In this document: piece by piece, positions 1-45,618 of the stretch
Layout: each line of letters begins with the position of its first letter
Position numbering within the stretch: position 1 is the first letter of the stretch
Source of the DNA: Paludibacteraceae bacterium
GTDB taxonomy: Bacteria; Bacteroidota; Bacteroidia; Bacteroidales; Paludibacteraceae
Direction of reading: 5' to 3'
Assembly: GCA_017560605.1 (NCBI GenBank)
Contig: JAFZEQ010000069.1
Location: 1-45,618, forward strand
DNA length: 45,618 nt
Position numbers and translations under genes: made by a program
Notes under the pieces: model-generated
Databases searched by the model: none
What the model saw: only the letters and a program-made list of their open reading frames with translations
What the model was told of the DNA's origin: nothing

Positions 1-881
1 ACATGGCTAAACTCGTGGCAGAAAGTACCGATACCTGTGTGCTTCTTGGAATAATAGTCCAACTCATTACCGCAAGCGTACAAGTCTACGGTTTTACCAT
101 CCACTTTGCATTGTGTACCTGCCGCTAGCAAATTCCATGAGTGTGGCCAAATAGTGGTGCTTGCACCACCATCGGCTTCGCCATAACCAGCATAAACAAC
201 AAACACAAAATCCACATATCCATCATTATCGTTGTCATATTGGGTAAAGTCTACCTCAAATTCTGTGTCCGCTAACTTACATGCCTCGCTGACCATCTTG
301 TCTGGGTACATGTCGTTACCATAGCTATCATTCTTGCCGTAATAGGACATGTTGTTGCTAATGGTCACAGGGCCAATCACATCAAACTGTGGATTGTATT
401 GTCCATTAGATGCGTCTTGAAAATACTGGCGTGCTGAACCTTGTGAATTTATGTTGTATGTCTTTCCTTTATAGGAATATGAGTAGTTACGGGTGTAATT
501 TTCTCCTACCAACATACTATCCATTTCTGCTTTCTCTGTTTCGAAAGCAACATCTGCAAAATTAACCAAGATCACCAATCCTCTGGGTGCTACATTCAAC
601 GGATACGCCGCATGTTGAGCTCGACGAATAGACTGCGCTCGCTTAGCTTCTATTTGCTCGTTAGTCATGGCTTCAACTACATGGAAGAACCCGTCATTTC
701 TCAATTCTATCCACTCGCCTTTCTCGTTGGTCTGCCAATGAAAATGCTCATCTCCATGTTGATGTACTATGATCTCACTACCATCAGGTTGTGTGAATGC
801 AATACCAGTTTTGCGTGCAGGTACTGCCAAAATAGCAACGGCGCATAGAATAGATAGCGTTGTTGTAAAAATTTTTTTCAT
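1..881 (-). CDS. M6-family secreted metalloprotease, 3' end cut by window edge
   Basis: Reading the minus strand from ATG at 881 gives an open frame to the window edge (293 codons). It begins with a signal peptide (MKKIFTTTLSILCAVAILAV), then a prodomain-like stretch (QPDG...HQHGDEHFHWQTNEKG), then a catalytic region. The last visible residues are HEFSHV, the HExxH zinc site of immune-inhibitor-A-like M6 peptidases, preceded by the typical DxDxDGxVDFVFVVYAG segment. It should act outside the cell or at the surface. The rest of the active site and any C-terminal sorting domain lie beyond the window. The start is 2 nt after the stop of the upstream prodomain-like gene, so the two are probably co-transcribed. 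Family assignment is strong; the substrate is unknown. Confidence 0.85.
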   Translation of the reverse strand, partial: MKKIFTTTLSILCAVAILAVPARKTGIAFTQPDGSEIIVHQHGDEHFHWQTNEKGEWIELRNDGFFHVVEAMTNEQIEAKRAQSIRRAQHAAYPLNVAPRGLVILVNFADVAFETEKAEMDSMLVGENYTRNYSYSYKGKTYNINSQGSARQYFQDASNGQYNPQFDVIGPVTISNNMSYYGKNDSYGNDMYPDKMVSEACKLADTEFEVDFTQYDNDNDGYVDFVFVVYAGYGEADGGASTTIWPHSWNLLAAGTQCKVDGKTVDLYACGNELDYYSKKHTGIGTFCHEFSH

Positions 882-883
882 AT

Positions 884-1174
884 TTATTTTTTTAGTTGTT
901 TTACTTTTCTTCGTGTGGCTACGATTTGTCCGTTTTTCTTTTTCTTGGCGTAGCAAATATAACCTTTTTTGTTTTCTTGCACTAAAGTTACTCCATCCTC
1001 TAGTGTCATCCAATGGTTGCGTTCATCCCCGTGTAAGCGTACATATATGGTATCTCCATTAGGTTGCACTCGTTCGATGACTCCTTGGTAGGCAGGTACG
1101 CGTGCAGGGCGGTTTTGTGCCCACATACTACATGCTATGCAGCAAATAGTCAATATGCAAATTAATCGTTTCAT
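884..1174 (-). CDS. Stand-alone M6-prodomain-like secreted protein (96 aa)
   Basis: Residues 1-19 form a signal peptide ending at WAQ. The mature part (RPARVPAYQGVIERVQPNGD, then HGDERNHWMTLEDG) resembles residues about 20-75 of the M6 protease encoded immediately downstream (PARKTGIAFTQPDG, HGDEHFHWQTNEKG). No catalytic part follows; a basic KKKKNGQIVATRRKVKQLKK tail ends the protein. It overlaps the upstream mlaF-like gene by 4 bp and precedes the protease by 2 nt, so it belongs to the same transcript. It may be a separate inhibitor or folding helper of the protease, or a leftover of a partial duplication. The resemblance is seen by eye; the function is inference. Confidence 0.7.
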   Translation of the reverse strand: MKRLICILTICCIACSMWAQNRPARVPAYQGVIERVQPNGDTIYVRLHGDERNHWMTLEDGVTLVQENKKGYICYAKKKKNGQIVATRRKVKQLKK

Positions 1175-1944
1175 CCGTTTGCTGATTTTACCTTTTTAAA
1201 CAATTCGCTAGCAAACACAAAATCGTTCAATGCCTCATTATCTGCATGGAATATTTCATGTCTGCTTCCTTGCCATTCTTTTACTCCGTTGCGCAAGAAT
1301 ACAATATTATCGCCAATCTCCATAATGGAGTTCATATCGTGGCTGTTCACAATAGTACAAATATTATATTCTTGTGTAATATCCTGAATCAGTTTGTCAA
1401 TAACCAAACTAGTTCGTGGATCTAGACCAGAGTTAGGCTCGTCGCAGAATAAATATCTCGGATTCAACGCGATAGCTCTAGCGATGGCTACTCGTTTTTG
1501 CATACCTCCACTAATCTCGCTTGGCATCAATCCAAAGGAACGCTCTGGCATATTCACACGCTCTAAACAGAAACGGGCGCGTGCTACCATCTCTTTGTTG
1601 CTCATGTCAGAAAACATTTCCAATGGGTACATTACATTTTCTTGTACAGTCATACTATCAAATAGAGCGGCACCCTGAAACAACATTCCTACCTCTCTGT
1701 GTAGTCTACGAACCTCTTTCTCGGTCATAGCCGCTAGATTCTGTTGTTTGCCATCGCTGGTGTCAAAAATAATCTCACCCTCATTGATTTGGTGCAAACC
1801 AATCATCGATTTCATCAATACGGTTTTTCCGGAACCAGATTGACCGATAATCATATTTACTTTTCCATCTTCAAAGTCAGCAGAAACATGATTCAAAACC
1901 ACATTTCCATCAAAACTTTTTACTACATCCTTAACTTGTATCAT
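1171..1944 (-). CDS. mlaF: ABC transporter ATP-binding protein, MlaF type
   Basis: ATPase of an MlaEF-type phospholipid transporter at the inner membrane. All ABC motifs are present: Walker A GQSGSGKT (residues about 35-42), Q-loop MLFQGAALFD, signature ISGGMQKRVAIARA, Walker B RYLFCDEPNSGLDP and the switch histidine in IVNSHDM. Its 257 aa are normal for the family. It lies 2 bp after the permease gene and overlaps the next gene by 4 bp. The substrate-binding MCE protein (MlaD) is not in this operon, so the pair must work with a partner encoded elsewhere. Confidence 0.9.
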   Translation of the reverse strand: MIQVKDVVKSFDGNVVLNHVSADFEDGKVNMIIGQSGSGKTVLMKSMIGLHQINEGEIIFDTSDGKQQNLAAMTEKEVRRLHREVGMLFQGAALFDSMTVQENVMYPLEMFSDMSNKEMVARARFCLERVNMPERSFGLMPSEISGGMQKRVAIARAIALNPRYLFCDEPNSGLDPRTSLVIDKLIQDITQEYNICTIVNSHDMNSIMEIGDNIVFLRNGVKEWQGSRHEIFHADNEALNDFVFASELFKKVKSANG

Positions 1945-1946
1945 AA

Positions 1947-2690
1947 CTAATTCAGCATCAAATTGGTTAATACTACATCTAACAACAAAATTACGATACT
2001 ACTATTAACTACCGCTTTTGTACTTGCTTTACCGACTTCCAATGCTCCACCACGAGCGTAGTAGCCATAGTATGATGCCATACTGGCAATAACAAAGGCA
2101 AAGACCACAGTCTTGATGTATGAATATAGTACATAGAATGGAATAAAGGCATATTGTATTCCTAGCAAATATTCTGATACTGGTAGTACACTAGTTATGG
2201 CGCTAATTCCGTAACCACCTAACAGACCCATAAACATGGATAAGGTTACTAGCAATGGCATCATTACCATAAATGCCACTACTTTTGGCAAAATCAAATA
2301 GTTAGCAGAGTTTACACCCATTATCTCCATAGCATCTATCTGCTCAGTTATACGCATGGTGCCTATCTCGGATGCAATATTACTGCCCACCTTACCTGCT
2401 AATAGTAAACACAAAATTGTACTTGAAAACTCCAATAGGATACAGTCACGAGTTACCAAACCAGTAGAGTAGGCTGGCAATAGTGGATTTTCTGTGTTCA
2501 ATTTGGTTTGCAAGGTCATAATAGCTCCCATAAACACACTTACAATCAATGTGATTAAAATAGATTCTAGACCTTGTTTCTCCATCTCTTTACTCATCTG
2601 TCGCCAAAACATACGCCATCTATCTGGCATACGCCATACACGACCCATGAGCATAAAGTACTCACCTATGTTTTTAATTCGTTCTATCAT
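1947..2690 (-). CDS. mlaE: MlaE-family lipid ABC transporter permease
   Basis: Multi-spanning membrane protein of the MlaE family (PF02405), 247 aa, the channel subunit of an MCE-type lipid transporter. The N-terminal amphipathic stretch is followed by hydrophobic segments around residues 45-65, 85-105, 145-170 and 190-245. The conserved cytoplasmic region GSNIASEIGTMRITEQIDAMEIMG, characteristic of MlaE and probably docking to the ATPase, is clear. It lies between hpt (21 bp upstream) and the ATPase gene, so it is probably read from the hpt promoter. The role in retrograde phospholipid transport is known for the family; the direction of transport here is not evident from sequence. Confidence 0.9.
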   Translation of the reverse strand: MIERIKNIGEYFMLMGRVWRMPDRWRMFWRQMSKEMEKQGLESILITLIVSVFMGAIMTLQTKLNTENPLLPAYSTGLVTRDCILLEFSSTILCLLLAGKVGSNIASEIGTMRITEQIDAMEIMGVNSANYLILPKVVAFMVMMPLLVTLSMFMGLLGGYGISAITSVLPVSEYLLGIQYAFIPFYVLYSYIKTVVFAFVIASMASYYGYYARGGALEVGKASTKAVVNSSIVILLLDVVLTNLMLN

Positions 2691-2711
2691 AATTCTTTGT
2701 TTTTAACTTGA

Positions 2712-3257
2712 TTATTCGGTAGCGCGCAATGCGTACAATGCAGGTAGATTTCGTCCCTTTTCATCATAATCTAGACCGTATCCTAACACAAATTTGGTTG
2801 GAATTTCTAGTCCTATATACTTTGGAGTAGCATCTGCGTATTTTAGAGCTTCTGGTTTGAATAAGAATGATGTTAACTCTACTGAATTGGCACCCATATT
2901 GCGCAATTGATGCATAAATCCGTGCATAGTCAAACCAGTATCCACAATATCTTCTACCACAATGATGTCACGATCTTTAATATCCACTGATAAGGGAGTT
3001 AGCATCTTAACTTCTCCTGTAGTAGCTGTTCCTTCGTACGATTTTAGTCTAACAAAAGTTATTTCTGCAGGCAAATTGATGCGTTTGAATAAATCAGATG
3101 CATACATAAATGCACCATTCAATACGCAGATGAATAATGGCTCTTTTCCTGCATAATCATTGTTGATGCGATCGGCAACATTGTTTACTAATTCTGCAAT
3201 TTTTTCTGCAGATAAATACTCATCAAAGATGAGTTTATTTACTTCTATACTTTGCAT
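2712..3257 (-). CDS. hpt: Hypoxanthine phosphoribosyltransferase
   Basis: Purine salvage enzyme joining hypoxanthine or guanine to PRPP. The PRPP-binding motif DIIVVEDIVDTGLTM is complete, and the FVLGYGLDYDEKGRNLPALY segment near the C-terminus is typical of hpt/HGPRT. I use ATG at 3257 (181 aa) rather than an upstream start at 3308, because the upstream choice would place the start inside the promoter, whose -7 box lies at 3298-3305. The leader is then about 35 nt. It is the first gene of a probable hpt-mlaE-mlaF-prodomain-protease transcription unit. Confidence 0.92.
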   Translation of the reverse strand: MQSIEVNKLIFDEYLSAEKIAELVNNVADRINNDYAGKEPLFICVLNGAFMYASDLFKRINLPAEITFVRLKSYEGTATTGEVKMLTPLSVDIKDRDIIVVEDIVDTGLTMHGFMHQLRNMGANSVELTSFLFKPEALKYADATPKYIGLEIPTKFVLGYGLDYDEKGRNLPALYALRATE

Positions 3258-3297
3258 AATTTTAAGATGGTTGCGATGTGGTGATACAAATAGTGCG

Positions 3298-3328
3298 CAA
3301 AGGTACAACTTTTTACTTAAATACGCAA
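3298..3328 (-). promoter_or_regulatory. Bacteroidota-type promoter of hpt
   Basis: On the minus strand TTG (3328-3326) is followed after exactly 20 bp by TACCTTTG (3305-3298). This matches the primary sigma factor consensus of Bacteroidota (TTTG at -33, TAnnTTTG at -7) and sets transcription start about 36 nt before the hpt ATG. Confidence 0.8.
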
Positions 3329-3419
3329 GTATTTATTACTTTTTTTGAATGTGTAATTTTGTTTTGTTGGTTTGTACGCTGAATTAGAACACAATATATA
3401 CCCTCATAAATCTTTAGTT

Positions 3420-3463
3420 ATTCTTAGGTTATTCTTAGGTGATTCATAGGTTATTTGTAGGTG
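3420..3463 (+). repeat. 11-bp-period tandem array, four units
   Basis: Four consecutive 11-mers: ATTCTTAGGTT, ATTCTTAGGTG, ATTCATAGGTT, ATTTGTAGGTG. They lie in the gap between the divergent hpt and pgm genes (3309-3648), which holds no gene. The core TTCATAGG and the 11-bp period return in the much longer array at 32502-32670. Confidence 0.8.
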
Positions 3464-3561
3464 ATTCAGTAACTTTTATGATCTCATAGGCATGCCTTTT
3501 TATGCTGTTACACCTACTTCTAAACCCTAAACAGTAGCCCGCTTACGGGCGTCCACTAAAC

Positions 3562-3600
3562 AAAAAAATCGCATAGCCCTTGCACATATGCGATTTTTTT
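3562..3600. terminator. Terminator-like perfect hairpin overlapping the pgm promoter
   Basis: AAAAAAATCGCATA (3562-3575) and TATGCGATTTTTTT (3587-3600) are perfect 14-bp inverted repeats around an 11-nt loop, with a T run on either strand. The loop contains the -33 TTG of the pgm promoter. As a terminator it would insulate pgm from upstream transcripts; this is inference from shape. Confidence 0.6.
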
Positions 3601-3610
3601 CGTACCTTTG
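3580..3610 (+). promoter_or_regulatory. Bacteroidota-type promoter of pgm
   Basis: TTG at 3580-3582, 20-bp spacer, TACCTTTG at 3603-3610. This supports the pgm start at 3649, with a leader of about 33 nt, over the in-frame ATG at 3580, which lies inside the promoter. Confidence 0.8.
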
Positions 3611-3648
3611 CACCCGATAAATTATGCAAACTTAAAAACATACGCAAT

Positions 3649-5424
3649 ATGAAAAACGAAGAACTTCAAAATGTATTAGCCATTGCCGAGCAATGGACTA
3701 AGGCGCCTTATGATGCTCAGACGCAAGCGGCTGTTAAAGCTATGATTGAGGCAGAAGACAAAACAGAACTTATCGATAGTTTTTATCGTACCCTCGAGTT
3801 TGGTACAGGTGGTCTCCGTGGCCTTATGGGACCTGGTACTAACCGCATGAATAAATACATTGTAGCACAAGCAACTCAAGGTTATGCTAACTATCTCTTA
3901 AAGGTACAGCAACAAGGTGGTTTTGAGACACTTAAGGGTGACACCGTTAGTGTTGTAGTGGGTCATGACTGCCGTAATAATGGCCGTCTCTTTGCTGAAA
4001 CAGTAGCTGCGGTATTTGCAGCCAATGGTATCAAGGTGTATCTCTTTGAGAGCCTTCGTCCAACCCCAGAGGTTAGCTTTGCTATCCGTCACCTCTCTGC
4101 TCAAGGTGGTGTCAATGTAACTGCAAGCCACAACCCTAAAGAGTATAACGGTTACAAAGCTTATTGGGAAGATGGTAGCCAAGTGCTCCAACCACATGAT
4201 CAAGGTATCATCGATGAGGTGAACAAGGTTACTCTTGCTGATGTAAAAATGACTGGTAACGAGCATCTTATTGAGGTGATCGGAGGCGAGATGGACTACG
4301 ATTATATGCAGGCAGTTAAGACTGTGATGATTGACCAAGACTCTATCCTTCGTCAAAAAGATCTCAACATTGTGTATACCCCTCTTCACGGTGCAGGACG
4401 TCAAATCATCCCTATGTGCCTCCGCTCTTGGGGCTTCGAGAATATCCATGTAGTACCTGAGCAAATGGTTATCGATGGCAATTTCTCTACCGTACAAAGT
4501 CCTAACCCAGAGAACGCTGAGGCGATGACTATGGGTATGAAACTCGGTACCGAACTCAATGCAGACCTCGTGATCGCTTCTGACCCAGATGCGGATCGTA
4601 TCGCTATTGTGTGCCGTAACGATAAGGGCGAGTGGACCATTATAAATGGTAACCAAACTTGTATGATGTACTGCTACTACATCATCAATAATATGAAGAA
4701 ACTTGGCAAACTTCGTCCTGACCACTACCTTGTTAAAACGATTGTTACTAGCGAACTTATTCGCAAGATGGCAGATGCACAAGGTGTGACTTTGACCGAT
4801 GAATACACAGGTTTTAAATGGATTGCTAACCGTATCCGCGAGTGGGAAGGTACCCGTAAATATATCGGTGGTGGCGAGGAGAGTTTTGGTTTCTTGCCTT
4901 ACGACGCTGTGCGTGATAAGTGTTCTCCTTCTGCTATCTGTCTCATATGCGAGATTGCTGCTTATGCTAAGGATAACGGTATGACTCTCTACGATTACCT
5001 TCTTAATATTTATATGGAGTACGGATTCCAACAAGAAACTACCATCAATGTGGTTCGTCCTGGTAAAGCAGGTGCCGATGAAATTAAGCAAATGATGGTT
5101 GATTATCGTCAAAATCCTCCTATGGAAATTGCAGGTGAAAAAGTCGTTAAAATCAAGGATTTTGGAACATTGAAGCAATTAGACTTGGAAGATGGACAAT
5201 GGGTTGAGTCTGCTATCGAAATGGCACTTAACGCTACTAGCAATGTGCTTCAATATTACACAGAAGGTGGTCTCAAGATTTCTGTTCGTCCTAGTGGTAC
5301 CGAACCAAAGATAAAGTTCTACTTCGAGATCCCTGCCGTAATGCCAACTCCTGCAGATTACGAAGCTGCTGTTGCTGATGCACAAGCTAAAGTTCCTGCT
5401 ATCAAAGCAAGTATGGGAATTTGA
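3649..5424 (+). CDS. pgm: Phosphoglucomutase/phosphomannomutase (alpha-D-phosphohexomutase)
   Basis: Converts hexose 1- and 6-phosphates in the cytosol, feeding glycogen, nucleotide-sugar and glycolytic pathways. All four domains are present in the 591 aa: the N-terminal GTGGLRGLMGPGTNRMN, the phosphoserine loop TASHNPKEYNGYK, the metal loop DPDADRIA, the sugar-binding GGEESFGF and the C-terminal phosphate-binding RPSGTEPKIKFYFE. Length and motifs fit the PgcA-like group of large bacterial phosphoglucomutases. An in-frame ATG lies upstream at 3580, but the promoter and a clean 33-nt leader favour 3649. A 426-codon open frame on the opposite strand is a codon-usage shadow. Whether glucose or mannose phosphate is preferred cannot be read here. 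Confidence 0.93.
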   Translation: MKNEELQNVLAIAEQWTKAPYDAQTQAAVKAMIEAEDKTELIDSFYRTLEFGTGGLRGLMGPGTNRMNKYIVAQATQGYANYLLKVQQQGGFETLKGDTVSVVVGHDCRNNGRLFAETVAAVFAANGIKVYLFESLRPTPEVSFAIRHLSAQGGVNVTASHNPKEYNGYKAYWEDGSQVLQPHDQGIIDEVNKVTLADVKMTGNEHLIEVIGGEMDYDYMQAVKTVMIDQDSILRQKDLNIVYTPLHGAGRQIIPMCLRSWGFENIHVVPEQMVIDGNFSTVQSPNPENAEAMTMGMKLGTELNADLVIASDPDADRIAIVCRNDKGEWTIINGNQTCMMYCYYIINNMKKLGKLRPDHYLVKTIVTSELIRKMADAQGVTLTDEYTGFKWIANRIREWEGTRKYIGGGEESFGFLPYDAVRDKCSPSAICLICEIAAYAKDNGMTLYDYLLNIYMEYGFQQETTINVVRPGKAGADEIKQMMVDYRQNPPMEIAGEKVVKIKDFGTLKQLDLEDGQWVESAIEMALNATSNVLQYYTEGGLKISVRPSGTEPKIKFYFEIPAVMPTPADYEAAVADAQAKVPAIKASMGI

Positions 5425-5493
5425 TAATGTAATAGATTGATTACTAAATATAAACAGAAAAATATTTTGCCTATGAAATAGTAGTGTGTAGTT

Positions 5494-5693
5494 GATACGC
5501 ACATCGTGAAATATAGAAAAAGCGTTTTAGCATTATTCTTTGCTCAAAAAGTTTGGCGACTGAATGGCAAAAAAAGAATGATAGTTAAAATGCTCGTGTG
5601 TGAGCACGGGCTTTTGGTTATTCTTTTTGTCGGGTTACGCCAAACACCTTTGAGCAGGATACTAAAAGTACCGTGCTTTTTTATGTGCGTATA
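5494..5693. repeat. About 200-bp imperfect palindrome (long hairpin or MITE-like element)
   Basis: The gap 5425-5771 after pgm is dominated by nested inverted repeats around a centre near 5595. The outer arms are GATACGCACAT (5494-5504) and ATGTGCGTATA (5683-5693). The middle arms are TGCTCAAAAAGTTTGGCG (5541-5558) and its near complement ending TTTGAGCA at 5656. The inner part is TGCTC/GAGCA around GTGTGT. As RNA it would fold into one long hairpin. I see no reliable gene in it. Confidence 0.65.
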
Positions 5694-5771
5694 TTTCAAA
5701 ACAATAGGTACAACGGAGTAACCGAAAAGCCAAAAGTGAGTAGGAAAAGTATATTAAATTTGAAAGTAAAA

Positions 5772-6137
5772 ATGAAAAAGTTTTGTTTAGTACTAATCGC
5801 ACTTTTTTGTGTAATTTTTACAGCTGCTGCGCAAAAGAGTGGAAAATTTCAAGCGACTGAAGATTTGCCATCTTTAGATATATCAAAGGGTGACGTAGTA
5901 TATATAACATTTGATAGGAAAAACGGTATAGAATATTTTAGGTTTGAAAATCTATCCAATTATACTTCTTTTGCGGCGATAAGTACAGGTGGTATGGGTG
6001 GATCTAGAAACGGCTATAATTTTACTTATTTTAAAATTGAAGGCGTAAGCAATTCAATACAGATTCAATGGATAATTGATTATAAATACAATCTTGGAGA
6101 AGTCAAAATAGGCAGTTGTCGTTTTATTAGGTTGTAA
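5772..6137 (+). CDS. Small secreted protein of unknown function (121 aa)
   Basis: I do not recognise the family. Starting at ATG 5772, the protein has a clear signal peptide (MKKFCLVLIALFCVIFTAAA, cut near AQK). The mature part of about 100 residues is beta-rich (YITFDRKNGIEYFRFENL, YNFTYFKIEG, IQIQWIIDYKYN). It should be periplasmic or surface exposed. The longer frame from 5673 would add a non-signal N-terminus and is less likely. A weak TAAATTTG box at 5755-5762 could make it nearly leaderless, but there is no TTG at the proper distance. A strong terminator follows at 6188, so it is probably a monocistronic gene. Confidence 0.6.
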   Translation: MKKFCLVLIALFCVIFTAAAQKSGKFQATEDLPSLDISKGDVVYITFDRKNGIEYFRFENLSNYTSFAAISTGGMGGSRNGYNFTYFKIEGVSNSIQIQWIIDYKYNLGEVKIGSCRFIRL

Positions 6138-6187
6138 GATTAATCTTCTAGATTAGTATCTGTAAGCATATATTATTATGCATATTT

Positions 6188-6245
6188 TTAGGGTTAGTAA
6201 AAAAGCTGTATCTTTGCAGCTAGATTACTAACCCTAATTTTTTTT
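6188..6245 (+). terminator. Rho-independent terminator with perfect 13-bp arms
   Basis: TTAGGGTTAGTAA (6188-6200) and TTACTAACCCTAA (6225-6237) pair perfectly, with a second inner pair AGCTG/CAGCT, followed by a run of T (6238-6245). It ends the small secreted gene. The apical loop happens to read TATCTTTG, the sequence of a -7 box, but no TTG stands at the right distance. Confidence 0.75.
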
Positions 6246-6279
6246 GTACATATGAACCAATAGAAAATATTATTTCACT

Positions 6280-6320
6280 ACAAAAAATCGTTCTCTTTTA
6301 TCAAGGGAACGATTTTTTGT
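6280..6320. terminator. Bidirectional terminator-like hairpin
   Basis: ACAAAAAATCGTTC (6280-6293) pairs perfectly with GAACGATTTTTTGT (6307-6320). It has T runs on both strands and lies between the convergent genes at 5772 and 6918. Confidence 0.65.
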
Positions 6321-6422
6321 ATCTATATACTAGTTGATATTTGTTGTTAACTCTTCTTTTTGTATTGCCCACCAATGCAGCGTGCTGCATTCATTTGGGC
6401 TAAGACAAAAAGGTATTTCTCG

Positions 6423-6461
6423 AATTGACAATAATTGACATCTTAATTGACCCCAATTGTC
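6423..6461. repeat. Cluster of AATTGACA boxes, copy 1
   Basis: AATTGACA, ATTGACA, AATTGACC and AATTGTC follow each other at roughly 10-12 bp spacing. Similar clusters occur at about 30690 and 32945. The stretch 6321-6503 holds no convincing gene; a 65-codon minus-strand frame there has no family support. Confidence 0.5.
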
Positions 6462-6503
6462 GTTTAAACATAACCAGTCAAGTTGTGTATAGTTTCCTAA
6501 AAT

Positions 6504-6535
6504 AAAAGAGGATGCGCAGCTGCGCATCCTCTTTT
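6504..6535 (-). terminator. Perfect 32-bp palindromic terminator
   Basis: AAAAGAGGATGCGCAG and its exact complement follow each other with no spacer. Read on the minus strand it lies 20 bp after the stop of the lipoprotein gene and ends in a T run; it also works on the plus strand. Confidence 0.8.
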
Positions 6536-6555
6536 TTGTGGTAGTTTATGAGTAA

Positions 6556-6918
6556 TTACTTAAACTGAACTACATAACCATGAGCTTTTACATATCTCTT
6601 TGTGTAAATGCCCAAAATTGATTTAGTAGAAATGGTAGTAGTAATGTTGATGATTTGTTGGCTACCTGTAAGTTTCGCATTCTTGTACATTTCGCTGATG
6701 GCGTTGGTTTCGAGAGCTGCTTTCTTGAGACCACCAATACCGAATACATAAACTGCACTCCACTCACCTTCTACCTCTTTAACGATGTCGAAGTTACCTT
6801 CCTTAACAATAACCTTGGTTTCTACTGGGCTAGTTAGGTAAGGAGTGGTGTTGAGGCCTGCACAACTGGCCATTACAACTGCTACCATGCAGATCAATAA
6901 GAATTTGATTGCTTTCAT
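6556..6918 (-). CDS. Small lipoprotein, possibly TRL/DUF6567-like
   Basis: The 120-aa protein starts MKAIKFLLICMVAVVMASC. The hydrophobic segment followed by MASC is a lipobox, so the cysteine at residue 19 should be lipidated and the protein held at the inner or outer membrane. The mature part has a glycine motif FGIGGLKKAALETNAISEM followed by NAKLTGSQQIINITTT and a C-terminal beta strand. This layout resembles the TRL-like / DUF6567 lipoproteins of Bacteroidota, but I cannot confirm it. The gene stands alone with its own promoter (6996-7026) and terminator (6504-6535). Confidence 0.7.
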   Translation of the reverse strand: MKAIKFLLICMVAVVMASCAGLNTTPYLTSPVETKVIVKEGNFDIVKEVEGEWSAVYVFGIGGLKKAALETNAISEMYKNAKLTGSQQIINITTTISTKSILGIYTKRYVKAHGYVVQFK

Positions 6919-6995
6919 AAGTTTTTAATTTTAGAGAATGAATATAAATTGTTGTTTGAATTTAGATGCTTAACATATTTTTTTGAAATTTGCTG

Positions 6996-7026
6996 CAAAG
7001 GTATAAAAAATATTTTATATTCGCAA
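6996..7026 (-). promoter_or_regulatory. Promoter of the 120-aa lipoprotein
   Basis: Minus strand: TTG at 7026-7024, 20-bp spacer, TACCTTTG at 7003-6996. The leader is about 72 nt. Confidence 0.75.
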
Positions 7027-7128
7027 ATTTTTACCTCCCCCCTCCCCCGCAAAATGTTTGTAAGTGTAAGATACTTAGGGTGTTATAATAATCGTTTTTC
7101 TGTAAGGTAAGTTTGTACTTGATAATAC

Positions 7129-7159
7129 TTGTCTATGTCAAAAAAAAGTTGTACTTTTG
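7129..7159 (+). promoter_or_regulatory. Promoter of the YqiA-like gene, with A-tract spacer
   Basis: TTG 7129-7131, 20-bp spacer containing TATGTCAAAAAAAA, TACTTTTG 7152-7159. The box ends 8 nt before the ATG at 7168, so the transcript would be leaderless or nearly so. The same spacer word occurs in the promoters at 20739 and 33232. Confidence 0.75.
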
Positions 7160-7167
7160 CACTCAAT

Positions 7168-7722
7168 ATGAAAGCAGTTTATATACATGGTTTTGCGGGT
7201 TCTATTCATTCAGATACGATTACGAACCTGCGCAAATATTATCCAGATGTCGAGTGGTGCCCGCTCGAAGTGAATCATATTGTCGATGAGTCTGTGGCCA
7301 AAATTAACGATTTCATCGCTAAAAACCCAGATGTAGAGTATTTGATAGGTAGTTCTTTGGGTGGTTACTATGTTCTTTGTGCCGATTTTAACGGAACTAA
7401 ACTTGTGATTAATCCGGTGCTAAACCCTATGTCTTCTCTTAAAAAATCTGTTGGTGTAAACAAATACCGTGGCCGCCGCGAGAATGGTGAAAAAGAATTC
7501 AAGTTGACTATGCAAGACCTCTTTCGTTTTAAGGCTTTTAAGCCGATGGATTCGCCTAAAACGATATGTCATTATACCCAGCATGATCCTAATTTAGGAG
7601 AAGATATCAAGCGTGAATATCAGAAGTTCTTTGCGCATGCCGAGATGACCCCACATTTACGCAATCATTTTACCGATGAACATTATATTAAGCATAAACT
7701 TGGCGAAGTCTTTCAAAAATGA
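7168..7722 (+). CDS. YqiA/UPF0227-like alpha/beta-hydrolase (esterase)
   Basis: 184 aa from ATG 7168. It opens with the strand MKAVYIHGFAGS, where HGF would contribute the oxyanion hole. It then has the nucleophile elbow GSSLGGYY (Ser in G-x-S-x-G-like context), a pattern typical of the small YqiA esterases. The C-terminal half carries the probable acid (HYTQHDPNLGED) and the histidine (NHFTDEHY). It should be a cytosolic serine esterase; the natural substrate is unknown. In-frame starts upstream (from 7129) overlap the promoter and are rejected. It stands alone with its own promoter. Confidence 0.75.
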   Translation: MKAVYIHGFAGSIHSDTITNLRKYYPDVEWCPLEVNHIVDESVAKINDFIAKNPDVEYLIGSSLGGYYVLCADFNGTKLVINPVLNPMSSLKKSVGVNKYRGRRENGEKEFKLTMQDLFRFKAFKPMDSPKTICHYTQHDPNLGEDIKREYQKFFAHAEMTPHLRNHFTDEHYIKHKLGEVFQK

Positions 7723-7760
7723 AATTTTTGGAGGACTTTTTAATTATTTTCATATTATGC

Positions 7761-7791
7761 TTGCATAATTCAAAAAAAAAATGTACCTTTG
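7761..7791 (+). promoter_or_regulatory. Promoter of the DUF7935-DUF6452-DUF6048 operon
   Basis: TTG 7761-7763, 20-bp spacer with a 10-nt A tract, TACCTTTG 7784-7791. The leader to ATG 7820 is about 23 nt. Confidence 0.8.
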
Positions 7792-7819
7792 CGGGCTGTA
7801 AGATAAATGAGTAAATTGT

Positions 7820-8332
7820 ATGATAGAAGTATTGAAATATTGTGTTCCAGCCTTATGTGTGTTGTTGGCTACTTGGCTTGTGATGCGTCAGTTTTATAAA
7901 GGCGAATCTGATAAGCGTTTGTGGGAATTGAAGCGTGCGGCGCAAAAGGAGGTTTCTCCTGTTCGTTTGCGTGCTTACGAGCGTCTCACTCTTTTGCTCG
8001 AGCGTACTACTCCTGAGCATATGTTGATGAGTTTGACTTTGGGCGAGATGTCTATAGTGCAGCTTCAACAACATCTTATTCGTACTGTTCGTGCGGAATT
8101 TGAACATAATGTCAGTCAGCAGATTTATGTGGGCGCTGATGTCTGGGCTATGATCGTTCAGTCTAGAGAACAGACTGTTGCTTTTATTAATGCTGTAGCG
8201 CAGCAGCTACCTCCTGATAGTACAGCTATCGATTATGCTAAGCTCTTGATTACAGCTTATTCTTCTAATGGAGAAACTCCTAACGATTTAGCATTGGCGG
8301 CTTTGAAAAAAGAAGCTCAGGCATTATTTTGA
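7820..8332 (+). CDS. Membrane-anchored conserved protein, DUF7935-like
   Basis: 170 aa. An N-terminal membrane helix (residues about 8-23, YCVPALCVLLATWLVMRQFY) is followed by a cytosolic, helix-rich domain (RAAQKEVSPVRLRAYERLTLLLERTTPEHML, then HLIRTVRAEFEHNVSQQIYV). This pattern matches a Bacteroidota family of unknown function that I believe is DUF7935. It is the first gene of a three-gene operon; its stop overlaps the next start by 4 bp. Function unknown; an envelope role is suggested only by the neighbours. Confidence 0.7.
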   Translation: MIEVLKYCVPALCVLLATWLVMRQFYKGESDKRLWELKRAAQKEVSPVRLRAYERLTLLLERTTPEHMLMSLTLGEMSIVQLQQHLIRTVRAEFEHNVSQQIYVGADVWAMIVQSREQTVAFINAVAQQLPPDSTAIDYAKLLITAYSSNGETPNDLALAALKKEAQALF

Positions 8333-8805
8333 AAACAGTTTATCTCCATATTGTCCTGTTTTTGTTCGCTTGCACATTCATTGCGTGTGAGCCTGATACC
8401 GCTTGTCATCAGGAACTGCAAGTTACAGCTCAAGTTGTGCTTCAGGCAGATTCGCTTAATGCTGCAGGAGAAGTTTTGGTTTATTCAACTTGGGATAGTG
8501 TGGCAGTTCTTGGGCTAGGTAATGATGTCGGGCTGGTTGGAAGGTCGCTTAAAACGATGAGCATAGAACTGCGACCTGATACGACGCTTACCCAATACTT
8601 AGTGCAGTATCACGGTAGGATAGATACTCTTTTTATCGAGCATACACCTCTGGTGCAATATGTTAGTATGGCTTGTGGCTGTACTATGTATCACACTATT
8701 GAACGGGCTTGGTCTACTGACCCTCGTGTGGATAGCGTGTCAATTATTAATGCAAGTGTTGAACTAACTGCACAAGATAACTTGTGTATTCATATGCATG
8801 AGTAA
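8329..8805 (+). CDS. DUF6452-family lipoprotein, TTG start
   Basis: 158 aa. The start is TTG at 8329, overlapping the previous stop (TTGA), which indicates translational coupling. The signal segment MKTVYLHIVLFLFACTFIAC ends in a lipobox cysteine, followed by EPDTACHQ. The rest is beta-rich with a CGCTMYH motif near residue 117. In Bacteroidales, DUF6452 lipoproteins are typically followed by a DUF6048 barrel, as here (8-bp overlap). This supports a paired outer-membrane function, still unknown. Confidence 0.7.
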   Translation: MKTVYLHIVLFLFACTFIACEPDTACHQELQVTAQVVLQADSLNAAGEVLVYSTWDSVAVLGLGNDVGLVGRSLKTMSIELRPDTTLTQYLVQYHGRIDTLFIEHTPLVQYVSMACGCTMYHTIERAWSTDPRVDSVSIINASVELTAQDNLCIHMHE

Positions 8806-9463
8806 GCGTTGGTTGTTCATATTATTGCTTTTGCCTATGGCACTTCTCGCGCACGCGCAACAAACGCGTAAAGAGGGTTCGACCGATACGCTTTCTGTTT
8901 ATCAAGGTGTGGGGGTAAAGTTGGATCTTGCTATGCCTATCATCGAAGCTGCTCGTTCTGCTGGCAAGATTCAGACTTACGAGGTGGCTGTCAATGTGCG
9001 TCTACTCAATAGGTATTATCCTATCCTTGAAACAGGTTATGCTATTGCTCAATGCGAAGCAGATGGTGGACAACATAAGGGCCATGGTGGCTATGCAAAA
9101 TTAGGTATGGACTTGGCGGTTATCAAAAAAGGTGTAGCCGAGAATAATGTCCTAGTTGGCGTGCGTTTTGGCAATGCTTTTCAGCGTTATGACTTGACCA
9201 ATGTCAAGGTACAAACTGATTATTGGCCATCTGATCCTTTGAATTTTTACCAGCAATTTCGTTATGATTGTTGGGGCGAGATCGTAGCGGGCTGTCAAGT
9301 ATTTGTGTGGAAGGGTTTGCATCTGGGATGGACGGGACGCATGAAGTTTCTTATGACACGCAATGCCAAACTTGGTAAAGTGATGCCCTACTATATACCA
9401 GGCTTGGGCTTTAGAAAGGATTTTAATTGGGGCTTTAACTACTACATCGGCTATCGCTTCTAA
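8798..9463 (+). CDS. DUF6048-family outer-membrane beta-barrel protein
   Basis: 221 aa with a signal peptide (MSKRWLFILLLLPMALLAHA, cut before QQT). The body alternates short amphipathic strands (YEVAVNVRLLNRYYPILETGYA, VAENNVLVGVRFGNAF, GEIVAGCQVFVWKGLHLGWTGRMKF) and ends with an aromatic terminal strand, NYYIGYRF, the usual end of a barrel recognised by BamA. It overlaps the DUF6452 gene by 8 bp and closes the operon. The family name rests on this neighbourhood and on general appearance. Confidence 0.7.
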   Translation: MSKRWLFILLLLPMALLAHAQQTRKEGSTDTLSVYQGVGVKLDLAMPIIEAARSAGKIQTYEVAVNVRLLNRYYPILETGYAIAQCEADGGQHKGHGGYAKLGMDLAVIKKGVAENNVLVGVRFGNAFQRYDLTNVKVQTDYWPSDPLNFYQQFRYDCWGEIVAGCQVFVWKGLHLGWTGRMKFLMTRNAKLGKVMPYYIPGLGFRKDFNWGFNYYIGYRF

Positions 9464-9508
9464 ACTTCAAAACTTCTGAACTTCAAAACTTCTGAACTTC
9501 TGAACAAT
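9464..9508 (+). repeat. 8-bp-period array (AACTTCTG/AACTTCAA)
   Basis: Between DUF6048 and transketolase the words AACTTCAA and AACTTCTG alternate in steps of 8 bp, five to six units. No promoter is visible in the 67-bp gap, so tkt may be read through from upstream. Confidence 0.75.
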
Positions 9509-9530
9509 AACAAAATACAAACATACAATC

Positions 9531-11540
9531 ATGAACTCAAAACAATTAATGTCAAAAGCGGCAGATAATATTCGCATCCTTGCTGCCGCTATGGTAGAAA
9601 AAGCTAAGAGTGGTCACCCAGGTGGCTCTATGAGTGGCGCTGACTTCGTACAAGTGCTCTACTCTGAGTTCCTCATCCACGATCCAGAAAACCCATGCTG
9701 GGAGGCGCGCGACCGTTTCTTCCTTGATCCTGGTCACATGTCACCTATGCTATATGCACAACTCTGCATGACTGGTCACTTCACCATGGACGAACTCAAG
9801 CAACTCCGCCAATGGGGTAGTGTAACTCCTGGTCACCCAGAGCGCAATGTGGAGCGTGGTATCGAGAATACCTCTGGTCCTTTGGGACAAGGCCATACTT
9901 TCGCTGTAGGTGCGGCTATCGCGGCTAAATGGTTCAATGCTCGTTATGGCGAGGTGCACAACCCAACAATATATGCATTCATCTCCGATGGTGGTATCCA
10001 AGAGGAGATCAGTCAAGGTGCAGGTCGTATGGCAGGTCACCTCAAACTCGACAACCTCATTATGTACTACGACTCTAACGAGATTCAACTCTCAACCTCT
10101 TGCAACGAGGTGTCTTCTGAGAACGTAGCTATGAAGTACGAGGCATGGGGCTGGTATGTACAAGACATCGATGGTCATGATCCAGAGGCTATCCGTCAAG
10201 CTATCATCAATGCACAAAACGAAAAGAATCGTCCTTCGCTCATCATCGGTCATACTTCTATGGGTAAAGGTTGTGTAAGTGCTGAAGGCGAGAGCTGGGA
10301 GGGCAAGACCTCTACCCATGGTCAACCACTCAGCAAGTCTGGTGCAAGCTTCGAGGCAACTGTTAAGAACCTCGGCGGCGATCCAGAAAATCCATTCCAA
10401 ATCTTCCCTGATGTACAAGAACTCTTCGATAAACGTGCTGAGGAACTTCGTGAGATAACCAACCAACGCTATGCTGTTTACCACGAGTGGAAAGAGGCTA
10501 ACCCATTGGCAGCAAACGAGTACGAGACCTTTATGAGTGGCGAGACTCCTTGTCTTGACTGGAGCCTTCTCCAACAAAAAGATAATGTGGCTACTCGTAC
10601 TGCTTCTGCTTCTGCTCTCGCGTTCCTTTCTGAGCATGTAGGCAACATGATCGTATCTTCTGCCGATCTCTGCAATTCAGATAAGACCGACGGTTTCCTC
10701 AAACATACTCATGTTATCACAGCGGATGACTTTACAGGTCGCTTCCTTCAATCTGGTGTGAGCGAGCTCACTATGGCTTGTGTATGCATCGGTATGGCGT
10801 TGCATGGTGGTATCATTCCTGCTTGTGGAACTTTCTTTGTGTTCTCTGATTATATGAAACCAGCTATCCGTATGGCTGCTCTCATGGAGATTCAAATGAT
10901 GTTTGTTTGGAGTCACGATGCTTTCCGTGTAGGTGAGGATGGTCCTACCCACGAGCCTGTAGAGCAAGAGGCGCAAATTCGTCTCATGGAGAAACTCCAC
11001 AACCACTCTGGTCGCCCAAGTGTAATGGTGCTCCGTCCTGCTGATGCAGAAGAGACTACTGCAGCTTGGAAGATGGCTATGGAGAATGTATATACTCCTA
11101 CTGCTCTTATCCTCTCTCGTCAAGATGTAACAAGTGTGCCAAACACTTCAGAGGCTGGTGTTAAGAAGGGTGCGTATATCGTAAGCAAAGATGAGAACCC
11201 ACAAGTCGTTATGATTGCTTCTGGTAGTGAAGTTTCTACTCTTATGGCAGGTGCAGAACTCCTTCGTGCTGAGGGTGTTCGCCTCCAAATCGTGAGTGTT
11301 CCTTCTGAGGCTATCTTCCGTCAACAAGATAAGGCTTACCAAGCAGAAGTGTTGCCACAAGGTGTTGCACGCTTTGGTCTTACCGCAGGTCTACCATGTA
11401 ACCTCGAGGGGCTTGTGGGCGAGCACGGTACCGTATGGGGACTCAACTCCTTCGGTTTCTCTGCTCCATACAAGGTGCTTGACGAGAAACTCGGCTTCAC
11501 CGCTCAAAACGTTTACGAACAAGTAAAAGCGTTGCTTTAA
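9531..11540 (+). CDS. tkt: Transketolase
   Basis: 669 aa, the usual length. It moves two-carbon units between sugar phosphates in the non-oxidative pentose phosphate pathway, using thiamine diphosphate. Visible landmarks: the N-terminal AKSGHPGGSMSGAD, the substrate and cofactor histidines (GHMSPMLYA, NTSGPLGQGHTFAVGA), the ThDP/metal motif SDGGIQEEISQGAGRMAGHL ending in YYDSNEIQL, the pyrimidine-binding acidic region FLQSGVSELTMACVCIGMAL, and HDAFRVGEDGPTHEPVEQ. The codon use is strongly biased (GGT, CGT, CTC), as expected of a highly expressed gene. Confidence 0.95.
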   Translation: MNSKQLMSKAADNIRILAAAMVEKAKSGHPGGSMSGADFVQVLYSEFLIHDPENPCWEARDRFFLDPGHMSPMLYAQLCMTGHFTMDELKQLRQWGSVTPGHPERNVERGIENTSGPLGQGHTFAVGAAIAAKWFNARYGEVHNPTIYAFISDGGIQEEISQGAGRMAGHLKLDNLIMYYDSNEIQLSTSCNEVSSENVAMKYEAWGWYVQDIDGHDPEAIRQAIINAQNEKNRPSLIIGHTSMGKGCVSAEGESWEGKTSTHGQPLSKSGASFEATVKNLGGDPENPFQIFPDVQELFDKRAEELREITNQRYAVYHEWKEANPLAANEYETFMSGETPCLDWSLLQQKDNVATRTASASALAFLSEHVGNMIVSSADLCNSDKTDGFLKHTHVITADDFTGRFLQSGVSELTMACVCIGMALHGGIIPACGTFFVFSDYMKPAIRMAALMEIQMMFVWSHDAFRVGEDGPTHEPVEQEAQIRLMEKLHNHSGRPSVMVLRPADAEETTAAWKMAMENVYTPTALILSRQDVTSVPNTSEAGVKKGAYIVSKDENPQVVMIASGSEVSTLMAGAELLRAEGVRLQIVSVPSEAIFRQQDKAYQAEVLPQGVARFGLTAGLPCNLEGLVGEHGTVWGLNSFGFSAPYKVLDEKLGFTAQNVYEQVKALL

Positions 11541-11580
11541 GGTTCAATATGGTTCAATGTGGTTCAGTATAGTTCAACAT
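11541..11580 (+). repeat. 10-bp-period array GGTTCAATAT, four units (left of IVS-type gene)
   Basis: GGTTCAATAT, GGTTCAATGT, GGTTCAGTAT and AGTTCAACAT follow the tkt stop directly. The complement, TTGAAC-based 10-mers, forms the array on the other side of the next gene. Confidence 0.8.
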
Positions 11581-11591
11581 TGTTTGCATAG

Positions 11592-11993
11592 ATGGCAGAG
11601 ATTCGAAGAATAGAAGATTTACGAGTTTGGCAAAGTGCTCGTGAGGTGTGTAGAGAAATTTATGCATTCACGCGCAAAGATGAATTCGATAAAGATTTCC
11701 GTTTTGTTCAACAAATTCGTTCTGCGGCAGGATCTATAATGGATAATATAGCAGAAGGATTTGGCAGAGGAGGAAATAAAGAGTTTCTACAATTTTTGAC
11801 TATCGCAAGAGGTTCTAGCCAAGAGGTCTTGAGTCAATTGTATAGAGCATACGATGTTGGATATATAACTGAGAGTGAATTAGACAGTGTAAAGCAAAAA
11901 ATCAATTTGACTTGCGTAATGATTCACAATTTAATAGAATCAATAAAGAAATCTGAAATGAAAGGTTCAAAATACCACACTGAACAACTTTGA
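11592..11993 (+). CDS. Four-helix-bundle protein, 23S rRNA intervening-sequence (S23) family
   Basis: 133 aa. The sequence RRIEDLRVWQSAREVCREIY, then SAAGSIMDNIAEGFGRGGNKEFLQFLTIARGSSQEV, is diagnostic of the PF05635/TIGR02436 family. Members are found in intervening sequences of 23S rRNA and as free-standing genes; related pentameric bundles (Avd) serve diversity-generating retroelements. Biochemical function is unknown; basic surfaces suggest nucleic-acid binding. The last 10 or so residues (GSKYHTEQL) are encoded by the beginning of the downstream repeat array. The gene is enclosed by short repeats in opposite orientation and sits between two housekeeping genes, which suggests it arrived as a cassette. 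Confidence 0.85.
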   Translation: MAEIRRIEDLRVWQSAREVCREIYAFTRKDEFDKDFRFVQQIRSAAGSIMDNIAEGFGRGGNKEFLQFLTIARGSSQEVLSQLYRAYDVGYITESELDSVKQKINLTCVMIHNLIESIKKSEMKGSKYHTEQL

Positions 11994-12050
11994 ACAATTT
12001 TGAACAGCGCGCAGCGCTATTGAACAATATTGAACAACTTTGAACAAATA
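11961..12050 (+). repeat. 10-bp-period array TTGAACAAYT with GCGC hairpin (right of IVS-type gene)
   Basis: After a degenerate start, units TTGAACAACT, TTGAACAATT, then TTGAACA plus the hairpin word GCGCGCAGCGC, then TTGAACAATA, TTGAACAACT and TTGAACAAAT run up to the leuS start. They are the reverse complement of the array at 11541-11580. Confidence 0.8.
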
Positions 12051-12057
12051 CAAACTT

Positions 12058-14865
12058 ATGGACTATAATTTTTCTGATATAGAAAAGAAATGGCAAGCTC
12101 AATGGGCTGAGAAAGGTACTTATAATGTTAGCAACAATAGCGAGAAACAACCTTTCTATGTCCTCGATATGTTCCCATATCCATCAGGTGCGGGCTTGCA
12201 TGTGGGTCACCCTCTTGGTTATATCGCTAGTGATATCTACAGTCGTTACAAACGCCTACAAGGTTTCAATGTGCTCCACCCAATGGGCTTTGACTCCTAT
12301 GGTTTGCCTGCTGAGCAATATGCTATCCAAACAGGTCAACACCCTGAGAAGACCACTATGGAGAATATTGCGCACTATATTGAGCAACTCCAAAAGATTG
12401 GTTTTAACTACGACTGGGATCGCGAGGTAAAGACCTGCAACCCTGACTTCTACAAGTGGACACAATGGGCTTTTATCCAGATGTTCAACTCCTACTTCGA
12501 TACTTCTTTGCAAAAGGCACAGCCTATTAGCAAACTTATCGAAAAGTTCGAGGCTAACGACCCAACATGGGCTACTCTTACCGAAAAAGAGCAACAAGAG
12601 CGACTTATGGGCTACCGTATTGCATATCTTGCAGATACCAAAGTAAACTGGTGTCCAGAACTCGGTTGTGTACTCGCTAACGATGAGGTTAGCGAAGGAC
12701 TCTCTGTTCGTGGTGGTTTCCCTGTTGAGCAACGTGTTATGCGCCAATGGAATCTCCGCGTGAGTGCATATGCGCCACGTTTGTTGCAAGGTCTTGAGAC
12801 AGTCGATTGGACCGATTCTCTCAAAGAGACCCAACGCAATTGGATTGGCCGTAGCGAAGGTGCAGAGATGCGTTTTGCTATCAAGGGTCAAGACGAACCA
12901 TTTACTATCTTTACCACTCGTGCGGATACTGTGTATGGCGTGACCTTCATGGTCTTGGCGCCTGAGAGCGAGTATGTAGCTCGCGTGACTACAGATGAGC
13001 AAAAAGCAGAAGTAGAGGCTTATTTGCAAATGGTCAAAAACCGTACCGAGCGTGAGCGTATTGCTGATCGCCGTGTGACAGGTGTCTTTACAGGATCATA
13101 TGCTATCAATCCTCTCACCAAAGCTGAGATACCTATCTATGTAAGTGACTATGTGCTAAGTGGTTATGGTACAGGTGCTATCATGGCTGTTCCTGCGCAT
13201 GATAGTCGTGACTATGCCTTTGCTAAACATTTCGATCTACCTATTATCCCACTTATCGAAGGTGCTGATGTTAGCGAGCAAAGCTTTGATGCCAAAGAGG
13301 GTGTGATGATTAACTCTGGTTTCCTCAATGGTATGCAAGTCAAAGAGGCTATTCAAGCTATGAAGGAGCATATTACCAATACTGGTTTGGGTCGTGTTAA
13401 AGTCAACTACCGCCTCCGCGATGCTGTATTTAGCCGCCAACGCTATTGGGGTGAACCATTCCCTGTATATTACAAGAATGGTATGCCATATATGATTCCA
13501 GAGTCTTGCTTGCCACTCCTCTTGCCTGAGGTATCTAACTTCAAACCTACTACCACTGGCGAGCCTCCTCTTGGTAATGCTGACCTCTGGGCGTGGGACG
13601 AGAAGAACAATCAAGTTGTGAGCAAGTCACTCATCAACAACGAGACTATCTTCCCTCTCGAACTTTGCACTATGCCTGGTTTTGCAGGTTCTTCTGCATA
13701 CTACCTCCGCTATATGGATAACCACAACAACGAGGCACTTGTTGGTAAAGAGGCCAACGACTACTGGCGTCAAGTCAACCTTTATATTGGTGGTACTGAG
13801 CACGCTACCGGTCACCTCATCTATAGCCGTTTCTGGAATAAGTTCCTCTATGACCTTGGCTATATTTGCGAGGATGAACCATATAAGAAACTCATCAACC
13901 AAGGTATGATCCAGGGGCGTTCTAACTTCGTGTATCGTCTTATCGGTTCACCTAATACCTATGTTAGTTATAACCTTACCAAGACTCCTGAATACGAAGG
14001 CAAAGTGCAACCTATCCATGTGAATGTGAATATCGTAAGCAACGATGTGCTTGACCTCGATGCTTTCCGCGCTTGGATGCCAGAATATAAGGATGCAGAG
14101 TTCCTCCTCGAAGATGGCAAGTATATCTGCGGTTGGGCTGTTGAGAAGATGTCTAAGTCTATGTTTAACGTAGTTAACCCAGATGATGTAGTAGCTAAAT
14201 ATGGTGCTGACACTTTGCGTCTCTATGAGATGTTCCTTGGTCCTCTCGAGATGTCTAAACCTTGGGATACCAACGGTATCGATGGTGTACATCGCTTCTT
14301 GCGCAAGTGGTGGAACATGTTCGAGACGCTTTCTAACGATGAACCAACAGCTGAAGAGTTGCGCTCTTTGCACAAACTCATCAAGAAGATCACATGGGAT
14401 ATTGAGAACTTCTCATTCAATACTTCTATTCCTGCCTTCATGATTGCACAAAACGAGCTCCAATCTCTCAAGTGCAACAAGGTAGAGATTCTCAAGACTT
14501 TCGCTGTATTGCTTGCTCCGTACGCTCCTCACATTGCAGAGGAAGCATACCAACTGTGTCTAACAGCTGAAAGCGGTCTAACAGGCGAAGCTGGTCTAAC
14601 ATCTAACAGCGATAGCGGTCTTACTTCCGTCAACGACGCTGAGTGGCCAGTTTGCAACGAAGCATATTTAGAAGAGGCAACGCAAAAGTATCCAGTTCAG
14701 TTCAATGGTAAGGTTCGTTTTACCATCGAAGTAGCTAAGGATACTCCACGTGAGGAGGTTGAAAAAATCGTTATGGCTCACGAGTTGACTGCTAAGCAAT
14801 TAAATGGCAATGCTCCTAAGAAAGTTATCGTCGTTCCTGGTCGTATCGTTAACATCGTGATGTAA
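12058..14865 (+). CDS. leuS: Leucyl-tRNA synthetase
   Basis: 935 aa from ATG 12058; an alternative TTG 18 nt upstream lies in the repeat array and is rejected. Class I signatures: the HIGH motif as [12 protein letters not shown] (HVGH at 48-51) and KMSKS at about 697-701 ([17 protein letters not shown]). The CP1 editing domain is present ([37 protein letters not shown]). The C-terminal [14 protein letters not shown] end is typical of Bacteroidota LeuRS. Oddity: at residues about 836-858, after [15 protein letters not shown], a low-complexity insert ([19 protein letters not shown]) made of DNA repeats is present; it should sit on a surface loop after the anticodon-binding domain. Confidence 0.95.
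14563..14632 (+). repeat. In-frame 18-bp-period repeat inside leuS
   Basis: TCTAACAGCTGAAAGCGG, TCTAACAGGCGAAGCTGG, then a 24-bp unit beginning TCTAACATCTAACAGCG. All lengths are multiples of three, so the leuS frame stays open. Confidence 0.7.
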
Positions 14866-14907
14866 TATGTTTCGATATTTAGCTCGGTTTCATCGAGCTG
14901 ATCATAT

Positions 14908-14939
14908 AAAAATGCACTCCCGCAAGAGAGTGCATTTTT
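14908..14939. terminator. Bidirectional terminator between leuS and the convergent gene
   Basis: AAAAATGCACTC (14908-14919) pairs perfectly with GAGTGCATTTTT (14928-14939). A second hairpin, AGCTCG/CGAGCT, lies at 14881-14899. Confidence 0.85.
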
Positions 14940-14961
14940 GTATCTGTATGTCTAATGGTAA

Positions 14962-15486
14962 TTAGGAGTTATTTTTGTTGAGCTTCTTTAACTCCTCCAG
15001 GATTTGTCGGTTGAGCGCATTGTTCTCTTTGAGCGAAGTTGCCATATTGGCAAATACCATTATTGGAGCAGGGATTAATATCGCAGGCACAATTGGAATC
15101 CAGCATGTTTCTTCTGCACCAATACCAACGAGTACAAAACATGCAATAAAACCGCCAATGAAAAAAATCCAACCTACTATTTTAAGTATCGTTTCCCATC
15201 CTCTGGATACATCTACATCGTTGTTCTCCTCCTCGATGTTGTTCTCGACGTTTATATCAGTGACTGTCCCTTCTTCGCTTCTCTCTAAATTCATATTAGG
15301 GTCTTTCCCTTCAAAATACTCTCCTGTGTTGGAGTAAAAATATCTATAGCCTGTTTCTTTTGATTTTAAGCAAAATTCATAAGGCGCGTGGGCAAGGCTA
15401 TTTCCAGGATTATACATATATAAAATTAGTCCATTTTTTGCTATGAATATATCTCCATTCTTAGCGTCCTTCAAAGATATTGCCAT
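14962..15486 (-). CDS. Membrane protein of unknown function (174 aa)
   Basis: I do not recognise the family. From ATG 15486 the first 70 residues look like a small beta domain (SLKDAKNGDIFIAKNGLILYMY, YRYFYSNTGEYFEG). A long acidic linker (EENNDVDV) follows, then two membrane helices (about residues 103-120 and 125-145; WIFFIGGFIACFVLVGIG, IVPAILIPAPIMVFAN) and a charged C-terminal helix (NRQILEELKKLNKN). A GTG at 15531 would add 15 residues but begins 16 nt after murI. It follows murI on the same strand and may be co-transcribed. Function unknown. Confidence 0.65.
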   Translation of the reverse strand: MAISLKDAKNGDIFIAKNGLILYMYNPGNSLAHAPYEFCLKSKETGYRYFYSNTGEYFEGKDPNMNLERSEEGTVTDINVENNIEEENNDVDVSRGWETILKIVGWIFFIGGFIACFVLVGIGAEETCWIPIVPAILIPAPIMVFANMATSLKENNALNRQILEELKKLNKNNS

Positions 15487-15546
15487 AAATTTAAGATTAC
15501 GTTTGCCTACTCTTTGTTGGATTTTCGGCACACTCCGTATAATTTG

Positions 15547-16374
15547 TTATAATTCTATCTTTGTTGCTTCAATCTTCTCTTCTAAGAACATAGATGCTGA
15601 CTCCGAGAATTTTCTGGCTGACTCTGTTGTTAAGAATGCACATTTGCCACTAGCGTCTTTTTGTACGCGTTCCGCAATATCAGTATGGCGTTTTAGATAG
15701 TCTTCTAATCTTTCGGCTACTATCGCTCCTTGAGCTATGACTTTTACTTCGCCTTTGGATATCGTCTGTTTGGCTAGGAAGGCTTCTATCTTGTCTTGCA
15801 ATAGTGGGTAGTGTGTGCAACCTAGTATGATGCAGTCTATTTGTGGGTCTTTCTCTAATAATTCAGTCAAATATTTCTCTATAAAATAGTCTGCTCCGCC
15901 ATGTAAGTGCTCACCCGATTCTATCAGAGGTACCCACATTGGGCACGCTTGTTGGGTAATGTTAAGCTTCGGATTTTGCTTTTGTAGTTCAATTACATAG
16001 CTCTCTGATGCTACTGTACCTGGGGTAGCTAGCACTCCTATATGATTCGTGCGCGTGAGCGCGGGAACGATTTCTGCTGTTGGCCTGATCACACCTAGTA
16101 CTCGCAACCTACTAGCGTCTATATCGTTCTGCTGAATTGTACGCAAAGCTTTTGCGCTGGCTGTGTTACAAGCTAAAATAATCAATTCGCAACCTTGCTC
16201 GTGCAGATAGTTTACGGCTTGTAGTGTGTACTCGTATATCACATCAAATGAGCGTGTTCCATACGGAGCACGAGCATTATCACCCAAGTACAAATAGTCG
16301 TATTCAGGTAACTGCTGGCGGATGTGATTTAGTATTGTTAGACCGCCGTAACCGCTGTCAAAAATGCCTATCAT
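15547..16374 (-). CDS. murI: Glutamate racemase
   Basis: 275 aa. Makes D-glutamate for peptidoglycan precursors. N-terminal GIFDSGYGGLTIL carries the catalytic-site Asp/Ser. The two catalytic cysteines are in ILACNTAS (C69) and GCTHYPLL (C186). APYGTRS is also conserved. The gene is divergent from dnaN; the two promoters are back to back (16426-16492). In many Bacteroidales murI closes the uppS-bamA-ompH cluster; here it is about 4 kb away from it and in the opposite orientation. Confidence 0.95.
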   Translation of the reverse strand: MIGIFDSGYGGLTILNHIRQQLPEYDYLYLGDNARAPYGTRSFDVIYEYTLQAVNYLHEQGCELIILACNTASAKALRTIQQNDIDASRLRVLGVIRPTAEIVPALTRTNHIGVLATPGTVASESYVIELQKQNPKLNITQQACPMWVPLIESGEHLHGGADYFIEKYLTELLEKDPQIDCIILGCTHYPLLQDKIEAFLAKQTISKGEVKVIAQGAIVAERLEDYLKRHTDIAERVQKDASGKCAFLTTESARKFSESASMFLEEKIEATKIEL

Positions 16375-16425
16375 TTATCTCGAAAGTCGAATGTTAAAAG
16401 TCCAAAGTGGACTTGATTTTCGCTG

Positions 16426-16456
16426 CAAAGTTATAAAAAATAAATAAAATACGCAA
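16426..16456 (-). promoter_or_regulatory. Promoter of murI
   Basis: Minus strand: TTG 16456-16454, 20-bp spacer, TAACTTTG 16433-16426. Confidence 0.75.
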
Positions 16457-16461
16457 ATTAT

Positions 16462-16492
16462 TTGCATAAATGGTATAAATTTTGTATCTTTG
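16462..16492 (+). promoter_or_regulatory. Promoter of dnaN
   Basis: TTG 16462-16464, 20-bp spacer, TATCTTTG 16485-16492; leader about 57 nt. Its -33 element and that of murI lie within one 13-bp palindrome, GCAAATTATTTGC (16453-16465). Confidence 0.8.
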
Positions 16493-16554
16493 CAGCCGAA
16501 TAGTAGCATTATGTGTGCTATAGGTAATTTAGTATAAATTAAATCACTAAGAAT

Positions 16555-17676
16555 ATGAAATTTAATGTATCAAGTGCGAAGTTGTTTGCTCAAATGCAAG
16601 CTGTAAGTCGCGTGATTGCTGCAAAGAATAGTTTGCAGATTTTGGAATGTGTATTGTTTGATCTTGAAGGCGATCTTTTAACTTTGACCGCTTCTGATGG
16701 CGAGACTACTATCCGTACTAGTCTTACTGTTGAGAACCCTGAGGGTGCAGGCAAAGTAGCTGTGGCTGGCAAGATGTTGTTGGAGACACTCAAAGAGTTC
16801 CCTGAGCAACCATTGACTTTCCAAATTGATGATCAAAACTACTGCCTCAATATTACTAGTTCTAATGGTACATATAGTTTTGTTGGTTCTAATGGTATGG
16901 AGTATCCTGAGATGCCTGTAGAGGAGGGTGATAACTCATTTACTATGCCATCTAATGTACTTCTCGAGGCTATCAATAAAACTCTTTTCTGTACTGCTGA
17001 TGACGAGCTCCGTCCTGTAATGAATGGCGTATTCTTCGATCTTAACGAGGAGAAGATTACCATGGTTGCAACTGATGCTCATCGTCTTGTTCGTTACTCT
17101 AACGACTGCGTTAAGGGTGCGCAACCTGTTAGCTTTATTTTGCCTAAGAAACCTGCACAACTCCTTCGTCAAGTGCTTCAAAAAGAGGGTGAGGATGTTG
17201 TAGTTACCTTTGGTCAAAAGAATGCCAAGTTTGTTTTTGGTTCTACCATTATCGTATGCCGTCAAATCGAGGGTCGCTTCCCTAATTACAATGCTGTTAT
17301 TCCACAAAATAACACCAACAAGGTCATTGTTGATCGTCAAACCATTATCAATGCCTGCAAACGTGTAGCTGTGTTCGCTAATACAGGTACTAGCCTTCTT
17401 AAATTGGCGCTTAGCGAGAATCTTATCAAGATCTCTGCACAAGATATCGATTTCTCAACTTCGGCTGAGGAAACTATAGCTTGCGATTACGCAGGTATGC
17501 CTATGTCAATCGGCTTCAAGGCTCCTTTCCTTATCGAGATCTTGGCTAATGTGGCTTCACAAGATGTTGTTCTTCAGTTGGCTGATCCTGCACGCGCAGG
17601 TTTGATCTTGCCTTCTGAGAACGAGGAGGGACAAGACTTGCTAGTATTGCTAATGCCAATGCTACTCAACGATTAA
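16555..17676 (+). CDS. dnaN: DNA polymerase III beta subunit (sliding clamp)
   Basis: 373 aa, the normal length, made of three clamp folds of about 120 residues. Conserved words include MKFNVSSAKLFAQMQAVSRVI, the LEGDLLTLTASDGETTIRT strand pair, MVATDAHRLVRY in the second domain, EGRFPNYNAVIP at the domain 2-3 linker, and the C-terminal LVLLMPMLL tail (LMPM, the peptide-binding pocket edge). It rings DNA and tethers the replicative polymerase and repair factors. The next gene, an exonuclease, starts 13 bp later, so they are co-transcribed. Confidence 0.96.
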   Translation: MKFNVSSAKLFAQMQAVSRVIAAKNSLQILECVLFDLEGDLLTLTASDGETTIRTSLTVENPEGAGKVAVAGKMLLETLKEFPEQPLTFQIDDQNYCLNITSSNGTYSFVGSNGMEYPEMPVEEGDNSFTMPSNVLLEAINKTLFCTADDELRPVMNGVFFDLNEEKITMVATDAHRLVRYSNDCVKGAQPVSFILPKKPAQLLRQVLQKEGEDVVVTFGQKNAKFVFGSTIIVCRQIEGRFPNYNAVIPQNNTNKVIVDRQTIINACKRVAVFANTGTSLLKLALSENLIKISAQDIDFSTSAEETIACDYAGMPMSIGFKAPFLIEILANVASQDVVLQLADPARAGLILPSENEEGQDLLVLLMPMLLND

Positions 17677-17689
17677 TTTTTACTAACGA

Positions 17690-18481
17690 ATGAAATTAAA
17701 ACTTACTCGCCCGTTGGTCTTCTTTGATTTGGAGACCACGGGACTAAATATTGCATCCGATAGGATTGTAGAGTTGAGTTATTACAAGGTCTTTCCTGAT
17801 GGTCAAGCCGAGGGGAAGACCTTGCGTCTCAAACCAACATATATGATGCTGGGTCAAGAGGTTCAGATGCCTATTTCTCCAGAGGCTAGTGCTGTGCATG
17901 GCATCTACGATGAGGATTTGGTAGACAAACCTACATTCAAGGATGTAGCTGCTAGCCTAGCAGCTGTTCTAGATGGAACTGATTTGGCAGGTTATAACTC
18001 CAATCACTTTGATCTTCCACTTTTGGCTGAAGAGTTTATGCGTGCTGGTGTTGATGTCGATCTCAAGTCTAAACGTATGATAGATGTCTTTACCATCTTC
18101 CAGCGTCAGGAGCCTCGCTCTTTGGTGGCGGCATACAAGTTTTATTGTGGCAAGGACCTAACTAATGCCCATGCTGCGGATGCTGACACCATGGCTACAT
18201 ACGAGGTGCTCAAGGCGCAACTAGAACGTTACGAACTACCAGATGATGTCGACGGTTTGGCCGATTTCACCACAGGAACTGTGCGTTTTGCTGATTTTGC
18301 AGGTCGTATTGCTTATGATGCAGATGGGGTGGAGATCTTCAATTTTGGTAAGTACAAGGGCCAGCGTGTAGCTGATGTCTTCCGTCGTGATCTTGGCTAT
18401 TATGGCTGGATTCAAAATGGTGATTTTCCACAATATACCAAAGCTGTCTTTACCCGTGTATACATGTCCCTCCGTCGATAA
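17690..18481 (+). CDS. DnaQ-like 3'-5' exonuclease with C-terminal DUF3820
   Basis: 263 aa. Residues 9-170 form a DEDDh exonuclease: exo I VFFDLETTGLN, exo II GYNSNHFDLPLLAEEF, exo III HAADADTMAT. The C-terminal 60 residues (FNFGKYKGQRVADVFRRDLGYYGWIQNGDFPQ) match the short DUF3820 domain often fused to such nucleases. Probably a DNA polymerase III epsilon-type proofreading or repair nuclease; its place directly after dnaN fits. The paralogue problem is real: several DnaQ-like proteins occur per genome, so I give no symbol. Confidence 0.88.
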   Translation: MKLKLTRPLVFFDLETTGLNIASDRIVELSYYKVFPDGQAEGKTLRLKPTYMMLGQEVQMPISPEASAVHGIYDEDLVDKPTFKDVAASLAAVLDGTDLAGYNSNHFDLPLLAEEFMRAGVDVDLKSKRMIDVFTIFQRQEPRSLVAAYKFYCGKDLTNAHAADADTMATYEVLKAQLERYELPDDVDGLADFTTGTVRFADFAGRIAYDADGVEIFNFGKYKGQRVADVFRRDLGYYGWIQNGDFPQYTKAVFTRVYMSLRR

Positions 18482-18546
18482 CTTCTAAACTCCTGAACTT
18501 CTAAACTCCTGAACTTCTGAACTCCTGAACTTCTGAACTCTTGAGC
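18482..18546 (+). repeat. 8-bp-period array AACTTCTA/AACTCCTG, eight units
   Basis: A strictly 8-bp-stepped run (AACTTCTA, AACTCCTG, AACTTCTA, AACTCCTG, AACTTCTG, AACTCCTG, AACTTCTG, AACTCTTG) fills the gap between the exonuclease stop and the RNase Z start. Confidence 0.85.
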
Positions 18547-18547
18547 A

Positions 18548-19330
18548 ATGAACAACCAACTCACCATACTCGGCTCGGGTAGTGCTATGCCTACCTTTCA
18601 AAACTCGCCTTCTGGGCAAGTTGTTGAGCTGTGCGACAAGTCCTTTCTTGTCGATTGTGGCGAGGGTGTGCAGATCACAATGCGCCAGCTGGGGGTGAAG
18701 ACGGCGCGTTTGTATACGATTTTCATCTCGCATCTGCATGGCGATCATTGTTTTGGCCTTATTGGTCTGATCTCTACCTTTGGCATGATGAACCGTACTC
18801 AGCCTTTGCATATCTATGCCCATGCTGATCTAGAGAAACTCCTTCGGCCAATGCTCGATTATCATTGCCAAGATCTACCATACGAACTTGTTTTTCACGC
18901 GATCAACCCACGCAAGCGTGAGGTTATATGGGAAGATAGGACCGTTACAGTCGAGTCTATTCCGCTCAAACATAAGGTTCCAACCTGCGGTTTCCTCTTT
19001 ATAGAGAAACATCGCGATCAAGAGCCGCGTAAGCGTTTTGCTTACTGCTCCGATACTATGTATCGCGAGCAGATTGTCGAGCAAATAGCTGGGGTAGATG
19101 TCCTCTATCATGAGGCAACCTATACCGAGAAGGATGTGGATAAGTGTAAAAAGCATACACACTCTACAGCTAAACAAGCTGCCAATATTGCTCGTTTGGC
19201 AGGTGTTGGGAAACTAGTAATAGGACATTTTAGTGCCCGTGAGGATGACCATAATGTCTTTCTAGCGGAGGCAAAAGAGGTATTCGAGAATACGGTACTA
19301 GCCGTAGAACGCACCACTATAGAATTTTAG
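18548..19330 (+). CDS. rnz: Ribonuclease Z (tRNA 3' endonuclease)
   Basis: 260 aa metallo-beta-lactamase fold enzyme that trims tRNA 3' trailers. The zinc-binding motif HLHGDH lies at residues 62-67. Further ligands are visible in SDTMYREQ, LYHEATY and GHFSAR. The N-terminal LTILGSGSAMPT and DCGEGVQITMRQ are typical of the short RNase Z type. It is shorter than the common 300 aa but has all motifs. The start ATG is directly at the end of the upstream 8-bp repeat array. Confidence 0.9.
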   Translation: MNNQLTILGSGSAMPTFQNSPSGQVVELCDKSFLVDCGEGVQITMRQLGVKTARLYTIFISHLHGDHCFGLIGLISTFGMMNRTQPLHIYAHADLEKLLRPMLDYHCQDLPYELVFHAINPRKREVIWEDRTVTVESIPLKHKVPTCGFLFIEKHRDQEPRKRFAYCSDTMYREQIVEQIAGVDVLYHEATYTEKDVDKCKKHTHSTAKQAANIARLAGVGKLVIGHFSAREDDHNVFLAEAKEVFENTVLAVERTTIEF

Positions 19331-19380
19331 AACCCTTAGAACTTTAGAACAGCGACTCTGTCGCGCTTAGAACTGTCCTA
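19331..19380 (+). repeat. TTAGAAC array with GCGAC-type hairpin
   Basis: TTAGAAC words at 9-bp steps flank a micro-hairpin, GCGACtctGTCGC, in the rnz-radA gap. Confidence 0.7.
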
Positions 19381-19384
19381 AGAT

Positions 19385-20737
19385 ATGGCCAAACCAAAAA
19401 CTCAATATATATGCTCCAGTTGTGGAGCGCATGCTCCTCAGCTCATAGGTCGCTGTCCAGTCTGTGGCGAGTGGGGCACATACGAGGAAGAAACAACCCA
19501 CGACGCTACACCCAAACGAGGTGTAGTAACACGCGGAGCCAAACCTCAACGCATACAAGATGTTCAGGCTCAAGAGGAGATGCGCATAGATATGCAGTCC
19601 TCCGAATTGAACCGTGTTTTAGGTGGTGGACTTGTACCTGGTAGCCTAGTTCTGTTAGGTGGCGAACCTGGTATTGGTAAGTCTACTTTGGCGCTTCAGG
19701 TGCTCATGAAGATGGCCACTCGTCGCACCCTTTATGCTAGTGGAGAGGAGAGCGCCAAGCAACTCAAATTAAGAGCAGAACGATTAGCAGGATCGCCTGA
19801 TAATCTGTATATTATGGCAGAGACTTCGCTCGAGCGAATTCTAGATTCTATTACCGAACTCAAACCTGAAATTGTTGTCGTCGATAGTATTCAGACTATC
19901 GGCACAGAGGCTATTGATGCCAGTGTTGGCAGCCTCAGTCAGGTCAAGGAATGTGCTGCGCGTATTTTGCAGTATGCTAAGGAATATAATGTACCATTTA
20001 TCATTGTCGGACATATCAACAAAGAGGGCTCTCTGGCGGGTCCAAAGGTCTTGGAGCATATCGTAGATACCGTTCTTCAGTTCGAGGGCGATCAGCACTA
20101 TGTCTATCGTATCCTACGCGCCCAAAAGAATCGCTTTGGTAGTACCAGCGAACTCGGTATATTCCAGATGCAACAAGACGGATTGCGCGAAGTTAGCAAC
20201 CCTAGCGAGCTACTCTTGTCCAATAATCGCGACGGATTATCTGGTATTGCTATTGCTGCTGCTGTCGAGGGTGTGCGTCCTTTACTGATTGAGGTTCAGG
20301 CACTTGTGGCTAGTGCGGCTTATGGTACCCCACAGCGCAGTAGTACGGGTTTTGATGCTCGTCGCCTGAACATGTTGCTAGCTGTACTAGAGAAAAGAGT
20401 AGGGTTTAAACTGCTACAAAAAGATGTATTTGTCAATATCGCGGGTGGACTCCGTGTCAATGATCCTGCTATTGATATGGCGGTTCTAGCGGCAGTGCTT
20501 TCGTCTAATATGGATATTGCTTTGGACGAACAAGTGTGTGTGACTGGTGAGGTCGGATTAGCGGGCGAAATTCGTCCAGTTAATCGTATCGACCAGCGCG
20601 TCCGAGAGGCAGAAAAGCTCGGTTTCACCACGATTATTGTACCTCGTGGGCAAAAATATAACACCCAAAATCTCAAGATTCGAGTGGTCGAAATAGCACG
20701 TGTGGCAGATGCGTTTAAATTTTTATTTAAAAAATAA
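19385..20737 (+). CDS. radA: DNA repair protein RadA
   Basis: 450 aa. Domains in order: N-terminal four-cysteine zinc finger (YICSSCGAHAP, GRCPVCGEWGT), a RecA-like ATPase with Walker A GGEPGIGKST (about residue 93) and Walker B EIVVVDSIQT, the RadA-specific KNRFG motif (about residue 245), and a Lon-protease-like C-terminal domain (VEGVRPLLIEVQALV ... GEVGLAGEIRPVNRI). It promotes branch migration in homologous recombination. Complete and ordinary. Confidence 0.95.
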   Translation: MAKPKTQYICSSCGAHAPQLIGRCPVCGEWGTYEEETTHDATPKRGVVTRGAKPQRIQDVQAQEEMRIDMQSSELNRVLGGGLVPGSLVLLGGEPGIGKSTLALQVLMKMATRRTLYASGEESAKQLKLRAERLAGSPDNLYIMAETSLERILDSITELKPEIVVVDSIQTIGTEAIDASVGSLSQVKECAARILQYAKEYNVPFIIVGHINKEGSLAGPKVLEHIVDTVLQFEGDQHYVYRILRAQKNRFGSTSELGIFQMQQDGLREVSNPSELLLSNNRDGLSGIAIAAAVEGVRPLLIEVQALVASAAYGTPQRSSTGFDARRLNMLLAVLEKRVGFKLLQKDVFVNIAGGLRVNDPAIDMAVLAAVLSSNMDIALDEQVCVTGEVGLAGEIRPVNRIDQRVREAEKLGFTTIIVPRGQKYNTQNLKIRVVEIARVADAFKFLFKK

Positions 20738-20738
20738 T

Positions 20739-20769
20739 TTGCATATGTCAAAAAAAAGCAGTACCTTTG
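20739..20769 (+). promoter_or_regulatory. Promoter of the outer-membrane biogenesis cluster
   Basis: TTG 20739-20741, 20-bp spacer containing TATGTCAAAAAAAA, TACCTTTG 20762-20769. Leader to ATG 20811 about 36 nt. Confidence 0.8.
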
Positions 20770-20810
20770 CGCGCTGATTATTGTAAATAATTATCTTAAG
20801 ATACAAAAAT

Positions 20811-21686
20811 ATGAATAGATTTAAAATTTCGTTAGTAGTATTAGCTCTTGCTTTGCCTATGTTCGCGACATTGGCTAAGGCAGATGTGCAAACCGACCGT
20901 TTTGAGTTTGGTATCAACGGTGGTATTGGTTTTTATGTAGGTCAAAAGAATCCTTTGTTGAATTCTCCTCTCCAACGCGTACAGACATACGATGTCATCG
21001 CTTTTGGTGATAAGGGTGACTGGGGTTGGCCTGGTATTGAGAATTTTGGCTTTAGTGCAGGTTATCGTTTCGATACTCGTTGGCATGTTAAGCTTCAAAC
21101 TACACGTCAACGCCTTTGCTTTGCTGAGTTTGCTAGTGACCAAAGCGACAAGATGAAGGTGTACTACAATGCTATGTGGCACCTTGATGCTATGGCAGAG
21201 TACAATATCTTGCCATTTGGTATGAATGGTTACGGCGTAGGTGTCATCAAGAATATCGTGCCTTATGTAGGTTTCGGTGTGGGTATGACTATGTACAACG
21301 AGAATGCAACTTTGCGTGCTATCGAGAAGGAGCATGCATCTAATAACTTCACCAAACAAGGTCCTATGTTCCCACGTGTAGGTTTTATGGCTACCAAATA
21401 CGATGCTGAACAAAAGAAGGTTGAGGAATGGGCTAAGGACACTGTTCGCGTAGCAGCTTACATCCCTGTGGCATTTGGTGTTAAGATGCGTCTTAACGAC
21501 AATGTACAGTTGAAGGGTACTTTCCAATATAATTTCTATCCAAAGGCTAATCTCGAGGGTTACACTCGTGACACAGCAATTGACAAGGAGAATATCAAGG
21601 CAGGTGTAGCACACAACTCTATGTTTACTATCTCTGCTATCTTCAATTTAGGTCGTTGGTACGAAGATCGTTTGATCACATACTAA
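20811..21686 (+). CDS. Outer-membrane beta-barrel, DUF6089-like (first of two)
   Basis: 291 aa with signal peptide (ending TLAKA, containing LALPMFA). The mature part starts with FEFGINGGIGFYVGQ and shows alternating barrel strands (WHVKLQTTRQRL, GVIKNIVPYVGFGVGMTMYNEN, VAFGVKMRLNDNVQLKGTFQYNFYP). It resembles the DUF6089 barrels that precede uppS-bamA in Bacteroidota. The next gene is a diverged paralogue 3 bp downstream. Probable outer-membrane protein; function unknown. Confidence 0.7.
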   Translation: MNRFKISLVVLALALPMFATLAKADVQTDRFEFGINGGIGFYVGQKNPLLNSPLQRVQTYDVIAFGDKGDWGWPGIENFGFSAGYRFDTRWHVKLQTTRQRLCFAEFASDQSDKMKVYYNAMWHLDAMAEYNILPFGMNGYGVGVIKNIVPYVGFGVGMTMYNENATLRAIEKEHASNNFTKQGPMFPRVGFMATKYDAEQKKVEEWAKDTVRVAAYIPVAFGVKMRLNDNVQLKGTFQYNFYPKANLEGYTRDTAIDKENIKAGVAHNSMFTISAIFNLGRWYEDRLITY

Positions 21687-21689
21687 TCT

Positions 21690-22487
21690 GTGGCTAAATC
21701 TATTCTATTTCATATTACTTTTGCAGTAGGACTGATGTGGATGCTTCTGGCACCTGCGTCGGTTCTTGCTGATAATGCTGTGTATCGCTACGAGGTTGGT
21801 GCACAGGCTGGTGCGGCTTACTATATGGGTGAGTTAGCGCCACATCCTTTTATGTCTACTTCCGAGACTTTTGGTCTTCAACTTCGTGCTAAGATTGACA
21901 GTCGTTGGGCTCTCCAGGCTAAAGGTCAAAGACAACGCGTCATCAATACCATTGATCCTAACAACGAATGGAAGATTAACTCTGGAAGATACCAAACATC
22001 TATGTGGCATTTTGATATCGTAGGCGAGTTTAACTTCTTCCAATATGGTTATAATTCCAACGATTTTAGGGTGCGCAACTATACGCCATATATCTTCCTA
22101 GGTATTGGTGCTACAGCGTTTAATGAAAAAGCTTCCAATCTTGATGGCTATAATCTGCTAGGATGGCATAGAACTGGCAAAGATGGTACGGGAGATTGGG
22201 AATATGACGAACCCGACTTTGCTTTGTACATCCCTGTAGGTATCGGTTTTAAGTGGCGTTTTGCTCCTCGTTGGCAACTACAAGCCGCTTGGCAACACAA
22301 CCTGTATATGGTCAAGGGCGATGGCTTAGAAGGTGGATTTAAGAAGGATCCCAAGGACGAACCTTTCAATAACCAACACAATATGAATGGTTCCAACGTG
22401 TTCAATAACGATGTAACTTCTACCATGACAGTAGGCGTAGTCTTTGAGTTTATGCGCGAAAAAGGCGTTTGTGTCCTGTGTAGATGA
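21690..22487 (+). CDS. Outer-membrane beta-barrel, DUF6089-like (second copy), GTG start
   Basis: 265 aa starting at GTG 21690, which gives a complete signal peptide ([20 protein letters not shown], cut after VLA). The mature N-terminus [20 protein letters not shown] and the segment [16 protein letters not shown] align with the preceding protein, so the pair arose by tandem duplication. Later strands include [19 protein letters not shown] and [25 protein letters not shown]. Unlike the first copy it ends 10 bp before uppS, the usual position of the DUF6089 gene. Confidence 0.7.
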
Positions 22488-22497
22488 TCATACCATT

Positions 22498-23235
22498 ATG
22501 AGTTATAAAGAGCAAATCATACAAAATCGCATTCCTCGTCATATTGCCATTATTATGGATGGTAACGGACGCTGGGCTAAGCGCCAAGGACTGGCGCGTA
22601 TGTTCGGTCACCGCCAGGGGGTGGAAACCGTACATCGCATCACAGAGGCTGCGGCTGAACTAGGTGTGGAGTATCTCACACTCTATGCCTTCTCTACCGA
22701 GAATTGGAATCGCCCTAAGGAGGAGGTGGATGCGCTTATGGTGCTACTTGTTGACACTATCGTCAAGGAGACACCTACACTAATGAAGAATAATGTCAGC
22801 TTGCAGACTATCGGCGACTTGAGCCGTTTGCCACAAGCTACACGCGATAAGTTCCTTGAGTGTATCCAGCAGACAAGCCAAAACACGGGTCTTACCCTAG
22901 TTATTGCGCTCAGTTATAGTGCTAGATGGGAGATCATCGAGGCTGCTAAACATATTGCATCTGCTGTCAAGGACGGACAGCTGCTTCTTGAGGATATCAA
23001 CGAGGAAGTACTAGCCAACCATATGACCACTGCCCAAATGCCAGATCCTGATCTGCTTATCCGCACTAGTGGCGAGCTTAGAATCAGCAATTTCCTATTG
23101 TGGCAATTGGCGTATAGCGAGTTGTATTTTACCAACTGCTTATGGCCAGAGTTTACTAACGAAGAGTTTTATCGCGCGATAGTGGATTACCAACATCGTG
23201 AACGTAGATTTGGAAAAACCAGTGAACAAATTTAA
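22498..23235 (+). CDS. uppS: Undecaprenyl diphosphate synthase (isoprenyl transferase)
   Basis: 245 aa from ATG 22498; an upstream in-frame ATG overlaps the previous gene and adds an odd N-terminus. Cis-prenyltransferase making the C55 lipid carrier for peptidoglycan and O-antigen. Conserved region [18 protein letters not shown] holds the catalytic Asp; [13 protein letters not shown] and the C-terminal [19 protein letters not shown] and YSELYFT complete the active site. It overlaps bamA by 14 bp. Confidence 0.95.
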
Positions 23236-25870
23236 TTCTATCATATTAGCTCTCTTGCTTGCGCTACCTATGTTTGCGCAGGTTGATTCTACTGCTATCT
23301 CGCAGGCAGATACTTTGCCTGTTGTTGATACGCTAGCTGAACAGGCTCCATTGCCTGTTATCGAGTATTCACTTCAGCCTCAGACATACGAGATTGCCGA
23401 TATCAAGATTAGTGGTGCCGACCATTACGAAGACTTCGTTCTCATCGGTTTTTCGGGCTTGGCTGTGGGTGACAAGATAACTGTTCCAGGTGCACAGATT
23501 ACCAAGTCTTTGCGTCGTTTCTGGAAACAAGGACTCTTCTCTGATATCAAGTTCAAGGCTAACAAGATCGAGGGCGATAAGATCTGGCTCGAGATCGAAC
23601 TCAAACAACGTCCACGAGTTTCTGCAGTCGTTTACTCTGGTTTGCGTAAGACCGAGCAAGAGGAAGTTGAGGTTAAGGTTGGTATCAAACAAGGTGGACA
23701 AATGACACCAGACTTGTCTGACCGTGCTAAGAAGATCATAACCAAGTACCTCGAGGAGAAAGGTTTCTACCATACCAAGGTCTATGTCAATCAGTATGAC
23801 GATCCAGAGAAACCAGGCTATGTCAAGGTGGCTATTAGTGTGGTTAAGAGCGAGAAAACTCGCGTTGGTCAAATCTATATCAATGGCAATAAGGCGTTGA
23901 CTAATAATCAGATCAACCGTGCTATGAAAAAGACCAACGACAACCACATCATCAACCTCTTCCGTCCTAAGAAGTTTGTGGCTGCCGAGTTCGAAAACGA
24001 TAAGAAACTCATCATCGAGAAATACAACGAGATTGGTTACCGCGATGCGATGATCATCTCTGATAGTGTTGTACAATCGCCTATCGACTCTACCCGTGTT
24101 GATGTTTATCTGACTGTAGACGAGGGTGGTAAGTATGTTGTGGGCGATATCACATGGGTTGGTAATACCGTTTATCCATACGAGTATCTAGATGCTGTCT
24201 TGGGTATCAAGAGGGGCGATACATACAACCTCAAGGAACTTAATAAGCGCCTTAACGAGGACGATGATGCCGTTTCTAAACTCTATACTGACCAAGGTTA
24301 CCTCTTCTTTAGCGTTCAACCAGTTGAGGTTAGTGTAGAAAATGATACCATCGATTTTGAGATGCGTATGTACGAGGGTAAGCCTGCTACCATCAACGAG
24401 GTTAATATAGTAGGTAACACGCGCGTGTACGAGCATGTAGTGCGACGCGAGTTATATACCAAACCTGGACAGTTGTATAGCCAGTCTGATATCATGCGTT
24501 CGCTCCGCGAGTTGGCTCAGATGGGGCACTTCGATCAGGAGAAACTTATTCCAGATATCCAACCTAATCCAGAGGATGGTACCGTAGATATCACCTACCA
24601 ACTTGAAACCAAGTCTAGCGACCAGATCGAGTTCTCGCTCGGTTGGGGTGCTACAGGTCTGGTTGGTTCGTTGGGACTCAAGTTTACCAACTTTGCTATC
24701 CAAAACCTCTTCAATCCTAAGAGCTATCGTATCGTGCCACAAGGCGAGGGACAAACCTTCAGTATTAATGCTCGAACCAATGGTCGCTACTATACATCAG
24801 CTTCTATCTCCTTCCTCGAGCCTTGGCTGGGTGGTAAGCGTCCTAACTCATTGAGTGCTAGTATCTTCTATGCAGCACAGTCAGGTTACTCTGACCGCTA
24901 CTATCAGGCATACGAGGATCTATATAATAACTACTACTACAACTACAATTACTACGGTAATTCCGATTATCTGCAACAACTTCAGGAGTCTGAGTATGAC
25001 CCAGAGAAGTACCTCCGCACTTTTGGTGCAAGTATAGGTTATGGTAAGCGTTTGAGCTGGCCAGATGACTACTTCTCTTTCTACGGCGAGCTCAGCTACC
25101 AGCTCTATATGATGAAGGATTGGCCTTATATGATCCTCACCGATGGAACTAGTCATAACTTCGCGCTTAACCTCCAGTTGTCTCGTTCAAGTATCGATAA
25201 CCCTATCTATACTCGTCGCGGATCACAGTTCACTCTTGGACTCAAGATTACTCCTCCATACTCGTTCATCAAGGGTACAACCGATGAGCAGTATGCACAG
25301 ATGACTACTTCTGAGAAGTACAATCTCTTGGAGTACCACAAGTGGAAGTTCTCTGGTAAGGTCTTCACCCCATTGACTCCTGATGGCAAGCTTGTCTTGA
25401 TGACTCGTGCTGAGTTTGGTTATCTAGGCCACTATAACCGCAATGTCAAGTCACCATTCGAGAGCTACTATATGGGTGGTGATGGTATGTCTAGCTATTC
25501 TAGCTATTCTACCGAGTATATCTCTATGCGTGGTTACCAATCAGGATCGTTAACCCCATATGATCCTACTGTAGGACGAAATATGGGTTATGTATATAAC
25601 AAGTTTACTATGGAGTTGCGTTATCCTATCTCTCTTGAGCAGAACGCCACTATTTGGGCGCTTGCTTTCGTAGAGGCTGGTAACTGTTTCGCGGATATCA
25701 AGGATTATAACCCATTCAAGCTTAAGCGTTCAGCTGGTGTTGGTGTGCGTTTGTTCTTGCCTATGTTCGGTCTGATGGGTATCGACTGGGGATGGGGCTT
25801 CGACGATATCAACGGTTCTAGACAATATGGTGGTTCACAGTTCCACTTTGTACTCGGACAAGAACTATAA
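23222..25870 (+). CDS. bamA: Outer-membrane protein assembly factor BamA
   Basis: I choose GTG 23222 (882 aa), which gives the clean signal peptide [23 protein letters not shown] 23198 would add eight residues before it. Five POTRA repeats follow to about residue 470 (e.g. [78 protein letters not shown]). The 16-strand barrel comes next, with the loop [12 protein letters not shown] in the VRGF/Y position and the end [26 protein letters not shown] extracellular loop lies near residues 568-580. It inserts barrel proteins into the outer membrane, with the Skp-like chaperones encoded next. Confidence 0.94.
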
Positions 25871-25878
25871 TTGCCTTT

Positions 25879-25952
25879 GGCGATGTTAAAGAGTTTCACG
25901 CACCTTTGGTGCTGTTTCACGCTCCGCTGTTTCAGCCCTGAAACATTGAAAC
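25879..25952 (+). repeat. 74-bp dispersed repeat, copy 1, followed by an 8-bp array to 26003
   Basis: Starts GGCGATGTTAAAGAGTTTCA, contains the hairpin GCACCtttGGTGC (25900-25912) and ends TTGAAAC. A near-identical copy lies at 29038-29111. It runs into an 8-bp-period array of AAACATTG/AAACTTTT words that reaches the ompH start. Confidence 0.85.
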
Positions 25953-26003
25953 TTTTAAACATTTAAACATTGAAACTTTTAAACATTGAAACTTTTAAAA
26001 CAC

Positions 26004-26522
26004 ATGAAAAAATATTTGTTGTTAGCAATATTGTCTCTAGTTGCATTTCTGCCAATGACTGCTCAAAAGTTCTCTGTGGCTTATGTGGATATGCAGTATA
26101 TCCTAAAGAATCTTCCACAGTATGAAACAGCTAACGAGCAACTCAATATGATCTCTAAGCGTTGGCAAAAGGATATTGACCAGGCTCAACAAGAGGCTCA
26201 GGTCTTGACTTCCAACTACCAGACCGAGCAGATCTTCCTATCTGCTGATATGAAACAACGCCGCGAAGCAGAGATCTTAGCTAAGGAGCAAGAGGTACTT
26301 GAGCTCAAACGCAAGTATTTTGGTCCTGAAGGCGAGTGGTACAAAAAGCGTGAGTCGCTTTTAAAACCTATCCAAGACGAGATTTACACAGCTATTCAGG
26401 ATATAGCATCAGAAAAGGGTTATGATGTGGTCAAGGACCGCTCTTCTGAACCTAGTTTGATCTATATGTCTAGCAAGTTGGATATTTCCGACCAGGTGCT
26501 TCAAAAACTAGGAGCCAAGTAA
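26004..26522 (+). CDS. OmpH/Skp-like periplasmic chaperone (first of two)
   Basis: 172 aa from ATG 26004, with signal peptide (MKKYLLLAILSLVAFLPMTA). The mature form starts with the Skp-type strand KFSVAYVDMQYILKNLPQY, then long coiled-coil arms (NEQLNMISKRWQKDIDQAQQ, EILAKEQEVLELKRKYFG), then the second half of the core (IQDEIYTAIQDIASEKGYDVV). It would hold unfolded outer-membrane proteins for BamA. An upstream in-frame start at 25986 lies in the repeat array and is rejected. Confidence 0.88.
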   Translation: MKKYLLLAILSLVAFLPMTAQKFSVAYVDMQYILKNLPQYETANEQLNMISKRWQKDIDQAQQEAQVLTSNYQTEQIFLSADMKQRREAEILAKEQEVLELKRKYFGPEGEWYKKRESLLKPIQDEIYTAIQDIASEKGYDVVKDRSSEPSLIYMSSKLDISDQVLQKLGAK

Positions 26523-26715
26523 TTGCCTTGGGCAATTCAATGATTTAATGATTCAACGCGCAAAGCGCTATTTAAATTCTTTGAATAATTAACTTTTTGA
26601 ATCCTTGAATAATTAAATTTTTGAATTTTTGAATCCTTAAATTTTTAAATTTTTGAATTCTTAAATTTTTGAATTTTTAAATTCTTAAATCTTTGAATAT
26701 TAACTAAAAAACAAT
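26521..26715 (+). repeat. 8-bp-period TTGAATTT/TTAAATTT array with two micro-hairpins
   Basis: Between the two ompH genes. It opens with AATTGCCttgGGCAATT (26521-26537, overlapping the stop codon), then GCGCaaaGCGC (26558-26568), then at least ten 8-mers alternating TTGAATTT, TTGAATCC, TTAAATTT and TTAAATTC. No gene is present. Confidence 0.85.
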
Positions 26716-26722
26716 AAACAAA

Positions 26723-27232
26723 ATGAAAAAATTATTTTTGATCCTTGCATTGGCTTTGCCTATGTTTGCTTTCGCACAAAAAGCAGCTACACCTAGTGTT
26801 GTAGCACACGTTAACACTCAAGAGATTATGGCTGTTATGCCTGAGTTGAAGACTGTTTCTGCTCGTTTTGATTCTCTCCAAACTGCATATGAGAACCAAT
26901 TGGCTAATATGCAAGAGGAGTTCAATAAGAAGGTTGCTGAGTTCCAACAACAACAAGCTACTATGAGTACTACTGTTAAGGAGTTCCGTCAACAAGAGTT
27001 GGCTGAGATGCAACAACGTATTGAGATGTTCTATCAAACAGTACAAAAAGAGTTGCAAACTAAGCAAGCTGAGTATATGAAACCACTTCAAGACAAGCTT
27101 CTTGCTGCTATCAACAAGGTAGCTGCTGCTAAGGGTTGCACTTATGTATTGGAGTCTGCTGCTATGTTGTATGCTGCACCAGATGCTCTCAATATCACAG
27201 CTGATGTTAAAGCTTCTCTAGGTATTAAGTAA
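26723..27232 (+). CDS. OmpH/Skp-like periplasmic chaperone (second of two)
   Basis: 169 aa. Signal peptide MKKLFLILALALPMFAFA shares the LALPMFA core with BamA and the first DUF6089 protein. The mature protein follows the Skp pattern: VVAHVNTQEIMAVMPELKTV, two coiled-coil arms rich in Gln and Glu (EEFNKKVAEFQQQQA, FRQQELAEMQQRIEMFYQTV), and LLAAINKVAAAKGCTYVLE. Codon use is highly biased, as in the other abundant envelope proteins. Paralogue of the gene 200 bp upstream; such tandem pairs are usual in Bacteroidota. Confidence 0.9.
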   Translation: MKKLFLILALALPMFAFAQKAATPSVVAHVNTQEIMAVMPELKTVSARFDSLQTAYENQLANMQEEFNKKVAEFQQQQATMSTTVKEFRQQELAEMQQRIEMFYQTVQKELQTKQAEYMKPLQDKLLAAINKVAAAKGCTYVLESAAMLYAAPDALNITADVKASLGIK

Positions 27233-27239
27233 TCGGTTG

Positions 27240-27480
27240 CTATCTTTAAAGTGTTCTAACCACAGCGTTGCTGTTGTTCTAATCTAGAACCGTTAGTAAA
27301 ATTTGCTTGCAAATTAATCGTTCGAGCCTTTAGGCGAGATAAGAACTTTTGAACAGCCCTTTAGGGCGCTTAGAACTTTTAGAACAGCACCTCTAGTGCG
27401 CTTAGAACCTTTAGAACAGCCCTTTAGGGCGCTTAGAACTTTTAGACCAGCACCTCCGGTGCGCTTCAACCCTTAAAATC
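27240..27480 (+). repeat. Compound array: AGAACTTTT words plus micro-hairpins (31-bp superunits)
   Basis: From 27342 to 27466 four units of about 31 bp repeat the plan AGAACTTTT - AGAACA - hairpin - GCTT, where the hairpin alternates between GCCCTttAGGGC and GCACCtccGGTGC (or GCACctctaGTGC). Upstream are CAGCgttGCTG, AATTTGCttGCAAATT and TCGagcctttaggCGA; downstream AAAATCcacGATTTT. No gene fits before 27494. Confidence 0.85.
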
Positions 27481-27493
27481 CACGATTTTAAGC

Positions 27494-27619
27494 ATGGCTG
27501 ACGGATACTTAGAATCCCGTTACGATGAGTACGAGCGCCGCAAGGCAGCTTGGCTCAATAAAAAGAAAAAAATACAAGCTCGTCCTCTGTCTCCAAAACC
27601 AGAGGACGAAGCCTTATAA
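27494..27619 (+). CDS. Small highly charged protein (41 aa)
   Basis: ATG 27494 opens MADGYLESRYDEYERRKAAW, followed by LNKKKKIQARPLSPKPEDEAL and TAA. It stands out from the surrounding repeats by non-repetitive, codon-like sequence, and it ends 33 bp before the MFS gene. The helical, Arg/Lys/Glu-rich start followed by a proline-rich tail reminds me of small conserved ORFs in Bacteroidales, but I cannot name a family. It may be co-transcribed with the transporter. Confidence 0.6.
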   Translation: MADGYLESRYDEYERRKAAWLNKKKKIQARPLSPKPEDEAL

Positions 27620-27652
27620 ATACTCATAATTCTTAATTCAAAATTCATAATT

Positions 27653-29029
27653 ATGACAAAAGCTCTTCAAACAACTCTCCGCGACTCTGCTTTCGCTCGT
27701 TGGGCTGTCCTCGTACTTGTAGCATCGATGATGTTCTTTGCATATATGTTCGTCGATATGCTTTCACCTCTTGCATCTTTGCTTGAGACTACACTTAACT
27801 GGGACAGAGGTGACTTCGGTACATATGCTGGTGCTGAGTATATACTTTGCGTATTTGGTTTCCTTATTTTTGCGGGTATCATCCTCGATAAGATGGGTGT
27901 CCGTTTTACAGGTTTGCTTTCTGCGGGCTTGATGGTGCTTGGTGCTTCTATCAAGTATATTGCTGTGTCAGACTTGTTCTTTGATGCTAACCAAGTTACA
28001 TGGCTCAACTCATGGTGGACTGCTATGCCAGGTTCAGCTAAGTTAGCTGCTTTTGGTTTTATGATTTTCGGTTGCGGTTGCGAGATGGCCGGTACTACTG
28101 TCAGCAAGATCTTGGCTAAGTGGTTCAAGGGTAAAGAGATGGCTCTTGCTATGGGTCTAGAGATGGCTATCGCACGTATTGGTGTGTTTGCTGCAATGTG
28201 GCTTTCTCCTATGATTAGCGAGCATTTTGCAGTCAATGGTACGCATTCTGTTGCTATGCCTTTGCTTTTTGCGGGCTTGTTGTTGGTTATCGGATTGATC
28301 AATTTCTTCGTATTCACCATCATGGATACCAAGTTCGACAAGCAACTTGTTGCTATTGGTGAGGCTACTGATTCTCATGATGCTGACGAGGAGTTCCATG
28401 TATCTGATTTGGGCAAGATTTTCCGCAGCAAGATGTTCTGGATTATTGCACTCCTTTGTGTGTTGTATTATTCAGCTATCTTCCCATTCCAACGATTTGC
28501 TACTAACTTCCTCGAGGTTACGCTAGATATTTCTAACACCGATGCTTCTGGCCTCTTCAAGTGGTTCCCTATCTTGGCTATGGTTTTGACACCATTCCTT
28601 GGTATGTTCATCGACTATAAGGGCAAGGGTGCATCCATGATGATGATAGGTGCTATTATTATGGTGGTTTGCCATTGTATTTTCGCCTTTGTTTTGCCTG
28701 TTGTTCCTAGCAAGACTTTGGCTCTGTGCACTATCTTGGTGTTAGGTGTAAGTTTCTCATTGGTTCCTGCATCTATGTGGCCATCTGTTCCTAAGATCAT
28801 CGACGAGAAGATCCTGGGCTCTGCTTATTGCCTTATCTTCTGGGTACAGAATATAGGTCTATGCCTTGTGCCAATGTTGATTGGTAAGCTCTATGATATG
28901 ACTGAGGGTTATGTCGTTCCAATGACTGTGTTTGCATCTTTTGGTGTAATCGCTTTCGTTTTGAGTATTGCCCTCAAGGTAGAGGATAAGAAGAAAGGTT
29001 ACGGCCTCGAACTACCTAACAAAAAATAA
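27653..29029 (+). CDS. MFS transporter
   Basis: 458 aa, 12 predicted membrane helices with a cytosolic loop in the middle (about residues 228-258, TKFDKQLVAIGEATDSHDAD). The first half has FAYMFVDMLSPLASLLETTLNWDRGDFGTYAGAEYILCVFGFLIFAGIILDKMGVR, where the loop GIILDKMGVRFTG matches the MFS motif A region (G-x-x-x-D-x-x-G-x-R). The C-terminal half repeats this as GMFIDYKGKG. The substrate cannot be inferred. Followed by the second copy of the 74-bp repeat and murF. Confidence 0.85.
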   Translation: MTKALQTTLRDSAFARWAVLVLVASMMFFAYMFVDMLSPLASLLETTLNWDRGDFGTYAGAEYILCVFGFLIFAGIILDKMGVRFTGLLSAGLMVLGASIKYIAVSDLFFDANQVTWLNSWWTAMPGSAKLAAFGFMIFGCGCEMAGTTVSKILAKWFKGKEMALAMGLEMAIARIGVFAAMWLSPMISEHFAVNGTHSVAMPLLFAGLLLVIGLINFFVFTIMDTKFDKQLVAIGEATDSHDADEEFHVSDLGKIFRSKMFWIIALLCVLYYSAIFPFQRFATNFLEVTLDISNTDASGLFKWFPILAMVLTPFLGMFIDYKGKGASMMMIGAIIMVVCHCIFAFVLPVVPSKTLALCTILVLGVSFSLVPASMWPSVPKIIDEKILGSAYCLIFWVQNIGLCLVPMLIGKLYDMTEGYVVPMTVFASFGVIAFVLSIALKVEDKKKGYGLELPNKK

Positions 29030-29037
29030 TCGCGCAA

Positions 29038-29111
29038 GGCGATGTTAAAGAGTTTCACGCACCTTCGGTGCTGTTTCACGCTTCGCTGTTTCAGCCTTGA
29101 AACATTGAAAC
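29038..29111 (+). repeat. 74-bp dispersed repeat, copy 2
   Basis: Matches 25879-25952 with about five differences. It contains GCACCttcGGTGC, where the loop change leaves the arms intact, and the words AAACATTGAAAC. CGACttGTCG follows before the murF start. Confidence 0.85.
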
Positions 29112-29164
29112 CCTGAAACTTTGAAACAAGCGACTTGTCGCCTGAAACATTTTGGTTCACCACT

Positions 29165-30586
29165 ATGAATTGGGAATTTCTGATACAAAATAAGGAGTCT
29201 CTCCTAGTCAGTACAGACACACGCAACCTGCCTGCAGGTTGTGTGTTCTTTGCGCTTCACGGTGCCAATTTCGATGGCAATAAGTTCGCCATGCAGGCGC
29301 TAGAGCAGGGTGCATCTCTTGTTGTCGTAGACGACCCCGAGGTGTTCGCTGCCCATAGCCAATCACCCATAGCCAATAGCCAATCACCAATAGCCCATAG
29401 CCAATCGCCAATAGCCCATAGCCAATCACCCATAGCCCATAGCCAATCACCCATAGCCAATAGCCAATCACCCATAGCCAATAGTCGCCTCCTCCTCGTA
29501 GAGGACACCCTCCTGGCTCTGCAGGATTTAGCACGCGCTTGGCGTCGTCATTTGGGTTTGCCTATTATAGGCGTTACGGGTACCAATGGCAAGACCACTA
29601 CCAAGGAGCTGCTGGCTACTGTTTTGTCTACTAAATACAATATTTATTATACCCAGGGTAACCTCAATAACCAGATTGGTGTGCCATTGACCCTTCTCTC
29701 GCTCACTACTGCGCATGAGTTGGCTATTGTGGAGATGGGAGCATCCCATCCGGGCGACATCAAGGAGTTAGTCGATATTGCCGAACCTAACTACGGTTTG
29801 ATTACCAATGTGGGTCGTGCTCACTTAGAGGGCTTTGGCGGTTTTGAGGGTGTACAACGCACCAAACAGGAGTTGTACGACTATCTCGTAGCGCACCAGG
29901 GCACCATCTTCCGCAATACGGATAACCCTTACCTGGCTGCTATGCACAATAAGGCGGTTCAGGAGTTTAGGAGTTTAGGAGTAACTTCTGAACAAGCGCA
30001 AAGCGCGTCTGAACCTCTGAACAGCGCAGCGTCTGAACCTTCTGAACCTCTGAACGACGACTTCGTCGCCTACACCACCGGTGTAATGCCTTCCGGTACC
30101 CGTCTGATCGGCGCATACAATGCCGAGAATATCTCTGCTGCGCTTTGTGTAGGTGAGCATTTTGGAGTAGATCGTGAGCAAGGTCTAGCGGCTATCCGCC
30201 AGTATGTGCCTACCAACAATCGCTCACAGGCTATGACTACCGAGCATAATCAGCTGATCGTGGACGCATATAATGCCAATCCTACATCTATGCAGGCGGC
30301 TATTAGTGTTTTCCAAGGCGATGCGTTTATCTTGGGTGCTATGCGCGAGCTAGGCGACTATACGCATCTCGAGCATCAGAATGTGGTGAACATGTTGGCC
30401 GAGCGCAAAGCTGATGTGGTGTATTTAGTGGGGCAGGAGTGGCATTTGACTACCTCTCCATACGCTATTTTTGATACGGTAGAGCAGTTGCGCGAGCATC
30501 TGGAGGCTCAACCATTGCAAGGTCATCGCATCTTGCTCAAGGGCTCTCGTTCTACCCATATCGAGCGCCTGCTCGACATCCTCTAA
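29165..30586 (+). CDS. murF: UDP-MurNAc-tripeptide:D-Ala-D-Ala ligase (MurF) carrying two repeat insertions
   Basis: 473 aa from ATG 29165. It adds D-Ala-D-Ala in the cytosolic stage of peptidoglycan synthesis. The N-terminal domain (VSTDTRNLPAGCVFFALHG) and the ATP loop GVTGTNGKTTTKELL are complete; NLNNQIGVPLTLL, MGASHPGDIKEL, TNVGRAHLEGFG and the C-terminal domain DAYNANPTSMQAA and LLKGSRS follow. Typical MurF proteins are about 430 aa. The extra length is due to two low-complexity inserts: residues 65-106 (six SQSPIAH/N repeats) in the N-terminal domain, and about 265-302 (SEQAQSASEPLNSAASEPSE) after the phrase MHNKAVQEF. Both are made of the same DNA repeats found between genes. The frame is intact, so the enzyme is probably functional. 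Confidence 0.92.
   Translation: MNWEFLIQNKESLLVSTDTRNLPAGCVFFALHGANFDGNKFAMQALEQGASLVVVDDPEVFAAHSQSPIANSQSPIAHSQSPIAHSQSPIAHSQSPIANSQSPIANSRLLLVEDTLLALQDLARAWRRHLGLPIIGVTGTNGKTTTKELLATVLSTKYNIYYTQGNLNNQIGVPLTLLSLTTAHELAIVEMGASHPGDIKELVDIAEPNYGLITNVGRAHLEGFGGFEGVQRTKQELYDYLVAHQGTIFRNTDNPYLAAMHNKAVQEFRSLGVTSEQAQSASEPLNSAASEPSEPLNDDFVAYTTGVMPSGTRLIGAYNAENISAALCVGEHFGVDREQGLAAIRQYVPTNNRSQAMTTEHNQLIVDAYNANPTSMQAAISVFQGDAFILGAMRELGDYTHLEHQNVVNMLAERKADVVYLVGQEWHLTTSPYAIFDTVEQLREHLEAQPLQGHRILLKGSRSTHIERLLDIL
29357..29482 (+). repeat. Heptamer array inside murF (six 21-bp units)
   Basis: Six 21-bp units, each three heptamers of the form AGCCAAT / CACCCAT / AGCCCAT, encode SQSPIA(H/N). The same heptamer runs occur in non-coding DNA at 34208-34235 and, complemented, at 43782-43804. 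Confidence 0.9.
29958..30068 (+). repeat. GAAC/GCGC-type repeat inside murF
   Basis: GGAGTTTAGGAGTTTAGGAG, then CTTCTGAAC and CTCTGAAC words mixed with the hairpins GCGCaaaGCGC, GCGCaGCGt and CGACttCGTCG. This is the same vocabulary as in the intergenic arrays, here kept in frame. Confidence 0.8.
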
Positions 30587-30617
30587 CCCGGTTCTCCCGG
30601 TACCTCGGATAACCGCT

Positions 30618-30717
30618 TGTTTTGTGGGCTTATCCAGCAGCATGCAGCTCTTATAAGCCCAACAAAATATATAAAAAATAATTGCCCCTAATTGACAAAC
30701 AAGATTGACACTAATTG
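30618..30717 (+). other. Hairpin and AATTGACA boxes (copy 2) in the murF - coiled-coil gene gap
   Basis: GTTTTGTGGGCTTAT and ATAAGCCCAACAAAA form a long stem with one bulge (about 30618-30666), probably ending murF transcripts. It is followed by ATTGACA, ATTGACA and AATTGTT boxes (30690-30717), about 45 nt before the next start. Confidence 0.55.
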
Positions 30718-30761
30718 TTTTTGAAAAATAATTGTTAAAATAATTTTTGTACTAAGCACAT

Positions 30762-31667
30762 ATGACGGAGAATACTAAAAAAGATCCTAAGAAGATCATT
30801 TTAATTATCTTAGCAGCCGTAGTGGTTGCCTTAGTTGCTGTGGCTGTGTTGTTGTTCCTCAAAAACAAAGAGCAGCAGGTAGAAATTTCTGAGATTACCG
30901 AGCAGATGGCATTTGAAAAGGAGATGCTAGAGGACGAGTTCCAGGATTTTGCTTCTCAGTTTGATGGTTATCAGATTCCTGAGATTCATAACGACTCTTT
31001 GGTTGAGTTGCTCGTTAAGGAGAAACAACGTGTTCAGGATTTGCTAGAGGAGTTGCGTATAACCAAGGCAACTGATGCTCGTCGTATTGCTCAGTTAAAG
31101 AAGGAGTTAGCTACTGTTCGTGCGGTGATGGTTACTTATGTACAGCAGATCGACTCGCTCGACCGTACCAACAAGCAGTTGGTAGAGGAGAACAAGCAGG
31201 TTAAGCAGCAGTATCATGTGGTATCTCGCGAGGCGGCTCAGCTCAAGCAGGAGCGTACAGAGTTGTCAGAGAAGGTTACTCGTGCTCAGATGTTGGATAT
31301 GAGTCATTTTGCTTTCACTCCGTTGAACAAACGCGATCGTAAGGCTAAGGCTTTTGCTCAGATCATGAAGCTTCAGTTCGACTATACGATAGCTAAGAAT
31401 GTCACTACCGAGCCTGGTATGAAGACTATTTATTTGCGTATTACTCGTCCTGATGGTGATGTTATGCAGAAGAGTTCGGGTAATGTCTTCCCATTTGAGA
31501 ACAAGAATATTGCATATTCTATCTCTAAGAGCTTCGAGTACTCTGGTGAGGCAGTATCTGGCACTATGTACTGGACAGTAGAGGAGATCTTGCAAGAGGG
31601 ATCATATACAGCTGATTTCTTTGTAGATGGTAATTTGATTGGTTCTTATCCTTTCACCATGAAATAG
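30762..31667 (+). CDS. Membrane-anchored coiled-coil protein of unknown function
   Basis: 301 aa. A short basic N-terminus is followed by one membrane helix (residues about 12-33, IILIILAAVVVALVAVAVLLFL). A long coiled coil follows (about 34-185; LLVKEKQRVQDLLEELRITK, QLKKELATVRAVMVTYVQQI, QLVEENKQVKQQYHVVSREA). A C-terminal beta-sandwich-like domain comes last (about 200-301; MKLQFDYTIAKNVTTEPGMKTIYLRITRPDG, YTADFFVDGNLIGSYPF). The order suggests a type II membrane protein with its globular domain in the periplasm. I know similar unnamed proteins in Bacteroidales but no function. Confidence 0.75.
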   Translation: MTENTKKDPKKIILIILAAVVVALVAVAVLLFLKNKEQQVEISEITEQMAFEKEMLEDEFQDFASQFDGYQIPEIHNDSLVELLVKEKQRVQDLLEELRITKATDARRIAQLKKELATVRAVMVTYVQQIDSLDRTNKQLVEENKQVKQQYHVVSREAAQLKQERTELSEKVTRAQMLDMSHFAFTPLNKRDRKAKAFAQIMKLQFDYTIAKNVTTEPGMKTIYLRITRPDGDVMQKSSGNVFPFENKNIAYSISKSFEYSGEAVSGTMYWTVEEILQEGSYTADFFVDGNLIGSYPFTMK

Positions 31668-31762
31668 TTTAGCGTCAGCAATCTAATGTTGAGAGTCTAA
31701 CTTACAGCTCTGCTGTTCTCAATAACTTTCAACTTTCTACTGGCAACGTTACACTCTATACC

Positions 31763-31795
31763 AATAAGGCTAGCCTTGCGCTAGTCTTATTTTTA
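31763..31795 (+). terminator. Terminator of the coiled-coil gene
   Basis: AATAAGGCTAGC (31763-31774) pairs with GCTAGTCTTATT (31780-31791; one G-T pair), followed by T residues. Confidence 0.75.
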
Positions 31796-31813
31796 TTGTC
31801 GTTAAAATTAACT

Positions 31814-31912
31814 TTTAAATTTTTGAATCCTTTAAATCTTTAAATTTTTGAATTCTTAAATCCTTTAAATCTTTTGAATCCTTAAATCTTTGAATTTTTG
31901 AATTCTTGAAAT
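31814..31912 (+). repeat. 8-bp-period TTAAATTT/TTGAATCC array
   Basis: About twelve 8-9 bp words (TTAAATTT, TTGAATCC, TTAAATCT, TTGAATTC). Same type as 26580-26700. The whole stretch 31668-33298 holds no protein gene. Confidence 0.8.
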
Positions 31913-31962
31913 CTTTTTTTTGCAAACTTTAAGTAGCAAATTTTATTTTTCTATATTTATTC

Positions 31963-31993
31963 TTGTCTATATAGAAATTATTTTATAATTTTG
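31963..31993 (+). promoter_or_regulatory. Promoter of a candidate structured RNA
   Basis: TTG 31963-31965, exactly 20 bp, TAATTTTG 31986-31993. No start codon with a usable frame follows, so the transcript (from about 32000) should be non-coding. Confidence 0.65.
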
Positions 31994-31999
31994 CAATGT

Positions 32000-32290
32000 C
32001 AATTCAAACGAAAACGGGAAAGGTTACTTCTATAAATTGCTTTTGTTGATTTTTGTTTTTTTTATTGGATAGATGGATTTGCAGCGAGAGGGAGCATAGC
32101 GGGCTATGTGACTAAACGCTAATAAGCCAGATAACAATAAAAATCAAAAAGCTCAGAAAAATATTTGATTAGAGAAGTGAAAGTACGTGTATTGCGCAAT
32201 TTTAGAAGTAGCCGTGTGACACTCTTTGAATGTGATGATGCATTTAGAGAGGCACGAGTATATACTTGCGCTTCTTTTTGTTTTTTAGTT
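32000..32290 (+). ncRNA. Candidate structured non-coding RNA, about 290 nt, two hairpin domains
   Basis: Domain 1 (32039-32152): outer stem GCTTTT...GATTTTT against AAAAATC...AAAAGC. Inside it AGCG (32083-32086) pairs with CGCT (32117-32120), and CATAG-CGGG-CTATG (32095-32108) forms the tip. Domain 2 (32203-32275): AGAAG and CGTG pair with CACG and CTTCT; inside, CTCTTTGAATG (32222-32232) pairs over 11 bp with CATTTAGAGAG (32241-32251). The last stem runs into TTTTTGTTTTTT, a terminator. Promoter, nested stems and T run together argue for a real RNA gene. I cannot assign an Rfam family from memory; 6S-like and other housekeeping RNAs should be tested. Confidence 0.6.
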
Positions 32291-32424
32291 AAGTTTGAAT
32301 GACAGAGGTGTTTTGATTGTGTCGTTCAGTTTGATATGTGTTCTTTAGAGGTTCTTCTAGACTTCTAAATTCCTAAACTCCTGAACTGCCAAATAGCCCA
32401 AGGGCTTTTGACCGTATTACCATG

Positions 32425-32453
32425 AATGACTAGTGACGAATCACTAAGTCATT
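32425..32453. terminator. Hairpin with tetraloop (possible terminator)
   Basis: AATGACT-AGTGA, loop CGAA, TCACT-A-AGTCATT: 12 pairs with one bulged A, followed by TTTG. A smaller AGCCCaaGGGCTTTT precedes it at about 32395. Confidence 0.5.
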
Positions 32454-32501
32454 TTGTTGGTTTAATACCTAGCGATCTGCCACTTATTTGCCCTCTGCAT
32501 C

Positions 32502-32670
32502 CATAGGAACTTCATAGGAACCTCATAGGAACTTCATAGGAACTTCATAGGGACTTCGCTGAGAGATAACCGAGAGACGACCGAGAGATAACCGAGAGAT
32601 AACCGAGAGATGACCGAAAGATAAGCATAGGATAAGCAATGGATCGTTAATGGATGGTTAAGGTATAGTT
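32502..32670 (+). repeat. Long 11-bp-period drifting array (15 units)
   Basis: Five CATAGGAACTT-type 11-mers (32502-32556), a 4-nt break, then ten 11-mers from 32561 that change gradually from GAGAGATAACC through GAAAGATAAGC and AATGGATCGTT to AAGGTATAGTT. The period stays at 11 while the sequence drifts. The core TTCATAGG is shared with 3420-3463. Confidence 0.85.
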
Positions 32671-32805
32671 AACGCTCGCCTTCACTTTAGAACATTACAA
32701 CGCGCTTAGCGCATGTAACTTTGAAATAAGAGCCGCAGGCTCGTGAAACTTTGAAACATTGCAACACGCTTTAGCGCATGTAACGTCGCCTTGGCGACCA
32801 AAAAG
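32630..32805 (+). repeat. 176-bp direct repeat, left copy
   Basis: Begins in the end of the 11-bp array (GGATAAGCAATGGATCGTTA), then carries micro-hairpins GCGCttaGCGC, GAGCCgcaGGCTC (32730-32742), GCGCTaaaGCGTG-like and GTCGCCttGGCGAC. The right copy is 34012-34188, about 90% identical. Confidence 0.9.
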
Positions 32806-32944
32806 CGTTCTTTGACATATTGACATATTTTTTGGATATTACACTTTTTAGGCGCACTTTTTGTAAAATATTACACTTTTTTTATTTTGTGTTGGGTTGC
32901 CAGCGACACGTCGCTCCTTCAACCTAACCAAGATATATCTTGTA

Positions 32945-32985
32945 GATTGACATTAATTGACAATTAAAATTGACGCGAATTGTCT
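32945..32985. repeat. Cluster of AATTGACA boxes, copy 3
   Basis: ATTGACA, AATTGACA, AATTGAC and AATTGTC at 10-13 bp steps. A hairpin GGTTG-AGCGAC/GTCGCT-CAACC precedes it (about 32893-32925). The rest up to the promoter at 33232 shows nothing recognisable. Confidence 0.5.
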
Positions 32986-33231
32986 TTTATATATTATCAG
33001 TATCAACAAGTATCTATTTCCAAAAATATGTCAATAATAACAAACACTTATAGGGCAAGTTCAGAGCGTAGCGAAGAAGATAACTTATCACTCATCACTC
33101 ATAGTTCATAACTAAAATAAGCTCTACACCCTACACTAAAAAATAATACCCCCTTTGCGGCTGCTTGCTGCCCAAGTGACCTTTGAAATGATGTAAATAA
33201 TAGGCAAAAATAAAGATTTTTGTTTGTTTTC

Positions 33232-33262
33232 TTGTGTATGTCAAAAAAAACTTGTACCTTTG
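33232..33262 (+). promoter_or_regulatory. Promoter of the toxin-antitoxin operon
   Basis: TTG 33232-33234, 20-bp spacer with TATGTCAAAAAAAA, TACCTTTG 33255-33262; leader about 32 nt to the ATG at 33299. Confidence 0.8.
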
Positions 33263-33298
33263 CGTCGCAAAGGTTTTACAATTAATAATAGATCAATT

Positions 33299-33508
33299 AT
33301 GGCAACTTATTCATTAAAAATTAATGAGCGTTCTACACAAGGACAAGCACTATTGGCATATTTGGAGGCCCTGAAGGTTGACATTAAGAAGGTGCCTTCT
33401 GTTCGTGTGCGCAAGAGTAGTTATGAACGCTCAATGGATGATATCAAGCATGGTCGTATTGAGAAGTTTGCATCTGCGGATGAAATGTGCAAATCGTTAG
33501 GAATTTGA
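33299..33508 (+). CDS. RelB/DinJ-like antitoxin
   Basis: 69 aa from ATG 33299 (an upstream in-frame start lies in the promoter). The N-terminus MATYSLKINERSTQGQALLA suggests a short strand followed by a dimerising helix. The C-terminus YERSMDDIKHGRIEKFASAD, then EMCKSLGI, is the typical toxin-binding end of small antitoxins paired with YafQ/RelE. The toxin gene starts 4 bp after its stop. By analogy it should bind and neutralise the toxin and repress its own promoter. Confidence 0.75.
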   Translation: MATYSLKINERSTQGQALLAYLEALKVDIKKVPSVRVRKSSYERSMDDIKHGRIEKFASADEMCKSLGI

Positions 33509-33512
33509 TGCT

Positions 33513-33785
33513 ATGTACAGTGTACAGATGACCAGAGCGTTTCGCAAGAACACGGAGTTGTGCAAGAAACGCGGATACGATATGCGACTTTTGAGTGAGG
33601 CGATTCACCTATTGGAAGCCAATGGGTGTCTTCCTGCTTCATACCATCCGCACAAGTTGTCCGGAAATTACGAAGGAACCTGGGAAGCTCATCTTAAAGG
33701 TGATTGGTTGCTATTGTGGAGACAAAATGATGTTGAGTTAGTATTGTTGTTCACAGGTACTGGTACTCATTCAGATATTTTCTAA
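33513..33785 (+). CDS. YafQ-family mRNA interferase toxin
   Basis: 90 aa, the usual length. RelE-superfamily fold: YSVQMTRAFRKNTELCKKRG, then HPHKLSGNYEGTWEAHLKGDWLLLWRQ and VLLFTGTGTHSDIF. The HKLSGNY, AH-x-x-x-DW and GTHSDIF histidines and aspartate correspond to the catalytic set of YafQ, so it is probably an active ribosome-dependent mRNA endonuclease. Co-transcribed with its antitoxin; the pair lies between 176-bp direct repeats. Confidence 0.88.
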   Translation: MYSVQMTRAFRKNTELCKKRGYDMRLLSEAIHLLEANGCLPASYHPHKLSGNYEGTWEAHLKGDWLLLWRQNDVELVLLFTGTGTHSDIF

Positions 33786-33813
33786 GGTTATCTAAAATAT
33801 TTTATTTTTTGCT

Positions 33814-33845
33814 TGACATGAGAGTAATCTCGTGTCAGTTTTTTA
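33814..33845 (+). terminator. Terminator of the toxin-antitoxin operon
   Basis: TGACATGAGA, loop GTAA, TCTCGTGTCA, then TTTTTT. Ten pairs including one T-G. Confidence 0.8.
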
Positions 33846-33899
33846 TTTATATCATTAATGACACAAAAATAAAGACATATGGTGGTTGATTTGAGGGAA

Positions 33900-34007
33900 A
33901 TCAAACCGTGACAAACGGTCACGCTTTGAGCCAAGAGATTAAATGATATGAGTTGTCCGCAAATGTAGGACAACTGAAATAGTGAAATGAATTGTCCCAT
34001 GGGACAG
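33900..34007. other. Series of small hairpins and a perfect palindrome
   Basis: CGTGACaaacgGTCACG (about 33907), AGTTGTCC/GGACAACT around a 9-nt loop (about 33950-33974) and the palindrome TGTCCCATGGGACA (about 33993-34006), just before the right direct repeat. A 77-codon minus-strand frame here has no family support. Nothing else is seen in 33846-34011. Confidence 0.5.
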
Positions 34008-34011
34008 TTGA

Positions 34012-34188
34012 GGATAAGCAATGGATCGTTAAGGGATAGTTAAGGTATAGTTAACGCTCGCCTTTACTTTAGAACATAACAACGCGCTTAGTGCATGTAA
34101 CTTTGAAACAAGAGCCTCAGGCTCGTGAAACTTTGAAATATTGCAACGCGCTTCAGCGCATACAACGTCGCCTTGGCGACCCAAAAAG
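34012..34188 (+). repeat. 176-bp direct repeat, right copy
   Basis: Same order of elements as 32630-32805. Changes in hairpins partly keep pairing (GAGCCtcaGGCTC). The copy starts exactly with GGATAAGCAATGGATCGTTA. Confidence 0.9.
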
Positions 34189-34207
34189 AATATTAACCTA
34201 GACTATT

Positions 34208-34235
34208 GCCAATAGCCAATAGCCTATAGCCCAAA
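34208..34235 (+). repeat. Heptamer array before the giant gene
   Basis: GCCAATA, GCCAATA, GCCTATA, GCCCAAA, ending 7 bp before the ATG. Same heptamer as in murF. Confidence 0.85.
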
Positions 34236-34241
34236 TAAGAT

Positions 34242-37200
34242 ATGAAAAATTTTAACTCTTTTTTCAATCAATTAACTGCAATGCCTAAACGCCTTGCTAT
34301 GGTATTAACCGTGCTCTTTACCGTGGGAGTTGGAACTATGTGGGGTGCGGAAGAAGTGTATAAAGAAACTATCTTTAATTCTAGTAATAACTCGGAAAAG
34401 ATTTCAAGCTATTCCAATTCTTGGAGTAATACGACGAATAGTTTTAAAATAAACATCACGAATGCGAATAACAATAATAACGGCTGGACATACATTAAAA
34501 TGGGAAGCAAAAATAATGCTTCTACGGGAACAATTATAACTGCGAGTTCTATAGATAAGAAGATAACTAAAGTTAGTCTTAACATTGGTGCGATAACGTC
34601 TAGCGATGTTACAAGTATTAAACTATATAAATCAACCAATAACTCAACATGGGTAGAGATTGGTAGCTTTTCAAAAAATACGAATTGGCAAAATGTAGTT
34701 ATCTCTGATGCAAATCAAGGTACGAACCTATATTATAAAATAGAAGCAGTTTGTTTGAAAGCTAGCAGTAATGGACCACTACAGATTAATGGTCTTAGAT
34801 TTTACATAGAAGATACTCCGGTTCAGTCTTACACTGTCAATTGGACTATCAATCCTACTGCAGGTGGTACGTTATCTGCACCCAGCGGAAATAGTACAAC
34901 AGTTAATCCTAATGCTGCATATACATATGGATCTCCTGCATATACGGTCACTTCTGGATCTGCAACTGTTTCAAAAAGTGGCAATACCTTTACTGCAACT
35001 CCTACTGCAAATTCTACCATTCAAATCAACATGGTGGAAAAGCAGACACATACAATTACATGGATGAGTAATGGTGTACAATATGGAGAGAAACAAATTG
35101 TGGTAGATGGTCAAGCTATAGGTATACTTCCTGATACGCCTCCTGCATGTTCTTCCAAATACTCTACTTTTGTGGGTTGGTATACTCTTTCTTCTGGAAC
35201 TGAAACAACCCCATCTAAATCTCCTCAAGGTGTAAAAGTTACAGAATCAACTATCCCTAATGATGATGCAACTTATTACGCTGTTTGGGCAGATGGAAGC
35301 AGCGAGGGAGGAGAAGAATTAAAGACAACACTTGATTTCTCGTCAAATGTAGATTGGAAGATTCCTTCTGGAAGTAGCAATAAAACTGTAGCTGAGAATC
35401 AATATTCCAATGGAACCTACACAATAAAATTAGCTGGTAGCACAAATAATGGATATTATTACAACTCTAATCAAGTACTGCTAGGAAAAAATGGTGCCTA
35501 TTTAGAACTTCCCGCCTTTAGTTTCAAAGTGTCAAAAATTGTTTCAACAACTCCTACTGCTACTGTATCAGGAGCTGTCACATGGAATGTTTTTACTGGT
35601 GAAACACCTGTTAGTAGTCCTTTGACAGGATGTACTTCTGGAGGTACATTTGAAATTGATAAAGATTATCAAACCGAAGGTACTATTTATACCATAAAAG
35701 TTACAAATGCCAATAATCTTCAAATAAAACAACTTGAAATTTACGAATCTGTTTCTGGTGCTACGGGCTACATCACTACATGTACCACACAAACGAGCGT
35801 AACTTTGAATCCAAATGGTGGTGAGATTGCTAACAGTGATTGGACATTAGAAAATGGAGTGTATAAATTAACGACCAATGATGAAAGTATCACTCTTCCA
35901 GAGATTACTCGTGCAGGTTATACATTCGATGGTTGGGCTACTTCTGCAGGTGGCTCCAAAGCTCATGATAATGGCGCTACAATCACCCTCAATGGTACAC
36001 CTGTTACCCTATACGCAATTTGGACACCAATTACATATACTATTACCTACGAACTTGATGGTGGAACAAATCACGCCTCAAACCCTGCAAATTATACCAT
36101 TGAAACAGAAGCTATTACACTCCAAGATCCGAACAAGACTAATCATAATTTTGTTGGATGGTATAAAGAATCTACTTTTGCAACTCAAGTGACTCAAATT
36201 GAAAAAGGTTCAACAGGTAACATCACCCTTTATGCCAAATGGGAGGAAATACCTACCAATTGCACCGTTACTTATGACGCAAACGGCGGAGAAGGAACAA
36301 TTACTGATGCAACAAAATACACCAACGGGGCAACTGTCACTGTACTGGGCAACTTTGGTAAGTTTACTAATGAAGGCTATGCCTTTACGGGCTGGAATAC
36401 AAAAGCGGACGGAAGTGGAGATAGTTACAAACATAATGATCAGTTCACCATTACAACCAACACTACTCTCTATGCTCAATGGTGCTCAGCACATTGGGTA
36501 CTCGTTACCAATACATCTGAAATAGAGGACGACACTCGCATTATCATTGCGGCCAAAGATTACAATGTCGCTCTCAGCACAACACAAAATGATAACAATC
36601 GTGGACAAGCAACAATAACCAAGAAATATAATACGGTTACATTTGGCGCTGATGTACAAACCTTAAGCGCTGTAGGACCGGTAAATAACAACTTTGCATT
36701 GTACTCTCCTGGTCCACTTTCAATAGGTTATCTATATGCAGCATCAAGTTCTAGCAATCAACTTAAAACAAAAACTACTCCGGACAATAATTGTTATTGG
36801 AGTATTGGTATTTCTGAAACAGTCGCTTCTATCTACGCACAAGGAGATAAAACACATAACCAAATTAAATATAACCATCAACAAAGTGGTCAACTATTTT
36901 CTTGTTATGAATCTACTAATACCACAATGTCTGCTGTCGCCATCTACAAAGAAGTTTGCGTACAAGACCAATATAATGTAAATGAACCAAAATTGACCAA
37001 CGCTACTGCGGCTAACACCAATCCTACTACTGTTGCTTCTAATGCGACTTCACTCACTCTAAACTATTCTGCCAATGCCGGCTACTTGCTTCCAGAAACT
37101 ATCACAGTCAAAATGGGTGGCGTTGCATTAAGCAGTACAGATGACTACACTTGGAATAAAGAAACTGGCGATTTAACAATCAGTGTAACAGGCTTCTACG

Positions 37201-40200
37201 GAGATATTGATGTAAAGATTGTAGCCGAAGAAGATCCTTGCTACGGCTTTGCTATGTCAACTGTAATATCTACCTCTACAACCAATTCTATCACATTAAC
37301 TTGGACTGAGGTCGCAGGAGCTACTGGTTATAAGGTACGCCTTGATAAGGGAGAATTTACCACCGCAACAGGATTGACTCACACCTTTGAAGGTCTTTCT
37401 CCTAAAACAACTTACAACTGGGAAGTACAAGCGGTGAGCGACATTTGTGAAGCTAGTAAAACTGGTTCTACCGCTACACAAAAAGAAACCTTTACCGTTT
37501 CGTGGAGCGTAAATGGTACTGTCACTTCTACAGAACCAGTGGTAGATGGTGAGTCTATCCAAAATACTCCATTAGACCCTGATGACGAAACTCTTGAGGA
37601 TTGCGGAGCAAATAAATTCATGGGTTGGAGCGAAAAATCAGCTGGTTCTACACCTCAAAATGCAGCTTATTATGATGACCTCTGCTCCGCAGCACAAATG
37701 AAATCAAAACATAGCAGCGTTACTGGTGACAAAACTTTATACGCTGTGTTTGCGACTAGCAAAGAAACTCCTGGACAATCAGTAGAAGCAAGTTTGTCAT
37801 TTGCAAGTACTGCACAGCGAGATAGTCAAACTTCAAGCAAACAAGTATGGTCAAATGAGGGAATTACTTTTACGAATAATAAGGGAAGTTCTACTACAGA
37901 TGTGGCTAACTATAGTAACCCTGTACGTTTGTATAAAAATTCAGAAATAATTGTTGAACATACTTCAGGTGAAATTACTAAAATAGTGTTTGATTGCAAT
38001 AGCTCAGCTTACGCTACAGCACTTAAGAACTCAATAGGTACTCCTAATAGTAATACAACGGTAACTGCATCATCCGATAAAGTAACAGTTACTTTTGCCA
38101 ATGCAGTAGCATCCTTCTCTGCAAAATTAACAAGTGATCAAGTGCGTATGGATGCTCTTACGGTAACGGCAGGTGGAGGAACTATCACTACTTACTCGAA
38201 CTACGTTACCAACTGTTGTGCTACTCCTGTTCCAACAAATGGTAGTTATACCAGTCCAAGTGGAACTTCTGTTACACTCACATGGGATGGTGAATCTACA
38301 CAATACCATATCACTGGTAATGGTTTAGATGATTATTCAAAAGAAGAAAGCTATACAATTACAGGTCTCACCGAGTGTGACGAATATACTTTCTATGTTT
38401 CTGCATATCCAGAAGGTGGTTGTGAGTCTGAGGCAATACCTATCACCGCTCAACCATTCAGCGGCGCGAAGACTGTGACCTTTAATTACAATGGTAATGG
38501 TCAAGAGAACACAACATCTTCAACTAGTTGTGGCAATACATCTATTACTTTGCCTACTCCTTCTTGGACTGATTATCGTTTCATGGGTTGGTACACCGCT
38601 GCTAATGGTGGAGATAAAGTTAATGAAAACCCATATACACCAACCTCTGACATTACCCTCTATGCGCATTGGGAAAAAGAATACAATGTGACATACAATG
38701 CAAATAGTGGTTCTACCACATGTGCTGGCGGTGCTTATATCGCAGGTGAAACAGTTACTGTATGTACAACTAATCCTAGCAAAACTGGTCATACTTTTAT
38801 AGGTTGGACTTATTCTCCAAGTGTGACTATCACAGATGGTAAGTTTGTAATGCCAGCAAGCGATGTGACTATTACAGCACAATGGCAAGTCGAATCATAT
38901 ACTGTCACTTGGAATCCAAATGGTGGTAATTGGGGCGGTAGTGCAGCAAGTATTGAAGAGACCTATGAGTATGGTGCAACAATCGTTCAACCTGCTGCAC
39001 CTCAACGAGATGATTATCGCTTCACGGGTTGGAGTCCTGCGGTATCTGCAACAATGCCAGCTGGTAATAAAACCTATACTGCTCAATGGAAACAAAATTA
39101 TACCATTACTTTCCATGATGGAGATGATGTTACTCCTTGGACACAAACCAAAGACGCAGAGTCAATCAATCTTACTGAGTATGTAGGAACATTGGCTTGT
39201 GATGATTACCAATTTGCAGGATGGTCAACCGCCGATACAAAATACAATGATGAGACTGCAAACATCACTACATGGGTAACTGGCAATTATACCCCAACTG
39301 CTAATATAGATCTCTATGCTGTATATACTAAAGGTGCTGTTACCAACGACTTTACACTCAACTGCGCAGGTGGTGTGTATGAGATATGGGTAAATAATTC
39401 AGCCAAAAATCATATGGCAGGTCATGTAAATAGTACACCTAAGTTATATACCAAAGAATGGTGGAATGGTGGTTGTTCTTCATGTAACGGAACAGATGGT
39501 ACACCGTTTACTATAACAAAGATTGCAGACAATACATATTCTATACAGAATGCGGATGGAGAATATATAGCGAAGCAATCTTCGGGTACTCATCCATATG
39601 TAGAATCTACTTGGGCTAATCAAGATCGATATAAATGGACTATTTCAGAAGGAACCAATGGCTCATGGCGTTTTGTAAACAAAGCTGCTACAGATTATGC
39701 ATTAGTTTACTATAACGATTATTTTGACTTATGCAAGGCAACAAGCGTAACCAATGGTAGCACAAGTTACTACGATTTGGAACTCTCTCCTGCAGCATCA
39801 AATGTATATCAATCTAATCCAAATTGTGGACCTTATTATATTAGATTCGAAACTCATGGCGGAGAATTTATTCAAGGTGAATATGCATACGGAGAAGAGC
39901 AGACTGGTTTGACTGAAACTACCTACTCTAAATTCCCAGCTGCTGAATTAGAAGGATACACCTTCGCTGGTTGGAAAGATGGTAGTCCTTTAGATGAAGA
40001 AATAACGGCTGACAATCCAGCTGATGGTCCATACTTGAAACAAGCAGATGAAGACTTGATCGTTTCTTCTAACAAAACCTATCATGCGGTATATTATTAC
40101 TACGATGAAGAGGAAGATATCGATTTTTCTAAAGAGTTCATAACCAGTATCTATGTAGATATTAATGAAATGCAATATTTCCTTTCGGGAACTCCAAGTT

Positions 40201-43200
40201 CAGATGGCGGTAGATTATCTGCTACAACTGATTGTGGATCTGTTTCAGAGGTGACCATTACTCCAGGAACAGGTGCCAATGCGGGAAAATATGCAATCAA
40301 GATTAATGGAGTATCAATAGCTCCTAGAGCAGACGAGACGGATATTGTAGGTGGAAGTACAGCTTGGTGGACCATCGAAGAAAGATCACCTGGATCTGGC
40401 GAATATAAGATTTCAGGACAAGATAAAACGAACATCGTTTATATTGGTGGAGGCTTTGGACACTACAAATATAATCAAGGTAGTGACTATGGAGCAAACT
40501 ACTATTATCCTCATTTTGGTATTTGTCGCCAGCACCACTGGGTATCTTTCCCAACATTAAAACCATCTATAAACCTCTCAGGTGATGTATATGTAACAGC
40601 TACTAATGCTCGTGGCGTTATGGCAACATCCACATTGAAGGTTTCTGCGAAGCAGTTGAACGCTAACGAGCAAGTGAACATTACATCAAATAGTAACGAT
40701 GTTTATTTCTCTGCTGACCGCACAGTCAATTTCGTTAAAGCAAATAAGCCAACTAATACATTGACTATTACAGCAAGTCCAAGTGGTGTTATCGAGCAAG
40801 AAATCTACGTACACTACAAACCAAGCATAGAAGGCAATGGTACACCTGCAAGTGTGGTGGTATCAGCTAATCTTGCAACACCTAACCCATCTGTCACAGA
40901 TGATCAAACTATCTATGTGCGCAACTTGCCAGCTAAGTTTGTGATTGCAACAAAAGTAGGTGCAACATGGTATGCGCTTCCTGCAAATATGAATGGTGCA
41001 ACTAATCCAGAAGGTGTTGTGATTGATGTTGATGAAACTAACATGACTGCCATCGCAACAAATACCACCACTTATACACTTTGGCCAGTAAAAACAACAG
41101 CTACAGAAAATGACCGTTACACCAATGTTACAGGTGCTGCCTATGGCGACCGTGTGCGTTTTGCTGCGGTGAATAATAACAATGGTTTGTGGGCAAACAA
41201 CAATAATAATGGTTCTGCTATTAGAAACTATGCAAAGATTGAAGCATTAGGTGCTGATGCTTTAGCCGCTTACGAGTGGAAAATTTCAACAACCATAGTC
41301 AATGGCAATTGGCAATATACCTTGCAAACAGACCAACCAAATAACCAAAAATACTTGCGTTATTGGGTCGGTGCTACTGGTGCTCCTAAATGGGGTACAT
41401 ATGCTGCGGGTAATGACCAACTCTATTTCTTGCCTGTTACAGAGACAGAACCATTCGACTATAAAGTTGTAGAGTGGTATCCAACCAAGATGCTCATTCA
41501 AACAGACGCTGCTATCGCTAATCCAACAGCGAAGATTGGTGATGAACAATTTAATGATATTACTTGCAACAACAAGGGTAGCAAACTCTACGAGATTGCA
41601 GGTCTTCCTCTGGAAAGTAATCCAACCAAAGTCTTGACAATCAAGTTTAGCGATGGCGGAAATAATTACACCAATGCAACGGCCATTCCTGTGATTATTT
41701 CACAATCTGCAACGACTGTGTCTAGTGCACCATTTACTACTCTCACTAAGGATGTATATAACTATGCTGACTTGGTTGTACGCGATGGAGCGACACTGAC
41801 TATTAATGGTGGAACACACGCAGAGAACACTTTCTTCAATGTGACTATCTATCCTACATCTAAGATCTCTGTTCCTAGTGATAAAAAACTCACCGTTCAT
41901 AGTCTTACCTTCTTTGGCGGTATCGATGAGATATACAATGGTTCTACTTACACCTTAAATAAATATGGTGTACCAGAACTATCGCTAAAAGGCACTTTGA
42001 AGAAGAGTATATCTACCATTGACTACCTCATGCGTGTGGACTCTAAGCAAATGTATTCTCTCACTGTTCCATATGATGTGCAATTGGCTGACATCAAGTA
42101 TTGGGATGGAACAAACATTGTATTGGGAGATGAACTTTGGGTGTCTGCTTACGATGGCGCATCACGCGCCCAAAACCAAGGAAATGGTAAGAACTGGATT
42201 TATGAAACTGATTTTAATCCTGCTACCCTAAAGGCAGGTGTGGGTTATACTATCTCTGCGGAATTGCAGAGTGGTGTAGGAAACGAGTATTCTATCCTCC
42301 GTATGCCAATGATGAGCAATGTTGAGAACGACGCTACCGAAAGAGAGAAAAAGGTATCTGTAACGGCACACGGAATCGATGCAAATATCACCGACAACCA
42401 CAAAGGTTGGAACCTTGTGGGTAACCCATATATGACATCTATCTCTGGTGGCGAAGCAGATAGCAAACTTGTACTCGGTTATCTCAAAGAGACAGGCACT
42501 GGTCCTTGGGAATGGGTAGAGAAGGATTATCGATATGTGACTATCCCTGCAGATAATGGAAAAGACTATCATCAACAGAAATTCACAGAGGCTGTTCTTC
42601 CTCCATTTAAAAACTTCTTCGTTCAAATCGGTACAACAGGAGACTTGCAGTTCGGTCTTGGCACACGCCAAAGTATGCCTGCTCGTTCTACTCAAGCGGC
42701 AATTGAGAAAGAAGTGGAGTTTGAAATCCTTATGAGCAATGATGCACGACAAGATAATACTGGTTTGCTTATTTCTGAAGAATACAGTCCAGCATACGAA
42801 ATCAATGCTGACCTTGAGAAGATGACTGGAACGATGTCAGTTTACACCATCTATGGTGGATATAAATTGGCATACAACGCACTTAGTCCTATCAATGCAA
42901 GCGAGTGGATTCCTATGGGATATATCGCTCCTGCTGCGGGAGAATATACATTCCGTTTGGATGATGTCGAAAAGATAGTGGAACAAGTAGAGCATGTTTA
43001 TGTTATCGACTATGATGCAAATAATATTGTCGACCTTATGACTGATGAATACAAGTTCACAACTAATAAGGAACAAAATGACAATCGTTTCGCGATCAAT
43101 GTGGTTCTCATTCAAGACAAGGATAATACGACAACGGGCTTGGATATTATCAATGGAAATAATACTGCTCCAATCAAGTTTATTTACCATGATAAGATCT

Positions 43201-43265
43201 ATATTAAGAGTGGAGAAGTTATCTATGATGGAACTGGTAAACAAGTTACAAATATCAATAAGTAA
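34242..43265 (+). CDS. Giant secreted multidomain protein with InlB B-repeats and Fn3-like domains (3007 aa)
   Basis: Signal segment at residues 17-35 (LAMVLTVLFTVGVGTMWGA). Three jelly-roll-like domains with NNNN-rich starts (e.g. 37-195, 360-510, 1185-1320). Listeria-Bacteroides (InlB B) repeats of the form TYDANGG...GYAFTGWNTKADGSG...TLYAQW, at about 517-750 and 1407-1700. Fibronectin III-like units near 1005-1070 (ITLTWTEVAGATGYKV) and 1325-1400. A Trp/Asn-rich beta-trefoil-like part near 1705-1860, and a long C-terminal beta region (LVVRDGATLTINGG, GWNLVGNPYMTSI). The end IYIKSGEVIYDGTGKQVTNI resembles short type IX sorting tails of Bacteroidales. Probably exported to the surface as an adhesin or matrix protein. 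Codon use is less biased than in housekeeping genes. No enzymatic motif was seen. Confidence 0.85.
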   Translation: MKNFNSFFNQLTAMPKRLAMVLTVLFTVGVGTMWGAEEVYKETIFNSSNNSEKISSYSNSWSNTTNSFKINITNANNNNNGWTYIKMGSKNNASTGTIITASSIDKKITKVSLNIGAITSSDVTSIKLYKSTNNSTWVEIGSFSKNTNWQNVVISDANQGTNLYYKIEAVCLKASSNGPLQINGLRFYIEDTPVQSYTVNWTINPTAGGTLSAPSGNSTTVNPNAAYTYGSPAYTVTSGSATVSKSGNTFTATPTANSTIQINMVEKQTHTITWMSNGVQYGEKQIVVDGQAIGILPDTPPACSSKYSTFVGWYTLSSGTETTPSKSPQGVKVTESTIPNDDATYYAVWADGSSEGGEELKTTLDFSSNVDWKIPSGSSNKTVAENQYSNGTYTIKLAGSTNNGYYYNSNQVLLGKNGAYLELPAFSFKVSKIVSTTPTATVSGAVTWNVFTGETPVSSPLTGCTSGGTFEIDKDYQTEGTIYTIKVTNANNLQIKQLEIYESVSGATGYITTCTTQTSVTLNPNGGEIANSDWTLENGVYKLTTNDESITLPEITRAGYTFDGWATSAGGSKAHDNGATITLNGTPVTLYAIWTPITYTITYELDGGTNHASNPANYTIETEAITLQDPNKTNHNFVGWYKESTFATQVTQIEKGSTGNITLYAKWEEIPTNCTVTYDANGGEGTITDATKYTNGATVTVLGNFGKFTNEGYAFTGWNTKADGSGDSYKHNDQFTITTNTTLYAQWCSAHWVLVTNTSEIEDDTRIIIAAKDYNVALSTTQNDNNRGQATITKKYNTVTFGADVQTLSAVGPVNNNFALYSPGPLSIGYLYAASSSSNQLKTKTTPDNNCYWSIGISETVASIYAQGDKTHNQIKYNHQQSGQLFSCYESTNTTMSAVAIYKEVCVQDQYNVNEPKLTNATAANTNPTTVASNATSLTLNYSANAGYLLPETITVKMGGVALSSTDDYTWNKETGDLTISVTGFYGDIDVKIVAEEDPCYGFAMSTVISTSTTNSITLTWTEVAGATGYKVRLDKGEFTTATGLTHTFEGLSPKTTYNWEVQAVSDICEASKTGSTATQKETFTVSWSVNGTVTSTEPVVDGESIQNTPLDPDDETLEDCGANKFMGWSEKSAGSTPQNAAYYDDLCSAAQMKSKHSSVTGDKTLYAVFATSKETPGQSVEASLSFASTAQRDSQTSSKQVWSNEGITFTNNKGSSTTDVANYSNPVRLYKNSEIIVEHTSGEITKIVFDCNSSAYATALKNSIGTPNSNTTVTASSDKVTVTFANAVASFSAKLTSDQVRMDALTVTAGGGTITTYSNYVTNCCATPVPTNGSYTSPSGTSVTLTWDGESTQYHITGNGLDDYSKEESYTITGLTECDEYTFYVSAYPEGGCESEAIPITAQPFSGAKTVTFNYNGNGQENTTSSTSCGNTSITLPTPSWTDYRFMGWYTAANGGDKVNENPYTPTSDITLYAHWEKEYNVTYNANSGSTTCAGGAYIAGETVTVCTTNPSKTGHTFIGWTYSPSVTITDGKFVMPASDVTITAQWQVESYTVTWNPNGGNWGGSAASIEETYEYGATIVQPAAPQRDDYRFTGWSPAVSATMPAGNKTYTAQWKQNYTITFHDGDDVTPWTQTKDAESINLTEYVGTLACDDYQFAGWSTADTKYNDETANITTWVTGNYTPTANIDLYAVYTKGAVTNDFTLNCAGGVYEIWVNNSAKNHMAGHVNSTPKLYTKEWWNGGCSSCNGTDGTPFTITKIADNTYSIQNADGEYIAKQSSGTHPYVESTWANQDRYKWTISEGTNGSWRFVNKAATDYALVYYNDYFDLCKATSVTNGSTSYYDLELSPAASNVYQSNPNCGPYYIRFETHGGEFIQGEYAYGEEQTGLTETTYSKFPAAELEGYTFAGWKDGSPLDEEITADNPADGPYLKQADEDLIVSSNKTYHAVYYYYDEEEDIDFSKEFITSIYVDINEMQYFLSGTPSSDGGRLSATTDCGSVSEVTITPGTGANAGKYAIKINGVSIAPRADETDIVGGSTAWWTIEERSPGSGEYKISGQDKTNIVYIGGGFGHYKYNQGSDYGANYYYPHFGICRQHHWVSFPTLKPSINLSGDVYVTATNARGVMATSTLKVSAKQLNANEQVNITSNSNDVYFSADRTVNFVKANKPTNTLTITASPSGVIEQEIYVHYKPSIEGNGTPASVVVSANLATPNPSVTDDQTIYVRNLPAKFVIATKVGATWYALPANMNGATNPEGVVIDVDETNMTAIATNTTTYTLWPVKTTATENDRYTNVTGAAYGDRVRFAAVNNNNGLWANNNNNGSAIRNYAKIEALGADALAAYEWKISTTIVNGNWQYTLQTDQPNNQKYLRYWVGATGAPKWGTYAAGNDQLYFLPVTETEPFDYKVVEWYPTKMLIQTDAAIANPTAKIGDEQFNDITCNNKGSKLYEIAGLPLESNPTKVLTIKFSDGGNNYTNATAIPVIISQSATTVSSAPFTTLTKDVYNYADLVVRDGATLTINGGTHAENTFFNVTIYPTSKISVPSDKKLTVHSLTFFGGIDEIYNGSTYTLNKYGVPELSLKGTLKKSISTIDYLMRVDSKQMYSLTVPYDVQLADIKYWDGTNIVLGDELWVSAYDGASRAQNQGNGKNWIYETDFNPATLKAGVGYTISAELQSGVGNEYSILRMPMMSNVENDATEREKKVSVTAHGIDANITDNHKGWNLVGNPYMTSISGGEADSKLVLGYLKETGTGPWEWVEKDYRYVTIPADNGKDYHQQKFTEAVLPPFKNFFVQIGTTGDLQFGLGTRQSMPARSTQAAIEKEVEFEILMSNDARQDNTGLLISEEYSPAYEINADLEKMTGTMSVYTIYGGYKLAYNALSPINASEWIPMGYIAPAAGEYTFRLDDVEKIVEQVEHVYVIDYDANNIVDLMTDEYKFTTNKEQNDNRFAINVVLIQDKDNTTTGLDIINGNNTAPIKFIYHDKIYIKSGEVIYDGTGKQVTNINK

Positions 43266-43303
43266 TGTGTAGTGTTGAATGTTTAAAGTTTGAGATTTAA
43301 GGT

Positions 43304-43726
43304 ATGAAAACAATGAAATATATATTATTGATAATTTGTGTAGTTTGCGCCTCTACAATGATGGCGGTTGATTATAAAATGCATCAGACCTCTTCGTTTA
43401 AGACTACTTCTTCTACTCAATTCTGTAGTGGTAGTGGTGTGGGTGTTACATTGGCATCAACTACTGTTGCTAGTGTACCTGCGGCAGAGTTTCGCTCTAC
43501 TTCTGCTATGCCTTCTGTAGGTTCTACTTTATCTACTACAACTCCGTCTGTAACAGTAGAGGATGCAGGAATGACTATAACTTCAGGACCCAAACGTGCT
43601 CGTCCTGAAGATTGGGAAGACCCATTCTTAGACCCTATCGGCGATGCGGTCCTGCCACTGTTGCTACTAGCTGCGGGATATGTGTTCTTCATTGCACGCA
43701 AACGCAGAGCAATGAAGAACAGCTAA
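43304..43726 (+). CDS. Small exported Ser/Thr-rich protein with C-terminal anchor
   Basis: 140 aa (ATG 43313, MKYILLIICVVCASTMMA, is an equally good start). After the signal peptide comes a 70-residue Ser/Thr/Val stretch without structure signals. Then ARPEDWEDPFLDPIGDAVLP leads into a hydrophobic helix, LLLLAAGYVFFIA, and a basic end RKRRAMKNS. The order PIGD - membrane helix - Arg/Lys resembles tripartite C-terminal sorting signals. It begins 38 bp after the giant gene, so the two probably form an operon. I do not know a function. Confidence 0.7.
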   Translation: MKTMKYILLIICVVCASTMMAVDYKMHQTSSFKTTSSTQFCSGSGVGVTLASTTVASVPAAEFRSTSAMPSVGSTLSTTTPSVTVEDAGMTITSGPKRARPEDWEDPFLDPIGDAVLPLLLLAAGYVFFIARKRRAMKNS

Positions 43727-43735
43727 AAACGCTCC

Positions 43736-43865
43736 AACCGTTCTATCGCGACAAAGTCGCTGTTCTAAAGGTGGGGGTGTTGGCTATGGGTTATTGGCGA
43801 TTGGAGTAATGAGAGTAATAAGACTAATAAGACTAATGGGGCCAATAAGACCAATTGGCCGAATT
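43736..43865 (+). repeat. Mixed array: GTTCTA/GCGAC hairpin, heptamers, 9-mers
   Basis: The 34-bp word around GCGACaaaGTCGC (43748-43760), flanked by GTTCTA, recurs exactly at 45345-45378. It is followed by heptamers GGCTATG/GGTTATT/GGCGATT (43782-43804) and 9-mers TAATAAGAC (43808-43865). Confidence 0.8.
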
Positions 43866-43875
43866 GGTAAAGTAT

Positions 43876-43906
43876 ACAAAAAGCAGGTGATGAGCCTGCT
43901 TTTTGT
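43876..43906. terminator. Bidirectional terminator between the small exported protein and fic
   Basis: ACAAAAAGCAGG pairs perfectly with CCTGCTTTTTGT around TGATGAG. Confidence 0.85.
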
Positions 43907-43976
43907 GTGGATAGAGAGATGGGATAAGGCGTGAGAAGCGTCGATAATGTGCCGAGGATGTCCCATGGATGTCTTT

Positions 43977-44105
43977 ATTTTTGTTCTATGCTTGCACTTT
44001 TCCTCAGAGTGGAACCTCTTCAGACGCTGCGCTCGGAGTACGTTATGTCACACTCCTTCGAATCGCGTGCAAGACAGGACATAGTTGGTGTTTCTTCCGC
44101 TTTCT
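43977..44105. repeat. About 125-bp direct repeat, left copy, overlapping the fic 3' end
   Basis: About 80-85% identical to 45420-45546. On the minus strand it covers the last 19 codons of fic plus its 3' untranslated region. Shared words include TTCTATGCTTGC, CTTTTCCTCAGA, GACGCTGCGCTCGGAGT and TAGTTGGTGTTTC. Confidence 0.85.
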
Positions 44106-45172
44106 CCCGTGTCGCATAAAATACCCTTGGCTACTAAATCTTGAATATCACGTAGAGCAGTTGCAGATGAACAATGCGCCATTTTTGCCCATTTGCTGGT
44201 GTTGAGTTTGCCTTCAAAGCCATCCCATAGACTGTTGATAATCTTAATTTGGCGTTCGTTGAGCGGCGTAGAAGCATGCTGCTGCCAGAATAGCGATTTT
44301 TGTAGCACGCGCTGTGTGTTGTGCATAGCCGTGGAAATCGCATCTCCCATTGTTTGTAAAAACCATGCCAACCATTGAGTAATATCTAATCCATGCTTGC
44401 CACTGTATTCCAAAATATCGTAATATGCTTTTTTGTTACGCAAGATTGCTGCCGACATACTATAAAAACGCATCGGCATTCTATCAGCACGAGCCAATAG
44501 CATGTCGGTAATCGTTCTAGTTAATCGACCATTGCCGTCGTCAAAAGGATGGATATTAACAAACCATAAATGAGCAATAGCAGCCTTCAATACAGGATCG
44601 ATAGCGCTTTCTTGGTTCACCCATTGCAGAAAACGCTCCATCTCTTGTGGTACATTCTTGGATTCTGGTGCTTGATAATGCACTACCTCTTTGCCCATTG
44701 CGCCTGACACTACCAACATAGGCTCACTACCTTGTCGCCAATTGGCTACTGTGATAGGTGTGATACCAGTTCTGCCTGTAGGAAAGAGAGCTGCATGCCA
44801 ATTAAATAGGCGCTCTGCAGTCAGAGGTGATGAAGCGTGTTGTACCGCATCCATTAGCACTTGCACCACTCCGTCAGTATAATGATCGGCCTCGGGCATA
44901 CCTGCGGTGTCTAAACCCAAATGCCTTGCTACTGACGAACGCACATGATTAGGATTAAGTAGCATCCCCTCGATTTCGGCATTGCGCAGTACGTCTTCAG
45001 TCATAACCTCCAACGCGTTACGATGCTGCGTGTCAAAACCTAGTCCGTTCATTAGACCAATCAGTTGACCTTGTTGCTCTCTAATACGTGCAAGCAAGGA
45101 GATGATGTTGCTATCATTCCAGCAGAAATGTGGCCATTGTTCGTATTGCCATATCCAGACAGGGTGTGCCAT
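44048..45172 (-). CDS. Fic-domain protein with N-terminal DUF4172-like region
   Basis: 374 aa. The N-terminal part (WIWQYEQWPHFCWND, LGFDTQHRNALEVMTEDVLRNAEIEG) is the DUF4172 type. The Fic core contains the active-site motif HPFDDGNGRLTR at residues 208-219, preceded by the target-docking flap region (WRQGSEPMLVVSGAMG). The C-terminus is a winged helix (KWAKMAHCSSATALRDIQDL, GRNTNYVL). Such enzymes transfer AMP or related groups to protein hydroxyls and are held inactive by a helix with motif S/T-x-x-x-E-G; here it is N65-AEI-E68-... with Asn in the Ser/Thr position. It has its own promoter and lies between direct repeats. Confidence 0.9.
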   Translation of the reverse strand: MAHPVWIWQYEQWPHFCWNDSNIISLLARIREQQGQLIGLMNGLGFDTQHRNALEVMTEDVLRNAEIEGMLLNPNHVRSSVARHLGLDTAGMPEADHYTDGVVQVLMDAVQHASSPLTAERLFNWHAALFPTGRTGITPITVANWRQGSEPMLVVSGAMGKEVVHYQAPESKNVPQEMERFLQWVNQESAIDPVLKAAIAHLWFVNIHPFDDGNGRLTRTITDMLLARADRMPMRFYSMSAAILRNKKAYYDILEYSGKHGLDITQWLAWFLQTMGDAISTAMHNTQRVLQKSLFWQQHASTPLNERQIKIINSLWDGFEGKLNTSKWAKMAHCSSATALRDIQDLVAKGILCDTGESGRNTNYVLSCTRFEGV

Positions 45173-45214
45173 AATCCAATCAGTTTATGAGGTGAATAGT
45201 TTTAATTTTCGATG

Positions 45215-45245
45215 CAAAGGTAGTGCTTTTTTATCAATTACGCAA
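45215..45245 (-). promoter_or_regulatory. Promoter of fic
   Basis: Minus strand: TTG 45245-45243, 20-bp spacer, TACCTTTG 45222-45215; leader about 37 nt. Confidence 0.8.
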
Positions 45246-45305
45246 GAAATGATGCGAAAAAGTGTGTTATTCGCTTCATTTTATGATGGGAATGGTAGGG
45301 GGAGT

Positions 45306-45378
45306 TGGAAAAGTTCTAAAAGTTCTAAAAGTTCTAGCCGTTCTAACCGTTCTATCGCGACAAAGTCGCTGTTCTAAA
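45306..45378 (+). repeat. 9-bp-period AGTTCTAAA array ending in the GCGAC hairpin word
   Basis: AAGTTCTAA repeated in 9-bp steps, then CCGTTCTAA and CCGTTCTAT, then GCGACaaaGTCGC. The last 34 bp are identical to 43736-43769. Confidence 0.85.
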
Positions 45379-45394
45379 AGTAAGGCGATGATAT

Positions 45395-45423
45395 AAACAA
45401 GCAGGCTTACCGCCTGCTTGTTT
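45395..45423. terminator. Terminator hairpin, second AAGCAGG type
   Basis: AAACAAGCAGGC, loop TTACC, GCCTGCTTGTTT. It stands in the same place relative to the adjoining repeat as 43876-43906 does in the left copy. Confidence 0.8.
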
Positions 45424-45550
45424 ATATTCTATGCTTGCGCTTTTCCTCAGAATGGAAACTCTTCGGACGCTGCGCTCGGAGTGCCTTCCGTCGCACTCCT
45501 TCAGGTCGCGAGAAAGACAGGGCGTAGTTGGTGTTTCCTTCGGTATCTAA
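45420..45550 (-). pseudogene. Remnant of a fic-like 3' end (direct repeat, right copy)
   Basis: Read on the minus strand, the copy contains ILDTEGNTNYALSFSRPEGV, which parallels the end of the intact Fic protein (ILCDTGESGRNTNYVLS and CTRFEGV), directly after a stop codon, with no Fic domain in front. It is followed by the same 3' region and a terminator. It is either a decayed duplicate of the fic tail or part of a widely dispersed 3' element. The remaining bases to 45618 show nothing recognisable. Confidence 0.5.
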
Positions 45551-45618
45551 GATTCAGCGGACGAGCGAAGCGAGTGCTAGCGGTGGCAATTTATTACGGA
45601 GTACCCTGAAACGGGCGG

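What the first reader, a model, noticed from the sequence alone, without database searches (positions are those of the whole stretch)
9464..45378. Locus-specific short-period drifting arrays fill the intergenic DNA
Many spacers carry a tandem array with its own fixed period and its own word: 8 bp (9464, 18482, 25940, 26580, 31814), 10 bp (11541, 11961), 11 bp (3420, 32502), 9 bp (43808, 45306), 7 bp (34208, 43782). The words are related (GAAC, GAAT, AAAC, TTCTA cores), yet each locus is internally homogeneous and differs from the next. Ordinary microsatellites do not keep such long periods while the sequence drifts, and ordinary REP elements are one sequence family. I know of no named family with this behaviour. 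This is the strongest candidate for an undescribed system in the window.
Basis: seen in the sequence. Interest (0 to 1): 0.75.

Follow-up and report, generated by a model that had tools for sequence, protein, structure and literature searches.

The report
Short tandem repeats between bacterial genes
The gaps between genes of this probable gut bacterium and its relatives hold many short tandem repeats: 7-10 letter units tend to lie against gene ends, 11-letter units further away, and the repeated word often changes from species to species; the kind of repeat is already known, the two-zone layout looks new.

Summary
The arrays are real. The window (Bacteroidales, near Paludibacteraceae MAGs) holds 21 arrays of period 7-11 at TRF score 40 or more, against 1 in its shuffle. 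One listed array (7 bp at 43782) is not supported. Eighty relatives carry 368 in 1,555 kb. Density per 100 kb falls with kinship: 29.0 in the nearest genome, 15.1 in a genus sample, 8.4 family, 3.5 order and phylum, 0 in 50 kb of E. coli. Two corrections. Words are not purely locus-specific: they form genome-specific families, while the same spacer in another species often has another word. And there are two populations: periods 7-10 at gene ends, often starting with the gene's own stop codon in register; period 11 further away and over-represented in convergent and divergent spacers. Best reading: short minisatellites made and resized by slipped-strand duplication, kin to the heptamer repeats (STRR, TAACTGA) of cyanobacteria and Beggiatoaceae. 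MutS loss and REP/RAYT mobility were tested and do not explain it. Function is unshown; strain-level variation could not be tested.

The parts
3417..3468 (.). 11-bp array (GTTATTCTTAG, 4.6 units) in a spacer between gene calls on opposite strands (divergent)
   Evidence: lag-11 identity 0.80, shuffle max 0.58
9457..9505 (+). 8-bp array CTTCTRAA, 6.1 units; the upstream gene's TAA stop (9461-9463) lies in the first unit; next start at 9531
11541..11577 (.). 10-bp array GGTTCAATAT, directly after the transketolase stop codon
11981..12047 (.). 10-bp array TGAACAACTT, 6.7 units, interrupted by a short GC-rich hairpin; just before the leucyl-tRNA synthetase gene
18480..18544 (+). 8-bp array (16-bp higher-order unit AACTTCTAAACTCCTG) filling the spacer from the exonuclease stop codon to the next start
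25939..25999 (+). 8-bp array TGAAACAT between bamA and the first skp-like gene
26571..26698 (+). 8-bp array TTGAATTT, 15.9 units, with 24- and 32-bp higher-order periods, between the two skp-like genes
27327..27466 (.). 31/63-bp composite array: hairpins (GCCCTTTAGGGC and others) alternating with the word TTAGAAC
27624..27652 (+). 7-bp array TCATAAT ending at the MFS gene's start codon; about four units here and in L008, one in L006
29097..29128 (+). 8-bp array TTGAAACA before the next called start codon
29351..29484 (.). 7/14/21-bp array GCCCATAGCCAATA, inside the called frame 29165-30586 (start codon not verified)
31814..31916 (+). 8-bp array (25-bp higher-order) of the same TTGAAT/TTAAAT family as 26571-26698
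32502..32624 (.). two adjoining 11-bp arrays, CATAGGAACTT then GAGAGATAACC; L001 has both words in the same order with about two units fewer of each
32638..32672 (.). 11-bp array GGATNGTTAAG, first copy (inside repeated block 32629-32804)
34023..34054 (.). 11-bp array GGATNGTTAAG, second copy (inside repeated block 34011-34186)
34208..34231 (+). 7-bp array GCCAATA just before the start codon of the 3007-aa reading frame
43807..43855 (.). 9-bp array TAATAAGAC
45309..45354 (.). 9-bp array AAAAGTTCT followed by a 5-bp-stem hairpin

Best explanation
These are short-unit minisatellites of spacer DNA, dense in one Bacteroidales lineage. Short stretches of 7-11 bp are duplicated in tandem by slipped-strand or template-switch replication, then grow and shrink in whole units. 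They survive where they break no gene: directly after a stop codon, before a start codon, or in the middle of a long spacer. An array at a gene end often has the gene's own stop codon as part of its first unit, so later units carry a stop too. Words and whole blocks also spread within a genome, which gives genome-specific word families; the carrier of that spread is unknown. The spacer has two zones. Nearer than about 100 bp to a gene end the 7-10-bp arrays dominate, A-rich and, when they touch a stop codon, with stops on the sense strand. Further in, and relatively more in convergent and divergent spacers, the unit is 11 bp, about one turn of DNA. Shown here: the excess, the zones, the in-register stop codons, the word families and whole-unit copy differences between species. 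Inferred: slippage as the cause, and that most arrays have no function as such.
For: Excess over chance: 372 intergenic arrays of all periods in 81 loci against 24, 16 and 15 in three shuffles, with a sharp period window (7:112, 8:32, 9:23, 10:27, 11:96; 5 and 6: one each; 12:5). Zones (overlapping stretches removed: 157 loci, 1,288 spacers, 229 kb, 395 arrays): bases in 7-10-bp arrays fall from 7.9% at 10-20 bp from a gene end to 1.5% at 150-250 bp; bases in 11-bp arrays rise from 0.5% (0-10 bp) to 5.0% (150-250 bp), then 2.4% beyond 250. The opposite trends recur in G001, G006 and the rest taken apart. Without TRF, in the loci outside G001 and G006, short codirectional spacers peak at lags 7/14/21 and convergent plus divergent spacers at lags 11/22/33 (14.4, 12.1, 8.1 times expectation). 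Local birth: in 129 arrays of period 7-10 touching an upstream stop, a stop codon recurs exactly one and two units on in 72 of 258 places (28%), against 5-10% at shifts of 1-3 bases. Resizing: of 59 same-word array pairs in orthologous spacers of different species, 27 differ by 0.9 unit or more and 21 by less than 0.5; both adjoining 11-bp arrays at 32502-32624 have about two fewer units in L001. Block growth: 16-, 24- and 32-bp higher-order periods. Dispersal: words at least 0.8 alike are 4 to 7.5 times commoner within than between genomes for periods 7, 8, 9 and 11. MutS is present in 16 of 16 genomes, which fits loops too long for mismatch repair (the loop-length limit is from a passage of PMC4060949).
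Against: Slippage between neighbours should make adjacent units most alike; in 52 long arrays unit identity is nearly flat with distance. Slippage alone does not explain the lack of units of 5-6 bp, the second peak at 11 bp, or the different zones of 7-10 and 11 bp. It also does not explain the same word at many loci of one genome. For period 10 the within-genome excess is absent (2.3% against 2.2%). In G006 short codirectional spacers also peak at lags 11 and 22 (6.9 and 9.3 times), and its convergent/divergent excess of 11-bp arrays is not significant (p 0.35). Sense-strand A-richness is also seen in 11-bp arrays (58 against 28) and could reflect function or strand-biased mutation. Related species are not independent samples. 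No strain or read data were available, so no slippage event was seen directly.
Confidence: 0.58

Rival explanations
1. The 7-10-bp arrays are regulatory sites in mRNA: repeats between stop and start codons bind a protein or ribosome and tune translation, as proposed for TAACTGA repeats.
For: They lie against start and stop codons (141 codirectional cases: median 4 nt from the stop and 20 nt to the start). Near starts they are A-rich on the sense strand (67 against 31 arrays), with sense TGAA/TAAA words. The same spacer keeps an array in several species although the word changes.
Against: Words differ between loci and species, so no single binding site exists. The arrays are not less structured than shuffles (mean z -0.43 for 106 near starts). 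In 17 of 20 orthologous spacer groups half or fewer of the species have an array (e.g. 29 of 76, 23 of 73).
Confidence: 0.15
2. The 11-bp arrays are DNA elements read by helical phase (protein wrapping, bending or insulation between transcription units), so the period is conserved and the word is free.
For: The period is close to one helical turn. Enriched in convergent and divergent spacers (45 of 136 against 43 of 259 for 7-10 bp; Fisher p 3e-4) and in codirectional spacers with a promoter-like TAnnTTTG box (35 of 80 against 35 of 164; p 5e-4). Several lie between a terminator-like hairpin and a promoter-like box. In one spacer (skp1>skp2) 21 of 37 arrays are 11-mers, with about a dozen different words.
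Against: The pooled test that orthologous spacers keep the period class while the word differs is not significant (0.743 against null mean 0.696, null maximum 0.812). In G006 the convergent/divergent excess (p 0.35) and the promoter excess (p 0.08) are not significant. My terminator scan gave no contrast (29 upstream against 25 downstream of 99 arrays). No partner protein is known.
Confidence: 0.14
3. They are small mobile repeats of the REP/RAYT or MITE type that jump between spacers.
For: Word families are dispersed over many stretches (23 arrays of the AAAACTTTT family on 16 stretches of G001). Block copies exist within the window (93% and 87%). Hairpin cassettes recur.
Against: No Y1 transposase (PF01797) match in G001, G003, G006 or G007; 8 of 16 genomes searched had a match, several weak and partial. 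In the three G001 families printed, members share the words and sometimes similar flanking words, with no fixed outer boundary that I could see.
Confidence: 0.08
4. Chance or base composition of AT-rich spacers.
For: Arrays are AT-rich, about 70% A+T for periods 7-10.
Against: Dinucleotide shuffles of the same spacers give about one twentieth of the arrays (15-24 against 372; G001 1 against 152).
Confidence: 0.01

Closest known systems
TAACTGA direct repeats of Beggiatoaceae, Cyanobacteria and some Bacteroidetes (MacGregor 2015, PMC4679880; abstract and sections 3, 8, 10, 23 read)
   Same: Short-unit direct repeats in spacers, in the Maribeggiatoa genome mostly just upstream of start codons and sense-oriented; indels in 7-nt steps between two Cyanothece strains; present in five Bacteroidetes including Paludibacter.
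   Different: That study followed one fixed heptamer, whose near-variants are rare as repeats in the main genome. Here periods run 7-11, each genome has many words, and a separate 11-bp population lies away from genes.
STRR heptamers of heterocystous cyanobacteria (Mazel 1990, recalled; a Calothrix report of three heptamers is cited in PMC4692102, passages read)
   Same: Several heptamer words arrayed in one genome.
   Different: Heptamers; no described 11-bp class or gene-end zoning that I know of (recall).
Long simple sequence repeats, units 5-11 bp (Mrazek 2007, known here only as summarised in PMC4679880 and PMC4692102; later survey PMC4060949, passages read)
   Same: Heptamers most abundant in most genomes; 6-11-bp units strongly over-represented between genes in a few genomes; polymerase slippage proposed.
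   Different: Position within the spacer by period was not in the passages read.
G-rich heptamers of Xanthomonas and Nostoc (PMC4692102; passages read)
   Same: Degenerate heptamer arrays between genes, variable between close relatives.
   Different: G-quadruplex words of one type; the 7-10-bp words here are mostly A-rich.
REP/RAYT and REPIN elements (PMC3116915 and PMC3733652, start of abstract in search listings only)
   Same: Dispersed intergenic families in one genome, some with hairpins.
   Different: A palindromic sequence family with a cognate Y1 transposase (recalled); no such transposase in G001.

Membership tests
STRR / TAACTGA-type spacer repeats | tandem direct repeats of a short unit in intergenic DNA beyond chance | tested here: met
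STRR / TAACTGA-type spacer repeats | concentration next to start codons or gene ends | tested here: met
   met for periods 7-10, not for period 11
STRR / TAACTGA-type spacer repeats | heptamer unit | tested here: inconclusive
   period 7 is the commonest (112 of 372 intergenic arrays) but 11 (96) and 8-10 (82) are common
STRR / TAACTGA-type spacer repeats | one favoured word per genome (TAACTGA type) | tested here: not met
   152 arrays of G001 fall into 69 word families
REP/RAYT elements | cognate Y1 (RAYT-like) transposase in the genome | tested here: not met
   no PF01797 match in G001, G003, G006, G007; 8 of 16 genomes matched
Phase-variable microsatellites | unit of 1-5 bp in a coding or promoter contingency locus | tested here: not met
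   periods 5 and 6: one intergenic array each
Phase-variable microsatellites | copy-number variation within a strain or population | not testable with these tools
   one genome per species, no reads
Minisatellites made by slippage | whole-unit copy change between relatives | tested here: met
   27 of 59 same-word orthologous pairs differ by 0.9 unit or more; example
Minisatellites made by slippage | neighbouring units more alike than distant ones | tested here: not met
   nearly flat identity with distance in 52 arrays; dimer and trimer higher-order units exist
Mismatch-repair-deficient hypermutator | loss of MutS | tested here: not met
   MutS_I present in 16 of 16 genomes; MutL was not tested

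The most novel reading that the evidence does not exclude
The unit length of tandem duplications in this lineage is set by what the DNA is doing. Transcribed gene-end DNA generates 7-10-bp units (perhaps tied to the transcription bubble or RNA:DNA hybrid), and untranscribed spacer DNA generates or selects 11-bp, one-turn units that act as word-free, helically phased boundary elements between transcription units.
Probability: 0.14. Interest if true: 0.78.

Novelty: new variant of a known kind. Interest (0 to 1): 0.46.

Why it matters
Bacterial spacer repeats with units of 6-11 bp are known but little studied. A lineage with roughly 4 to 13 times the array density of the order and phylum samples (15.1-46.0 against 3.5 per 100 kb), and with the period sorted by position, gives a natural experiment on how such arrays arise. 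If the two zones reflect two machineries, or a helical-phase function, then period alone would report the state of the DNA. The arrays also change spacer length between species and can enter signal-peptide coding, so they affect gene prediction and comparative genomics of gut Bacteroidales.

Tried and rejected
Chance and composition: rejected by shuffles. MutS loss: rejected, 16 of 16 genomes have MutS. REP/RAYT: Y1 transposase not found in G001, G003, G006, G007. 'Arrays keep the leader unstructured': not supported, arrays are on average slightly more structured than shuffles. 'Same spacer keeps the period while the word changes' as a general rule: not significant when pooled, though the single spacer skp1>skp2 looks that way. 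'Transcribed against untranscribed' rests on a crude promoter motif and terminator scan; the terminator scan gave no clear contrast (29 upstream against 25 downstream of 99 11-bp arrays), and 7-10-bp arrays in spacers of 150-900 bp also often have a promoter-like box downstream (35 of 101, antisense control 12; for 11 bp 34 of 58, control 11). A stop-preserving A/G bias inside units was too small to use (8 against 2 near gene ends, 1 against 5 elsewhere). Shared motifs by period exist weakly across species; I draw nothing from them. First gene calls missed genes and were replaced. All gene calls are my own ORF scoring, not curated. Gene calls for the 20 phylum stretches and E. coli were poor (about half called intergenic), so the lag spectra of their spacers rest on only 8.7 kb and 1.5 kb, and densities are compared on whole sequence. 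Searches counted overlapping DNA: the genus stretches L194, L199, L200, L210 repeat parts of L067, L065, L061, L075, and searches also took in L101-L130 (L101 overlaps L001; L102-L130 are other Bacteroidota). I repeated their tests without these, and the report uses; the conclusions did not change. Dropped rows: periods outside 7-11 in most tests; spacers under 25 or over 900 bp; arrays with indels or under 3.5 units; groups of fewer than 8 species.

Papers: nine of ten searches used, all in the open PMC library. That the two-zone layout looks new rests on these searches and the passages named; subscription papers are not covered. Elhai 2008 on small dispersed repeats (recalled) was not listed by searches with its terms.
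Full report
What was checked. Tandem Repeats Finder on the window gave 59 rows at score 30 or more. At score 40 or more there are 21 arrays of period 7-11, against 2.2 per 100 kb (1 array) in a dinucleotide shuffle. No whole genome is held for the window. By BamA the nearest records are Paludibacteraceae and Bacteroidales MAGs, many titled as from ruminant, horse or pig guts; the nearest is L001 (RGIG7379, 93% identity).

How general it is. In the 80 BamA loci plus the window, 372 intergenic arrays of all periods were found, against 24, 16 and 15 in three shuffles of the same spacers. The periods are sharply bounded: 7 (112), 8 (32), 9 (23), 10 (27), 11 (96), with one array each at 5 and 6 and five at 12. 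Ten of the 81 loci had no intergenic array of period 6-14. Arrays of period 7-11 per 100 kb of whole sequence: window 46.0; G001, the genome of L001, 29.0 (188 in 648 kb); G006, the genome of L041, 16.5 (69 in 419 kb); 80 BamA loci 23.7 (368 in 1,555 kb); 20 stretches of 19 genomes of the genus 15.1 (54); 20 of the family 8.4 (33); 20 of the order 3.5 (14); 20 of the phylum 3.5 (14); E. coli K-12 none in 50 kb. Shuffles give 0.0-2.2. The wider samples are drawn from the rank as a whole and may include members of the narrower one; four genus stretches overlap BamA loci. The one locus titled Paludibacter sp. (L057) has a single array and no lag excess. These are samples of at most 20-23 kb per genome, except that about a third of G001 and a fifth of G006 were held.

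Two populations. Arrays of 7-10 bp sit against genes. In 141 codirectional cases the median distance is 4 nt from the stop codon and 20 nt to the start codon; for 59 arrays of 11 bp the medians are 120 and 127. Over 1,288 spacers (229 kb, overlaps removed) the share of bases in 7-10-bp arrays falls from 5.7-7.9% within 40 bp of a gene end to 1.5% beyond 150 bp, while the share in 11-bp arrays rises from 0.5% to 5.0% at 150-250 bp and is 2.4% beyond. The opposite gradients appear in G001 alone, G006 alone and the remaining loci. Arrays of 11 bp are over-represented in convergent and divergent spacers (45 of 136 against 43 of 259 for 7-10 bp, Fisher p 3e-4); the subsets give p 0.037 (G001), 0.35 (G006) and 0.013 (rest). 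A measure that does not use the repeat finder agrees in part. In the loci other than G001 and G006, 5-mer matches peak at lags 7, 14 and 21 (10.2, 7.7, 6.6 times expectation) in short codirectional spacers and at lags 11, 22 and 33 (14.4, 12.1, 8.1) in convergent and divergent spacers. G001 shows 7 and 9 in the first and 11 in the second. G006 shows 11 in both (6.9 and 7.7). On whole sequence, the ratio of lags 7, 8, 10, 11 to control lags is 1.24-1.88 for the window and seven array-bearing loci, 0.70-1.22 for 20 other Bacteroidota stretches, 0.93 for E. coli and 1.0 for L057. Codirectional spacers with a promoter-like TAnnTTTG box near the start codon favour 11-bp arrays (35 of 80 against 35 of 164, p 5e-4; subsets 0.006, 0.08, 0.03), and several G001 examples lie between a terminator-like hairpin and such a box. 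I infer, but have not shown, that the 11-bp arrays are mostly untranscribed; the terminator scan gave no clear contrast.

Words. The words are not free from locus to locus: within a genome the same word recurs at many loci. In G001, 152 arrays make 69 families, 49 of them singletons; the largest is a 9-bp AAAACTTTT family with 23 arrays on 16 stretches. Pairs at least 0.8 alike are commoner within than between genomes for periods 7 (10.1% against 2.5%), 8 (6.1% against 1.3%), 9 (27% against 3.6%) and 11 (3.9% against 0.9%), but not 10 (2.3% against 2.2%). Across species the same spacer often holds another word and another period: before the MFS gene, about four units of TCATAAT in the window and in L008, a single unit in L006, and 10-bp arrays in L001, L003 and L005. 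The skp1>skp2 spacer holds 21 arrays of 11 bp among 37 arrays (32 of 77 species), with about a dozen words. A pooled test of whether orthologous spacers keep the 11 against 7-10 class when words differ was not significant (701 of 944 pairs, 0.743, null mean 0.696, null maximum 0.812).

Birth and growth. In 129 arrays of period 7-10 that touch an upstream stop codon, a stop codon recurs in exact register one and two units on in 72 of 258 places (28%); shifts of one to three bases give 5-10%. The window shows this at 9457 and 18480. So the array often includes the end of the gene as its first unit, as expected if it grew there; a dispersed word that contains a stop and happened to be kept there would look alike. 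Arrays touching a stop have more stops on the sense than on the antisense strand (52 against 24, p 0.0018); arrays of 11 bp do not (34 against 37). Of 59 same-word pairs in orthologous spacers, 27 differ by 0.9 unit or more and 21 by less than 0.5. At 32502-32624 two adjoining 11-bp words occur in the same order in L001, each with about two units fewer. Higher-order periods of 16, 24 and 32 bp suggest that blocks of units are duplicated. Against simple neighbour slippage, unit identity is nearly flat with distance in 52 arrays of 6 or more units (0.825 at 1 unit, 0.805 at 8).

What it is not. MutS is present in all 16 genomes tested. A Y1 transposase was not found in G001, G003, G006 and G007, so RAYT-driven REP mobility is an unlikely account of G001 (a draft genome). 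The arrays are not less structured as RNA than their shuffles.

A second module. In the window and in G001, and hardly in the other loci searched, arrays are interrupted by 13-base hairpins with five-pair stems and three-base loops, set between copies of the local word. In G001, 24 candidates have all five pairs, five have four, and the shuffle has one with five; five different perfect stems occur; the window has six perfect ones, L002-L012 one, L013-L080 one, G006 none. Stems differ while pairing holds, so pairing is maintained or made by templated copying. In G001 hairpins with an AAC(A) flank lie mostly in the sense direction of codirectional genes (32 against 9).

Place among known things. 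The nearest published case is the TAACTGA repeat (PMC4679880): spacer repeats, in Maribeggiatoa mostly just before start codons, also in Cyanobacteria and five Bacteroidetes including Paludibacter, with 7-nt-step differences between two Cyanothece strains. That study follows one heptamer. Surveys of 5-11-bp repeats (Mrazek 2007 as summarised in PMC4679880; PMC4060949, passages) note heptamer abundance, strong over-representation between genes in a few genomes, and propose polymerase slippage. I therefore file this as a new variant of a known kind: same kind of repeat, with many words per genome, periods 7-11, high density in one lineage, and a position-dependent period.

Noticed in passing
window 32629-32804 and 34011-34186, with 33299-33785 between them: Two 176-bp composite repeat blocks (93% identical) flank a two-gene unit whose second gene is a YafQ-type toxin of a toxin-antitoxin system (PF15738, E 4e-26) and whose first, a 69-aa frame without Pfam match, is presumably the antitoxin.
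   Followed up: partly
window near 19351, 25912, 29071, 34111, 43760, 45369; G001 loci: 13-base hairpin cassettes (five-pair stem, three-base loop, varying stems) set between copies of the local word, frequent in the window and G001 and rare in the other loci searched.
   Followed up: partly
L036, L038, L049, L056, L078 (skp1 start): A heptamer array (AATTATC/AATTCTC) lies 7 nt inside the predicted gene, in the leader-peptide region of the skp-like gene, so arrays can enter coding sequence.
   Followed up: no
window 34242-43265: A 3007-aa frame with Listeria-Bacteroides repeat, InlB B-repeat-like and fibronectin III domains, probably a surface protein.
   Followed up: no
window 15504-15538 (-): Rfam DUF805b RNA (RF02914), 39.7 bits against a gathering score of 35.6, just downstream of an Asp/Glu racemase-domain gene (15547-16374 -) and over the start of a minus-strand frame 14962-15531 that has no Pfam match.
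   Followed up: partly
window 44048-45172 (-): Fic/DOC family protein with DUF4172.
   Followed up: no
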